The notes under the pieces were generated by a model. That model was not told where the DNA came from, made no database searches, and was given only the letters and a program-made list of their open reading frames with translations. A DNA stretch of 64,000 nucleotides from Brachionus plicatilis (Eukaryota; Rotifera; Eurotatoria; Ploima; Brachionidae): the NCBI GenBank assembly GCA_010279815.1, contig QEOQ01000519.1, positions 316,171 through 380,170 on the forward strand, given 5' to 3'. Numbering within the stretch: position 1 is the first letter of the stretch; each line of letters begins with the position of its first letter. This document shows, piece after piece, positions 1-64,000 of this stretch. Both the position numbers and the translations under genes were made by a program.

Positions 1-713
1 GGGTTCTTTTTCCAACAAACACGCCCAAAGAGCTGCTAAAGGTGACCCGTTCTGAAGGCGGAAAACAAGCAGATGAAGGAATCACTTGGTTCAAAATTGT
101 TTATCCAAGAGTTAAGTCAAGCGCATGGCCTGAAGAGTTCAAGCCAATCGAGTGTGTTCAGGGCCCGGGAGAGACTATTTTTGTTCCCGGGGGTTGGTGG
201 CATGTTGTTCTCAATCTGGACTTGACCGTCGCTGTCACTCAAAACTACTGTTCTACACAAAATTTTCCTGTTGTATGGCACAAAACTATACGCGGACGAC
301 CTAAATTGGCAAAAAAATGGTACCGCACATTAAAAGTAAAAGAATTTAAACAATTTTTTTTCTATGAAAAATTTTTAAATGAATTAATTTAGAAAATAAG
401 GCCCGATCTTATAGAAGTAGCAGACAAAATTGATCCTAATATGGATATAGGTGTTCAGTCAGACAGTTCTTCGGACAGTTCGAGCAGTAGCAGTAGTGGT
501 AGTGAGAGTGAGAGTGAAAGTGAGTCCGAGTCGGACAAGAGTGATGAAGAGAATGTGAAATCGCCAAAAAAGTTAAAAAATTCGACTAATGCAATCTGCG
601 ATGTCGATCAATCGAATGCTAAAAAACGAAAAATTGAAAATGAACAAAATTGTGCCGTAAAAAATTCTATTCTTAACAGAGAACATAACAGTAATCGATG
701 TTATAAATCTTAG
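1..713 (+). CDS. JMJD6: JMJD6-type JmjC dioxygenase, 3' part
   Basis: C-terminal part of the JmjC Fe(II)/2-oxoglutarate oxygenase that hydroxylates lysines of splicing factors in the nucleus (arginine demethylation is also reported for the family). The frame is open from base 3 and the N-terminal half lies outside the window. Exon 1-335 carries the end of the JmjC domain, with [14 protein letters not shown] holding the distal iron-binding His, followed by [15 protein letters not shown], which is close to JMJD6. A 57-bp intron (336-392, gtaaaa...ttag, phase 0) leads to exon 393-713, which ends in a long Ser/Asp/Glu tract and a Lys-rich tail as in vertebrate JMJD6; the stop is at 711-713. An AATAAA lies at 729-734. 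The iron-binding His-x-Asp pair is upstream of the window, so activity cannot be judged. Confidence 0.93.
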
Positions 714-875
714 GGACAAAATTTATACAATAAAAAAGATTTATTTTTTAATTATTTTATTGTAATGTTAAACTCAAATAAAAATTAATTTTAATAATTC
801 TATTTTTATTCTTATTTTATTCTTCCTCGTTTTTCTAACAAAATATAATTTTGGATTAATAAGTATAAGGAGTAA

Positions 876-1095
876 TGTGAAATTTGAATACAAATTGAAC
901 AAAAACAAAACATCAATAAGATTTAAACTGACAGTTGATTTGATTAACTCAAAAAAAAAGAAAATAAATATTTTATTTCATGTAATAAAGTTTTTTGTAG
1001 TATGTTGCAGTTGAAGTATTTTTTTTAATATTTTTTATTAGCTTTAATTTTTATTCATCAAAAAAGGAAGAATTTGTGTTCAATTTGCATTAAAA
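876..1095. mobile_element. Worn copy of the 59822-60312 TIR element family
   Basis: The left end TGTGAAATTTGAATACAAAT followed by TGAACAAAAA, and the right end ...ATTTGTGTTCAATTTG, face each other and match the ends of the better-preserved element at 59822-60312. An internal TGTTGCAGTTGAAGTATTTT also resembles the element nested inside that copy. No target duplication is recognisable, so this is an old insertion. Confidence 0.5.
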
Positions 1096-1214
1096 ATTAT
1101 AAGGAAATTAAAAATACATTTGTCTATTTTTTTTTTATTTTTACTCTGAAGGAGCATTTGATCGGTACAATTATTCAATACAAAAAATTTAAACATCTCA
1201 AAATGACTTCTTAA

Positions 1215-1388
1215 CTCCAAACTACAAATAAGAAGACAGATAATAAAATTAAAAAAAACTTTAGCATATTCATAAAAAAGGAATCTCAGGGTAAATCCAG
1301 AGAATGCATTCTTGGGAATCCAAGTGAAGATACGCTAGAAGATGCTGAACCAAATCATTATTGTACAAATGGTTGCAGTAAAAAATAA
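1215..1388 (+). other. Orphan coding-like stretch without start codon
   Basis: A 57-codon frame, opened after a TAA at 1212 and ending in TAA at 1386-1388, with protein-like composition (for example KKESQGKSRECILGNPSED, and a Cys pair near the end). There is no ATG and I recognise no family. It could be a leftover exon, a transposon fragment or chance. Confidence 0.25.
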
Positions 1389-2475
1389 TACATTTGCTGT
1401 GTTTTTTTTAATTGTTCAATTTGTAATAAAAAAAATTATTTTTTTTTATATTTGAGATCAATTCATTTAATTATGTTAATTTTTATTTAATAAATTACAT
1501 TAGATTTAAATTAGATATTGTCATAATAATTTGTTATTTTTTAGTTCAATTTGTGGTGACTTTTATTAAATTTGTTATTGAAAAATATTAAGAGTATAAT
1601 TAAATTTTAATTACCAAAAAATTTGTTAAATCATTAGATTTTTGAAAAAAAATATAAAAAGATTCTTATTAAAAATCCCTGAAATTATTTGTTTTACAAT
1701 ACAATAAAAATCAAATTTAAATACTTTAAAAAATATAAAAAAAGAAAAGTCAAAAAGTAGAATAAGATAATATAAAATAATTTTAATAATTGTAAATAGT
1801 GATTTATTTTTTAATAATAAATACGGAATATCTAAAATCGATCTCAGAATTCTTTTCATAAAACTTTTCATTACCGCTCCTAAGTTTTATTAAGCTACAA
1901 AAAGTCAAGTTGTTTTAATTATTAAAAAAAATAATGAAGTCGTCTATTTAAATCTATTACTTAATTTTCTCATTATATATTTTTGTTATCTTTTAATTAC
2001 TAATAAAAAATAAACAAAAATAGATGAAATTATATTAACATGTTGTATTTTTGTTGTAATTATTTAAAAGCTTTGTGCGAAAATATTTTTTTACAAAAAT
2101 AAATAACATAAAAAATAATAACACAAATGATGCATGTTCAAAATTCATTTTTGATATGAATAAAAGGATGATTCAATTAAAGTTTTTCAAAAATGTAATC
2201 TATCAAAAAAATTTTCCTCTATAATCGATAATTATTTTAAAACATTAGTTTAAAATTTAAGTAAAGTAAATTAATTTTTTTTAACGAAATGACAATTTTT
2301 CAAATGTAAACCCTTTTAAAAGACTTCAAAACAGACACTTTAAGATAACAGTTGCAAATTTACATAGATAGCTGCAAAGTAAAATTATTAATGCAATATT
2401 TTTAAAATAAAAAAATGCGAAATATTTTTATATGATCATTAGGCATCTATTTACCGGCATCCTTAAAATGATACA

Positions 2476-3679
2476 ATGATCAATTTATTCAACTCCAAGT
2501 TGGTCAAAGAGGTGCAAAGCTCAAGTCCACAGCGAGACGGTTTCGAACTAGAAAATCTCATTGAAAACTCAGATAATAATTCCGACTTTTTCAAAAAGTA
2601 TTTCTATTAAACTACTTAACATCTATAAATGACAAAATTACAAACTAAGATTTAAATCAAATGGCTTTGTTTCCGATTCATTCATCAGACCTCCGGTGAC
2701 TATTCAAATAATGTTCAATGATCCAGTCAGAATTGAAAGTATAATTTTAGATGCTAAAGTAAATACTCAAAAATCAACTGGTTTTACCATTTCGAGTTCC
2801 ATTGAACCGATTTCCTCATTTACCTCAGCCAAAACCAGATCTGACATAAAGTTTTGCCAAATTGCAAAAATTTTAAATGACAAAACCCCCCAAAATAGTG
2901 TGTACGAATTTTTAAAAAAAGGACAAGATAATCAGAAAAATGAAAACATCAATAAGTGTTTTTTTAATACAAAATCATTAGATTATCTGAACCGTGTAAC
3001 TGCTTTACAAATAACTATCACTAGAACTCTGTCGAGTACCAGTCCGTGTATAAAATCAATTAAAATTTTTGGTCATTCTGAGAAAAGTACTGACTTACAA
3101 GAAAAAAAAACACCCGAACAACAATTAAAAAAAATACTGGTACCTGAAGAATTTATTGATGTGCTGACTAATGAAATGATGAGAATGCCAGTAAAACTAC
3201 CCAGTAATAAACACATTGATCAGTCAACCTTGGACAAGTATATTGCAGAGAAAAAGAAGAACAACGTTGAACCAAGTGATCCATTTACTTGTAAAAAATT
3301 TGATTCAAATTATAAACCGATTTTTGATGAAAAATTAAAATCAAAAATTGATAAATTTCTTTTTGATAACAGTGGTTGTGTGTTCGAGTTTGATTCAAGT
3401 GCAAATAAGAGTCAAATGGAAGTACCGGAAAAGAAATTGAAGCGAAAATATGAGGGACATAAAATGAACGCAGTAGATAATAAGAGAAGAAGAGACGATT
3501 CTAAATGTGATTCGTGCTTTAATGTCCAAAGCGAAGGTAAAATTGTATATAAATTAGAGACTTGTACTCACTTTTATTGTCGATTTTGTTTGACTAAGAT
3601 AAACAATAAATGTTTAATATGTAAAAAAGAGTTTAAAAATAGTGATGTTATTAATTTAGAAAGAAGTTTTCTAAAATAA
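2476..3679 (+). CDS. UBOX5: UBOX5/RNF37-like U-box and RING E3 ligase
   Basis: Probable nuclear E3 ubiquitin ligase with both a U-box and a C-terminal RING, the pairing characteristic of RNF37/UBOX5. Exon 1 is 2476-2597; a 52-bp intron (GT at 2598, AG at 2648-2649) in phase 2 leads to exon 2 at 2650-3679, giving 383 residues. The start was chosen because MINLF...DGFELENLI matches the family N-terminus and joins in frame to SNGFVSDSFIRPPV. The U-box spans about residues 204-274 (VPEEFIDVLTNEMMRMPVKL, then SDPFTCKKF). The RING is C3HC4: C327, C330, C346, H348, C351, C354, C362, C365. A Lys/Arg-rich stretch at about 304-324 could be a nuclear localisation signal. The protein is shorter than the human one (about 540 aa), mainly between U-box and RING. 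A possible poly(A) signal (aataaa) lies near 3700. Confidence 0.88.
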
Positions 3680-3895
3680 CTTTAAAAATAATCATTTTAA
3701 TAAATTTTTTTCAATAAGTTTCAAAATTAATGATTATAAAATAATAATTTAATAAGAATGAAAAATAATAAGACTTATATTCTTTAACTTCAAGATAATT
3801 ATAAATTAAAAATAAAAAAATTAATGATTATTAATTTATGAAATATGTATTTATTTATAAAAATAAGCTTAATTTTATTGCTTAATATTTCAAGT

Positions 3896-3967
3896 GGTTC
3901 TATGGTGTAACGGTTAGCACTCTGGACTTTGAATCCAGCGATCCGAGTTCAAATCTCGGTAGAACCT
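3896..3967 (+). tRNA. tRNA-Gln: tRNA-Gln(UUG)
   Basis: A 72-nt cloverleaf without intron: acceptor stem GGTTCTA/TAGAACC with T as discriminator, D arm GTGTAACGGTTAGCAC, anticodon stem CTGGA/TCCAG around loop CTTTGAA (anticodon TTG), and T arm CCGAG-TTCAAAT-CTCGG. CCA is not encoded. Both internal Pol III boxes look intact, and a T-run follows within a few bases and can serve as terminator. Confidence 0.96.
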
Positions 3968-4108
3968 TTCAATTTTTTTAAAAAAATAATTAAATCAAAT
4001 GGTCAACAAAGTTTCGATTTGCTTCAATAGTTTTTGTCCTATATTTTTTATCAATTTTTTATCTTTAAAATATTTTCTTATTTCAAAATTTATTTAAATT
4101 CAATTGTA

Positions 4109-4180
4109 GGTTCTATGGTGTAACGGTTAGCACTCTGGACTTTGAATCCAGCGATCCGAGTTCAAATCTCGGTAGAACCT
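4109..4180 (+). tRNA. tRNA-Gln: tRNA-Gln(UUG)
   Basis: Identical in sequence to the copy at 3896, with anticodon TTG; a T-rich tract follows the gene. It is the second gene of the left arm of the inverted duplication. Confidence 0.96.
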
Positions 4181-4700
4181 TTCGAATTTTTTAAAATTTT
4201 TAATCTAAATAAAAAATTTGATCTTTTTTAAAAGAAAAATTTTAAGAAAGGTTTTTTTCAATGAATATAGCACGATACCTTGAAACTAGAGTATTACTAA
4301 ATAATAGTCGATTCCGGGATTTAACTTCCCAAATTTTTACACCTTTTTATTATATTAACATAAATATTTGTTTCAGCATAATAATTTAGGAAGGAGAAAA
4401 AAATTTATATTTATTTTTCTTAATATTAAGCTCTAAAATCTCATTTTATCTTAAAAAAAAATCAAAAATCATAACAGTAATTAAAAATCAGAGTTTTTTT
4501 TTCAATTCATTTGCAGTTTAAAATTTAATAATCAAAGTAAGTCAATCTGGCTTTAAAACCTTAGATTTGATAGCAATATAAGCAATTTATTATAAAAAAA
4601 AATTGTTTAAATATAAAAATAAAGTTAAAAGAATAAAAATATGCATTAGTAAATAAAAATTAAATTTTATTGATATGTAAAATTAGTTTTGCAATAACAA

Positions 4701-4772
4701 GGTTCTATGGTGTAACGGTTAGCACTCTGGACTTTGAATCCAGCGATCCGAGTTCAAATCTCGGTAGAACCT
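4701..4772 (+). tRNA. tRNA-Gln: tRNA-Gln(UUG)
   Basis: Identical in sequence to the 3896 copy. A run of nine T shortly after the 3' end can terminate Pol III. The 5' flank CAATAACAA is shared with the minus-strand copy at 6225-6296. Confidence 0.96.
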
Positions 4773-5304
4773 TTCGAATTTTTTTTTGTTTAATTCCAAT
4801 TCTAAATTTTATTAATAGGTATTTGTTCAATAGAGATTACTCTTTGCTCAAGCATTCATATCTTCTATAGCTGTTTCTGTCGTTATGCATTTCATTCAAA
4901 ACCAAATTTATCTTTTTCAATGATGGTTTTAACTTATTTTTTGTATAAAAAGCAGTCAAATATTTAATTTAAGAAAAAATCAAAATAAAAATAAAAAATA
5001 ATGTGAATACGACAGCCATTTTTTCTAAATTAAATCAAAATTTTTTTTAAATTCTTTATTTCTAGTTTTAATTTAATATTTCTAGTTTTTCGGTCAGTTT
5101 TTCTAATCAAATTTCAAATTTCTTAAGAATTCTTAACTAGTTTTACAGATGGTAGAATTTAGAGATGAATTTTTATAAAAAGCTGGTTTTAAAAGAAAAA
5201 ATTTATTTATTTAAAAAAATTTAAACATATCTCAAAAATCTTTAATTAGATCAGCACTCAATTTTCTTTATAAAAATGATTAATTTAGCAAATTTTTCTA
5301 TTTA

Positions 5305-5515
5305 CAGTACAAATTTAAACTTAACTTGTACGCATTTTGTTCTTCGACTCTTCCTCGACTCTTTCTTTTCTTAAACTCTTCCTTTCCTCGACTATTCCTT
5401 TCTTCAACTCTTAGGAAAGGAAAGGCAAAGTTGAGGAAAGGAAGAGTTGAGGAAGAGGAAAAGTCGAGGAAGAGTTGAGGAAAAGAAATGTACAAGTTAG
5501 TTTTAAATTGCACTG
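5305..5515. mobile_element. Palindromic Tc1/mariner-like MITE
   Basis: A 211-bp element that is inverted over most of its length. The ends are CAGTACAAATTTAAAC and, on the other strand, CAGTGCAATTTAAAAC; both continue to TAACTTGTAC. It is flanked by TA on both sides (5303-5304, 5516-5517), as expected for Tc1/mariner integration. The interior is built of purine-rich GAGGAAGAGTT-like words on one arm and their complement on the other. It has no coding capacity. Confidence 0.7.
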
Positions 5516-5543
5516 TAGTTTAAAAAAATTTAAAAAATTCGAA

Positions 5544-5615
5544 AGGTTCTACCGAGATTTGAACTCGGATCGCTGGATTCAAAGTCCAGAGTGCTAACCG
5601 TTACACCATAGAACC
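5544..5615 (-). tRNA. tRNA-Gln: tRNA-Gln(UUG)
   Basis: Reverse-complement copy with the same 72-nt sequence and anticodon TTG. It is the partner of the 4109 gene in the inverted duplication, with the same flanking AATT-rich DNA. Confidence 0.96.
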
Positions 5616-5756
5616 TACAATTGAATTTAAATAAATTTTGAAATAAGAAAATATTTTATGGATAAAAAAAATTGGTAAAAAATATAGGACAAAAACTATT
5701 GAAGCAAATCGAAAGTTTGGTGACCATTTGATTTAATTATTTTTAAAAAAATTGAA

Positions 5757-5828
5757 AGGTTCTACCGAGATTTGAACTCGGATCGCTGGATTCAAAGTCC
5801 AGAGTGCTAACCGTTACACCATAGAACC
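5757..5828 (-). tRNA. tRNA-Gln: tRNA-Gln(UUG)
   Basis: Same sequence as the others, anticodon TTG. It is the partner of the 3896 gene in the inverted duplication and shares its AAGT 5' flank. Confidence 0.96.
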
Positions 5829-6224
5829 ACTTATCTTAAATTAAATATTTCACTAATTTTATTTTTTTTATTAAATTAATCAAAAATAAGGTTTTATCAT
5901 TTCTTATAGTTGTTTTACTCAGGCCTTTGCAAAATTATGTAAAATTCTCATTTAATGAGTAAAGAATTACATAAAAAAAAATTTTAAATCAAATGTCAAA
6001 CTATTTAAATTAAGAAATTAAATTTTCAGCGGATCCATGCAATTAAGCAAATATCTAAATTACATTAAATATCTAACTTCTTTTAATGTATGAAACAAAA
6101 TTTAAAAACATAATTTTGACGTTGATTTAGCACTAAACTCAGTGTAGTGGACAGTTTTACATATCATAATTGAATACTTTAGATAGATGAATTACTTTTT
6201 ATGAAATTCAGAAAAAAATCTGAA

Positions 6225-6296
6225 AGGTTCTACCGATATTTGAACTCGGATCGCTGGATTCAAAGTCCAGAGTGCTAACCGTTACACCATAGAACC
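6225..6296 (-). tRNA. tRNA-Gln: tRNA-Gln(UUG), T-stem variant, possibly inactive
   Basis: Differs from the other five copies by one base: the T arm reads CCGAG-TTCAAAT-ATCGG instead of ...CTCGG. This replaces the conserved G53-C61 closing pair of the T stem with a G-A mismatch, and it also falls in the Pol III B box. The rest of the cloverleaf is intact. It may be a decaying copy. Confidence 0.85.
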
Positions 6297-6646
6297 TTGT
6301 TATTGAAAATAATTTTTTTTTCAAGAATTTAGTTAATTTGGCCATGATTTTGTCAAAAATTTCAACTAAAATAAGAAGTAACTTGTGCACTTATTTTATT
6401 TTTAAAATTCAAAATGGTATCCTGCATCCAAGCAATTGTTTTTTTGTTTTAAAAATAATAATTAACAGAAAAAAATTTCAACCATTTCTTGTGATTTTTT
6501 ATTTTTTTGAATATTATCATAAGCAACAAATTTAGTTTAATCATGTGATTGATTCATCAAAAAAACTCAATAAAGCATTTTTCTAACTAAGCTAAACATT
6601 TAAAAATTTAACTCAAAATTATTTAGATTCATATTTTAATATTACA

Positions 6647-7822
6647 ATGTTTATAAGGCTTTTTTTTTCGTTTTTTGTCTCATTTGCTCTTTTCAATTCA
6701 ATTCGGACCGACAGACAAGTCAGCGTCCTTTGGAATCCGGAATGCTCCGATCCTAGATGCAAAGAGCCCAGCGAAAATGGTTCATTTGTCAATCTTGTCT
6801 ATGTTAAACTTACTGGTCAAAGCGATATTGTCCACTTGATGTACAGTAATATTCAATCGTTTACAATAATGATTTTCAAAACAAGTCCAAACGCCAAATT
6901 AATCTTAAATTGGGAAAAATTGCTTTCACAAAATTCTACCATCATGAAAGATTCAATTAAATTCAGTGAAAAACCAATTGATTTCGGCGGATATGAAATA
7001 CCATCGATATTTGAGTTTATTGATTACAATGGCAATGCTGATATGAGGAAATCAAATGAGACATATACTTATTTGACAAGAGACTTATGTTGGAAAAAGT
7101 TTGTGTCAAACGAATCAGCAGGTGTCTTAGAGGCTTTTGTACCAAACATGAATGGTAGTTATAAATTTTTGATTAATTATCCAGGCAAAGAGGAACGAAT
7201 CAAAGTTTTGCCACATCTTCTGCTCAAGCCAGAGTCAAGCTCGGTTGAATTTCAAATTGATTCTGTTGCGCCAAAATCCAAATACTCTAAATTTGGAACG
7301 AATATAGTTTTTTTGACAGATTCCATTGATCTTTCAGTTTCTTCAAAGAGAACAATTGATGATGAATATACACCAGGTACTTTTCGGTTGTGGAATGCTC
7401 AAACATTGGATAATGCTAAAAAGTCGCGCAACTATCTTCAATGGAAGCCGATTTTTTATTATTCAGACCCTAAAAGCTTGGAAAACAGTACCATTACACA
7501 ACAATATGACTCAAGATCAAATGATGAATTTTCTAGCGGATTGGGACAAGTTTTTTATGGAGAGAAAAAATCGTTTACTTCAATGAATATTTCGTTTGGC
7601 TTAGAGGGTAATATCAAAGACGGTTACTTTTATAAGCAGACCAATTTTTCTTCATGGGCATTTTCTGTCGGCTTAGGAGCTGCACCTGATGAAAAGATGT
7701 CGCCCGTAGTCACTTTGGTTATCTTTATTGGTTTTGGTCTTCCAGCATTAGCTATTGTTATCGGTCTATTGGTAATGCTTGTCAAAAAAATTAAAGGCAG
7801 AAGTCAATATAATTCATTGTAG
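6647..7822 (+). CDS. GLMP: Glycosylated lysosomal membrane protein (NCU-G1/GLMP)
   Basis: Single-exon 391-residue type I lysosomal membrane protein; in mammals GLMP is a heavily glycosylated partner that stabilises the transporter MFSD1. An N-terminal hydrophobic signal peptide (about 1-20, MFIRLFFSFFVSFALFNSIR) is followed by a luminal domain with many N-x-S/T sites and the family-diagnostic TIDDEYTPGTFRLW stretch near residue 240. One membrane span lies at about 353-377, then a short basic tail ending in YNSL, a Y-x-x-phi lysosomal sorting signal at the position used in the family. Length is close to human GLMP (about 406). An AATAAA occurs about 130 bp past the stop. No introns, unlike most neighbours. 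Confidence 0.9.
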   Translation: MFIRLFFSFFVSFALFNSIRTDRQVSVLWNPECSDPRCKEPSENGSFVNLVYVKLTGQSDIVHLMYSNIQSFTIMIFKTSPNAKLILNWEKLLSQNSTIMKDSIKFSEKPIDFGGYEIPSIFEFIDYNGNADMRKSNETYTYLTRDLCWKKFVSNESAGVLEAFVPNMNGSYKFLINYPGKEERIKVLPHLLLKPESSSVEFQIDSVAPKSKYSKFGTNIVFLTDSIDLSVSSKRTIDDEYTPGTFRLWNAQTLDNAKKSRNYLQWKPIFYYSDPKSLENSTITQQYDSRSNDEFSSGLGQVFYGEKKSFTSMNISFGLEGNIKDGYFYKQTNFSSWAFSVGLGAAPDEKMSPVVTLVIFIGFGLPALAIVIGLLVMLVKKIKGRSQYNSL

Positions 7823-8286
7823 TGCAAATTTTGAAAATTAATTATTTTTTTCAAATATAATATAATCCTTAATTTACAAAGATGTTAAATTTTCTCGTTC
7901 ACAAACGAAAATTCATTTATTTAATCTAAATAACAAAAATTGTATCAACAAATTTAATAAACTGTTATATCGATTTATTAAATAAAAAAATTTAATTAAA
8001 ATTTATTTTGCATTTTAATTTTTACTGAGTTCAAAATTTTACCACAACAAAATAAACTGGTTTACAAATATTATTATTATTATTATTAATATTAATTTCT
8101 AAGGCTCAGGCCACCACATGAGTCACTTTCGATACGCTGTAAAATAAAGCGTATTGTTATCCATTATAGAAGAGAAAGAGTTTGTACATATTTAAATAAA
8201 AAAATTTTAAAAATATCTCATTTTGAAAAGAAATAAAGATAATACAAAAAAGAAGAGTTTTATATACAATTCCATAGCAAAAAAAA
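7823..8286. other. Intergenic, with ATT microsatellite
   Basis: GLMP 3' flank. A short run of ATT/ATTA units lies at about 8069-8095. The last 200 bp may be the 3' untranslated part of the adjoining LINE fragment, because this DNA is less AT-biased (for example GGCTCAGGCCACCACATGAG), but nothing proves it. Confidence 0.5.
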
Positions 8287-9070
8287 TTATCGATCAAATC
8301 TTGTAATTTCAATATTTTGTGATAAGGGCTTTTTTGGGATATCAGCTCTATTTTTAAAGCTAAAAATTTCTTGTATTTTTAATACGAGGCTGTCTTCTTT
8401 TGATGCTCTTGAATCAGTCTTGACCATGTATTTGTATACGTAACAGACTTCCCCTCGTTCCAGTGAGTTGTCTTCGCCAGCAAAACGCATAAGCTCATCT
8501 ATTTCAGATACAAAACTTTTTGCTACTTCTATTGTATCAGTGAATCTAAGGGTCCCTCTGATGTATCCGTTTCGATTGAGTCTCTCATTGAAGTCACATT
8601 TTAAAGTATTGAGGGGGGTAATGGCTGGTTCGATATTAAGTGCAAGAAGCAATTCAGTGGTTTTACAGCTTTTTGGTATTCTAATAATCTTCTTAATGAC
8701 ATTGACTTTTATTCGCTTTATCTTCAGTTTCTCAGTCCACAAGTTGAAATTATCTAATCCGGAAAAAAGAATCGGTCTTAGGTACGTCTTTTATAGATGT
8801 CCTTTCATATTTGGGTGTATAACATCACTAACGATTCCAAGGACTTTAAATTTGGCCCAAGAAGCAAAAACAGCATTTTTCCTTTTGCTAATATTCTCAA
8901 AGTCTTTAACATCATCAGTGAGTGTGACCCCTAAATATTCCATAGATTTAAATGTTGCTTGATATAATTTGATGTTTTCTTGTCAGAGATCATGCCTTAT
9001 CTCATCTGCGCTTCTGTAAACTTTTAAGTTAAAAACCATGTACATAGTCTTCTCGGGGTTAAAAGTTGTT
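8287..9070 (-). pseudogene. Decayed non-LTR retrotransposon reverse transcriptase fragment
   Basis: Read on the minus strand from about 9070 down, the frame gives FNPEKTMYMVFNL, then SMEYLGVTLTDDVKDFENIS, then KTYLRPILFSGLDNF and KKIIRIPKSCKTTELLLAL. This is the order seen after the catalytic site in LINE reverse transcriptases: a thumb region with the YLG-type motif and the conserved YL.PI..G segment. Two in-frame stops (after RHDL and after KGHL) interrupt it, and the catalytic FADD region and endonuclease are absent. Only the last 151 codons (8287-8742) remain open. A dead 5'-truncated LINE copy; the clade cannot be assigned by eye. Confidence 0.75.
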
Positions 9071-9087
9071 TCGTTCAGTGTCCCATT

Positions 9088-9626
9088 ATGTGACCAGTAA
9101 TAAAGAATTTTAAAAATAAAATTTTTTTTATTTTATTATTTTCGTAACCAGTTTTAAAAATTTTTGTGACCATTATGTAAAATTTATTTAAAATAATTAA
9201 TTTCAAAAAAAAATAGAAACCACTCCTTATGAATCTCTGGGATGTTTTACTTGACACTACGCTTTTCCATTAATCTACCGCACTCTGGACATGCTATCAG
9301 GTTTGTATGTTTGTTTAGGGATCTTTTTCAGCAAAATGGATTTTTTGAAAAGTAGTTGGAACTTCTGATGCAATTTTTGAAAACTTCTCTAACTTGTTCG
9401 TTGTTAAATTTATTTTACGTTTATTAGTGGCTTAATTAATCTCTTCGACATATTCTTCTTTCTAATCTTTCTAATAAAGTTGTAATTTCAAATTATTGTA
9501 TTTACATTAAAATTCCAATTAGTTACTATATTACAAATTTATGTGAAAAACTTCAAAATTTTAGTGACCAATATCTTTATTTATGTGACTTGGTTAAAAT
9601 CAGAAAAAAAAATTTACTGGTCACAT
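9088..9626. mobile_element. Non-coding TIR element (ATGTGACCAGTAA ends)
   Basis: ATGTGACCAGTAA at 9088-9100 is repeated in perfect inverse as TTACTGGTCACAT at 9614-9626, and related GTGACC/GGTCAC words recur inside each arm. This looks like a small non-autonomous DNA transposon abutting the LINE fragment. I see no clear target duplication. Small open frames inside it are not convincing genes. Confidence 0.5.
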
Positions 9627-10007
9627 GTAAATGAAGTCGATGAGATATTAATAAGTCCCAAAAGAAATCCCTGTGTATGCTATCGGGAGAATGAAGTTGG
9701 GAGCAATTTTTACTTGGGGCAGAGCAATTTATCTTAAATTGTATAAATTCCGATTAAAATATGATAACTTAACGAAATTTTAGAATATTTTAAATCTTAA
9801 CAAAATTTGTTAATTATTTTAAAAAATTCTATTCTTCGCAAATTATCACAAATCTTTTTTCGCAACCCCCCTCATATATTTTGCAAGCAGAATTTTTGTT
9901 TTTATTTTTGCTCTTTGAGGTATCTTGTTATTGTTACGTATTAAAATAAAGTTAAAAGTTTAAAAAAAAAATTTTAACTGCATCAATATTCATTATTTTA
10001 CTTTATG
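9627..10007. other. Intergenic, nothing recognised
   Basis: Mostly AT-rich. The first 100 bp past the TIR element are less biased and could be the remnant of another transposon, but no frame or repeat supports it. Confidence 0.5.
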
Positions 10008-10384
10008 CCCTTGTTTGATATTGCAGCCTCATAACTCGATACACAACTTTGGCGAAGATAGACAATAAATACCATCTCGTCCATGTTTTTTCACTAAGTT
10101 AAAAATAAAATAATAATTTCTTCAATTTCTCCTAGTTTTCACATTATAGCGCTGGAGCAAATTTAAAATTCAAAAAAATAGTTTTTATTTTTCACAAAAA
10201 AATTCAAGCTTTAATTCCGCATTAATTTTAAAAAACTTTATTTTAATGTGGACTCAATACTAAAAATACATCTTTAGAGCATGCTGCGTAAGTTAAGAAT
10301 GTTTAAACATGGACGAGATGGTATTTATTGCCTTCTGTGGCAAAGTTGCGTTTCGAGTCATGAGACTGAAATATCAAACAAGGG
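10008..10384. mobile_element. MITE with about 80-bp terminal inverted repeats
   Basis: The left end CCCTTGTTTGATATTGCAGC continues through CTCATAACTCGATAC...CAATAAATACCATCTCGTCC. The right end, read in reverse complement, gives CCCTTGTTTGATATTTCAGT and runs on with about 80% identity for roughly 80 bp. The 377-bp element has an AT-rich centre and no coding potential. No target duplication is obvious, so the superfamily is open. Confidence 0.75.
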
Positions 10385-11714
10385 AACACGTAAGAAATTC
10401 TTTTAAAAATCAGTAAAGTAAGATCAATGGATCTTTTTCCTTAAATACAGATAAATTAACTAAACATTAATAGAAAATAACAAGCTCTATTACAAATTCA
10501 ATTTTAATTTTTCGAACAAATTAAAAAATTTTTGCATTATCGAAGTGTCATCAAAATCTCGATATGAATAAAAGTTTTTTTTTGGAAAATTAATAGTTTT
10601 TTTTGAAATTCAAATTATTTTGCTATAATTCTTATAAATTTAGAAATAAGCTATTTAATTTAATTTATAAAAAGGCTCAAAAAAATAGGTATAATAAAAT
10701 TCAATTTATTTTAAAGGTTTTCTCTAAAAAGTATCTTTTAAAAAAAATTTGAACTGGAAATTTTGTGTTTTTAATTTCAAAGTTTTCACTTTTAATTTAG
10801 ATTTAAGTTCTTTATTAAAACACTTATTAAGACATAAAAAAAAATTCGTTTTTGATCAAACTTGCTGGCATTGAAATAATATTGAGTTTAAAAAAATTTG
10901 TTCTGTTGTTTTATATTTTTAAATATTTTGAATAAAAGCAAGAAAATGTTTATAATAAATGATACAAATGTAACAGTATTTTTTTTGGAATCTGTTTACA
11001 AATTACATAAAATTTTGTAATATTTTTCTTTTAAATTTTCTTGAAAAAAATTATTATTGAACTGAATCAAATTTTTTTGAATAAATCAGAAAATATTTTC
11101 AATTATTTTTTTAATAAAACTGGGAACGCAATTCTTTAACTTGTTGAGACTTTTAATTAAAATGTCTTCTCTTTTGTTTTTTAAAATTATTTGAGGAATT
11201 TTTTTAATTGTATGTTCATATTGGTGTTCATATTAAAGGTTCTTACAAAAAAGGTTCATGATTCAGCCACTTTTAAATCAAATAAAAAATGAGGTATTAT
11301 TTCAAAATGATTACATAAAAAAATAAATATTTATAATCGATAATTCATTAATTTTAATTTAAATAGTTTCGAAATCAAAAGCGCTTAGCTTAAAGATAAA
11401 TAAGCACATTTTTATTTTACTATTGTAAAAAAAATTTCAATATTTTCCTCTGAATTTTCAAAATTGATTCATTAAATTTTATTGTATTTTTCAAATAAGA
11501 AATTATAAAACTTTATTTTTTACCTTCTTGAATATTTTTGAGGATCAAAAAAGTTTGTGTAGATTGAAAGCTCATCGAGATTGAGAAAAAGTCAGAGGTT
11601 AACCGTAGCAAGGCAAAATAAAAAAAATATTTTATCTTTTAAATTTTTTTATTTTAATCAGATATAAAGAAAATATAAAAATTATAAAAAGAAATATTCG
11701 AAAAAAAGAATTTT
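10385..11714. other. AT-rich intergenic, nothing recognised
   Basis: Long A- and T-runs with no frame above noise on either strand and no tandem repeat that I can see. Confidence 0.6.
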
Positions 11715-11918
11715 CTAAAAAAAATCAGTTATCTTCATTTGTTTTTTGGCAGTAATCTCGAGATTTATTTCCATTTCTTCCAAATAGTCTAAAAACTTTT
11801 TACAATCTTTGTCTTTTGATTGAAAGTATGAATACATTTTAAATATATTATTAATCATTTCACTTCTTGTTGGAACATCCTCCATTACATCTCTCCATTC
11901 TATATATTCGCGTATATT
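11715..11918 (-). pseudogene. C-terminal remnant of a pogo/Tigger-type transposase
   Basis: The minus strand reads IREYIEWRDVMEDVPTRSEM, then a helical stretch SYFQSKDKDCKKFLDYLEEM, and ends KKQMKITDFF* (stop 11715-11717). The ending is a consensus PCNA-interacting box (Q-x-x-I-x-x-F-F), which pogo-class DDE transposases carry at the extreme C-terminus after a leucine-rich helix. An in-frame TGA lies just upstream (11919-11921), and no DDE core or CENP-B DNA-binding domain is found nearby. Fossil, not functional. Confidence 0.6.
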
Positions 11919-14900
11919 TCACATATATTTACTATAAATTTTTCATATTGGAACCATGACGGCTGACAAGAACGCGCCGCCTTGTGGTAGTACCCTGGAA
12001 AAACTTTTACCAAATTTTACAAAATATTTTTAAAATAAAAAATAAATCTATCCATTCTAATAAATTAATTTTCAATTTAATGATGAGAATTGATAAAAAG
12101 TCTGAGAAAATTGTGAAACTTTACTAAAATCAATATCAATAATTTTTATCATTGAAGGGATAAGCTTTCCAAAAAATGAACTTTTTTAAATATACAGGTG
12201 TTTAAGGCAATTAGTAAGAATGCTAGTAGAAAAAACTGAAGCTGTAAAAATTTCAAAAAACTAGCTGATAATTTTTCTTTTATTATCCTGTCTCAAATAG
12301 TTAAAATTATTCACCATAGGAACCATTAATCACTAAGGCTTATTAACAAAATTTTGATCATTACAATGTCGTAATTAATTTTATTTTGAGAATAATCAAT
12401 TTTAATTTTTTTTCTATTTTTAATTCTTATTGTACTTCTCATGATAATAAAATAAATAATCAATTTTCTCACATTTGTTTAATTTTGCCAAAAAAATTCA
12501 TGATTATTTAATCCAGGTTAGCATTTTCGTTTTTTAACAAAATCAATTTAAAACTAGTAAATTAACATTGAAAATCGATATTGCGTTGAAATCTAATTGA
12601 CCATATTTTAAAATATTTAATAACCTTAAACTAGCAATAATTTCACGAAATTCCTGATATTACTTAATTTTGTCATTATTCAAATATTAAGTAATATATT
12701 TTTAATATGAGAATATTTGATTGTAAAAATCACGAATTTTATATGGCAAAAATGAATTTCCTCAAGCATTTTTCGACAAAGTCAAATCCTTCAAAATTTT
12801 ACCTATTTTATTTTCTATTCCATGCTAATTTTGCCCAATCGAACTGAACTCTTTTCTGTAGTGATGGTATGACGTTATTTTGTTTGCAAAATTTTTGAGT
12901 GAACTTTTGGCAAAAAAAAACGTGGTCTAAATTGTTGTTTAAAAGTTGCACAAGTTTTATATAAAACTGCAATGGCATACAAAAATAATCTAAGTGTTTA
13001 TTTAGACAATAAAATAAAATAGAAGTGAACAACGCTTTAGCAAAAATACTCTTAGGTAAAAAAAAAAAAGAGTTATTCAGAAGAAATTTCAAGTGATTTG
13101 AAATCTAATTTCTATTTGAAAATTTGCAATTTTCTAGACTTTAAATAAAAAAGAAAACTTTCAAATGGAACAAAAATAAATTTACAAATTCAATTGGATT
13201 TAAACCAAATATTAGAAAACAAAAAAAAACTGGTAAGAAACGCTTTAAAAATAAAAGTAAAATATCAGAATTTTTGTTCTTACCGTAATTTTGTTTTCTA
13301 CATATTTTTAAAAATTTATTTAAAAAAAAATTGCATTCTCTTATAAATTAACATTCAAATAATTGTTTTCAAAGCTTTTCAAAATGCAAATAGTAATTTT
13401 CACGCTAGAATATCTGCCTTTAGCAATAGCCATGTTTTTCAACACTAGTCAGTCTTTTTTCTAATTGAATTAAAAACTCAGGAAAGCATATTTAATTACA
13501 TTGCTCTAGTAATTAAAGAAAAAAATTTTTTTTTTGTTTAAAAATTGTATTCAGTGTCTTCTTATGTTCAGCTTCTTAACAACTGGCTATTTACAGAACA
13601 ATAGTTGGGATTTAATTTGCGTGCCAGGCTCTATTTAAAATTACCCAAGTCTAATTGCGGTAATTTAGTCTCACAAATCAGGTTAATTGATTTTGAAATT
13701 AAAATTTTAATTAGGATTTTTTTAATTCAGGAAATCCAGTTACAGATTATGTTCAGGGGAAGTAAAATTTTTCAAAATTGATTTTTTTCTTTTGCCTAAA
13801 TTTTAAAATTATTAACGCATTAAATTTCAAAATTCTTCTGATATTTTTTATTTTATTTAGGGCGATTTTTTAAAAGTTTGTCTTGAACAACTTAAATTTA
13901 GTAGCTGATTAGATATTTGAAAATAAGGTTATGCTAAACTAATTATCTCTGTCTAATTGGACTTAGGTACACAAAAATTAATTCAAGTATTTAAATAAAG
14001 TTTTGTTTAAAAAAAATTGAGTAAAAATTTTCAAGAGAGAGGCGTTTGATCTAAATATTTGTTAGTCCGTTCAATATTTAGCCATTTTGTTTGTCAAAGT
14101 AATTTCTTAAAACAAAAGCCTATTAAACCTGAGAAAAAAAATTTGTTGAAATTTGTCATATCAAGATAAAATTTAAAACAAATCGGCTTAAGAAACTCGA
14201 GTGCAAGAGTCTATATAATATTTGTGTACCATCTAAATCAAAGCTCGATTATTGATTCAACACACACCTTTAGAAAAACAAACGTAACCATGACAAATAG
14301 CAGCTCAACCATAGACCAACTTATTTGTTTATGGAATAATTTCAAAATCATATTTACATTGCTTAATTCAGCGGCCTCAATCTAAACCGTTGTGGTAATT
14401 CAATATATTTAACCAAAGCTAGGTTATTTTTAGCATTGCTTAAATTCTGAGCAGTTGGCCGCGGAATTTATTCAATTCGCTCAGTACGACTTCTCTTCTT
14501 CTCTTCTTTTATTCAAGAAATTTTATTATTTTTTATTAAAAATATTATTTTTGAAAAATTTATTTTTGTCTCTTGAAACAGTCAAGATTTTGTGATTTAT
14601 TTTCTTCGGTAGTTGAAGTTTTTAGTTGGCAATTTTTAAAAATAAATAAATATATTTTAAAAATTTTCTTGAACATGTTGACTTAAGGATGAGGTTGAAG
14701 TGTTTTATTTTTTTGTTTTTTCCATTTTTTTGATTGTTGTTCTCAAGCCAAACGATTCACTTAACCCAACACACTTGTTATATCTTATCAAATGGTTAAT
14801 TAAAGATTTGTATTTTCTAAATATAATTTAATCTTGGTAAATATTGCTCGAGCAATTTTGACAAGATTTACTCGGCCTATTCTTACAAGAGTTCTGTTTA

Positions 14901-15940
14901 GCTCTTTAGTTTTATTTATAAATTAGACTATTAAATATTTTCTTTTTTAAAAAAATATCCCATCATATATAAAGATAGATTTTTGTTCTCATTCAAAAAA
15001 TAGAATTTAAATCCCCGATTTATTGGGACAAAAAATTTGCATCTAGCTTAACTTATACCACTTGTTTAATCAAAATTGGTTTAAGTTTGCGGGCAAAATT
15101 TAAATTAAATATAAAGGTAATATTTTTAAAAGAAAAGCCAATTTTATTAGAAAAAAATCAAAGTAAATAAATTCGAGTAACTTTTTTTTTTGTTGGGAAC
15201 TCAAATATTCACCCACTACTACTATTGCTTAAATTTATTACAACTTAATTAGATTTTTAAGTCACAAACTAAATATTGAAAATATCATTAATAGTCAAAA
15301 TCAAATTTAACTCAATTTGTAGCTTAAATAGCTGAGATTTTGGCCAAAAATTTATTGTTTTTTTTTTTAATAAAGTCTTTAAGGTATACTGTCAATTTGG
15401 TATCCTCAGATTTCATGTTAACCACAATGATTAATTAAGCTGGCGCTTGACTCCATCGGTCAGCGTTAATGATTGGATTTGCGTTTTGTTATTGTATGAT
15501 TACAATTCTTGAAATATTTCAATTGAATTCAAAAATTTTTTTTTTATTGTTTTTACTTCAATTCGTTTCGAGAATCACAAGAACTTTCATGCTTAGTATC
15601 AAGAAATTTTGAAAACTATATTGTTTCGTTATAAAAAAAAAAAGAAATCTTAATTATTTTCAATTCATAGTGGACTATGTTATATATTTTTTTGAGACTC
15701 ATTAAAAGCCACTTTTGAAATTTAGTTGGGCTTTAAATTTAAACAAAATTTCTTCATTTCTGTTTCATGATTTTAGATTAAGTAAAAATCTGTTTCGAAT
15801 TACCTGGCAACCAAGCCATTAAAGCATATTGTTATTTATTTTTTTTTGTTTAAATAAAATTTTATTAATAATAGATAAATTGTATGTACATAAAAAGCGT
15901 TCCAAAAGCCGGTTCATTAAATCGGAATTGTCAATCAGAT
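11919..15940. other. Gene-poor region upstream of the giant gene
   Basis: AT-rich with no supported gene. A GC-rich island of about 50 bp at 11955-12000 (CGGCTGACAAGAACGCGCCG) stands out next to the transposase remnant and may be a transposon end. A minus-strand 94-codon frame at 12808-13092 is not recognisable. TATATAAT near 14213, followed by TC-rich DNA at 14490-14515, could belong to a promoter of the gene at 15941, but its distance makes this a guess. Confidence 0.5.
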
Positions 15941-17866
15941 ATGAGAACTTTCATATTTGCTGTTTTACTGTTTACTGCTTTGATACAAGTAAATCAAATC
16001 AATCACCTATTTGAAAAAATAATTGAGAAAAAAATAACTTTTTTAAAGAATATCGAAGCTAGTGGCAAAATAGCAGTTCATCTCAGATCTTACACAAACC
16101 CAACAGACAAGGACTATCACGGAAACTGTTGTAATGGAAATCTTCTTAGAGCAAACAACAGCTGTACTTTAAAATGTAACACTCTGGTTACTCTTTGTTT
16201 AGACAGCTACCAAAGGTTTTTATTTTTTTCTAATTAAATAAATTTAAAATAAAAAAGAATAAAATTTTTTTTGTAAATTTAAAGTAATGCTGATTTTAAT
16301 GTGTGTCCGTATGGAAGACGCAGCTTGTCAGCTATAAACGGTGCCAGTAGCATGATATTTCCGACGCCAATTGCTGGCGATACCGAAAATCCGGTTCTTT
16401 TAGAATTTAGCGGAAATTATCAAGTAATTTTTTTTATTTATTATTGGGAAAAATTGACTAAAATCTTTTAAAAGGCAAGCGGATATCGTCTTAAAATTGG
16501 AATTTATAACGAAATTACATCCAGATTAAACCCTATAGACTTTATTCGCATTGATTTTAGGATACAAACTCCTTTCAATTTGCAAGGAGCTTCTGGTCCA
16601 ATTTATTACACCATTCCTTCATTTGGCAATCGAACAACTGTGTCGGCAACCAAGTAACTGATTAAATTACTCTAATTAAACAAGCTAACCAAATAATTTA
16701 GTATTACGGTTGGAATCACTTCATTCTGTGACAACAATTGGTATGATGAAGGGTGCAATACAAACTGTGTTCCACAGGATTCATGCGATGGTCACTATAC
16801 CTGTGATCCGGTAAGCGGCAAAAAATTGTGTCTAAATGGCTACTCCGGTCCTGAATGTGACATAATTGATTTCAACATCAATGGATGCACTTCTGAGCAA
16901 AGTAATAATTTTGAACAAAAATTTTGTTCTCTATTTTAAACTTTATTTCTATTTAAATTAAAACAGTCAGTAAGTTTTTGCAAATAGATAAATTTTAACT
17001 TGGCACAAAGTTTTTTAGATGTATCACAAAATTATAATATGTGTTTTTTAAATATAATTGTGTAGGATTTAGACAAAAAATAAATTAAAAAATCACCAAA
17101 AAAATATTTTATTAAAGATCGGGGTTAAAATTGTTAAGTCACCTTTTTATTTGCCTAATTGGGTATTAGATTATTTTAATGGGTTTTATAGTTTTTTATT
17201 ATTTTCTTATGATGTCATTAAAGTTAATAATTAATAAAGCAAATTGCTGATTTTTTTTTCTATTTAGACTCACAGTGTAACTTTATAAATGGATCATTTT
17301 GTTTCGTGTCTTCTCAATCACCAGTTTGCTGCTGTCCAAAAGGTAAATCAAAAATCTAAATAAAGAAATAAATTTTTTAAAAATTTGTCAAGGCTTGGGA
17401 GGAATATCTTGTTCAACCATTTTAAATTGCCATAGCGATACATGTCTTAATGGAGGCACTTGCACTTCGAATAGCCAAGGCCATTTAATCTGCCAGTGTC
17501 CGCCAGGGTAACAGCTAAATGATAAAAAATTTCTCAAATTTTAACTTAAAAAAATTTTTTCTAGAACGTTTGGCTTTAGATGCGAAAAGCTATGTCCTTC
17601 TGACTTGTACGGACCATATTGTAATATAACATGTCAGCAGAGCGATGATTGCGTCAATGGACACTGGACTTGTGACAACAATGGAAATAGAATATGCCGA
17701 ACAAACTGGATTGGCTCTAATTGCAATCAGAAGTCAGTCCAACCAATGTTTGATCCAGATTGTCCCAACAATTTGGCCACAAACGGAGGATGCTACAATG
17801 GCGGAACATGCTTCAACAAACAATGCTGTTGTCCGACCGGATTCAGTGGTCTATACTGTGAAAATC
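15941..17866 (+). other. MNNL-DSL-EGF-EGF-DSL head of the giant protein
   Basis: The first exons read [13 protein letters not shown]...GNCCNGN...[17 protein letters not shown], the Cys pattern of the MNNL (C2-like) domain of Delta/Jagged. DSL 1 is [20 protein letters not shown]...GHYTCD...[12 protein letters not shown]. Two EGF modules follow (exons 5 and 6), then DSL 2: [10 protein letters not shown]...GHWTCD...[12 protein letters not shown]. Both DSLs have the same extra Cys before the GHxTC segment, which suggests one arose by duplication of the other. Known Delta/Serrate/Jagged proteins have one DSL. Confidence 0.82.
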
Positions 17867-20800
17867 GAATAGACAATTGTGTGTCTCACCAATGTCAAAA
17901 TAATGCTGTATGTATTAGTTCATTAAGTGGCTACAACTGCTTGTGCCAGTCTGAATTTACTGGCCAATATTGTGAAACACAAGTCAATTTATGCAGCTCT
18001 GTTTCATGCAACAATGGTGTTTGTATTCCCCAACCAGGAACTGTTCAAGGTTACCAATGCAATTGCAATCCAGGATGGACTGGACAGTCTTGCAGTGTAG
18101 TAGCAGACAACTGGTAAATAAAGCCAAATAATGCATTTGAATTTAACTAATTTTTTTAATTATTTAAAATTTAAGTGCTTCTTTTCCTTGCCAAAATGGA
18201 GCTCTATGCACAAGTGGTCTGAACACATATACATGCGCATGTAGACCAGGTTTTCAGGGTAATAATTGTGAAATTTTGATTGATGTTTGCGGATCAAATC
18301 CATGCAGAAATGGAGGCACTTGTTTTGGATCATTGAATCAATATTTGTGTGGTTGTCCGCTTGGTTATGGTGGTTCAGACTGCTCGATAATTTACGATTT
18401 TTGCCAGCCAAATCCGTGCTCTCGAGGAACATGTACCAGCATTGCAGGAATTGGCTTTGTGTGCACTTGCCAGCCAGGCTATACAGGTCAGTATTGTAAC
18501 CAGCCGATAAACTACTGCTCTTCGAATCCATGCTTAAATGGCGGATATTGTACCAACACAGCCAGTGGCTACACTTGTGATTGTAGCAGCAATTATCAAG
18601 GAAACAATTGTGAAAATCAAATTGATCCATGCTCATTGACCACATGTTTCAATGGAGGAACTTGTCTTTCTAATTCGACCACTGCTTATTGTATATGTCC
18701 TCCAGCATACTCGGGACCTTTATGCAATTCATTGATTCAAGTCGATTTTTGCTCATCAAACCCTTGCATTAATGGTCTTTGCTTTCAGAATACCACCGGG
18801 TACCAATGCAACTGCTATCCGAACTATACGGGCTTGAATTGTGACATAATGGTTGACTCATGTGCCAGCTCTCCTTGTCTTAATGGCGCTTCTTGTAGAC
18901 ATTTTGGAAATGCTTTTTTTTGCACATGTCCTCAAGGTTATTCAGGGGTGAGATGCGAGGTTAATATTGATATTTGCCAACAATTCTCACCGGCATGTCT
19001 CAATGGCGGCACTTGCATCAGCCAGTCAAGTAGTCAATTTTTTTGCCAGTGTCCTTTGGGATTCACAGGCACCAGATGTGAGACAAATGTTTGCCTAAAT
19101 GCTTGTGGCATAGGCAGTTGTATTCCAACAAACACTGGCTTCAATTGTAACTGTCCATTTGGCTACACTGGAAATACTTGCTCGCAGTTGATCAATCTCT
19201 GTGCGTCCAATCCATGTGGTGCTGTACGTATATCAACAACAACAAAAAATAATTTTTTTTCTATTTTTAAAATTTGTTAAATATATTTTTTAAGAATGGC
19301 ATTTGTAGTCAGAGTTCAAACTTTACAGTCAGCTGTCTGTGTTCTCCAGGCTTTACGGGTCCATTTTGTGCGCAACAAGTTAATTTTTGTGCCAGCCAGC
19401 CATGTACCAATGGTGGTTTATGTACATCAACTCAAAATGGATTTAACTGCACTTGTCCTGTGAATTTTTACGGCCCCAGATGTGAATTTAGAAGATACGC
19501 TTGTGATAGCNNNNNNNNNNNNNNNNNNNNNNNNNNNAAAATTATTTTTATTTTTTCTATTAAAGTCCATGTCTTTATAATGGTCTTTGTGTGTTGTTGA
19601 ATAACATTAATCTAGATGGATATCGATGCATATGTCCAGTTGGCTACACAGGTGACAGATGTCAAATTGTGGTAAATCCATGTTCGATTACAACGTGCTA
19701 CAACGGAGCTAGTTGTTTAGTTCAGAATATAACATCAGCAGTGTGTGTATGCCGACCAGGATATGCTGGCCTTTACTGTGAACAAGACATACCAGAGTGT
19801 TTGTCTCGGCCTTGTTTCAATGGAGGCACTTGTACTGAGCCTGCACCAGCCACTTTCCAATGTACATGTCCATCAGGTAGGCAACAATTTGAAAAACTTT
19901 AAATTATAAAAATAACTCTAAAAAAAATGTTATCTAGGTTACACTGGTACTTTTTGTGAGTTAACTGTAAGTGTCTGTCAAACACAAAATCCTTGTCAAA
20001 ATGGCGCCTTGTGTTTTGATACGTTCAATAGTGGTGTTGGCTTCACTTGTTCATGTTTAGCTGGCTACACAGGAAATCTTTGTCAGACTGTGATCAATTT
20101 GTGCCAAATTAATCCATGTCAAAGCGGTGGAACTTGTAATCAGCCATCGCCAGGTCAATTTTTTTGCACCTGTCCACCAGGATACACTGGTTCGACTTGC
20201 TCAGTCATGTTGAACGGTTGTAATAGCAATCCATGTCTAAACGGTGCCACATGCTTTAATAATTTGGGTAGCTATACTTGCCAATGTCCGATTGGCTTTA
20301 GTGGACTCAATTGTCAGACAAGAATTGATCCATGCAACTCAAATCCTTGCTCAAATGGCTTTTGTTCCAATTTGAACAATTTTCAATACACTTGCAGCTG
20401 CTTCCAAGGATACACAGGTCCAAATTGCAACACTGTCATCGATTTGTGTGCCCAAAATCCTTGTCGCAATGGCGGAACTTGTAGACAAACTGGTCCAGGT
20501 CAATATTCATGTCAATGTCCATCAAGTAAAAAAAGAAAAGAGTGAAATTAATTTTTTTTATTAAACATTTTTTCATTAAAGATTACAATGGGTTTAACTG
20601 CGAGAATTTAATTAACTTCTGCGCTTCAAGTCCATGTCATAATAATGGCTTGTGTATTAATAACGCCACGGGTTTCTCGTGCATTTGTCCACCTTTGTTC
20701 ACTGGTACATTTTGCAACATTCAAGTGAACCCGTGCACCAGTTCACCTTGTGGAAACGGCCAATGCACTAGCTTCAATAATGGAACATACGGATACTTTT

Positions 20801-23800
20801 GTACATGCTTGCCTGGTTTCACTGGCCAAAAGTAGCTATCCAAAATTCAATAATAATTTTAATAATTTAATTTAATTCAATTTTTTTTTTCTTCTTCAAG
20901 CTGCATGACCATTTTTAATCCTTGTGCTTCAAATCCATGCTTTAGCGGAATTTGTGTGCCATTCGGAAATAATTTTGCATGCAATTGTAACTTTGGCTAC
21001 ACTGGCCAACTATGCAATGTTCTAATAAACAATTGTGCCAGTAATCCGTGCAGAAATGGTGGTTCTTGTAACAATCTAATAGGAACATATGTAAAATTTA
21101 TAAAATTTTGTATTCTTTTTCTTAAATAATTTTTTTTTAGCAATGTTTTTGTCCAGCTCCTTACACAGGCTCTCAATGTGAGACATTCATTGACTATTGT
21201 CTAAGTTCGCCATGCGGTTTTGGCGGTTCTTGTTCATCCTCTGGTGGAGTAGTTCAATGCACTTGCCCTCCAGGCTACACAGGAACATTTTGCAATTCAA
21301 TAATTAACTATTGCAATTCATCACCTTGTGCAAACGGAGGTGTATGCTCGCAAATTGTCAATGGATACGTGTGCAGCTGTCCAATTGGCTTTACTGGTCC
21401 AACTTGCACCATTTCAATAGATCCTTGCAGCTCTGTGACTTGTTTGAATGGCGCTACATGTGTCCGAGTTCCAGGCCAATTTGACTTCAATTGTGTTTGC
21501 CGTACCGGCTTTACTGGACGCTTCTGTCAGAATTTGATCGACAATTGTTTGAGCAATCCGTGCCGAAATGGCGCCATTTGCTACAATTCTCTTAATTCCT
21601 ACTCATGCAGCTGTTTAGCTGGTTTTACTGGAATCAAGTAATATTTAGCAAAAAAATCTTGATTTGAAAAAATTTTATTATTTAAAAAAAAAATTAAGCT
21701 GTGAAAATCGAATCGATTACTGCAATCCAAATCCTTGTTTTAATGGATTGTGTACTCAGAGTGGTAGCTCATATGCATGTGTATGCAATCCAGGCTACAC
21801 TGGCACCAATTGTAATGTGCTTATCAATTATTGTGCCAGCCAGCCTTGTATAACAGGAATATGCATTAACAACTCGACCCAAGGCATTTACACTTGTCAA
21901 TGTCCACCTAACTACTATGGGACAAATTGCCAACTTAGAATCATGGCTTGTTCGTCAAATCCTTGCCTAAATGGAGCCAGCTGTTTCGAGTTAAATAATG
22001 GAGGATATAGTTGTGTTTGTCCCCTAGGCTTTACTGGTCCTAGATGCGAAAATCAAATTAATTTTTGTCAGACAAACCCTTGCAATTATGGTGGTACTTG
22101 TATTCCTTTGGTCGGATCATTTAATTGTATCTGTCCAGTTGGTACAACTGGTACTGCTTGTCAACAAAGTAATTACTCTTTTTTATGGATTTTTTTTTGT
22201 ACTCAACAAAACAAAAAAACTTCGAAAATAATTTTAGGAAAAGTGAATATTTATTAAATTGCACAATTTTTTTAGAAAAATAAGATAGAAAAAACAAATC
22301 GTTTTTTATGTTTTTTTATTATACAAATTGACACTGGATTCAGTCTTTTTTGGACCTGATATCTTTTTTTATTTAAATCATTTTTTTTAAATGGTTTGAA
22401 TGGAATTTTCATTTTTTTACAGAATTTTATAGTTATTAAATTTTCATATTTTTTAAACCAAGATAATAACTATTAAAATTTTGAGCTACTTTTGGATGGA
22501 TAAAATTTATGTCAAGAATGAATTTTAATATGCATTAACCGAATGAGTTTTAGACTTAAACAAAAAAAAAATAACGTCAATTATCACATTTATTTTTTAA
22601 GTTTTGATTTATCTTTAATTGACCAAAAATCTCAATAATTTTAATCTAAGCAAAAACTGATAAATACTTAAATTAACTACGAAATTTTGAAAAAAAACTA
22701 AAAAAAATCTGGCTTTCTAGTGTTAATTCAAAGACTAATCATTCTAGAATCTCTAATATTTCATAATATTAAAAAAAAATGAAAAGCTTTTTTTCTTTTT
22801 TTTTATTTAAATTGACCGGCAAGCGGTCCTTAATTAATTAAAAAAAAAGAAAAAAATATAAAATAGAGTCAAATTGAGTAGAAAATTTAATAAAATAGTA
22901 CAAGAAAAAGAAGACATTTTTTAGATTTGTAGAGTTACATTAATTTGATAAAAAAAGATTTGAATAAAATGATATAAAATATTCTTAGAAACTTAAATTT
23001 TCAAACTTTAATAGGCTAAATAGCTCAGCTGTAAAGTACCTCTTTGACACATTTTACCTTCTCACTTTCAAGCAAGGAAAGCTGTTTTATTTTTAAAGTA
23101 GAATTGTGTTAAAAATTGCTTGTTTTAGCTGACAAATTTCCTTTTTGAACTGGATTTTTTGATTAAAAATTTAAAAAAAACTAAAAATTAAAATATCATC
23201 TTAAGATAGATAAAAAAAGCTTAAAGATTAAATTTTGTTGCCATTTATCCGAATAAAGTTCTCCTTTTAGTTATTCTATTTGTTAGAGATGAAGTTTTTT
23301 TTTTAATTCTTTGTTGTGTAAAAAAATAATATTTTTTATCTAGTTGTTGACATTTGTGCATCGAATCCATGCTTAAATAATGGTGTTTGCTCACGTACAT
23401 CAATTGGCACATTTACTTGTGTCTGTCCAGCCGGATACACTGGTCTTCTTTGTGGATCAATAATAAATGCATGTCTATCAAACCCATGTCTGAATGGAGC
23501 CACATGTCTCCAACAAAATACAAAGTAACTAAACAAATTTAAATAATTAATAATTATTTTCCATTTATTTTTCAACCACAGTTTTGCTTGTGTTTGCCCG
23601 TTCGGATATACCGGTCCAATTTGTAGTAGTATAATAAATCCATGTTTGTCATCACCTTGTTTCCGTGGAGTCTGTAACAATTTTGTTTCGAGCTACAAGT
23701 AATTTAAAAATTTAGATAAATTAGAAATAAATTTTTTTTCAAAAATTAGCTGCACCTGTAATCCTGGTTGGACTGGACCAAATTGCAATGTCCTCGTCGA

Positions 23801-26800
23801 CTATTGTCTCAATTATCCATGCCGAAATGGAGCTACATGCGCATCAGGATTGAATTCGGCCACTTGTGTCTGCCCTGCTGGATTTACCGGGACATTTTGT
23901 GAAAATACAATTAACTTTTGTCTTAGTGCTCCGTGCCTAAACAATGGCATATGCACGTCGACAAGCTCAGGTTTTGTCTGTCAGTGTCTACCAAATTTCA
24001 CTGGCCGAAATTGCGAGATAAGCATAAGTGTTTGCTCATCTCAACCGTGCCAAAACGGTGGTCTTTGCTTTCAACTATCTCCCACATCAGGCTACACTTG
24101 CACTTGCTTAGCTGGCTGGACCGGAACAAACTGTCAAATAGCTGTGAATGTCTGTGAAAGTAACCCTTGCTCTAATGGTGGTTTGTGTAATCAACAAGGA
24201 GCTAATAGATACAATTGTACTTGTCCCTCAGCCTGGACTGGATTTAATTGCGAAGTTAATGTTAACGAATGTTTGAGTAGTCCGTGTAGAAATAACGGTA
24301 TCTGTCAAGACTTGGTTGGTGGTTATGTTTGCACCTGCTCGCCTGGCTATACGGGGCAATTCTGTGAAATAATGATCAATGTTTGTTCATCAAATCCTTG
24401 CTTAAACAATGCGCTTTGCCAAAATTCTCTTAACTCTTGGACTTGTAGATGTCCACCTGGTTACACTGGTACTAGATGTGAAAGCATTATAAACTATTGT
24501 CTAAGTAATCCGTGTTCACCAAACGGATTTTGTGTGCAGGGTGTTAATTCTTACACATGTAATTGTAACACCGTAAGTCAAAGTTTAAATTATAAAAAAA
24601 TAGTTTATTTATTTATTTTATTAAAATAATTAAAAGGGTTATGGAGGTCCGAACTGTAATGTGATTATTAATTACTGTTCGCCAAATCCATGTGTCAATG
24701 GACAGTGTAATCAATTGATTGGTGGATTTCAGTGTCAGTGTCCGCCGGGCTATGCTGGTTTAAGATGTGAAATTTACATTAGTCAGTGTGATTCAAATCC
24801 ATGTCTTAACAATGGTATCTGCAATGACAATGGTGCCGGAAGCTACACTTGCCAGTGTTTGACAGGCTATACCGGAAACAATTGTCAGACTTTTATCAAT
24901 AATTGTTTTTCATTGCCTTGCCAGAATGGAGGATCATGTCAGCCCATTGTCAATGGGTACAATTGCATTTGTCCAGTGGGCTACAGTGGTCCAAATTGTA
25001 ACATCATAGTGGATCCTTGTTCATCAAGACCATGTCTTAACAATGGACTTTGTTTTAATTCGACATTTACATACAGTTGTGTTTGTTTACCTGGTTACAC
25101 CGGATTTAAGTAAAAATTTAAAAAATAATTAAAATTTTTTAATATTTTCTTTTACTCTAGCTGTCAAAATTTAATAAATGTATGTCAACCTGATCCATGT
25201 AATGGCCGCGGTATATGCAACCAACTAGGAACTTCTTATCAATGGTAATAAATTTTCCAATAATCTAGAATAAAATCTCAAATTAAATTATTTAAAAGTA
25301 CGTGTAATTTCGGCTTTACTGGCACCAATTGTGAGTTGGTCATAAATCCATGTAGCCAAAATCCATGTGTCAGAGGAAACTGCAGTTCTCGTAATAAAAA
25401 ATTTTTCTTTCTAAAATTTTAATAAATGTTTAATTTTTTTCGTATTTAGCATCACCTGGTTCGTATCAATGCACATGTCCGTGTGATTTTACTGGCACCA
25501 ATTGTCAAACACAAATAAATTTTTGTTCCATAAACCCATGCATTAATGGTGGAGCATGTCGAAATTCAGGATGTGGACTAATGTAATCAATTGGCGCCTA
25601 CGAAAATAAATAATCAATTAATTTTAATATATTTTTTAATAGTTGCATTTGTCCAAATGGTTTTACTGGATCAAGATGCGAGACACGAATAAGCTTTTGT
25701 GATTCTTTCCCATGCTTTGGTGGCGCAACTTGTGTAGATCAAATTTTCGGCTACACATGCACATGTCCACCAGGATTTTCCGGATTAAACTGCAATATTC
25801 AAATAAACGTAAATATCTAAATTAAAAAATAAACTTTTAAAATTAAATTCACTAAAAAAATTTTTTTTTTAAGAATTGCGATTCATCGCCATGTCTAAAT
25901 GGTGGAAGCTGCTTGAACACATTGAATTCCTATGTGTGTGCATGTCCTAACTCTTTCACTGGTCTCAGATGTGAGTTTAGAATTAACAATTGTATTAGCC
26001 AGCCGTGTCAAAACAATGGCACTTGCAACGAGATAATCAATGGCTACGCTTGTTTGTGCCCTGCTGGTTACACTGGAACAAATTGTGAACAAACAATCAA
26101 TCTTTGCACCACTCTACCTTGCTACAATCAGGCTACATGCTTGCCTACACTTAACGGATTTACTTGCATTTGTTCTGATGGCTGGACAGGGACTCGATGT
26201 GATATAAGAATAAACAACTGTGAAAGTTCGCCGTGTCTTAACAATGGTATATGCTCATCCATCGGTAACTCCTGGAGGTAGTTTTTTTTTTTGCTTTAAA
26301 TTTAATAAAGTTAATTTTTTTCTTATTAGCTGTACCTGTATTTACCCTTATTCAGGTGTAAATTGCGGAACCAATATTGCATGTAATCAAAATCCATGCC
26401 TTAACTCAGGTGCATGTACAGTGTCAAATATTAGCCCATTTTTTCAGTGTCAGTGTCCGCCTGGCTACTCAGGACAACGATGCGAAATAAGAGCAAATCC
26501 TTGTGCCTCAAGTCCATGTCAAAATGGAATTTGTGAAGATTTATTGACATCGTATAGATGTACTTGCTTCAATGGATTTACTGGAACTAATTGTCAAACA
26601 TTGATTGACTTTTGCGGAAGTGGACCTTGTATAAATGGTGGAACTTGTTTAACATCCATTCCTGGAACATATACTTGCAGATGTCCTCCTGGTTTTCAAG
26701 GAACTAATTGTCAAACTGTAATAAGTTTGTGCTCCGTTGGAATATGTCTAAATGGTGGTACTTGTACTCAAATTGGATTAAATTTGACTTGTAATTGTCC

Positions 26801-29800
26801 GAATGGTTACACTGGATCGAATTGTCAAACTTTGGTTAATTTTTGCACTTCAAACCCTTGCGGCAGTCAGGGAATATGTAGTCAAACAATAAATGGTTTT
26901 GTTTGCACTTGTTTGCCAGGCTACACCGGAACAAATTGTCAAATCGACATAAACGAATGTGCCAGTAACCCATGTATTAATGGAGGTACTTGTACTGATT
27001 TGGTAAATGGCTTTAGATGTACATGTCCATGTGGATACACAGATTCAATGTGTCAGACCAGAGTTAACCAATGTAGCAGTGCACCATGTCTCAATGGAGG
27101 TGTTTGTTTTCCATCAGCAAATAACGTATGCGATTATGCATGTGTTTGTCCAGCACAGTACACAGGCAAAAACTGCCAGACTGTTTTAAATCCATGCCAA
27201 ATAAATCCATGTATCAACAATGGACAATGCATACCAACATCTACTTCTACATATGTTTGCTTATGTCCGGCTGGATTTACTGGTTCAACGTGTTCAAGCA
27301 TCATTAACTTATGTCAAACAACCAATCCGTGTTTGAATGGAGGAAGTTGTCAGACTTCAGGCAGTAGTTTTAATTGTGTTTGCGCTCCAGGCTGGACAGG
27401 AGCAACCTGTTCCAATCTTATCAATATATGCCAATCGAATCCATGCAGTTCGAATGGCATTTGTGTAGTCAGTTCACCAAATACTTACACATGTTCTTGT
27501 AATATTGGTTACACAGGCGCAACCTGTAGCCAATTCATTGACTTATGCGCAAATAATCCATGTCAAAACAACGGCAGATGTACCATGGTTGGACCAAATG
27601 TGTTCGAGTGTCAGTGTACGGGACCTTGGACAGGAACTTTTTGCACCCAGTACGTATCATCTTGTACTGCAAATTATTGCAATGGAGGAACTTGCTACGA
27701 AATAATTCCTGGTGTACCTACATGCTATTGTCCGCCATGCTTTACCGGAAGTTTATGTCAGACTCCATTGGATTTGTGCGCTTTAGGTAGCAATCCGTGC
27801 CTAAATAATGGTGTTTGTATATCGAGTCAACCAAATTCTTGCTCGTTCAGATGCAGTTGTCAGCATGGTTTTACTGGTGAAAGATGTGAAAGGCAGATAG
27901 ACGAGTGCTTATCGAATCCTTGTCAAAATGGCGAATGTTTTGATATGATAAATGGATACCATTGTGTGTGTGACATAGGTTTTACTGGGCCTTTGTGTAA
28001 TTTGAAAATTAGCTCGTGTGAAAGCAGTCCGTGTCTAAACAACGGCATTTGTCAGGATAATGTAAATATTTATTTTATTTTTAATTAAATTATTAATTAA
28101 TATGTAATTTATATAGGAATTGAACTTTGGATTTCAGTGTTTATGTATTCCAGGATTTACCGGAACTTATTGCGAGACTTTAATAGATGTGTGTGCAAGC
28201 AATCCATGCAAAAACGGAGCAACTTGCTTCAACAATCGACCAAGTAAATTTTGAATTTCATAACGAAAATTTTTCACAATTCTTCTAATACCTGTCATTT
28301 TAATAAGGATAATAAATACCTGTATTCTTCAAATAATTAGATTTTGACAGAAAAAATTAGTACAAATTTTCTCAGAAATAAATGAAAAAAAATTTAGTTA
28401 TGCAACAAAAAAATTATTTTATGTATAAAAAAATTTTTTTGTCTAAATTTCATTAGTTTCATACTGAAATATTTTTATTTTTTATTTAAAATTGTTGAAC
28501 ACACTTATTGTAGTGGAAAAGGCTGGGATAATACTTCAAATTAACTTTATGGTGGATAGGCAGTAATAATAATAGTTGCGTAATAACTGAAAAGGATTTT
28601 ACAAATTTAATTAATCAAGATTTTATTTACATGATATTTTACAAATTAAAATCAGCAACTTTTGAATTTTTAATGGAATCATTGAAAAACGTGTACTTGT
28701 TGTTACTATTTAAAAATTATCACTGCTTTCATATTATTGATCTAGTCGTGAGCCAGAAGTTGGTTGAAATGTAAAACCAAAAAATGCTTGGAAATGAATA
28801 ATACTTTTTATGTTTTTACTAATTAATTAAAAGAAAAATTAAATAGCAAAAGAGATAAAAATTGACTAATTTCTGAGAAATAATTTATTTAAACAAAAAA
28901 AAATTATTAAGCCATTACATAATTAGTTTTAATAATATTTTTTATTTCTAAAATACAGGTAATATTTTCTCTTTATACCAATTCTACAATTGTAGCTAAA
29001 ATTGAACAATTTTCCAATCTAAGTGATTGTTTTTCAATATTCCAATCAATCTAGAATTAAATTGTGCATTTTTTTATGAAGACAAATTGAGCTTATAAAT
29101 TTTTTAAAATAGATTCATTTGTGTGTCAATGCCCAATTTCATATACAGGAACATTTTGTGATAGTTTCTTGAACCCTTGCACAAATAACCTCTGCGCTAG
29201 CGGAAGCACATGTCAAGTCGTACCCAATTCATTGAATTACATCTGCATATGTCCATTTGGTTTTAGAGGAACTTATTGCAATCAACGCATTCCAGCTTGT
29301 GAGAGCAATCCGTGTGTAAGAGGAAATTGCACTGATTTATCCCAAGGTGGATATACGTGCAGTTGTCCAATTGGATACTCAGGCTTCGATTGCAGCTTAT
29401 TACTAAGAGCGTGTGCAAGTGTACCATGTCAAAACGGCGGTACTTGCTATGACTATTCTGGCTTAAGATACTTGTGTGTATGCCCGACCGGTTTTCAAGG
29501 TTCTAATTGCCAAATCAGAATTGATCCATGTCAAAATCCAAATCAGTGCTTGAATGGCGGTACATGTGTGTCAGATAATCCAGGACTTTTCTACTGTAGA
29601 TGTCCACCAAAATACACAGGAAATAATTGTGAAAGTGAAATTAGAGTTTGTGCTTCTAATCCATGCCTTAACGGTATATGTGACGAACAAATAGTCAACC
29701 AAAATGTAATTTACGTGTGTCGTTGTCCTCCTGGATTTACTGGAAATAGATGTGAAGTTCAAATAGACGTCTGCTTGTCTAATCCATGCCAAAATGGAGC

Positions 29801-32800
29801 TTGTATTCAAACATCAGCAAATTTATGGCAATGTCAATGTAGACCTGGCTTCAATGGACTCACTTGCAATAACGATATAAATGAATGTTTGTCAAATCCA
29901 TGCATTAATGGAAGATGTACCACGCCATTTCCAAATATGTACCTGTATGAAACATTTATATTTTATTTGAATTTTGAATTTATTTTTTAAATCATTTTAA
30001 AAATTATTTAGATGTGTTTGCAATGAAGGATTTTTTGGTTCAAATTGTGAGAACAGATTTGATTCCTGTTCAAGTAATCCATGCGGACAAGGAACTTGCG
30101 TATCACTAAGTCCTTTACGTTATGTCTGTAAGTAGAATTTTAAAATTTAATAATTGAGATTAAATGTGAGAGTTAAATTTTTTATTTTATTTTAAATGAC
30201 ATACGGCCGAGTGCATCTTATTTGATATTAATTAATAGAACTGTATTTTTGCCTAAAGAAAAATTGATTTTTTTCCAAATTTCCTATTTATATTTGATAA
30301 TTTAGTTCAAGTTAGTAAATTAAAAAAAAATGTCGGAATTTCAAATTTGAATTAATTGAAAGTTTTTTTTTTCAGTAAATTACGGAAAAATTAAAATATT
30401 CAGTAAAACAATAAAATATTTTATTTCATTTTAATTTACATTAGTTATAGTTAATATCAAAAAACATTGTATTAAAAACGATTCATTTTTATGATAAAAA
30501 TTCTTTAATTTTTGGTTTATTTTTTTGTTTCAGAAACTTTTTAAATATGAAATTCAAGTTTTGCGCCCAATTTTTATTTGAAATATACAATTTTGAAATT
30601 ATATTTTATTTTTACTAGCTTGATAAATTAATACTTTTAAAATTCAATGTCAGCATTCAAAAATAACCAAAAACTTCAATTAGCCATTCTTTCGAATATT
30701 TTCTTGTAAGGCAAATGGCGATCTTAAGTCAAATAGTTGATTTAGCTAAAATTTTAGAAGATTTTGATTTTTTAAATGAAAAATAAAGATCACTTTAGTT
30801 TTCATGATTTTCAAAGAAATCGTCACTTAAAAAATTTTAATTTTTTTACTTTAAAATTTAAATAAATTTCACGACAAGTTGATAAAGCATGTGACTTGAA
30901 TAAAATTAAAAAATTTAAATAAAAATTGATGGATTTTACTTTTTATTTATTAGTATTTTCAGATCACTTGAACATTCTTTAGGATTTTAATTTTCATACT
31001 TAAATATTTCCTTTTGATAATTATTTTCTTATCATAATATACATTTTATATTGATTGTTGAATTTAACAATTAAAAGTGGTTAATAAGGAATTAAAAAAT
31101 AATATTTATCTCGATTTTTTTAATTTTTTAAAGAAGAAAGCTATTTTATTTTTTTCAAATAGGTCAATGTCTACCTGGTCTTACCGGTGTGAGCTGTCAG
31201 ACAATCATTAACTTATGTGCTTCGAGTCCATGCATGAATGGCGGTGTTTGCAGTCAACAAGGAACAAGTGGTTATACATGTACGTGTCCATGCGGTTTCA
31301 CTGGCACCCGTTGTGAAATTAGAATTAATTTCTGTCAAACCAACTTAACATATTGTCAAAATGGAGCAACATGTGTTGAAAATCAGCCATGTGCTGTTAG
31401 CTGCATTTGCCCACCAGGCTATTTTGGACCAACATGTGCAATATTAGATGACGTAAAAATTTTAAAAAAATCTTAAAAAATAAAATTCAATTTTTTGTTC
31501 TAGCCTTGTATACCAAGTCCGTGCAGTGCTAACGGTATTTGTAATCGAGTTCCTGGTGATTTGACTCAATTCACGTGTCAATGCTACCCTGGTTACACAG
31601 GCACTTTTTGTGAGACACAGATAAACTATTGCTCGTCTAATCCATGTGTTCACGGCACATGTATTAATCTACTTTTGGGATACGAGTGCAGGTAAACTTA
31701 TTAATTGCACATCATTTAATGTAGCCTGTATTTTATTAATTTATTTAAAAGATGTTTTGCTGGTTTCACTGGAGCACTATGTCAAATCGATATCAATGAG
31801 TGTAGATCTAATCCATGTCACAGTGGCGGAGCTTGTTCAGAGCCTTTTGCTAACATGTATCTTTGTACTTGTTTACCAACATTCCAGGGTAAAAACTGTG
31901 AGATTGCCATTGACCCATGTTTGGGTAATTCTTGCCGAAATGGTGCTTCTTGTCGAGCTATACCAAATCAAAATAGCTACGAATGTATTTGTCCAACAGG
32001 TGTAACAGGAACATTCTGCGAAACTCAAATCAATGTTTGTTTGTCAAATCCTTGCGGTACTGGCGGAATATGTGTCCAACCGTCCATTAATTTATATCAA
32101 TGTATTTGCCGCGCTGGTTTCACTGGAGCCAATTGTCAAACTGAAGTAAACATTTGCGCCACACTTCCATGTCAAAACGGTGCCACTTGCATTTCATCGT
32201 ACGGTACATATTATTGTGTCTGTCCTTCTGGCTACACCGGATACAACTGCTCAATTTCAATCAACCGATGCGAAGCTCAAGTTTGTGCAAACGGCGGAAC
32301 CTGTGAATTCACTGGACCTGGTCTATTTAATTGCCGATGTCCACCTGGTTATACTAATAATCGTTGCCAAGATCAAGTTAATGTATGCGCTAGTCTACCA
32401 TGCAGAAATGGAGGAACATGTGTGGGATCTATTAATTCCTATAATTGCTATTGCTTGGCAGGATATACAGGGCTTAATTGTGAACTTACAATCAACCCAT
32501 GCCAAACCAACCCGTGTCTCAATAATGGTCTTTGCACTCAAACTGCAAATCCATTGATATTTCAATGTGTTTGTCTGCCAGGTAAAATAATTATTATACA
32601 ATAATTCTACAATTGTAGCTACAATTCTACAATCCTACAATTGTAGCTTCAATTTTAAAATTCTACATTTGTAGCTACAATTCTACAATTCTACAATTCT
32701 ACAATTCTACAATTGTAGCTACAATTCTACAATTCTACAATTGTAGCTACAATTTTAAAATTCTACATTTGTAGCTACAATTCTACAATTCTTCAATTTT

Positions 32801-35800
32801 ACAATTGTAGAAAAATTCTAATATTTTTTACATATTGGTTTTATTTAAATATTTTAATTGTTATTTAGGCTTTGTCGGTCAAAGATGTGAAGAGAGAATA
32901 GATGAATGTGATAGTAATCCATGCCAAAGTGGTGGAACATGTCAACAAATTCTCAATGGTTTAGGCTTTAATTGCTATTGTCCTATCGGATACACTGGGC
33001 CCGTATGTGAAATTAAAATAAATTATTGCACAGATTCAGTGTGTAAAAACGGGGCTGCATGTGTCGAAAGACCACCAGGTGGATATGCCTGCACTTGCTT
33101 GCCTGGATACACAGGGTTCGACTGTAGTATTCAAATAAACTAGTAAATTTTAAGCTTAAAAATAAAATCCCGAAAATTTAATATTTTCTATTTAACAAGT
33201 TGTCAATCAATACCATGTCTAAATGGCGGTTCATGCACTCAATTCTTAAACGGATATTCATGCACGTGTCTACCAGGCTTTACAGGCTCAAATTGTGCAA
33301 TAAGAATAGCTCCATGTCAGAGCTTTCCGTGTAGAAATGGTGGAACTTGTGAAGATCTAAATAACGGAAACTATCGATGTTTGTGTCCATTTAATTACAA
33401 TGGAACAAATTGTGAATTGACCATAAACTTTTGTGCAAGCAACCCTTGCTTTAATGGCGGATCATGTATATCGAATTCACAAACAGCAAGCTATACGTGC
33501 CGATGTCCATCTGCTTATACTGGCATTAGATGCGAGTCATCAGTTAATTTCTGTATTTCAAACCCATGTCGAAACAATGGTGTATGCAATTCTGTATTAA
33601 ATGGCTACTTCTGCACTTGCCTTGTCGGTTTTACTGGAACAAATTGTGATTTCACAATTAACTATTGTGCTACAAATCCATGTCAGAACGGTGCCACGTG
33701 CATCAGTGGCAAACCATTGCCGAATATGTATCAGTGTACATGTGCGCCAGGATTCTTTGGAACCAATTGTACAATTCAACTGAATCCATGCCAAAATAAT
33801 CCATGCGCTCCCAACGGCATTTGTTTACCTTCCAACAACAATCAGGCATTCGAATGCAAATGTAATGTTGGCTACACTGGTCCCTATTGTGATCAAATCG
33901 TAGACGCTTGCACCATCAACTCTTGCTTGAACGGCGGCACTTGTATTACCACTGGAGCTAATCAATTTATATGTAGATGTTCATGTGGCTATACTGGTAC
34001 TAACTGTGCTGTGCCAGTCAATTATTGTGAAAATAGACCTTGTCTTAACAATGGAGCATGTACTTCTTCACCTGTTAGTTGTACTTTCCAATGTACATGT
34101 CCGATTGGCTTCCAAGGTTTAAGATGCGAAAATGTTATGAACCCATGCGACTCAAATCCATGTGTAAATGGATTCTGCTCGCGACGCATCAACGAATATT
34201 CATACACTTGCATTTGCAATCCTGGTTTCACGGGTCCTAATTGTAATTTACAAATTAATCTTTGCACAGCAGATTCTTGTAAAAATAATGGCTTATGTGT
34301 ATCTGGCGGAACATCTTACAACTGCAATTGTTTACCAGGTTACACGGGTTTCGATTGCAGTTTTACAATAAATCCTTGTGTTTCCAACCCTTGTCAAAAT
34401 GGTGGTACATGTGGTCAAAACGGAATTAACTCATATACTTGTTCGTGTTTGCCAGGATTTTTCGGAACAAAGTAAACATTTTTTTTTTAATATTCTACAT
34501 ATTCTACAATAATAACTACACATTAAAATAGTACCATTTAAAATAGACTTATTCTCAATAGCTTAGCAAAAAAGCAAAAAAGAAAAGCAAATTTAATCAT
34601 TTAAATGATTTGATTAATCTCTTCAGAAGGAGCAGGAGTTTGAAAAATTAATATTGAAAATTCAAGTTTGAGTTTTGTATTTTTAGATTTAAATTAATTC
34701 CGCATTAAGAATTTAAAAAAATGATAAAAGAAAAATACATTTTAAATTAGGCTCAGCATAACCACATTCGAGCTAATCTTTTATCAAACAGATGAGAAAA
34801 TCAGATAATTTAGCAAAATAAATTTTATTTTATGATTTTTAAAATAATTAAAAATTTAGATTTGAATATTTTGAATTTTTTATATCTTAATTTTGATCTT
34901 TTAATATGGTCGTTTTAATCAGTCTATTTTCAACCCAACATTTTTTCTTAAGAAATAAGGAAACTTCAAATAATTTCATACATTTCAAATAAGTTTATTT
35001 TAACAAGAAATATATACATAATCTACATAGGTTTAAGGACTTGAAATATTAAAATTCATTCTATTTTAATCTCGTTTGGTGCTCTTTGATGAATACACTT
35101 TAAATAAATGTGTAAATTAAAAGCAAGATCGATCGTTACTTTTACGTTTTAAGCTGCTAACAGTTGACATTGTGATAAAACTATTAGAAAAATAGGAATA
35201 GGAAATCTAATAAATATTTTTCCAGGAGAAAATGGATGATTCATTGAATAAAGTTTTTAGATTTAGATAAAGTTTATTTTTCTGAAGGGAGAAATTTTTT
35301 ATCGGTACTATGATAAATGGAATTCTTTTTTTTTGACTGATGTTTGAGTGAAAATAAACAAAATAGTAAATAAAATAAATAAATAGAATGTTTTCTTTAT
35401 TTTTTACTAATTGTAATTTTCTTTAAAAATATTTTTCCGTTTGAGTCCAATGGTATGAGATGAATTAGACTTATGAACTTATCTCTTTGTGGACTTATGT
35501 TTTTTCTCTTTTTTTGATCAATGTAAGATTGATTAAAATGAAAATTTAAAAAAATAGATAAATGTTTTTTTCTCATTTTTACTTTTGTTTATTTATCTTT
35601 TAAAAAAAAAAATTTGATTCATGTGAGCTTCTCTATTTTCATGTTTTAGCATCTTCTTTATTTGTTTTTTTCTACCTCATCCCATTTTTTTCGTTCTAAG
35701 ATTGAATCTAAGATTCTTCAATTCTACAATTGTAGATACAATTTTTCAATTCTACAATTGTAGATACAATTTTTCAATTCTACAATTGTAGCTACAATTT

Positions 35801-38800
35801 TTCAATTCTACAATTGTAGATATAATTTTTCAATTCAACAATTGTAGTTACAATTCTACAATTGTAATAAGACAGTTGAAAATTAATTAAAGTAAATAGT
35901 AAACATTTAATTTATGAGTTATAAGAAAAGAAAGAAAACATTCTATTTATTTATTTTATTTGTAATTTTATTTATTTTAACTCAAACAATTCTTCAATTT
36001 TAATTACATTTTAAAAAATCTTCATTTGATATAGAATTTATTAAAAAAAAAAAGAAAAAAAAAATTAAAAATATTTTTATTGAATATTTTAGTTGTGAAC
36101 AACGCAATAATCCATGTGGATCCAATCCATGTCAAAACGGCGGAACCTGTGCCCAAGTGAGTGCAATATCATACCAATGCATATGTCCGGCAGGAACTAG
36201 CGGTGTCAACTGCCAGGTCATAATCAACCTGTGTCCGTCATATTGTCAAAATGGCGCCAGCTGTCATTTCCTTGGATTAAACAACTACCGATGCACATGT
36301 CCATCGGGCTACACAGGCACCCAATGCCAATACCTGATCAATCCATGCATCAGCCAGCCATGCCTCAATGGAGCCGGATGCTTGCCGACCAGCGTGCCCG
36401 GCCAATACACATGCGACTGTCTAAGCGGCTACACTGGATCCAGATGTGAGACAATGATCAACTACTGTGCCAGCCATCCATGCCTAAACAACGGCGTGTG
36501 CACCCAAAACGTGCCCAACTTCTTTTTCTGTTCGTGCAGACCGGGCTTTAACGGCACTCGATGCGAAAACCAACTGAGCGCATGCGCGTCCCGACCATGC
36601 CAAAACGGCGGACAATGCCTCGACCGAGTGGTCACCTACCAGTGTCTATGTCCCGCCGGCTACACCGGCTCCAACTGTCAAACAGTGATCAACTACTGTG
36701 CATCGCAGCCGTGCCAAAACAGCGGCAGATGCGTGTCCCTAGGCCTTAACCAAATCCGGTGCGAATGCAACGCGGGCACAACAGGAACCTTCTGCGAAAT
36801 CATAATCGACACATGCGCCAGCAATCCGTGCGGCAACCAAGGCGTTTGCCAGCCATCTCTCAACTTCTACACATGCTCATGCTTTCCGGGCTTCACAGGC
36901 ACCAACTGTCAAACCCAATTCAGCACATGCTCGTCCAATCCGTGCCAAAACGGCGCCAACTGTGTCCAGCCCCAGGCCAATTTGTTCCAATGTCTGTGTC
37001 GGCCCGGATTCACGGACAACCTTTGCTCGACAAACATAAACGACTGCACATCCAATTCGTGTCTTAACGGCGCAACATGCATCGATTTGGTAAACGCGTT
37101 CGCCTGCAATTGCGCGCCCGGCTTCTACGGCTCGAACTGCGCGCTCCAAATTAACCCGTGCGCGTCCAACCCGTGCACATTCGGCTCATGCACTCAATTG
37201 AGCGCCAATTTCTACACATGCACATGCAGACCGGGCTACACCGGTTCCAATTGTCAGTTGACCATCGACCCGTGCTCTTCATCGCCATGTCAAAATCAAG
37301 CGTCGTGCATCTCGTTCGGCACCACGTTCACTTGTCTCTGTCCGCTGGGCACAACGGGCACTCTTTGTCAGACCGTCATAAACAATTGTGCGTCCACACC
37401 TTGTCTGAACAACGCTCAGTGCTTTTCGTCGATTGGCATGTACACGTGTCAGTGTCCGAGCGGATTTAGCGGACGGCGTTGCGAAATCCGTGATGCGGCG
37501 TGCACACCGGGACTGTGTCAAAACGGCGCCACATGCATCGACACTACCAGCTCGACGGGCTACCTGTGTCAATGTGCGGCCGGCTTCACGGGCCAATTGT
37601 GTCAAACTAACGTAAACGAGTGCGCCAGCTCGCCGTGCTTCAACGGAGGTTCGTGCGTCGACCGCATAAACGCCTACGAGTGCTTTTGTCAGCCGGGCTT
37701 CAACGGTCTGAGATGCGAAGTGGAACAAAACGATTGTGCCAGTTCGCCGTGCGTGACCGGTACGTGTGTGTCGCAGCGGCCGTTCGGCTATCGGTGCCAG
37801 TGTCCGCCGGGCCGCACCGGTCCGTTGTGCGAGCTGCGCGTCGACGAGTGTCAGTCGATGCCGTGCAAGAACAACGGTTTGTGTGTGGCATTGAATCCGT
37901 TCGGATTTCAGTGCGAGTGCTTGCCGGGCTATCAGGGCATGTTCTGTGAGATTGCGGTGAATTTGTGCGAGTCGAGTCCGTGTCTGAACGGCGCCACGTG
38001 CATCCAGACAAATACGTCGGCGTGGCAGTGCAGCTGTCGATGCGGCTACACGGGCACCCGGTGCGAGCTCGTCGAGAACGAGTGCGCGCACAGTCCGTGC
38101 TTGAACGGCGGCACTTGTACCAAGCCGAAGCCGTGCGGGTTCGTGTGCGCGTGTCCCCAAGAGCCGGTCGCCTACTACGGCGCCATTTGCGAGAACCTGG
38201 TGCCGGTGGTGTCGCCGCCGCCCGTCTGCATTTACTCACAACAAGAAACGTTGTATTTGCGCGGCACCGCTGATCAACTTGCTAGATTGAGATTCGACGA
38301 CATTGTAGACAATGTGTACGCGGCCTACAACGCCGAGAACGTAAACAACCGTAATGTGTGTCCTGGTTTATTTTCGTTAATCGGCAACGCTTGCTACCGA
38401 GTGCTGTCGGACGCCGACTACGACTGGAATCAAGCGCGCTCTCAGTGTTTAGTGTTGGGCTCGCACTTGGCCTCGTTTGGCTCCGGCGACGAGTTCAACT
38501 TTGTGCGCCAGTGGCTGAACGGCGAGCTGACGAACACGCGCGATTTATGGATCGGCGCCCGACAACAATACTCGAACTGGTACTGGCAATCGAACAATAC
38601 GCTCATAGCGTCGTCGTTTTTGAGCTCGTATTGGGCGCCGGGCAGCCCTGCGTCAAATGCGCAGCAAAACGCTCTGCTCCTAAGACGACAATTCGGCTAT
38701 TTGATTGCGAACGAGGCGCCCGAGCGACGCGCCTACTCCGTTCTGTGCAAACGAGACGCGTTCCTCTTCGATCAGTCGAACACCAAATTGAGCTTGTTGG

Positions 38801-41800
38801 AGACGATACGCGCTATTGATAGTAATGGCGCGCCTGTTCTCGCCTACAGGTTTTCTACCAATGTGACCCAAGTAGGTGATACGATTAGTCACGTGTCGAC
38901 GCCGACGTTGAACACGTATACGTCGATTTTTTCAATGATGCCCATAGACTACGCCAATTTGTTCACCGATCAATCGTACGCGTACTCCAGTCCGTACATA
39001 GTCTCGCTGTGCAACGACTTGACTCTAAGTCAAATTGAACAAGTGCGCACCACCATAGTCAACAGTTGGCTGAGCGTGCGTCAAGAGCTCAGAGAGTGCA
39101 ATTGTTTTAACATTTACACAGTGGCCGTGGACAAGTACACGGGCGCCAACAATCAGATAAACACCCAAGTGACGTATGTGGCCAAGGCGAGAGACTTGAT
39201 AATCGAAAGCGAGAGCAGTGACGTGAAGCCGAGCTATGCCCAAGTGTATTCGGCGTTGCTGGGCGCCGGATTCAGCCAGTGCGCGGGCAGGAGTAAACGA
39301 TCGTCGCTGCTGGACGTGGCCGTGGCCCAGTCGATTGTGCAGTCGGACATCCGACAATTAGAGGTCAAGGTCGAACAAAGCATGTACGCCATTCGGCCCG
39401 ACTGGCTCACTAACAAACGGTCCGTCCGCGTCAACGCCGTCTCCAGCTTGGACGCTGTCGACCTGGCCAGCAAACAGCCCATCACCAAGGTCTATCTACA
39501 AGCAAGCGTAGACAATCAAGTGTACGATTTTTACACACAAACAGACTTTGACACCACACGTCTCATTGACCAATTGATCTATCAAAACGAGAACACGTCA
39601 CTTCATCTCAAAATACTCAACTCGGATCAAATCTATTCGAAAAATTATTTTTTCACCTTTGTCTCAACTCATCGGATACAAGGCGATCACTACGCGTTGC
39701 TCCAGAACGCAACACGCCAAAAATTTTTGCACCACTATCCTCAATTTGGCAGCCAAGTGATCACAGTGAACACCACACGACAACAAGAGTACGTGGACAA
39801 GAGCAGACAAATATTGTACGGCCTAAATGTGCTAATAAGCATAAATGAGCAGCCGGTCGACAATGTGCTGTCCATGGACCGGAGCATATTCGACCAGATG
39901 ACCATTGAAGTGAACTCTGGTCTGGTGTACAAACTGAGCGTGCCCAGAGAGGACGCCTATCTCGAGCCATTGGACAAAGCGTTGGTATTGTTCAGCAACA
40001 TTAAGGTGGTGAGACGGGATTTGGAGCGCATGGAAAGCTTTATGCTGAAGACAATTGAGGAGTATGAGCCCGAGTTGGCCGGCCGCATTCACCTCCTGCT
40101 CGCCAGTCAACAAGAGTATGTGGACCAGAGTGGCAAAGCCTACTGGAAGCTGTTCGTGATCACAACACTTAAATCGGACAATTCGTTGGTGGACTTAAGG
40201 ATGCAGAGCTCCAATATAGTCGGCGAGTTCAAGGCCAAGCTTAACTTTTTGTCCGCCAACGGCAACGAGTACATCTTGGTGGACAGTGTGACTCAACTAA
40301 TGGACATGAAGAGAGGCTTTAGTGTGTACGTGCAGGGCAAGGTCAACGACATACACAGAAACGTGATACACCAGGCCATAGTGTACACATGGAACATCAC
40401 TGCCTACCAGACCAAAAACTATGTGGACTACTACGCTAGCAATTACGTGTTCACTTTTGTGACACAGCCGAGACTTGAGGTGGACGTGGCCGGCAATTTG
40501 CAGACCAGAATTGTCTACTTTATTTTGTCGAATGGACGGCAGGTTGATCAGGACGAGTTCGAGCTATTGCCCAAAGTAACTTGGTTGCAGGACTCGTTTG
40601 TCAAGTTCGACTTGCCCTATTCGTTGTCGAGTGGCAATGACGCCAGTGCCAAAGAGTATGACAGCTTGTACTATGCTGACTTTAACGGCTATGTTGATCC
40701 GAGCGATGAGAGCAAGATCAGCGAGCTTGTTTTGAACAAGTTCAGAGAGGTCTATTCGCAGATTGAGTTTATTTCGTTGACATTTACCATGAAAGAGAAG
40801 AGAATTGGTGAGCTAGGCAACAATGTGACTAGATTAATGTACTTTTTGGAAGATCAGGACGACAATGTCATTGATTCACATGAGTTTAGACCACCTACTA
40901 ATGAGATAAATGTAAGCAGTTATTTTAGTTTATTTGACAAAAAATACTACTTATGGAATGAGGAATTATGATGTTTTAACAAATTTATTCAAGTCGGTTT
41001 TAGATTAGATTATTATGCTGTTTAATATTAAAATTTAATCCAAGTAGTTTTTGTGGCGGCCACATGATCTTTTTGCCGTTCCAAGTAGTTTTTGTGGCGG
41101 CCACATGATCTTTTTGCCGTTCCAAGTAGTTTTTGTGGCGGCCACATGATCTTTTTGCCGTTCCAAGTAGTTTTTGTGGCGGCCACATGAATTTTTTGCC
41201 ATTCCAAGTAGTTTTTGTGGCGGCCACATGATCTTTTTGCCGTTCCAAGTAGTTTTTGTGGCGGCCACATGATCTTTTTGCCGTTCCAAGTAGTTTTTGT
41301 GGCGGCCACATGATCTTTTTGCCGTTCCAAGTAGTTTTTGTGGCGGCCACATGAACTTTTTGCCGTTCCAAGTAGTTTTTGTGGCGGCCACATGATCTTT
41401 TTGCCGTTCCAAGTAGTTTTTGTGGCGGCCACATGATCTTTTTGCCGTTCCAAGTAGTTTTTGTGGCGGCCACATGATCTTTTTGCCGTTCCAAGTAGTT
41501 TTTGTGGCGGCCACATGAACTTTTTGCCGTTCCAAGTAGTTTTTGTGGCGGCCACATGATCTTTTTGCCGTTCCAAGTAGTTTTTGTGGCGGCCACATGA
41601 TCTTTTTGCCGTTCCAAGTAGTTTTTGTGGCGGCCACATGATCTTTTTGCCGTTCCAAGTAGTTTTTGTGGCGGCCACATGAACTTTTTGCCGTTCCAAG
41701 TAGTTTTTGTGGCGGCCACATGATCTTTTTGCCGTTCCAAGTAGTTTTTGTGGCGGCCACATGATCTTTTTGCCGTTCCAAGTAGTTTTTGTGGCGGCCA

Positions 41801-44800
41801 CATGATCTTTTTGCCGTTCCAAGTAGTTTTTGTGGCGGCCACATGAACTTTTTGCCGTTCCAAGTAGTTTTTGTGGCGGCCACATGATCTTTTTGCCGTT
41901 CCAAGTAGTTTTTGTGGCGGCCACATGATCTTTTTGCCGTTCCAAGTAGTTTTTGTGGCGGCCACATGATCTTTTTGCCGTTCCAAGTAGTTTTTGTGGC
42001 GGCCACATGATCTTTTTGCCGTTCCAAGTAGTTTTTGTGGCGGCCACATGATCTTTTTGCCGTTCCAAGTAGTTTTTGTGGCGGCCACATGATCTTTTTG
42101 CCGTTCCAAGTAGTTTTTGTGGCGGCCACATGATCTTTTTGCCGTTCCAAGTAGTTTTTGTGGCGGCCACATGAATTTTTTGCCGTTCCAAGTAGTTTTT
42201 GTGGCGGCCACATGATCTTTTTGCCGTTCCAAGTAGTTTTTGTGGCGGCCACATGAATTTTTTGCCGTTCCAAGTAGTTTTTGTGGCGGCCACATGAACT
42301 TTTTGCCGTTCCAAGTAGTTTTTGTTTAGCAAAGAGAACTAATGCGTTAAAAATTAAATTTATTCTAGAATAATTAGCAGAAAGTGAATTTAATAATGTA
42401 TTTCAGAAAAAATTAAATGGTATAGTAAAAATGTATTTAGCTTGAATACGATTTTTTATTTAAAAAAAAAGTTTTCTCAATAAAATAAATATCTCTAAAA
42501 ATAGTTTCAGATAATAAATGAAAATAAAAAGATTTAGCTTTTTAATATTTATTTAACTCTAGATTGCTTATTTTTCTTACCGTTTAAGTCCGGAATGAGT
42601 AAAAACCTTTTTTAATGCAATCTTATTAGACTCTAGAAATTAAATTAAATTTGTAAAAAAATAATTGAAGTTTTACATTTAAATTAGCCTAAAAGCTGAA
42701 GCAAATTTTCCTTTTCAATTGTTTAACCAAAAATTTTTCCAAAACTTTACACCTAAATTAAATGTAAAAATTAGATTTTTTTACATAGAAAATAACTTTT
42801 ATAAATAAAATTTAAAATTTTAAATAATTTAAAAAAAAATCATTTTTTTTAAGATTTAAAAATATTTTAATGCATTATCGCCTTAATCAATTTAAAAAAA
42901 AAAAATATATCAATTATTGTGAAATTGGAAAAACAGGAAAATTTATTTGATTAATTTATAAAACTGGAAAAAAAATCGACTTTGGAATATCGGAACTTCG
43001 AGTCAACAAGATTAACACAATTTAATATTTTAAAATACTTTAAGAATTTTCTAGTCATGTCATTAATCTTGAAAAAAAATTGAAAAGTTTTTAGACTTTC
43101 AAAAATAAAAAATAAAATCTTTTGACTTTTGAAAAAAAAAAGTCCAGACTTGTGACTTTTAGACAACTCTGGATAAAATAAAAAAAATCCAAAAAAAAAA
43201 GTTTAAATTTTTTCACAATTTTATTGAATATTTTTTGACAAGAATAATTCCTCCAAAAAACAAACCATTAAAAAAAAAAATTTAATAATTATTTTTTATC
43301 TTAACAGAAAGAGCTAATAAGCCACAAATTCTCAGTGTACGAGCACAGCTCACAAGCTGTTGACGAATTCTTTGTGGCCTACATCAAAGGATGGTACGAA
43401 AACACCGATTTACAAATAACCGATTTGATTTCCTTGTTCTTCAATTCAGAAGGTAATCAAATAATAAAATTAAAAAAAAAAAAAAAAAAACTTAAATTTA
43501 ATTTCAATTTTTTTCCAGTTTTGAACTCAACTAAGCTGAATGGTGAAATTGTGATGATGGAACAATTTCTAAATTCCCACGAAGTGCCATTCTCAAAGAT
43601 CTACTTGCGAATCAGCGGTTTTACCAGCGTTGAAACAGTCAAGACCATCGGCCGCAGAATGTCCAACTCAAGAATCATCATGGCAAAATCTGGCTCATCA
43701 AACACCACATCGGACACTCTAGCAAACGACAATCTTTTGTACAAAGTAAGAACTGTCTTCTTCGAAGAAGCGCTGCCAACTTATTCCAAGCAAGTCTTGA
43801 ACATAATCAAGCGAGCCTGGTTGTCCAAGATAGACCAGCGTCAATTTGACTCTCAAAATGGCCTGAGAGTGTCTGTGTCCATTGTAAATGTGGCCCACTA
43901 CATAAACAACTTACAAAGTGAAGTATTAGGCTTCAGCTACACTGTGTCCGTAAATGGCCAGGACCCAGAATCCATACCGATAGCAGAGCCGACCTATGAC
44001 GCATTCAAAAAAGAGACACAATCTGAACCAGGCGTCCATTTAGTCTTTAGTCCTTACAACGCCTATGAAATTGACCGAGTCTACATTGTCACTGAGCTTA
44101 GTGACACTGAGCTCAACAAAGTGCTAAACTCTGTTCTGGCTGAGTCATGGAACGCGATGAACACCCATGTCAAATATGTGGCTAAAAATAGAATTACTGA
44201 CATAAAGATAATTAAAGATGGTCTAATTACCAAAGAAAACAAGAGGCTGCTACGCGTCTCTTTAACCTACTTGGTAGATGGCAATGTACCCAACCCGATC
44301 AAGTTTACCAAGCCGACTGTATCAGACTTGATTCCACTATTGGCCAAGTCAGCGGTTATGGTCTATGATGACATGGCACTTTTGCCACACAACATTGTCA
44401 TATCTAACTATAACGAGTCCTTGAATGACAGACTCGAGTCGGCCATTGTACAAGCTTATTGTGAAGAAAACCCAGATGTCAACTCGGATGTGTTTTATGT
44501 AGAAGTAGACAGAGAAAATAGCAAGCGATCAGTTGACTTGGACAGTGAGGCCCGTGTTGGATACAGTGTTGGCATAAGTGACCAAAGGTTCGATGTGACA
44601 GACATTCGAACACCAAGTGCAGAGAGTTTACAAAGAGCCATTAGGGCTCAAGTGCCTGATGTTGTTTTTGATCAAGAATCAGGAGAGCATTTTAAAAAAA
44701 GCAAAGAGAGCGCCATTTTGACGGTAAAATTTTTTTCCAATTAAATTTTTGTTTTTTCAAAAAGAGTTTATTTTATTTTTAATTTAGAATAATGTGGCCA

Positions 44801-44946
44801 TAATTGCTGGCTCTGTTGTCGGAGCGATTTGTGTTGTTGCTCTTTTGGGCGTTGTTATAGCAGCTTTAGTCAAACGAAATGTCACCAGGTATAGACCTAG
44901 GTCCTCGACAACCACGACACAATACGCCTATGAAAATAGACATTAG
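15941..44946 (+). CDS. Giant dual-DSL, about 124-EGF, lectin-domain type I membrane protein
   Basis: Type I surface protein of about 6,520 residues with a Notch-ligand-type N-terminus. Exons: 15941-16215, 16285-16423, 16475-16653, 16702-16901, 17268-17342, 17393-17507, 17565-18113, 18176-19223, 19295-gap, 19566-19876, 19938-20525, 20582-20831, 20901-21090, 21141-21637, 21699-22168, 23344-23524, 23582-23698, 23750-24572, 24637-25109, 25161-25244, 25299-25390, 25450-25582, 25643-25808, 25874-26277, 26330-28061, 28117-28243, 29113-29944, 30012-30127, 31163-31452, 31504-31691, 31752-32581, 32869-33142, 33200-34471, 36093-40911, 43308-43452, 43519-44723, 44788-44946. All junctions are GT/AG and every phase closes; only exon 9's end is lost in the N gap. 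Order: signal peptide 1-19, MNNL about 40-190, DSL C207-C250, two EGF, DSL C338-C381, about 122 EGF, C-type-lectin fold, unrecognised alpha/beta region, membrane span, 24-residue tail. The start at 15941 was preferred over an upstream in-frame start at 15884 because [16 protein letters not shown] is a proper signal peptide. There are no LNR or ankyrin repeats, so it is not Notch. Notch-ligand function is inference. Confidence 0.87.
19511..19537. other. Assembly gap of 27 N inside the giant gene
   Basis: Falls at the 3' end of exon 9, just after ...ACDS. By phase and the module pattern, two coding bases and a GT donor are missing before the intron that ends at 19565. True gap size is unknown. 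Confidence 0.95.
22169..23343 (+). other. 1.2-kb intron of the giant gene
   Basis: Bounded by GT at 22169 and AG at 23342-23343 in phase 1. AT-rich with no gene. A weakly tRNA-like word near 23018 (TAGCTCAGCTGTAAAGTACC) is considered under rejected items. Confidence 0.75.
28244..29112 (+). other. 869-bp intron of the giant gene
   Basis: Phase 1, GT...AG. It contains a single CTACAATTGTAG palindrome near 28985, the same word that forms clusters in two later introns. Nothing else recognised. Confidence 0.75.
30128..31162 (+). other. 1-kb intron of the giant gene
   Basis: Phase 1, GT...AG, very AT-rich. No repeat or frame of note. Confidence 0.75.
32604..32815. repeat. CTACAATTGTAG palindromic satellite in an intron
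   Basis: Irregular tandem array of TTCTACAATTCTACAATTG-type words, including four exact CTACAATTGTAG 12-bp palindromes and GTAGCTACAATT links. It fills most of the 287-bp intron between the exons at 31752-32581 and 32869-33142. Confidence 0.85.
35341..35990. mobile_element. Intronic TIR element enclosing a palindrome satellite
   Basis: The left arm TGTTTGAGTGAAAATAAACA ... AATAGAATGTTTTCTTT (35341-35399) is matched in inverse on the right (35930-35988); the inner 31 bp (about 35368-35398) are perfect or nearly so. The middle holds the 28-bp satellite at 35716-35868. No coding frame. No clear target duplication. Confidence 0.65.
35716..35868. repeat. 28-bp CTACAATTGTAG satellite
   Basis: About five copies of a 28-bp unit, CAATTCTACAATTGTAGATA plus CAATTTTT, with small variants. 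The unit core is the same 12-bp palindrome as at 32604-32815. Confidence 0.85.
38356..38760 (+). other. C-type-lectin-like domain of the giant protein
   Basis: [20 protein letters not shown], then [47 protein letters not shown] and finally YSVLCKRD. The outer fold landmarks (WIGA, W-x-P-G-x-P, the last Cys) are present. The inner Cys pair and the EPN/QPD and WND calcium/sugar motifs are missing, so it is probably a protein-binding fold and not a sugar-binding lectin. Confidence 0.8.
41040..42328. repeat. 41-bp minisatellite, about 31.5 copies
   Basis: Unit CCAAGTAGTTTTTGTGGCGG followed by CCACATGATCTTTTTGCCGTT. Copies are almost identical; the main variable site is ATGATC versus ATGAAC or ATGAAT. 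In copies 1-20 the variant sits at every fourth copy (4, 8, 12, 16, 20), a 164-bp higher-order unit. Copies 28, 30 and 31 also carry it. The array is GC-richer than the AT-rich intron around it. Confidence 0.97.
43080..43175. repeat. AAGTC/GACTT-rich dispersed repeat
   Basis: Ends with GACTTGTGACTTTTAGACAA CTCTG. Closely similar text occurs at 60143-60246, and in inverse at about 45270-45345; a shorter relative is at 63225-63285. This suggests a short dispersed family. Confidence 0.45.
44788..44946 (+). other. Transmembrane exon of the giant protein
   Basis: NN then [26 protein letters not shown] (one hydrophobic span of about 26 residues), a basic stop-transfer [10 protein letters not shown] and a tail [13 protein letters not shown]. 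The tail of about 24 residues is too short for a known signalling domain and has no obvious PDZ ligand; YAYENRH is its only Tyr-containing motif. A possible poly(A) signal (aataaa) is near 45157. Confidence 0.85.
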
Positions 44947-45356
44947 TTTAGTTTGAGAAGACAATTACAGATATTTTTTAATTCACGAGCTTATTTTCAA
45001 TTTTTTTTTAAATGCATATTATTATTTTTGATTTGTTTAGCTTTAGCAAAATTATTTAGATCTATTAACTTTTAAGATTTCGAATTGGGATCGTTTAAAT
45101 TCTTTAATTTTCTTTAACTTTTAAAGTTTTTTTTACTTAAATTTCAAAGTAATTTTAAATAAAATTATTAAACAAAATTTTTACATTCTTTTTTTTTATT
45201 TAATCCTCTATCGTTTAAAAAACGAAATCTGTCATGATTTGAAAAAAGAATGCCGGGTGCAAATCACAAAAATGTGACTTCTTATCAAAGTTGTTTAAAA
45301 GTCATAAAGTCACAGTCAAGTCAAGTCTTTTGAAATTTTTGTTCAAAAAAAAGTCT

Positions 45357-45480
45357 TCGGCCGTCCTATGTAATAATTAAGGTGGCCAAATAAATTTTTT
45401 GCCGTCCTATGTAATTAATAAGGTGGACACGTGAATTTTTTGCCGTTCCATCTAGTTATTAAGGCGGCCATTTTTATTTC
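45357..45480. repeat. Diverged copies of the 41-bp minisatellite
   Basis: Two to three old units: CGGCCGTCCTATGTAATAAT ... AAGGTGGCCAAATAAATTTT, TTGCCGTCCTATGTAA ... GGACACGTGAATTTTTTGCC, GTTCCATCTAG ... AAGGCGGCC. Period and word order match the intronic array 3 kb away, in the same orientation, with heavy divergence. Confidence 0.75.
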
Positions 45481-46655
45481 AAAGTCTTTGAAATGACTTT
45501 TCTCAGAAAAAAAAATTTAAAGTCAAGTCAAAATACTTGACTTTGAAAAGACTTTAAATGACTTTTTTTCTTGACTTTTGCTCAAGTCTGCTTCTTATGA
45601 TAATATTGACACATTCAAGTTTTTTAAGGTTAATCAACAGACTTCTGTCTATAAAGAAAGATAGACATTTCATTTTTAAAAAAAAAATTAAATTAATTTA
45701 AATTTTAAAAGTGTTAATTAAAATCCAAAAGAGGGTTTTTTCGATCCTTATTGATACTTCCTTTGCTCTTTGCTCAATAAATTTAATTTTAGACAATTTT
45801 TAATACAAATGATAATTATTTTGAAAATTTAATGAAAACAACTAATTAACCTAATACTAAATATGATTCAGATGAAGACTCTGATAATGAAGAAATTGAA
45901 GAAACTAACATATACAGGACTTGGAAAAATGGAACAATATGGGTAAGATTGAAAGGTATTAAGATATAGAAGCTGATATATGCTAGTAGCGAGCCGTTTT
46001 TTTATAACAAATGTATTGAAACATGGATGGGCCTAGTTCAAAAAGGGTAGATGAGGTTTTATTTAAGTATAGTTATTTTTCGAATTGTATATGAAATAAG
46101 ATTATAAAAAATCAAATAAAAGTAGATAAATCAATACTAAAATAATACTTTATATGATGATTAAAATAAAACATTATAAACACTTTAATCATATGCTAGT
46201 AATTAGGCAATAATTTTTTAAATATTGATAATGTTTTATCTTTTAAGTGATTTAACCTTAATTCTTCGGTTTTTCGGTTTGTCATGGAATTAAATTTATA
46301 CATTCTTTAATTTTACTAAGCCTATCGTAAGAAAAAGGAACAATTAGAAAGTCATTTATATTTTTTGAACGCGATTGTGACCAGACATTTTCACTCAAAT
46401 AAGCCTCATTTTGCGTGTGAGTTTGAATGATAGATACTCAACTCTAGTGCATTTTTTTCTGCGTGACAAAATTTTTAAAAAAATTTTAAATTTTTCTTAA
46501 TGTCAAAATAAATAAAATAAAATTTTACATTTTGAACTATTTTTTAAGTTCGAATTTTTATTTAAATAGGTAAAGCTAGCAAAAACTGTTGGTTGAGAAC
46601 TTAATTTGACTGACTGACTTATTTTTGTGAATTAGTGGTAATTTACTAATTTTTG

Positions 46656-46851
46656 AAACTTATAAAAATTGTGGAGTTAAATTCAGAATCAAATAAAATT
46701 AAAAATTTCAGGCAAAATAATCAATAAATATTTTTATACAGTTTTTTAGGCTATTAAATCGAATTTTTTTATTTGACTTTTACTCTTAGAATTAAGGCTA
46801 ATTTTTAATTTTATTTGATTCTGAATTTAACTCCACAATTTTTTTAAGTTT
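46656..46851. mobile_element. Snap-back inverted repeat (MITE-like)
   Basis: A 44-bp arm (46664-46707, AAAAATTGTGGAGTTAAATT...) is repeated in perfect inverse at 46800-46843, with imperfect extension outward (AAACTTA). The loop is 92 bp and there is no coding potential. Identical arms mean a recent or conversion-maintained element. Confidence 0.75.
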
Positions 46852-47810
46852 ACTCCAGAAGAAATTCGAAATTATTCTAAGAATACAAGTAACCTTTTGC
46901 GCTTAATCTTAGTTTAGAGTCAGAAGCCAAGGTTTATTCTAAAAAAAAATAAAAATGTTTTATAACATAGCTTTGATGATATTAGTTCCATATAGAATAG
47001 ACCCAATATTTGAGATTATTCCAAGAGAAGTCACGAGTTTACGGTATCTTTTTTAGTCAATTAGAATTTTTTATTTAGTTGTTTAACAGCTAAAGTTTAC
47101 CTAATTTTTTACCCTGTTTCCTGTTTTTTGAATCCATCTGGTCAGTTTTGTGACCATAAAACTGGTTCACTCAATAAATATCTTGTCACATCAATTAAAT
47201 CTTGGTCATGTCCAAAAAATCCTGGTAGCGGTACTAATCTGATTGGTCATAAGATTGTTGACCAGTAAAGTAAGACCTATTTAGATAAAATTATTTAAAT
47301 TTTGGACTACTTTTTTTTATTTAATCTTTTTTTGAACCAGTCAATTAGTAGAAAAAAGGAAATTTTTAGAAAATAAAAATCAAGCTTTATGAATTGTTGT
47401 TATCTGATCTGTCAAGTAATCTATTCATTTGGCAATATTTGCAGTAAATATTAAAAATTTTGAGCGATTTACTGCTGTCTGGCAACTCAGATTACACTTT
47501 CAAACAAACTGAATTTAGATTATGTGATAATTCAATAATTTTTCCGACATGAACAATAAAATTTTTTTTTCCCAAAAAAAACTAGTTACATGGTACAAAT
47601 AAATTCTAATTGAAAGTAAAAAAAAAACAAACCATTCTGTTATCTTTTTATTTCTATGTTCAAACATGTAAAATACGATTATTTTAAAATATTATAAGGA
47701 ATATTTAAAGATTGGTTTGATCGGATCAATAACCAATCGTTTGTAAAATATCAGAGTAATAATTTAAATTCAAGTTTTTGTGTGAAATTAAAAAAATTTT
47801 TTTTCGGTTT

Positions 47811-48963
47811 TTACATTTCTTCATCTTCGCTTTCCAAGGCCTCCTAAAATTTTTAAATTTTTAAACCAACAATTTCACAAAAATCAAAACTCTTACTTTG
47901 GCATATTTTTCGGCTTCTTCAAATACTGGTCTTGGAACCAGTTGAAATTTATTGTCAGAAACTTTTCCAACCCAACCCATTTCTAGCTCAAAATGCTTAT
48001 CTTTAATCTCATCGTGAACAGTGTATATCCTAAATTTAAAATTAAAGCCATCTTACAAATTTAAATACTTTTCACATACACTTTTGCCGCTTCTTTGACC
48101 AAATCTTGACATCTCATTTCCTTGAACTTGAAAAAAATTTATTTATTTTAGACAATATTTTTTCAAAGTGCAAACCTTCAATTTTTCCAATTCAGTTTTG
48201 GCATTTTGAGAAGCCTTTCCGGTCGCAACTCCAAAATACCCCTAAATTAATTATATTTAACTTAAAATTATAAAAAAAAAAAAATGTACATTGCAGATTC
48301 CAGAAGGTTCAATTGCATAAAGTTGAGGTTTATCGTTTTCATACGAAGCCAGAATAACTGATACACCAAAAGGTCTGATGGCACCATAAAGTGTATGAGC
48401 ATGCATGTACATTGAGAGTCTATCAGCCAAGTACTTAAGAAAAATAAAGAAAAAATTTACGAAAATCATTCGGTTTATTACTTTAAGAGGGATATTAGAG
48501 CCATAGTTGGATTTGTAATTGGTCGCTTCTTCCCGGGCGATGTTTACTAAATTTCTTGAATCTGCCAGCAAACCAGCTACAGTCTTTAAAATATAAAGAT
48601 AGGATAATTTTTTCTATTTTAGCTAATTTACCATTCCAATGTGTTGATCAATTATAAAAACTCGTTTGTTACTTCCAGGTTCGTGGAGTTTGGATGTAAC
48701 AATCTTTTCTACAGCCAAAACTACACCATCTTTGCAAACAACACCGATTGCTGATCTTAAAATAAAAATGCTTTCTATTTACTATTTTAAAATTTTTTAA
48801 AATTTTTACCCGCTTGCTTCAACCGCCTTGTTTGCGTACTCGACTTGGAAAATTCTGCCATCCGGAGAAAATTGAGCAGCTGACAAGTCATACTAAAAAA
48901 AAAAATTAGCTTTGTAAAATATTTAACTCTTGATTTTCTTACACCAGTGCCTATAGAACTCAT
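47811..48963 (-). CDS. PSMA3: Proteasome subunit alpha type-3
   Basis: Alpha ring subunit (alpha7) of the 20S proteasome; structural and gating, without catalytic activity. Nine exons on the minus strand: 48943-48963, 48810-48892, 48632-48755, 48482-48583, 48290-48433, 48176-48241, 48080-48126, 47897-48029, 47811-47843, giving 250 residues with all phases consistent. It begins [20 protein letters not shown] with the alpha signature [12 protein letters not shown], continues [20 protein letters not shown], and ends in an acidic tail (ALESEDEEM), all typical of PSMA3 (human 255). Introns are 45-77 bp. The exon 7 donor is taken at GT|GTATGT, the one that keeps VIYTVHDE in frame. Confidence 0.95.
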
Positions 48964-49749
48964 TTTAGTTTAGTTTTAAGTTTATTTGGTCTAAAATTAA
49001 TTAATTTCTTTATTAAATTAAAGTAAAATGAAACAAAAACGTAAAAATTTAATTTTCAAAATTTGATTTGTAATTGGTTTAGTATTATTAGACATTTAGT
49101 TATGTAAAACTAAATTCATAAATGTATTAGTCGAGTAATAAAAAATTATTTCGAATATCATGCTTTTTAAAAATTTATTTTTCATTTTAAAAAGCAAAAC
49201 TTTTGTCTCAAAATTTTCTTAACTAAAATTTTAAAATAAATTTTTCATTTCAAAATTTATTAAAAATTCAAAAACCAAATAAAATTTACATCAAATTTTA
49301 ATTCTTAAAATTTTTAAATTTTGAAAAGAAAGATTCAAATTGGGTAAAATTTTTTTAGAATCTAAAAATAAAATTTAATCATGTGATCAACTAAGCACAA
49401 CCCTAAAAATTGGTTCATATCTTCCTTTAAATATTTTCATATACATAAAACATAAGAAATTCATTTAAAAAATAATAAAATATAATTCAATAACACTTTA
49501 TTTGATGGGAGTGTCATTGACCATTCTGATCATCAAGAGTAGAGTCAAACTATTTTTTAAACAAAACAAGAATTTCCATAAAGGTTATAAATTTTTGATT
49601 AACAATTAAGCTTTTAAATAATTTTTTGAAAATTTAAAGGTTTTTTTTTTCTTAATGAGTAAAAAAAAATTAAACAATTAAAATAAAGTCGATACAATTG
49701 AATTAAGAAATTTTGATGTAAACGTAAAAAAGCCAATTTAAAGACCAAG
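48964..49749. other. Intergenic, nothing recognised
   Basis: AT-rich space between the divergently transcribed PSMA3 and the orphan gene at 49750; it should contain the promoters of both, but no motif stands out. Confidence 0.6.
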
Positions 49750-50748
49750 ATGAACAGAAGAGACTCATTGACAATCACGAAGCAAAGATATGAAAAATCA
49801 AAAAGAAACGAGTCGGGAATTTTAAGAGCATCAAATTCACAATTTGATGTAGTCACCCAAAATATCCCTCAAAAAAGTACTCTGAATGATACAAATGACC
49901 CTTTGGTGCCAACAGGTTCTAGAATGCTAATATCCAACATCTACATTCCAAGTCAAAATAATAGCCATTCTCAACCAAGTTCAAGAACAAATCTTAATTT
50001 GGATTCTTCTAAGGAAAATCAAATAGGAAGAGTGATCAAGAGGAAAGATAAAAAAAAGACTAAAAAAGTTCCAGAAGTGAATTTAAATGAACGCAATGAT
50101 GCTTCAAATTCACAATTTGATTTAGTCACTCAATATATCCCTCAAAAAAGTACTCTGAATGATACAACTGACCCTTTGGTGCCAACAGGTTCTAGAATGC
50201 TAATATCCAACATCTACATTCCAAGTCAAAATATTAGCCATTCTCAACCAAGTTCAAGAACAAATCTTAATTTGGATTCTTCTAAGGAAAATCAAATAGG
50301 AACAGTGATCAAGAGGAAAGATAAATTTTTTCGTCGAAACATCTTGCTTAGTTTAATGGAAAAAAAAACTCATAATCCATTATCAAATAAGCCAAGACCA
50401 TTGTGTCTTTATGATTTTTTAAGTCTATTTCAAAAATATTATCTCGCTTTATTTATCCCTAATATAGAACACATATTCGATTCTACTGTTAACAAGAAAT
50501 CAAATCCCACGGCAAAAAAAAGTGATCGTAAATCAAAGAGACCTAATATCCAACACTTGAATGTAAATAAAGTAAAAATTCCAAATGAATATAATTATAA
50601 AAATGACAGTGAATTGAATTATGATGAGATTGTTTTCACTGAGCCCGGTCAAGCATATTCACAATGTTTAAAAATGTTTGGAAAGATGACTAAGAAAATG
50701 AGAAGAGATTTTTTTTTTGGTGAGGAAAGTTTTATTTTTGTAAAATGA
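49750..50748 (+). CDS. Uncharacterised intronless protein with internal duplication
   Basis: A 332-residue hydrophilic protein rich in Asn, Ser and Lys, with no signal peptide, membrane span or domain I recognise. Residues 27-101 and 118-192 are two near-identical 75-residue repeats (ASNSQFDVVTQNIPQKSTLN... ending IKRKDK), separated by a Lys-rich 16-residue linker. The basic KRKDKKKTKK stretch could act as a nuclear signal. The C-terminal third is unique and ends TKKMRRDFFFGEESFIFVK. An ATG start with an open frame of 333 codons in AT-rich DNA argues for a real gene. A possible poly(A) signal (aataaa) lies near 50798. It may be lineage-specific; no function can be proposed. Confidence 0.7.
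   Translation: MNRRDSLTITKQRYEKSKRNESGILRASNSQFDVVTQNIPQKSTLNDTNDPLVPTGSRMLISNIYIPSQNNSHSQPSSRTNLNLDSSKENQIGRVIKRKDKKKTKKVPEVNLNERNDASNSQFDLVTQYIPQKSTLNDTTDPLVPTGSRMLISNIYIPSQNISHSQPSSRTNLNLDSSKENQIGTVIKRKDKFFRRNILLSLMEKKTHNPLSNKPRPLCLYDFLSLFQKYYLALFIPNIEHIFDSTVNKKSNPTAKKSDRKSKRPNIQHLNVNKVKIPNEYNYKNDSELNYDEIVFTEPGQAYSQCLKMFGKMTKKMRRDFFFGEESFIFVK
49828..50325 (+). repeat. Two 225-bp in-frame repeats, 273-bp period
   Basis: 49828-50052 and 50101-50325 are almost identical at DNA level (a few substitutions, such as GTAGTCACCCAAAATATCCC versus TTAGTCACTCAATATATCCC), so the duplication is recent. Both copies keep the reading frame. Confidence 0.95.
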
Positions 50749-51070
50749 CAGAATCTTTCACCGAATCGTTAAGAATACTATTTATTTTACCAAAAAAATA
50801 AAAGATTTCCTTTTTTATTAAATCCTTTTAAAATTTTTTGTTTTTTTTATCCATTATTAAAACATTTTTAAATTAATCATTCATCTTAGAAATACTTTCA
50901 ATCCTTAAATTTTTTAGGACGTTTTTGACAAATATATTAAATTATAATAAAGCTTCTTTTTATTTAACAAAAACATTGAAGTCAAATAATTACAAAAACT
51001 ATATTTTTATATTTTGATTTATTATTTTAAAAAATTTAGTTAGAAATATTTTACATACAATTATTACGAC

Positions 51071-51344
51071 ATGATCATTGAAATATACGTATAAATGGTA
51101 AAACATAAAAAACCCAAGAAAATGAATTTTACCACCCGGCTCAAGAAAATCAAAATAAATCAGGTAAAATATGGCAAATTAATTTTTGAATTAAAAACAA
51201 ATAAAAATTATTACAAAACCTTTTTTTGGGCTTTTGATATTTACAATTTTTTATCTAAAAACTTGATAAAAATGTTCGATATTTTATGTTATTTACCAAT
51301 ATAATATATATTTTAAGTTAAAAATAGTAAATTTCAATGATCAT
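51071..51344. repeat. 14-bp inverted repeat pair
   Basis: ATGATCATTGAAAT at 51071-51084 and ATTTCAATGATCAT at 51331-51344 are perfect inverse copies 246 bp apart, enclosing a Lys-rich frame. Possibly a small TIR element; no target duplication seen. Confidence 0.45.
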
Positions 51345-51561
51345 AAACACTATAAATCAAGTAAATTTAATTATTTTCAATTTAAAAAACCTTGTTAATA
51401 TAAACAGATTAAAATATATGCATTTTTAAGCATTCATATTATTAATTTATTTTCCATCAAGATTTGATTGAAACAAGAAATTTTGATGGAAAAAAGTCCT
51501 TTTCTTATGTATTTGCTTTCAGATCGGTTAAGATCTTTATACATGTATACCTTTTTAGGGA

Positions 51562-51605
51562 CCTTTTTAGGGAATAAAAAATGCATTTTTTATTCCCTAA
51601 AAAGG
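51562..51605. repeat. Perfect 44-bp palindrome
   Basis: CCTTTTTAGGGAATAAAAAA, then TGCA, then its exact reverse complement. It would form a 20-bp stem hairpin in RNA or a cruciform in DNA. The same TTTTTAGGGA word occurs once more immediately to the left (51551-51560). Confidence 0.95.
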
Positions 51606-52378
51606 TCTTGTCAAGATGGAAGACAAATTCCTTTTGTTTATAAACTCGATCCAATCTTCATTCCAAATGTTCATAAAATAGATAGAAAAATAGAGAATTT
51701 TTATTTTAGGGAAACATAATAGAGGCTTTGTGGGCTAATAGTCTTTGAACAGAAAGCTGGGGTCAACTTCAGTCTATATTTTTGATAAAATATTAATTTT
51801 TTTGGGTAAATGGTTACTTTTTTCTTTTATTAAAAAGAAATGATTTTTTTTTCAAAAAAAAAATAATTAAAGTGAAGATAGTAAGAAAAAATCATGTTTT
51901 AGGTTTATTATTAAAATTTTAATGTTAAATACAACAAAGTAATTAACTAAAATAAATTAGTCGATTATAAATTTCATCTATGATTTTTGTTAATTTTTCG
52001 TGGTTTAAAAAAATTGGTTGTGTTTTTTTGCCAAAATAATTTGATATTTTTTTTAAATAAAATTTCCAAGAAAATTTCAAAAACTCTAAAAAAAAGAACA
52101 GAGCTTACATATTTGATTAAAAAAGTCATTAAATTTAAAAATTAATAATTCAAATTTTTTTAACTTAATGATATAAAAAAGAAACTTAAATTTTTTAGAA
52201 ATATAAGTAATTAAATAATTGATTGATTTTAAAACTTGATAATTTGATCGAAAAATTTATCATGGCCAGCAGTAGTTTTTTGCTGTATGTGAATATTCAT
52301 TAAACTTTAAAAGCGCCAAATTTCGAATTAAAAGGTTCAAAAAATGAAAAAAAAAATTTTATTAATTAAAATTATACT

Positions 52379-52555
52379 ATGATCGAAATCGAAATAAAAC
52401 AAGATGACACTTACTACTGGTTGGTATTTACAATTTTTTTTAGTGTTGTAGCAGTGATCGGTGCAGCCTTGTTTGTAATTAGCTACAAAATAATGTTATG
52501 TCTAAGAAAGAAACGCCTTGGTGAAAAAGCATTACTTCAAAAGAACCGAGCATAG
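52379..52555 (+). CDS. Small single-span membrane protein, 58 residues
   Basis: ATG at 52379, stop at 52553-52555. The protein begins MIEIEIKQDDTYYW, continues with one clear membrane span at about residues 14-36 (LVFTIFFSVVAVIGAALFVI), and ends with a basic tail (CLRKKRLGEKALLQKNRA), which predicts the tail in the cytosol. The codon use is less AT-biased than the flanks. AATAAA lies about 35 bp downstream, inside the convergent 3' end of the chitinase gene. I do not recognise the family; it resembles small integral membrane proteins only in layout. It is too short to be certain without transcript evidence. Confidence 0.55.
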   Translation: MIEIEIKQDDTYYWLVFTIFFSVVAVIGAALFVISYKIMLCLRKKRLGEKALLQKNRA

Positions 52556-52611
52556 ACAATATTTAATTTTATTTAAGAAAATTTTTGTAATAAAGCAAAT
52601 AAAAAAAACAA

Positions 52612-55600
52612 CTAGCAGTCTACTTCAGATTTCCAATTACAAACTTTAAGTCTGTCATCAAAATAAAGTCCTTTGTTACAAGTGTTTCGTTTGCTCGCTT
52701 TTCCCATAAAACAGGTAAAAAACGAAGCACAATCTTTCACGTCTCGAATTAGTTCACCGTCTTCTAAATTCTCACATCCACGATTATGTATATTCAATGA
52801 ATTTATCTGAAAGAAAAGCTTCTTATTCGTGGTCATTGCCAATGTGGTTGTATCCAAATTTTTGCCTCTATTATCCAGCAACATTTTCATACTATTTAAT
52901 AAAAATTTTCTATCAGGCATATTTTTATTATTTAAATATTGTTTTAAAATTTTTTCAAGTTCTTTTTTGTCCAGATCACTACTTTCGTGAATTCTCATCA
53001 TAATTTCATTTAGCTGCTCCGAATCGCTTATTTCCTCGATTTGTTTCTCGCTTTCTGATACAGTCTGAAAAGTGGTAGTTTCCAATTTTTTAGTTGTAGA
53101 TCTTGTTCTGTTGAGTTTCCGCATAGGCTTTTTTGACAATGAAATTGTGGCAGTCGATGTACTGTGTTCAATGTTTTCAATTATTGGCTCCAAGGTAAAA
53201 AAATTCCATTTTTTAGATTTTTTGAGATAATCGTCCACATCTGGATCTGTTACTTTAGGCAATGGTAGACACTTTTTTCTGTCCAGATTCTTCAAATTTT
53301 CCAATATGCTTCTGGTCAATGGAAAAGAGTCTTCGGAACAGAATCCACTGAAATCATCTAAATCAATGCTCCATATCATAGCACCTGCTAAACAATGTCT
53401 GGTGACATAGTTGACTTTAATCTTAACACTTTCCGAGTCATCATAACCAACCCATTGGTTTTTTTTGTAAGCATATGGAACTTGATGTTCCCCTGACCAA
53501 GCTCTGGTCCAGTTATCTTCTTTCAAGTACTTGCAAATTTCGAGACCATAGGACAAAAAGCCGAACTCCCTAGTGGCATTGCCAGGTACTCCCTCACCAA
53601 CACTAGCACTTCCAAACGATCGCTCACTCTTTTCCTGTACGGTAAATGAACGACCGTAAAATGGTATGCCTAATACTAATTTTTCTAATGGCACACCCAA
53701 AGTTTGGTACAACCGAACTGTCCAGTCAACAGATAGCTTTTGATCGTCCTCACTGTCTTGACTTGAAGAATAAAGTGGACTGTTGTGACCAAGTTTTTTA
53801 TCCCAAGCACCTTTACTAAAAAATTAAAATAGTTTTTTTTTAATTTTATAAAAAATACCATGATAATCATAGCTCATAATGCTAATAAAATCAAGATATG
53901 ATACTATATTCTCTATTTCGTATGCTTTAAGAATGGTGAATTTTTCTGCTGCTACAGCAGCTGATAACAATAATTGTTCCTTCCTAGCTGCTAATGCTTC
54001 ATTGTAAAAGGCTTCTCGTAATTCCTTAATTTTTTTCAAATAAATATTAATAGACTCAACAAAAAAACATATAAAAAATTATTTTATTTTAAATTTTTTA
54101 GTATTTTTGAAATAAGTTTTTTTCTCGGTTTATTACTTTGACTAGATAACTAAAAGATCTGTTGTCGGTTTCCTTGCTGCCTTCTCTTTTTGCTGGGAAT
54201 TCCCTTTTAGAATAAATTTTTATTGAAAAATTCTTTTTTTTCTTTAATTAAAAAACCAACCAGTCCAAATCTAAAAATTAAAAATTTAAATTTTAAATAA
54301 AAATATCATAAATCGTTTCATTAAATACTAATTAAATTCAAAAAGTAAAATACACTTTTTTCTTAATTTGAAATTAAGTCGTTTAATCTTTTTTTATAGT
54401 AAAAATACGATCGTTAATAAATATTTTTTTCAATTACATTAGAAAGCTAAATTGATTTTCCAAAAAAATTATTTTTGACAACACATCTAGAGAAAAGCTC
54501 CTATTTGAATTTTTCATTTTTTTTCAAAAAATTATTCTTCAATTTTAGGCACCGTTCATTTTGATTTAAAATAAAATAAAAAATAAAAATTTTCTTATTT
54601 ACAAATAAAAATGAAAATGTAGAATTTTTTGTCAAAAATTTTAAAATTATAAGTTTTGAAATAATATTTTTCAAATATTTAAAATAACTTCATCATGTAA
54701 CTGTTAGTCAAATAAAAAATTTTATCGCTTAGACTCTAAATTCTAATAGTAATACATTTTTTTGGATAATTCCGTATCATGATTTGCTCGTAATCACTGG
54801 GTTGTTAATTATTGAAGGTCAAAAAGTCCAACAAAAACTTTGTGTACACAAGATTTTTAGAATGGTCAGGAAAATTATTTAATAATTAAAAAATTTGGAT
54901 CTTTATTTAATGCACAATATTACAAACTTTATGATCATCAAAAGATCACCGGAAAAAAAGATTCCTGTGTGGTATCAGAATCAGAGAAATTCTATGAAGA
55001 TGGAACTTTTAACTTGGCCAAAAAAATAGAAAAGTAGATTGCTATTAAAGGCAATTTTTTCGATGATTGAATTTTTTTTAATTTTTTTGTCCCAAAACAA
55101 AAATCTTTCCTTCAGGTCTAATTATTAAATTTAATTTTATAAATCTGAAGAACAATTTCTCAATTTTTTTTCTGACATTGAATGATTTAATTACATTTAA
55201 TTAAATTTTTTTTAGTTTTTCAATTAAAGTTATCAGATAAATATTTACAAATATTTTTAACAAAAATTTCATTTTTAAAAATTTAATTATTAGAAACGAT
55301 TCTAAAAAATATTGATTATTTTTTACCTAGTCCATCGAATTTCCATTTCCTTAGAAATTTCACAACACTCTTAATGAAAGTGTTCCTATATGTCTGATTA
55401 GTGGCCATGTCCGAGAACGGGCCAGATCCCATATTCCAACCGCCCACCGCCAATAAAGTTTTCAAAGTCGGATTTATTTTTTTCATATTATTAAACTCTT
55501 CATAACGACCTTGAATAAAACAAAAACAAAATTTTTTAATTAAAATTTTTAACAAAATTTAATTTTTTAAATTTTAAAAATGTGAGAAAATTTTTAAAAA

Positions 55601-55972
55601 AATGTATTAATACTAAATTACCGACAAATTTATCATGACTCTCATCGTTCCATTCAAACGACTTGATCTCATAAGTGGTAGTATTAATTGAGGCAAAAGC
55701 GTAGATGTAATGAGTGCACAGAAATGGATCGAGGTCGGATGGCACAAATTTTGTATTGTTCGGTCTGTACTGAGCCCAGTTGGTCATGTAACAGACCAAT
55801 TTGAACGAGTCTTGTTTAGGACTTCGCCACAACAAATAACCCCCTCTTACATTACCAGCTACAATCAAACCCCGCTGTTAAAATCACTATCTATCGAATT
55901 TAATTTAAATTTACCTTTGGTCAAATATATCAATAGAGTCAGTAAAATAAAAGTTAACATTTGGTTGGACAT
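52612..55972 (-). CDS. Secreted GH18 chitinase with CBM14 domain
   Basis: Endochitinase that hydrolyses beta-1,4 bonds of chitin outside the cell. Minus-strand exons: 55915-55972, 55622-55858, 55327-55509, 54261-54270 (10 nt), 54137-54203, 53859-54024, 52612-53810, giving 639 residues with all phases closing. Signal peptide MSNQMLTFILLTLLIYLTK, then the GH18 domain: LVCYMTNWAQYRP, KTLLAVGGWNMGS, catalytic FDGLDLDWEFP with acid E164, MSYDYHG, GIPFYGRSF, GAMIWSIDLDDFSG. A Ser/Thr/Lys linker follows, and the last 54 residues form a peritrophin-A chitin-binding domain with six Cys (C586 to C639). The long intron between exons 3 and 4 is 1,056 bp. Motifs are intact, so the enzyme is probably active; likely substrates are cuticle, egg-shell or gut chitin (inference). 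Confidence 0.92.
54271..55326 (-). other. 1-kb chitinase intron
   Basis: AT-rich intron 3 of the chitinase gene. The plus strand contains one coding-like stretch (54861-55037), listed separately; nothing else is recognised. Confidence 0.8.
54861..55037 (+). other. Orphan coding-like stretch antisense in a chitinase intron
   Basis: A 58-codon frame after TTTTTAG and ending in TAG, with mixed protein-like composition (FGSLFNAQYYKLYDHQKITG, then CVVSESEKFYEDGTFNLAKK). No ATG. The leading TTTTTAG would serve as a splice acceptor, so it could be a terminal exon of a nested gene or a transposon scrap. No family recognised. Confidence 0.3.
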
Positions 55973-56358
55973 GCTTAATTGTGGAGAGTTTTTCTTTCCA
56001 ATTTATCAAAGGAAAACAGTTTGCATCAATTGTTTTTATTCAAATATTTTTATCTCAACCAAAAATTGATCACCATTTTTAGGACAAAGTTGCAACATAT
56101 CTCTAAGGATTATATCTTATTTACTTTTAAACGCTTCTATTGTTTGATTATTCCTAGCACAAAACTATTTATTTACTCTATTAAATCTTTGTGTGAAATG
56201 GACTTAGCGAAGCTTTAGTCCATAAAAGAGAATATCTTGATAAGCAAATAAGTAAATAGAAAATGATAGGATAAAGTAAAAAAAAATCTATATTTTTTTT
56301 TTTATTTGAATTTAAATAAATTCATATAATTTATTGATATTCAAATATTTATATGAAT
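55973..56358. other. Intergenic between chitinase and RPL17
   Basis: AT-rich; must hold the chitinase promoter (minus strand) and the RPL17 3' end. No element recognised. Confidence 0.6.
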
Positions 56359-57094
56359 TTATTCTCCTCTTTCCATCATCTTTTGACGTTTTAGCTTCTT
56401 TTTGGACTCTTTCTTTTTGGTCGGCTCCTCAACATCGCTTGGCTTCGGGACAACTGTTTCTTTTTCGGTCAAAAAGATTTCTATGTGGCACGGACTTGAT
56501 TTATATGCTGAAAAAAAAAAAAAAACATTAAACAAAAAAATCAGGTTATGTTGACAAAAAAAGACACTTACGGTTAATTCTACCGTGAGCTCTGTACGTG
56601 CGTCTTCGGGTCTTTGGAGCTTGGTTAACTTGGACATGATCAACAACCAAGTGATCAGCATCTAGACCCTGAATGAAAAAATTTAAATTTTTAATAAATA
56701 ACTTTTATTTAAAATAAATCATTTACTTTGACTTCAGCGTTAGCTTCGGCGTTTTTCAACAATTGCAAGACAAAGTCGGCTGACTTTTCTGGCCATCTAC
56801 CTTGACAGGCTCCCCATTGTTTGCACTAGAAAAATTTTTTTAGATTTTTTTCTCCCAGTGAGAAGCTGGTAGTTTTACTTGAGCTTTTCTTCCGACACCA
56901 CCATTGAATCTTTTGAATGGAACGATCTCTTTGTGTTCCATGACATTTTTCAAGAATTTGACGGCCCGTCTCAACGGCATGCGTTGGATAGCACGGCCGA
57001 CTTCTCTGGTGTTTTTAAAGTGGACTCTCAAGTATGATCCGCGAGCTTTTACGGATTTTGCTGGATTTTCTGGCTCTCTTGAGTAACGAGTCAT
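56359..57094 (-). CDS. RPL17: 60S ribosomal protein L17 (uL22)
   Basis: Large-subunit ribosomal protein that lines the peptide exit tunnel. Four minus-strand exons: 56879-57094, 56727-56825, 56572-56668, 56359-56507, giving 186 residues (human 184). It starts [20 protein letters not shown], has NGGVGRKAQ at the exon 1/2 boundary, [20 protein letters not shown] in exon 2, [12 protein letters not shown] in exon 3 and a Lys-rich tail ([19 protein letters not shown]). Introns of 45-64 bp and phase-consistent joins leave no doubt about the structure. The hairpin region SSPCHIEI of uL22 is present. Confidence 0.97.
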
Positions 57095-57823
57095 TTTCTA
57101 CACCTTATATTTCTAAACAAAACACCAAATTTTTATATCAAGACCTACAAGACCAATTGTCGAATATTTACTAGTCAATAGTATTCGATGATTTACAGGT
57201 ATTGATTAGATAAAAAAGGATACAAATAGGTAGATAAATGCAATTAAAAAATAGAAACAAATAATAATTCAGATGCCTTCAACTTGAATCAAAAAAGTAC
57301 ATTGAGAGCAATTTTTTTTGGTTAAAAATTTGAAAGCATTGAATGTGTATAGAGAGTGAATGCAAAAAAAGTTGCATGCAATTCTTTTTGCTTGTTGGTT
57401 GCAATTAAAATTGCTCTAAAGCTTACTTTGCTTAACAAAGTACTTAATTTTAAATTTTAAATTTTTTTCTAAACATGTAGCCGAATTTGGATTAGTTGGA
57501 AGTTAAGACTTTTATTTTGGCGTATTCAAAGGCATATTAAAATTGTCGATGCTTAAATATTTACCAAGATTGCACTAAAATAATTTGCCAATTTGGTCAT
57601 TTTTTTATAAAAAATGAGTTTTTTTTTTCTAATATTTTTCTAAATTTTTTGCTTGGTAAATTTTTTTGGTCATGTAGCCTAATGGCACATGATTTGAATT
57701 ATTATTGGAATAATTTATCCAAAATTAAATTTTATTATATAAATTCCAAAAATCAAAATATAATTTGCTATCACACCCTTGAAAAAAAGACTGCTTTTGA
57801 TTTTGCCAAATTTGCCTTCTAAA
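57095..57823. other. Shared upstream region of RPL17 and ACADSB
   Basis: A 729-bp divergent promoter region, AT-rich, with no motif I can name. Confidence 0.6.
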
Positions 57824-60800
57824 ATGTTTGCTATCAGAAATTTTGGAACTAATGCCCTTAAAGTAATTTGAATTTTTAACTATTGATGTTGTTTTAAAAG
57901 TCAATCAATTAGTGTTCTCGTAATTTGGTCTTAAAAAATATTTCCAAATTGAGTACAACAACAGACTCTTCAAATCGTTCATTATACAATTTCACTGACG
58001 AGGAAATTCAACTCAAGGAAACAGGTATTTTTTTCTTAATGATAATTTGCTTCAAAAAGTTTTATTTTTTTGATTTTATTTAATTTAATTTTGTAGATTT
58101 GAAGTAAGGAAAAATTAAAAACAGATTACTTATTTCTTATTTTTTTTTTTAATTTATCTGTTCCTTGTAAATTTAGATCAGAAAAAATTAACTGAAAAAC
58201 TTAAAAATTAATTTTTATGTTATTTTAGTTTTTTTATTTAATATTATAAAAGTTTTAAAAATTTTAACCCAAATTTAGAGCTTTCAGTTTTAAGCTATTT
58301 TGGGAAGTAAGAAGAAATCAGGGAATTAGGTAAAAATAAGAAAAGAAAAAATTTTATTTTAACTAAATTGTAACAGATTCAATAAAAAATTAATTTGATT
58401 TAATTTGTTTTATTGTTACGGATTTTTTATGATCGATATTTTTTAAATCGAAATTTTTAAACTTAAACTTAAATTATTTTGGATTTTTTGGTAGAAAAAA
58501 TGACAAGATGATTTTACAAGAAGATTAATTCATTTTTTTCATTTTATCATATTGTTTAAATAATTTATCAAAGCAAAATTTTGCCAGAATAGAAAAAAAA
58601 AGTTAAAAAAAAAAAGAAAGCAAAAACTTAATTTTGTAGAAAAATATTAATTTTTTAATATTTATTTTTTAGAAAGAATTTTTGCTATTTTAATATTCTC
58701 CATCTTTTTTTTTCAAAAATCAAAAATTTTTTTTAAAACTTTTAACTGAAATTTAGGTTGCAAAATTGCATATTAATGTCAAAAAAGTTCAAACTAAAAA
58801 ATTTAACAAAATATAATTTTATTTATCAACTTGATTATTATTTTTATGAAAATCATGGTAAAAAAAATTTGGAACGAACGTTTGTAAAATTAAAATCTTA
58901 AAGAATAAATTAAAAGTAAAACAAGTCGTTCCAGAGTTTCTTAAATCATTCACTTCAGTTAAATATCAAATTTAAACTAGTGTTGGATTCCGTGAGTGGA
59001 GGCCTCAAGACCACCAAAAGTTGATGTTGGAGGTTTTGATGGTTGCGAGGAAAAAGTATTTTTTTCTCTAAAATTAAACGATTTTTCTTATACTCAATTC
59101 ATTTCTTTATCAAATTTTCATATTTAAATTTTTTAAACGGTTTGTTTTCACTCTCGGCCATCAAAACGGCCAACATCAACTTTTGGCGGTCTAGTGGCCG
59201 CCTCTAATTTAAACCACCTTTTAAAAAAAAATAAAATCAATTTTAAAAAATTCAGTTCGATGGTGGGCGGTTAACCCACAATTCTTTTTATTTTAACCTT
59301 TTTTATATTTTAGCTTTTCTACGACAATAAAAATTATTGTTTATACCTTTTTCTTTAATATTTTCATTATTATTTCAATATCAAATTATCGTATATTTTT
59401 TTTTATTTTCAACTTTTATTGACAAAGATTTATCATTTTTCACCCAAAATTCAGTTAAAAAAAATGCAAAATCTTTTTTTTATTTAAAAAAAATAAGGAG
59501 AGAAAAAAATTTCAAGAATCATTCTTTTTGGGCTTTTAAAATTTTACCATTTTACGTAAATTGGCGTTAACAAATGGTGAATTCTAATTATTAAATCAAC
59601 AAACTCTAAAAAGAGTTTTTTTTTAATTAATTTAACTAATTAAGTATAATTCATTAAAATTTTAAAGTTTGTATCTAACAATTAAATAGCATGGCGCTAC
59701 TTAAAAAAATAAAAAAAGAGTTTAACTTCTAAATTTTTTTAAATAAAAATTTAAATTACATTGAATTGTATATAATCGTAAAATGAATTAAATTTAAAAT
59801 ACCAAATAGACAAAGTTCATGGGTATTGTGAAATTCAAATACAAATTGAACAAAAATTCTTCCTTTTTTGATAAATTAAAATTAATATAATATACTTAAA
59901 AAAATACTGCAACAAAGTGCAATATACTTTGTTGCACCTTTATTACCTAAAATGAAATCACTATTTAATTTATTTAGTAAATTAAACCAATAATCAATTT
60001 AAATCTTATTGATATTTTATTTTTTGTTTTTTATTTTTTATATTAAAACATGATAAAAATTATTATAAGTAAAATAGGTGCAACAAAGTGCAACTGAAAT
60101 TTTTGTTGCAGTATTTTTTTAAGTATACTTTATTAACTTTAACTCAGACTTGTTTATAAGTCACAGTTTTAAGTCTAAGTCACAAAAATTTAAGTCAAAG
60201 TCATGACTTGACTTGACTTAAGACTTGTGACTTAAAAACAACTCTGCTTTAACTTTAATTCATCAATAACGGAATAATTTTTGTTCAATTTGTATCTGAA
60301 TTTCACCATACCAAGTTCATGTTTAAAAGAATAATAATTTTTTTGAAAGCAAAATTTTTAAAATTTATTTAAAACAAATTAAATTGAAAAAATTAGTTTC
60401 TCGATTGGCCCGAGAAAAAATTGAACCAAAAGTGAGAGAAATGGAACAAAAAGGAGACGTTTTGCCAGAAATACGTCAACTGATGTTTGACAATGGCGTA
60501 AGTTTGAAACAAAAAATGGGACAAAATTATTTTATTGAATTTTGAAATCAGCTTATGGGCATTGAAATACCGGAAGAGTACGGCGGAGCTGGATTAAATT
60601 TTTTTAGTTCTATAATCGCAATTGAAGAATTTGCCAAAGCCGATTCAGTTATCGGCGGTCTAGTTGATTTACAAAATACTGTTGTTAATACACTTTTGAT
60701 GCACAATGGTTCTAAAGAACTGCTTGATAAATACTCTCCTAGACTAGCTAAAGACACGGTAGGTTACCAATTTTATCTTAAAGCTCTTCGCTGAGTCCAA

Positions 60801-62021
60801 AGCTGAAATCAAAATAGAATAAAATAATTGCGTCAATTACTAATAGCAAATAAAAAATAAAAAATAATAAATAGTTAATGGGTATAGAAATACCTAGCAA
60901 CTATGGAGGTACAGAAGGTTCATTTTTTTCGTCAATTCTCGTTGTCGAAGAACTAGGTAAAGTCGACGGAAGCATCAGTGTCATGTGTGACATTCAAAAT
61001 ACTCTGATTAATACATTGCTAATGCAGCTTGGCTCTCAATATCTAAAAGATAAATACTTGCCTCGCTTGGCTACTGACATGGTAAAAAATTAATTCTAAA
61101 TTTTAATCAATTTTGGCTTAAGCTTTATTTTTGTTTTGATTAAATAAAAAAAAAAATTGAGTTTTAATTTTAAAAAGATTGGAAGTTTTTGTTTGTCCGA
61201 ATCGGACTCTGGTTCAGACGCATTTGCCATGAGAACAACAGCGACTAAAAACGGAGATTACTACACAATAAATGGAACCAAACTTTGGATATCCAATTCA
61301 AAGCACGCTGGAGTTTTTTTTGTCATGGCCAATGTAAATCCGAGTTTGGGCTATAAGGGAATAACTTGTTTTGTGGTCGACCGTGATACACCAGGTCTGA
61401 CCATTGGAAAAAATGAGGACAAACTCGGCCTTTTGGCCAGCTCTACTTGTGCTGTTCATTTTGATGGCGTAAAAGTTCATGAAAAGAATATTCTTGGTGA
61501 AGTTGGCCAAGGATACAAATACGCTATTTCAATATTAAACGAAGGCAGAATTGGCATCGGAGCTCAAATGATTGGATTGGCACAGGGTTGCTTTGACAAA
61601 ACAGTTGCTTATACTCGGGATCGAAAACAGTTTGGTCAACGAATTTTCGACTTTCAAGGAATGCAGCATCAAATTTCACACATAGCTACTCAATTGGAAG
61701 CAGCAAGACTTCTTGTTTACAATGCTGCTAGACTCAAAGAAGCCGGGAAACCTTTCATTAAAGAGGCTGCTATGGCCAAATATTTTGCCTCAGAAGTAGA
61801 AAAAAAATTTTTTTTTTATGAAAATTTTTTATTATAAAATTTTAAAGATTGCCTGTCAAACAACTAGTAAATGCATTGACTGGATGGGTGGCGTTGGTTA
61901 TACCAAAGATTATCCCATTGAAAAATATTATCGAGACTGTAAAGTTGGAACTATTTATGAAGGAACGTCAAACATTCAATTGAACACTATTGCTAAATTA
62001 ATCGATGCCGAATTTAAATAA
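57824..62021 (+). CDS. ACADSB: Short/branched-chain acyl-CoA dehydrogenase with alternative exon 4
   Basis: Mitochondrial FAD enzyme that oxidises 2-methylbutyryl-CoA and related acyl-CoAs in isoleucine breakdown, passing electrons to ETF. Exons: 57824-57862, 57913-58024, 60397-60497, 60552-60758 (4a) or 60875-61081 (4b), 61178-61795, 61848-62021. With one exon 4, the protein has 416 residues (human 432). The Arg/Asn/Ser/Thr N-terminus suits a mitochondrial presequence. Family landmarks: [88 protein letters not shown] and the catalytic base E397 in [10 protein letters not shown]. Exons 4a and 4b encode the same 69-residue segment (LMGIEIP...PRLA) and are probably mutually exclusive. Intron 2 is 2.4 kb and holds two transposons. 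Confidence 0.92.
58980..59205. mobile_element. MITE with AGTGTTGG ends, worn copy
   Basis: Starts TGTTGGATTCCGTGAGTGGA and continues CACCAAAAGTTGATGTTGG; the other end carries GGCCAACATCAACTTTTGGC GGTCTAGTGGCC in inverse. Same family as 63466-63660, with a similar AT-rich centre (TTTTTCTTATACTCAATTC shared). The right tip has decayed. Confidence 0.75.
59891..60127. mobile_element. Nested MITE inside the 59822-60312 element
   Basis: TATACTTAAAAAAATACTGC AACAAA at the left and its inverse TTTGTTGCAGTATTTTTTTA AGTATA at the right, with inner GTGCAACAAAGTGCAA words also repeated in inverse. It sits within the larger TIR element, so it inserted later or forms part of its structure. Confidence 0.65.
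60143..60246. repeat. AAGTC/GACTT-rich dispersed repeat
   Basis: CAGACTTGTTTATAAGTCAC ... GACTTGACTTGACTTAAGAC TTGTGACTTAAAAACAACTC TG. The last part matches the patch at 43146-43175. Confidence 0.5.
60552..60758 (+). other. ACADSB: ACADSB alternative exon 4a
   Basis: 207 nt, phase 0 at both ends, AATCAG acceptor and ACG|GTAGGT donor, no stop. Encodes [14 protein letters not shown] ... [17 protein letters not shown] ... PRLAKDT. By my count 40 of 69 residues are identical to exon 4b. It is the more diverged of the two from the usual ACADSB wording. Confidence 0.85.
60875..61081 (+). other. ACADSB: ACADSB alternative exon 4b
   Basis: 207 nt, phase 0, AAATAG acceptor and ATG|GTAAAA donor, no stop. 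Encodes [15 protein letters not shown] ... [25 protein letters not shown] ... PRLATDM, close to the usual family sequence. Lies 116 bp after 4a. Confidence 0.88.
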
Positions 62022-64000
62022 ACAAATATTTCTTTATCGAAAAAATTATTTTAAAATTTTATTTTTAATAAAAAATTTATTAAAAATCTGCTCTTTATCT
62101 TTTTGTTTATTTGACATGTCATGCTTAACATTGGTTCTCTACTTTCAAAATAATTTCTGCGTTAAGAAGACGAAAAGTAGATGGACCTCGAAAAAAGTTG
62201 AAGAAGTTTTAGAGGTATTCTTTTTTTGTCCAAGTTTTAGAAAGGATCTCTTGTAGTAAGCTTAGGTAAAATAGATGATGAATATTAACACGAATAATTT
62301 GAAGCGAGTTATCCAGAATTGGATAATGGTTCAGATTAAGACTTTATTACACTGTATTTCTTTTTTTTTTTCAAAAATTTTAATTTAATTTAATTGATTT
62401 AAAAAGATAATATTTACTATTAATAATTGTTTTTTCAAATTAACAAAGGTTATTTCCTGATATTCACTTGATCATCAAATCGATATTGTGTAAAATAAAA
62501 ATAAAAAGAATTTATAGATTCCTCGCTCATATTTAGTCGCTTGTCGTCTAAAATTATTTTATATTTTGATGAAACTCTTTCCGAGTCACATGAATTGCTA
62601 TCAAAGTAAATTTTTTTCAGAAACATCTACTTAAAACATTTACTTGCCAAAAACAGTGTTTTTGATTGAAAATGTTTTATTAAATTAAAAATTATAAAGA
62701 AATATTATACAAAGATAACACATTACAAAAACTTTTTTTTGGTTTTCAACTAAAAAATTTAATAAAAATTTTAAAATTGGAACAATTTTTTTAAAAAATG
62801 CGAAAAATGCGGTCGTATTTTTGCGTAGTCTCTGGTCATGTTACACGATCTTTAAAAAAACTTAGAAAAAAATTAATCGCGGTCCAAAATTTCTACGTCA
62901 AAATTTTATGTCTTAAGAATTAAGTTAGAAATAGCAATTTATTTAATAGTTTTAGTTTGATTTGGTCATTTTGGGCATCAGAAATTGATCTTAAACTTCA
63001 AATTGTCTATAATTTAAGGTTTAATACAATTAAATGTCTTTCAATAAAGATATGGAGTCTAAAACTCAAAACATTAGGAAACGTTAACAAATCTTTAAAA
63101 GAATCAATTTTAGATTATTATTTTCCTTGTTTTAATGCTTTCTCAAAAACTTATCAAAAGAATGTAACTCAGCCAAATTCTATAAAATCATACCCTCAAG
63201 AATGAAGTCAAATAACTTAAGAAATTTTTTTTAAAGTTAAGTCATTTGACTTGACTTGACTTTGAATTGACTTTATTTCAAAAAATTTCATTTTCGTTTT
63301 CGAAAGAATTTGATAACAAAAATCTTTCTAATATCAGTGACTTGACCAAAGAAAAAAAAACTTTAGTAACTGAATTACGCACAAGTCTGTCCAAAAATTT
63401 AAATCCCCCAAGCAATATTTAAATAAATCATTATCTACTGGAAAATGTATCTTTTAAAAACAACTAGTGTTGGGTACCGTGAATGGCCACTAGACCTCCA
63501 AAAGTTGATGTTGGCCGTTTTGATTGCTGCGAGGGAAAAATTCTTTTTTCTTTAAAACTAAAAAAATTTTTCTTATACTCAATTCTTTTCTCTATTCTTT
63601 TCGCTTCCTGGCCTACATCAACTTTTGGCGGTCTAGTGGCCACTCACGGTACCCAACACTTAACAACATCCATCAAAAAAAGCGAAAAAAAATGCACCTG
63701 GTTTAAATAAAATGATGGGAGTTTTTAAATAAAAAGGATGTTTGATAAAAATCAAATGACGTAATCTGAATATTTTCAAAGAATACCATTTGAAATACCA
63801 AACTAGATTATAGTAGTGAGAATATTAATTTTGGCTTCGAATGCTTTTGTCACGATAATTTTGTTACACTTTTTAAAAATATAAATTTAGCACGAATTGT
63901 GATATTTTTATTTAAAATAAAATTTGTAAAAATTGAAAAAAAAAATTTATCACACTTTATAAAAAGTTATAAATTAGTTTATTATTCAAATGGATCTTAG
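62022..64000. other. Intergenic to the end of the window
   Basis: AT-rich. Holds the MITE at 63466-63660 and an AAGTC-rich patch at 63225-63285 (AAGTCATTTGACTTGACTTG). The 82-codon frame at 62957-63205 has no recognisable content and no other support. Confidence 0.6.
63466..63660. mobile_element. MITE with AGTGTTGGGTACCGTG ends
   Basis: 195-bp element. The left end AGTGTTGGGTACCGTGAATG GCCACTAGACC and the inverse right end match for about 50 bp (AAAAGTTGATGT...GGCC) with few differences. A better-preserved relative of 58980-59205. No clear target duplication; AACAAC occurs near both ends. Confidence 0.82.

Follow-up and report, generated by a model that had tools for sequence, protein, structure and literature searches.

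The 64,000 nucleotides of Brachionus plicatilis DNA analysed here (the window, to whose first letter all positions refer) contain a gene for a single protein of 6,500 aa, in which a signal peptide, an MNNL region, a DSL domain, two EGFs, a second DSL domain, 122 further EGFs, a C-type-lectin domain (CTLD), SEA-like modules, a membrane span and a 25-aa tail follow one another. It seems about an even call that this protein is a giant, furin-processed surface filament derived from a Notch ligand, and not a canonical activating ligand; the sequence evidence leans against canonical Notch signalling. If so, a ligand once used in signalling would have become a giant surface filament, its binding module having been duplicated and apparently stapled.

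The gene model was obtained by threading exons according to phase, splice sites and codon usage, and its lone stop is the terminal one. The preliminary description had already proposed one gene of about 6,500 residues; its size, coordinates and architecture held in the independent threading, whereas its count of 37 exons became 38. The output was corrected by hand in four places, i.e. the start codon, an N gap, the exon 35/36 join (where a 41-bp minisatellite had been run through by the program) and the end of the gene from exon 36 onward (where the acceptor of intron 36 was reset and spurious introns were dropped).

15941..44946, + strand: whole gene, 38 exons, 6,500 aa, stop at 44944-44946
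19511..19537, no strand: 27 N, between exon 10 (end 19510) and exon 11 (start 19567)
41039..42325, + strand: 41-bp minisatellite, 31 copies, in intron 35 (TRF)

Thirty of the 37 introns measure 48-71 bases, the rest being 287, 366, 869, 1,035, 1,175, 1,621 and 2,396 bases long. EGFs that are split by the 869-, 1,035- and 1,621-base introns are made whole by the joins, which favours a single coding unit as far as exon 35; the 1,175-base intron 16 sits between two EGFs, with phase as its sole support. The exon 35/36 join has phase 0 on both sides and is supported indirectly by the post-lectin region, which is collinear with that of a paralog in the same genome (C47). The joins of exons 36, 37 and 38, as well as the membrane span and the tail, are confirmed by the B. 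plicatilis protein BpHYR1_020147 (P0004), with 99% identity over 99% of a 406-aa query.

Two or more transcripts could in principle arise here, for example if the EGF part ended within intron 34 or intron 35 and exons 36-38 made up a gene of their own, but we consider this improbable. P0004 is deposited as a 519-aa hypothetical protein that consists of the last three exons and 17 first residues of its own; its contig (24,846 bases), however, is shorter than the gene itself, and it seems that public annotation can break giant genes in this way. The 1.3-kb minisatellite inside intron 35, and the possibility of reading exon 35 onward to a stop at 40969, would also suit separate transcripts, whereas the EGFs are only complete via joins over the long introns 27, 29 and 34, the collinearity with the C47 paralog (C24 residues 3-1152 of 1,168, E 1.8e-17, 19% identity) crosses the exon 35/36 boundary, and a gene of exons 36-38 by itself would have no signal peptide (judged by eye).

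Several compositional features accompany the gene. A short array similar to the 41-bp minisatellite lies just behind it (45360-45470, TRF), and arrays of a palindromic unit of the CTACAATTGTAG type are found in intron 32 (32603-32806) and intron 34 (35687-35867). Exon 35 (36093-40911) has a G+C content of 52%, versus 41% for the other 37 exons pooled and 20-33% for windows outside the gene.

The N-terminal part, up to and including the second DSL domain, has the following layout.

15941..16063, + strand: signal peptide, aa 1-21 (exon 1 and start of exon 2, intron included; hydrophobic stretch after Met, sequence reading)
16064..16720, + strand: MNNL (C2-like) region, aa 22 to ~184 (Pfam MNNL, PDB phmmer)
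16727..16861, + strand: DSL domain 1, seven cysteines (Pfam DSL, cysteine count)
16862..17586, + strand: EGF 1 (seven cysteines, CCC) and EGF 2 (sequence reading, cysteine count)
17593..17733, + strand: DSL domain 2, seven cysteines (Pfam DSL, cysteine count)

Pfam MNNL reached 51.8 bits over aa 21-119 (cut-off 22.5) and Pfam DSL 63.1 bits over two stretches (cut-off 24.2). Scanned exon by exon, both DSLs were above cut-off (46.1 and 36.6 bits), and both were recovered by a six-frame genome search. These scans bear out the MNNL and DSL start and the second DSL after two EGFs that were proposed in the preliminary description, and the HMM search that it had suggested for MNNL, DSL, EGF and CTLD gave Pfam matches to all four families. 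A phmmer search of PDB with the N-terminal 240 aa returned Jagged-1 as best match (1.1e-15, aa 22-231, DSL1 included), with Delta, Jagged-2, Delta-like proteins and Serrate ranking below it.

In the whole genome searched (102.9 Mb, 173 contigs), the DSL profile matched four times, i.e. twice in the giant gene, once in a gene at C68 and once at C47 (the second DSL of C47), while MNNL was above cut-off at the same three genes. The C68 model (~1,280 aa, both ends uncertain) comprises MNNL, one DSL, ~17 EGFs, a hydrophobic span and a tail. The C47 locus is the paralog referred to above.

C47:14128-31871 (L007, L008, L017), - strand: C47 paralog with two DSLs, ~41 EGFs, SEA-like modules, TM and a tail of ~160 aa

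In the C47 model the first exon, last exon and signal peptide are not settled; the DSL profile covers two stretches of it (32.7 bits in all), with the second DSL outscoring the first. It shares with the giant protein the order MNNL-DSL-EGF-EGF-DSL-EGF array-modules-TM, the CCC EGFs and the collinear post-EGF part (19% identity), but differs in having ~41 EGFs instead of 124, no CTLD in the threaded protein, and the ~160-aa tail instead of one of 25 aa. A locus at C57 (an apparent 4,758-aa frame with a CTLD) was rejected as a relative of the whole protein, as most of its frame consists of N and only the lectin region is matched (24% identity).

The cysteines of the head set the giant protein and its paralog apart from C68. 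The EGF directly after each DSL carries C-C-C at its fourth and fifth cysteines, and seven cysteines are present in all four DSLs of the giant gene and the C47 paralog, as well as in all four following (CCC) EGFs. The one other DSL2 found, P0011, is 77% identical and likewise has seven in the DSL and seven in the EGF, whereas both the DSL and the next EGF of C68 have six. The DSLs of the giant protein thus depart from the six-cysteine DSL that the consulted portion of PMC2770060 describes for DSL Notch ligands. The pairing of odd cysteines in the DSL and the next EGF suggests a disulfide between the two domains, a predicted interdomain staple that would lie in the loop that bears the Notch contacts of Jagged-1. 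It also looks as if a unit of DSL, CCC-EGF and EGF had been duplicated in tandem before the giant gene and C47 parted. At the places of the Notch-contact phenylalanines of Jagged-1, which we take to be Phe206-Phe207, DSL1 has Cys-Asp according to the alignment. At that of Arg203, which is tied to Notch recognition in the available text of PMC5538765, DSL1 has Gln (alignment) and DSL2 has Ser (by eye). The Notch-contact Arg and Phe of the DSL loop are hence absent from the giant protein, but the argument is not decisive, because C68 lacks the Phe pair too.

Behind the second DSL the protein continues as an EGF array.

17734..38190, + strand: EGF array, repeats 3-124, the first with the CCC motif (cysteine parsing; Pfam EGF on pieces scanned)

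The total of 124 EGFs, the same as estimated beforehand, consists of 120 regular repeats parsed by script and four atypical ones recognised by eye (two between the DSLs and two after DSL2). In Pfam scans that covered the longer exons, the significant matches in nine further exon pieces were to EGF-type families. A VWC domain, as in the Jagged subfamily, was absent from the pieces scanned with Pfam, and the gaps between regular repeats (at most 8 residues) leave no room for one, unlike in Jagged. The LNR, NOD and ankyrin repeats of Notch receptors were not found in the scanned pieces of the giant protein either, whose tail is only 25 aa long.

Of the 120 repeats, 76 have a consensus site for O-glucose, 49 one for O-fucose and 81 one for O-GlcNAc, against respective means of 12.1, 12.5 and 0.9 in within-loop shuffles, which preserve loop composition only, so that the EGF family consensus alone would yield some of this excess. 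The N-terminal calcium-binding motif, in the version used here, is present in only 5 of the 120 repeats, but three of nine array pieces score above the cut-off of the Pfam calcium-binding EGF profile, so some repeats may bind calcium. Compared with the rod of Notch, this EGF rod may be the more flexible one. Pairwise identity between repeats averages 45% and is flat over lags 1-20, which rules out recent tandem growth of the array. Moreover, the order of the last six repeats ahead of the lectin domain is the same in all three relatives: all six parsed EGFs of both P0001 and P0003 match repeats 116-121 (script numbering) in order, and of the 11 parsed EGFs of P0002, 10 fall in order (six of them matching 116-121), the one exception having repeat 80 as its best match, in a comparison that covers the repeats recognised by the pattern and parsed at fewer than 45 residues. 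The flat identity and the conserved order together suggest that the array is old and maintained.

Between the end of the array and the stop lie the following features.

38353..38754, + strand: C-type-lectin domain, aa 5146-5279 (Pfam Lectin_C; PDB)
38995..40911, + strand: SEA-like modules, first part, in exon 35 (module profile; AF2 of low confidence except ~residues 355-560)
39289..39300, + strand: furin motif R-S-K-R, aa 5458-5461, the sole R-x-[KR]-R in 6,500 aa
43308..44723, + strand: SEA-like modules, last part, in exons 36 and 37 (AF2 model m9af7f288eab4, three modules; splicing confirmed by P0004)
44517..44534, + strand: dibasic pair, in six of seven aligned homologs, the seventh being too short
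44797..44871, + strand: transmembrane helix (highest Kyte-Doolittle windows of the protein, aa 6450-6480)
44869..44943, + strand: 25-aa tail with one lysine, all but one residue same in P0004

The C-type-lectin fold recognised in the preliminary description is supported by Pfam Lectin_C, which scores 34.7 bits on the isolated piece (cut-off 22.6), although it is unlisted at E 0.001 in a scan of the whole 1,655-aa frame; the best PDB match is the PLA2 receptor (2.1e-10). The sugar-binding motifs of C-type lectins are EPN/QPD and WND. Judged by eye, the giant protein lacks WND and reads SPASN in place of EPN, whereas two of three relatives do have EPN at that position. The ectodomain that follows is indeed long, as described before, but no longer without resemblance: it looks like a row of SEA/ferredoxin-like modules, according to structural modelling. 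Neither of the two post-lectin pieces matched Pfam SEA, with E allowed up to 1. The AF2 model of the 888-aa post-EGF part has a mean pLDDT of 41.8 (four sequences) and that of exons 36-38 one of 55.2 (seven sequences); in the latter, the only model that was fold-searched, Foldseek alone gave nothing at E 0.001, and the fold Z of SEA and membrane-adjacent ferredoxin-like domains (protocadherin-15 MAD12, the Gpr126 ectodomain) tied with that of unrelated proteins such as PheRS.

The R-x-[KR]-R motif is present in all three relatives that cover the site, i.e. in four of four sequences when the giant protein is counted. Beyond it only two cysteines follow, one of which lies inside the membrane span. 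Furin would cut after R-S-K-R (aa 5461) and separate the EGF/lectin portion from the module stalk, after which the parts might be held non-covalently, be bridged by one cysteine, or the large part might be shed; with one extracellular cysteine beyond the cut, the parts could only stay together non-covalently unless it bridges them. The dibasic pair falls at a loop position of the AF2 model, where pLDDT is below 50.

Another reading is that the protein is an unusually long Notch ligand of the canonical kind, which activates in trans and is pulled by endocytosis. It shares the signal peptide, MNNL, DSL, EGF repeats and single membrane span of Jagged and Delta ligands, and the full MNNL-DSL head and the abundant O-glycan motifs in its EGFs are in keeping with this reading. 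We nevertheless find it improbable. The giant protein differs from those ligands in its two seven-Cys DSLs, 124 EGFs, CTLD, SEA-like stalk, furin motif and short tail, whose sole lysine sits at the membrane edge; the DSL loop is altered, the 124-EGF spacer and the furin motif would presumably uncouple force, and an ordinary ligand is supplied by another gene, C68, which is free to do the signalling.

In the surface-filament reading, the ancestor would have been a DSL Notch ligand in which the unit of DSL, CCC-type EGF and EGF was duplicated in tandem, the EGF array expanded to 124, and a C-type-lectin domain and SEA-like stalk came to lie between array and membrane. The EGF rod, rich in consensus sites for O-glucose, O-fucose and O-GlcNAc, would then keep the MNNL/DSL tip away from the cell, by hundreds of nanometres judging by the estimated length of the rod, and the filament, on the cell surface or in the matrix, would link cell to cell or cell to matrix. 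An adhesive role of this kind would suit the abundance of glycan motifs in so long an array, the presence of a lectin-like domain and the maintained order of the repeats.

On the receptor side, the genome searches yielded a single Notch candidate.

L025 (C112:50001-56000), - strand: Notch candidate, 978-aa ORF, single exon

Six EGFs can be made out in this frame by eye (two of them are merged by the script), together with ankyrin repeats and a hydrophobic span. Just two cysteines lie between the last EGF and the span, and it therefore appears to have no LNR. A genome search for LNR gave no match, but gave none in its 14 control genomes either, and so the absence of LNR rests on this one open frame. 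The NOD match is weak (17.7 bits, or 20.5 with neighbours, at a cut-off of 20; 13.1 bits, below cut-off, when the whole frame is scanned), and the whole-frame scan shows no NODP with E allowed up to 1. Its C-terminal 676 aa gave at least 17 matches in the genome (66 of 76 candidates scored), namely itself and 16 at the level of ankyrin repeats, the best non-self match being 9.7e-12 at 32% identity. CSL matches were found at two loci. We regard C112 as a candidate for a strongly reduced Notch receptor; Notch is also among the receptors named for a Brachionus embryo transcriptome in the part of PMC10821554 at hand. Literature searches for rotifer Notch with LNR gave no match and those for rotifer Notch with DSL only items unrelated by title, and the word 'rotifer' does not occur in the main text of a 37-species lophotrochozoan Notch survey or of an invertebrate Notch review.

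With a short Notch present, the giant protein might be a modulator that limits Notch signalling by binding the receptor, either in cis or as a decoy once shed, as Uninflatable can in Drosophila (PMC3340373, in the text available). The retained MNNL and DSL, a soluble part that could be released at the furin motif, and a genome with one Notch candidate and CSL matches point this way; the contact residues of the DSL loop, however, are not retained, and the domain set of Uninflatable differs. Like the giant protein, Uninflatable is large, spans the membrane and combines EGFs with a C-type-lectin-like domain, but the same text lists CUB, CCP, FA58C and HYR domains and mentions no MNNL or DSL. On balance a modulator is possible but rather unlikely. 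More speculative, and in our view improbable, is that the rotifer Notch system has been turned inside out, with a six-EGF receptor without an LNR gate and the long EGF array moved to giant, furin-cut double-DSL ligands; signalling would then proceed via release of giant ligand parts or via a cell spacing set by the ligand, not via an LNR lock opened by force. With a single-DSL ligand and a six-EGF Notch candidate lacking LNR in the same genome, Brachionus becomes a test case for which parts are needed in Notch ligand/receptor signalling.

Proteins with several DSLs and a 75-EGF Delta have been published already, so that the earlier statement, which allowed known DSL ligands a single DSL and no more than tens of EGFs, has to be amended. 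As far as the consulted text of PMC2770060 (Gazave 2009) goes, Delta EGF counts range from 0 to 75, and Nematostella models have 1 to 11 DSLs, one combining MNLL with 3 DSLs, although its authors allow for misassembly; the consulted text of PMC4810162 reports a Capsaspora receptor kinase with two DSLs. These share with the giant protein more than one DSL per protein, but those texts mention neither a comparable EGF array nor a lectin domain or a stalk of modules for them. In the literature searched, no protein was found to unite a double DSL with 124 EGFs, a CTLD, a SEA-like stalk and a furin motif; a search by phrase for multiple DSLs gave only an item unrelated by title, and neither 'DSL' nor 'Notch' occurs in a survey of rotifer secretory lectins.

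Elsewhere in the window, six tRNA-Gln (TTG) genes lie at 3896-6297 in an inverted arrangement, three on the + strand and then three on the - strand, and a 273-bp tandem duplication (97% alike) is present at 49831-50325, within the open frame 49717-50745.
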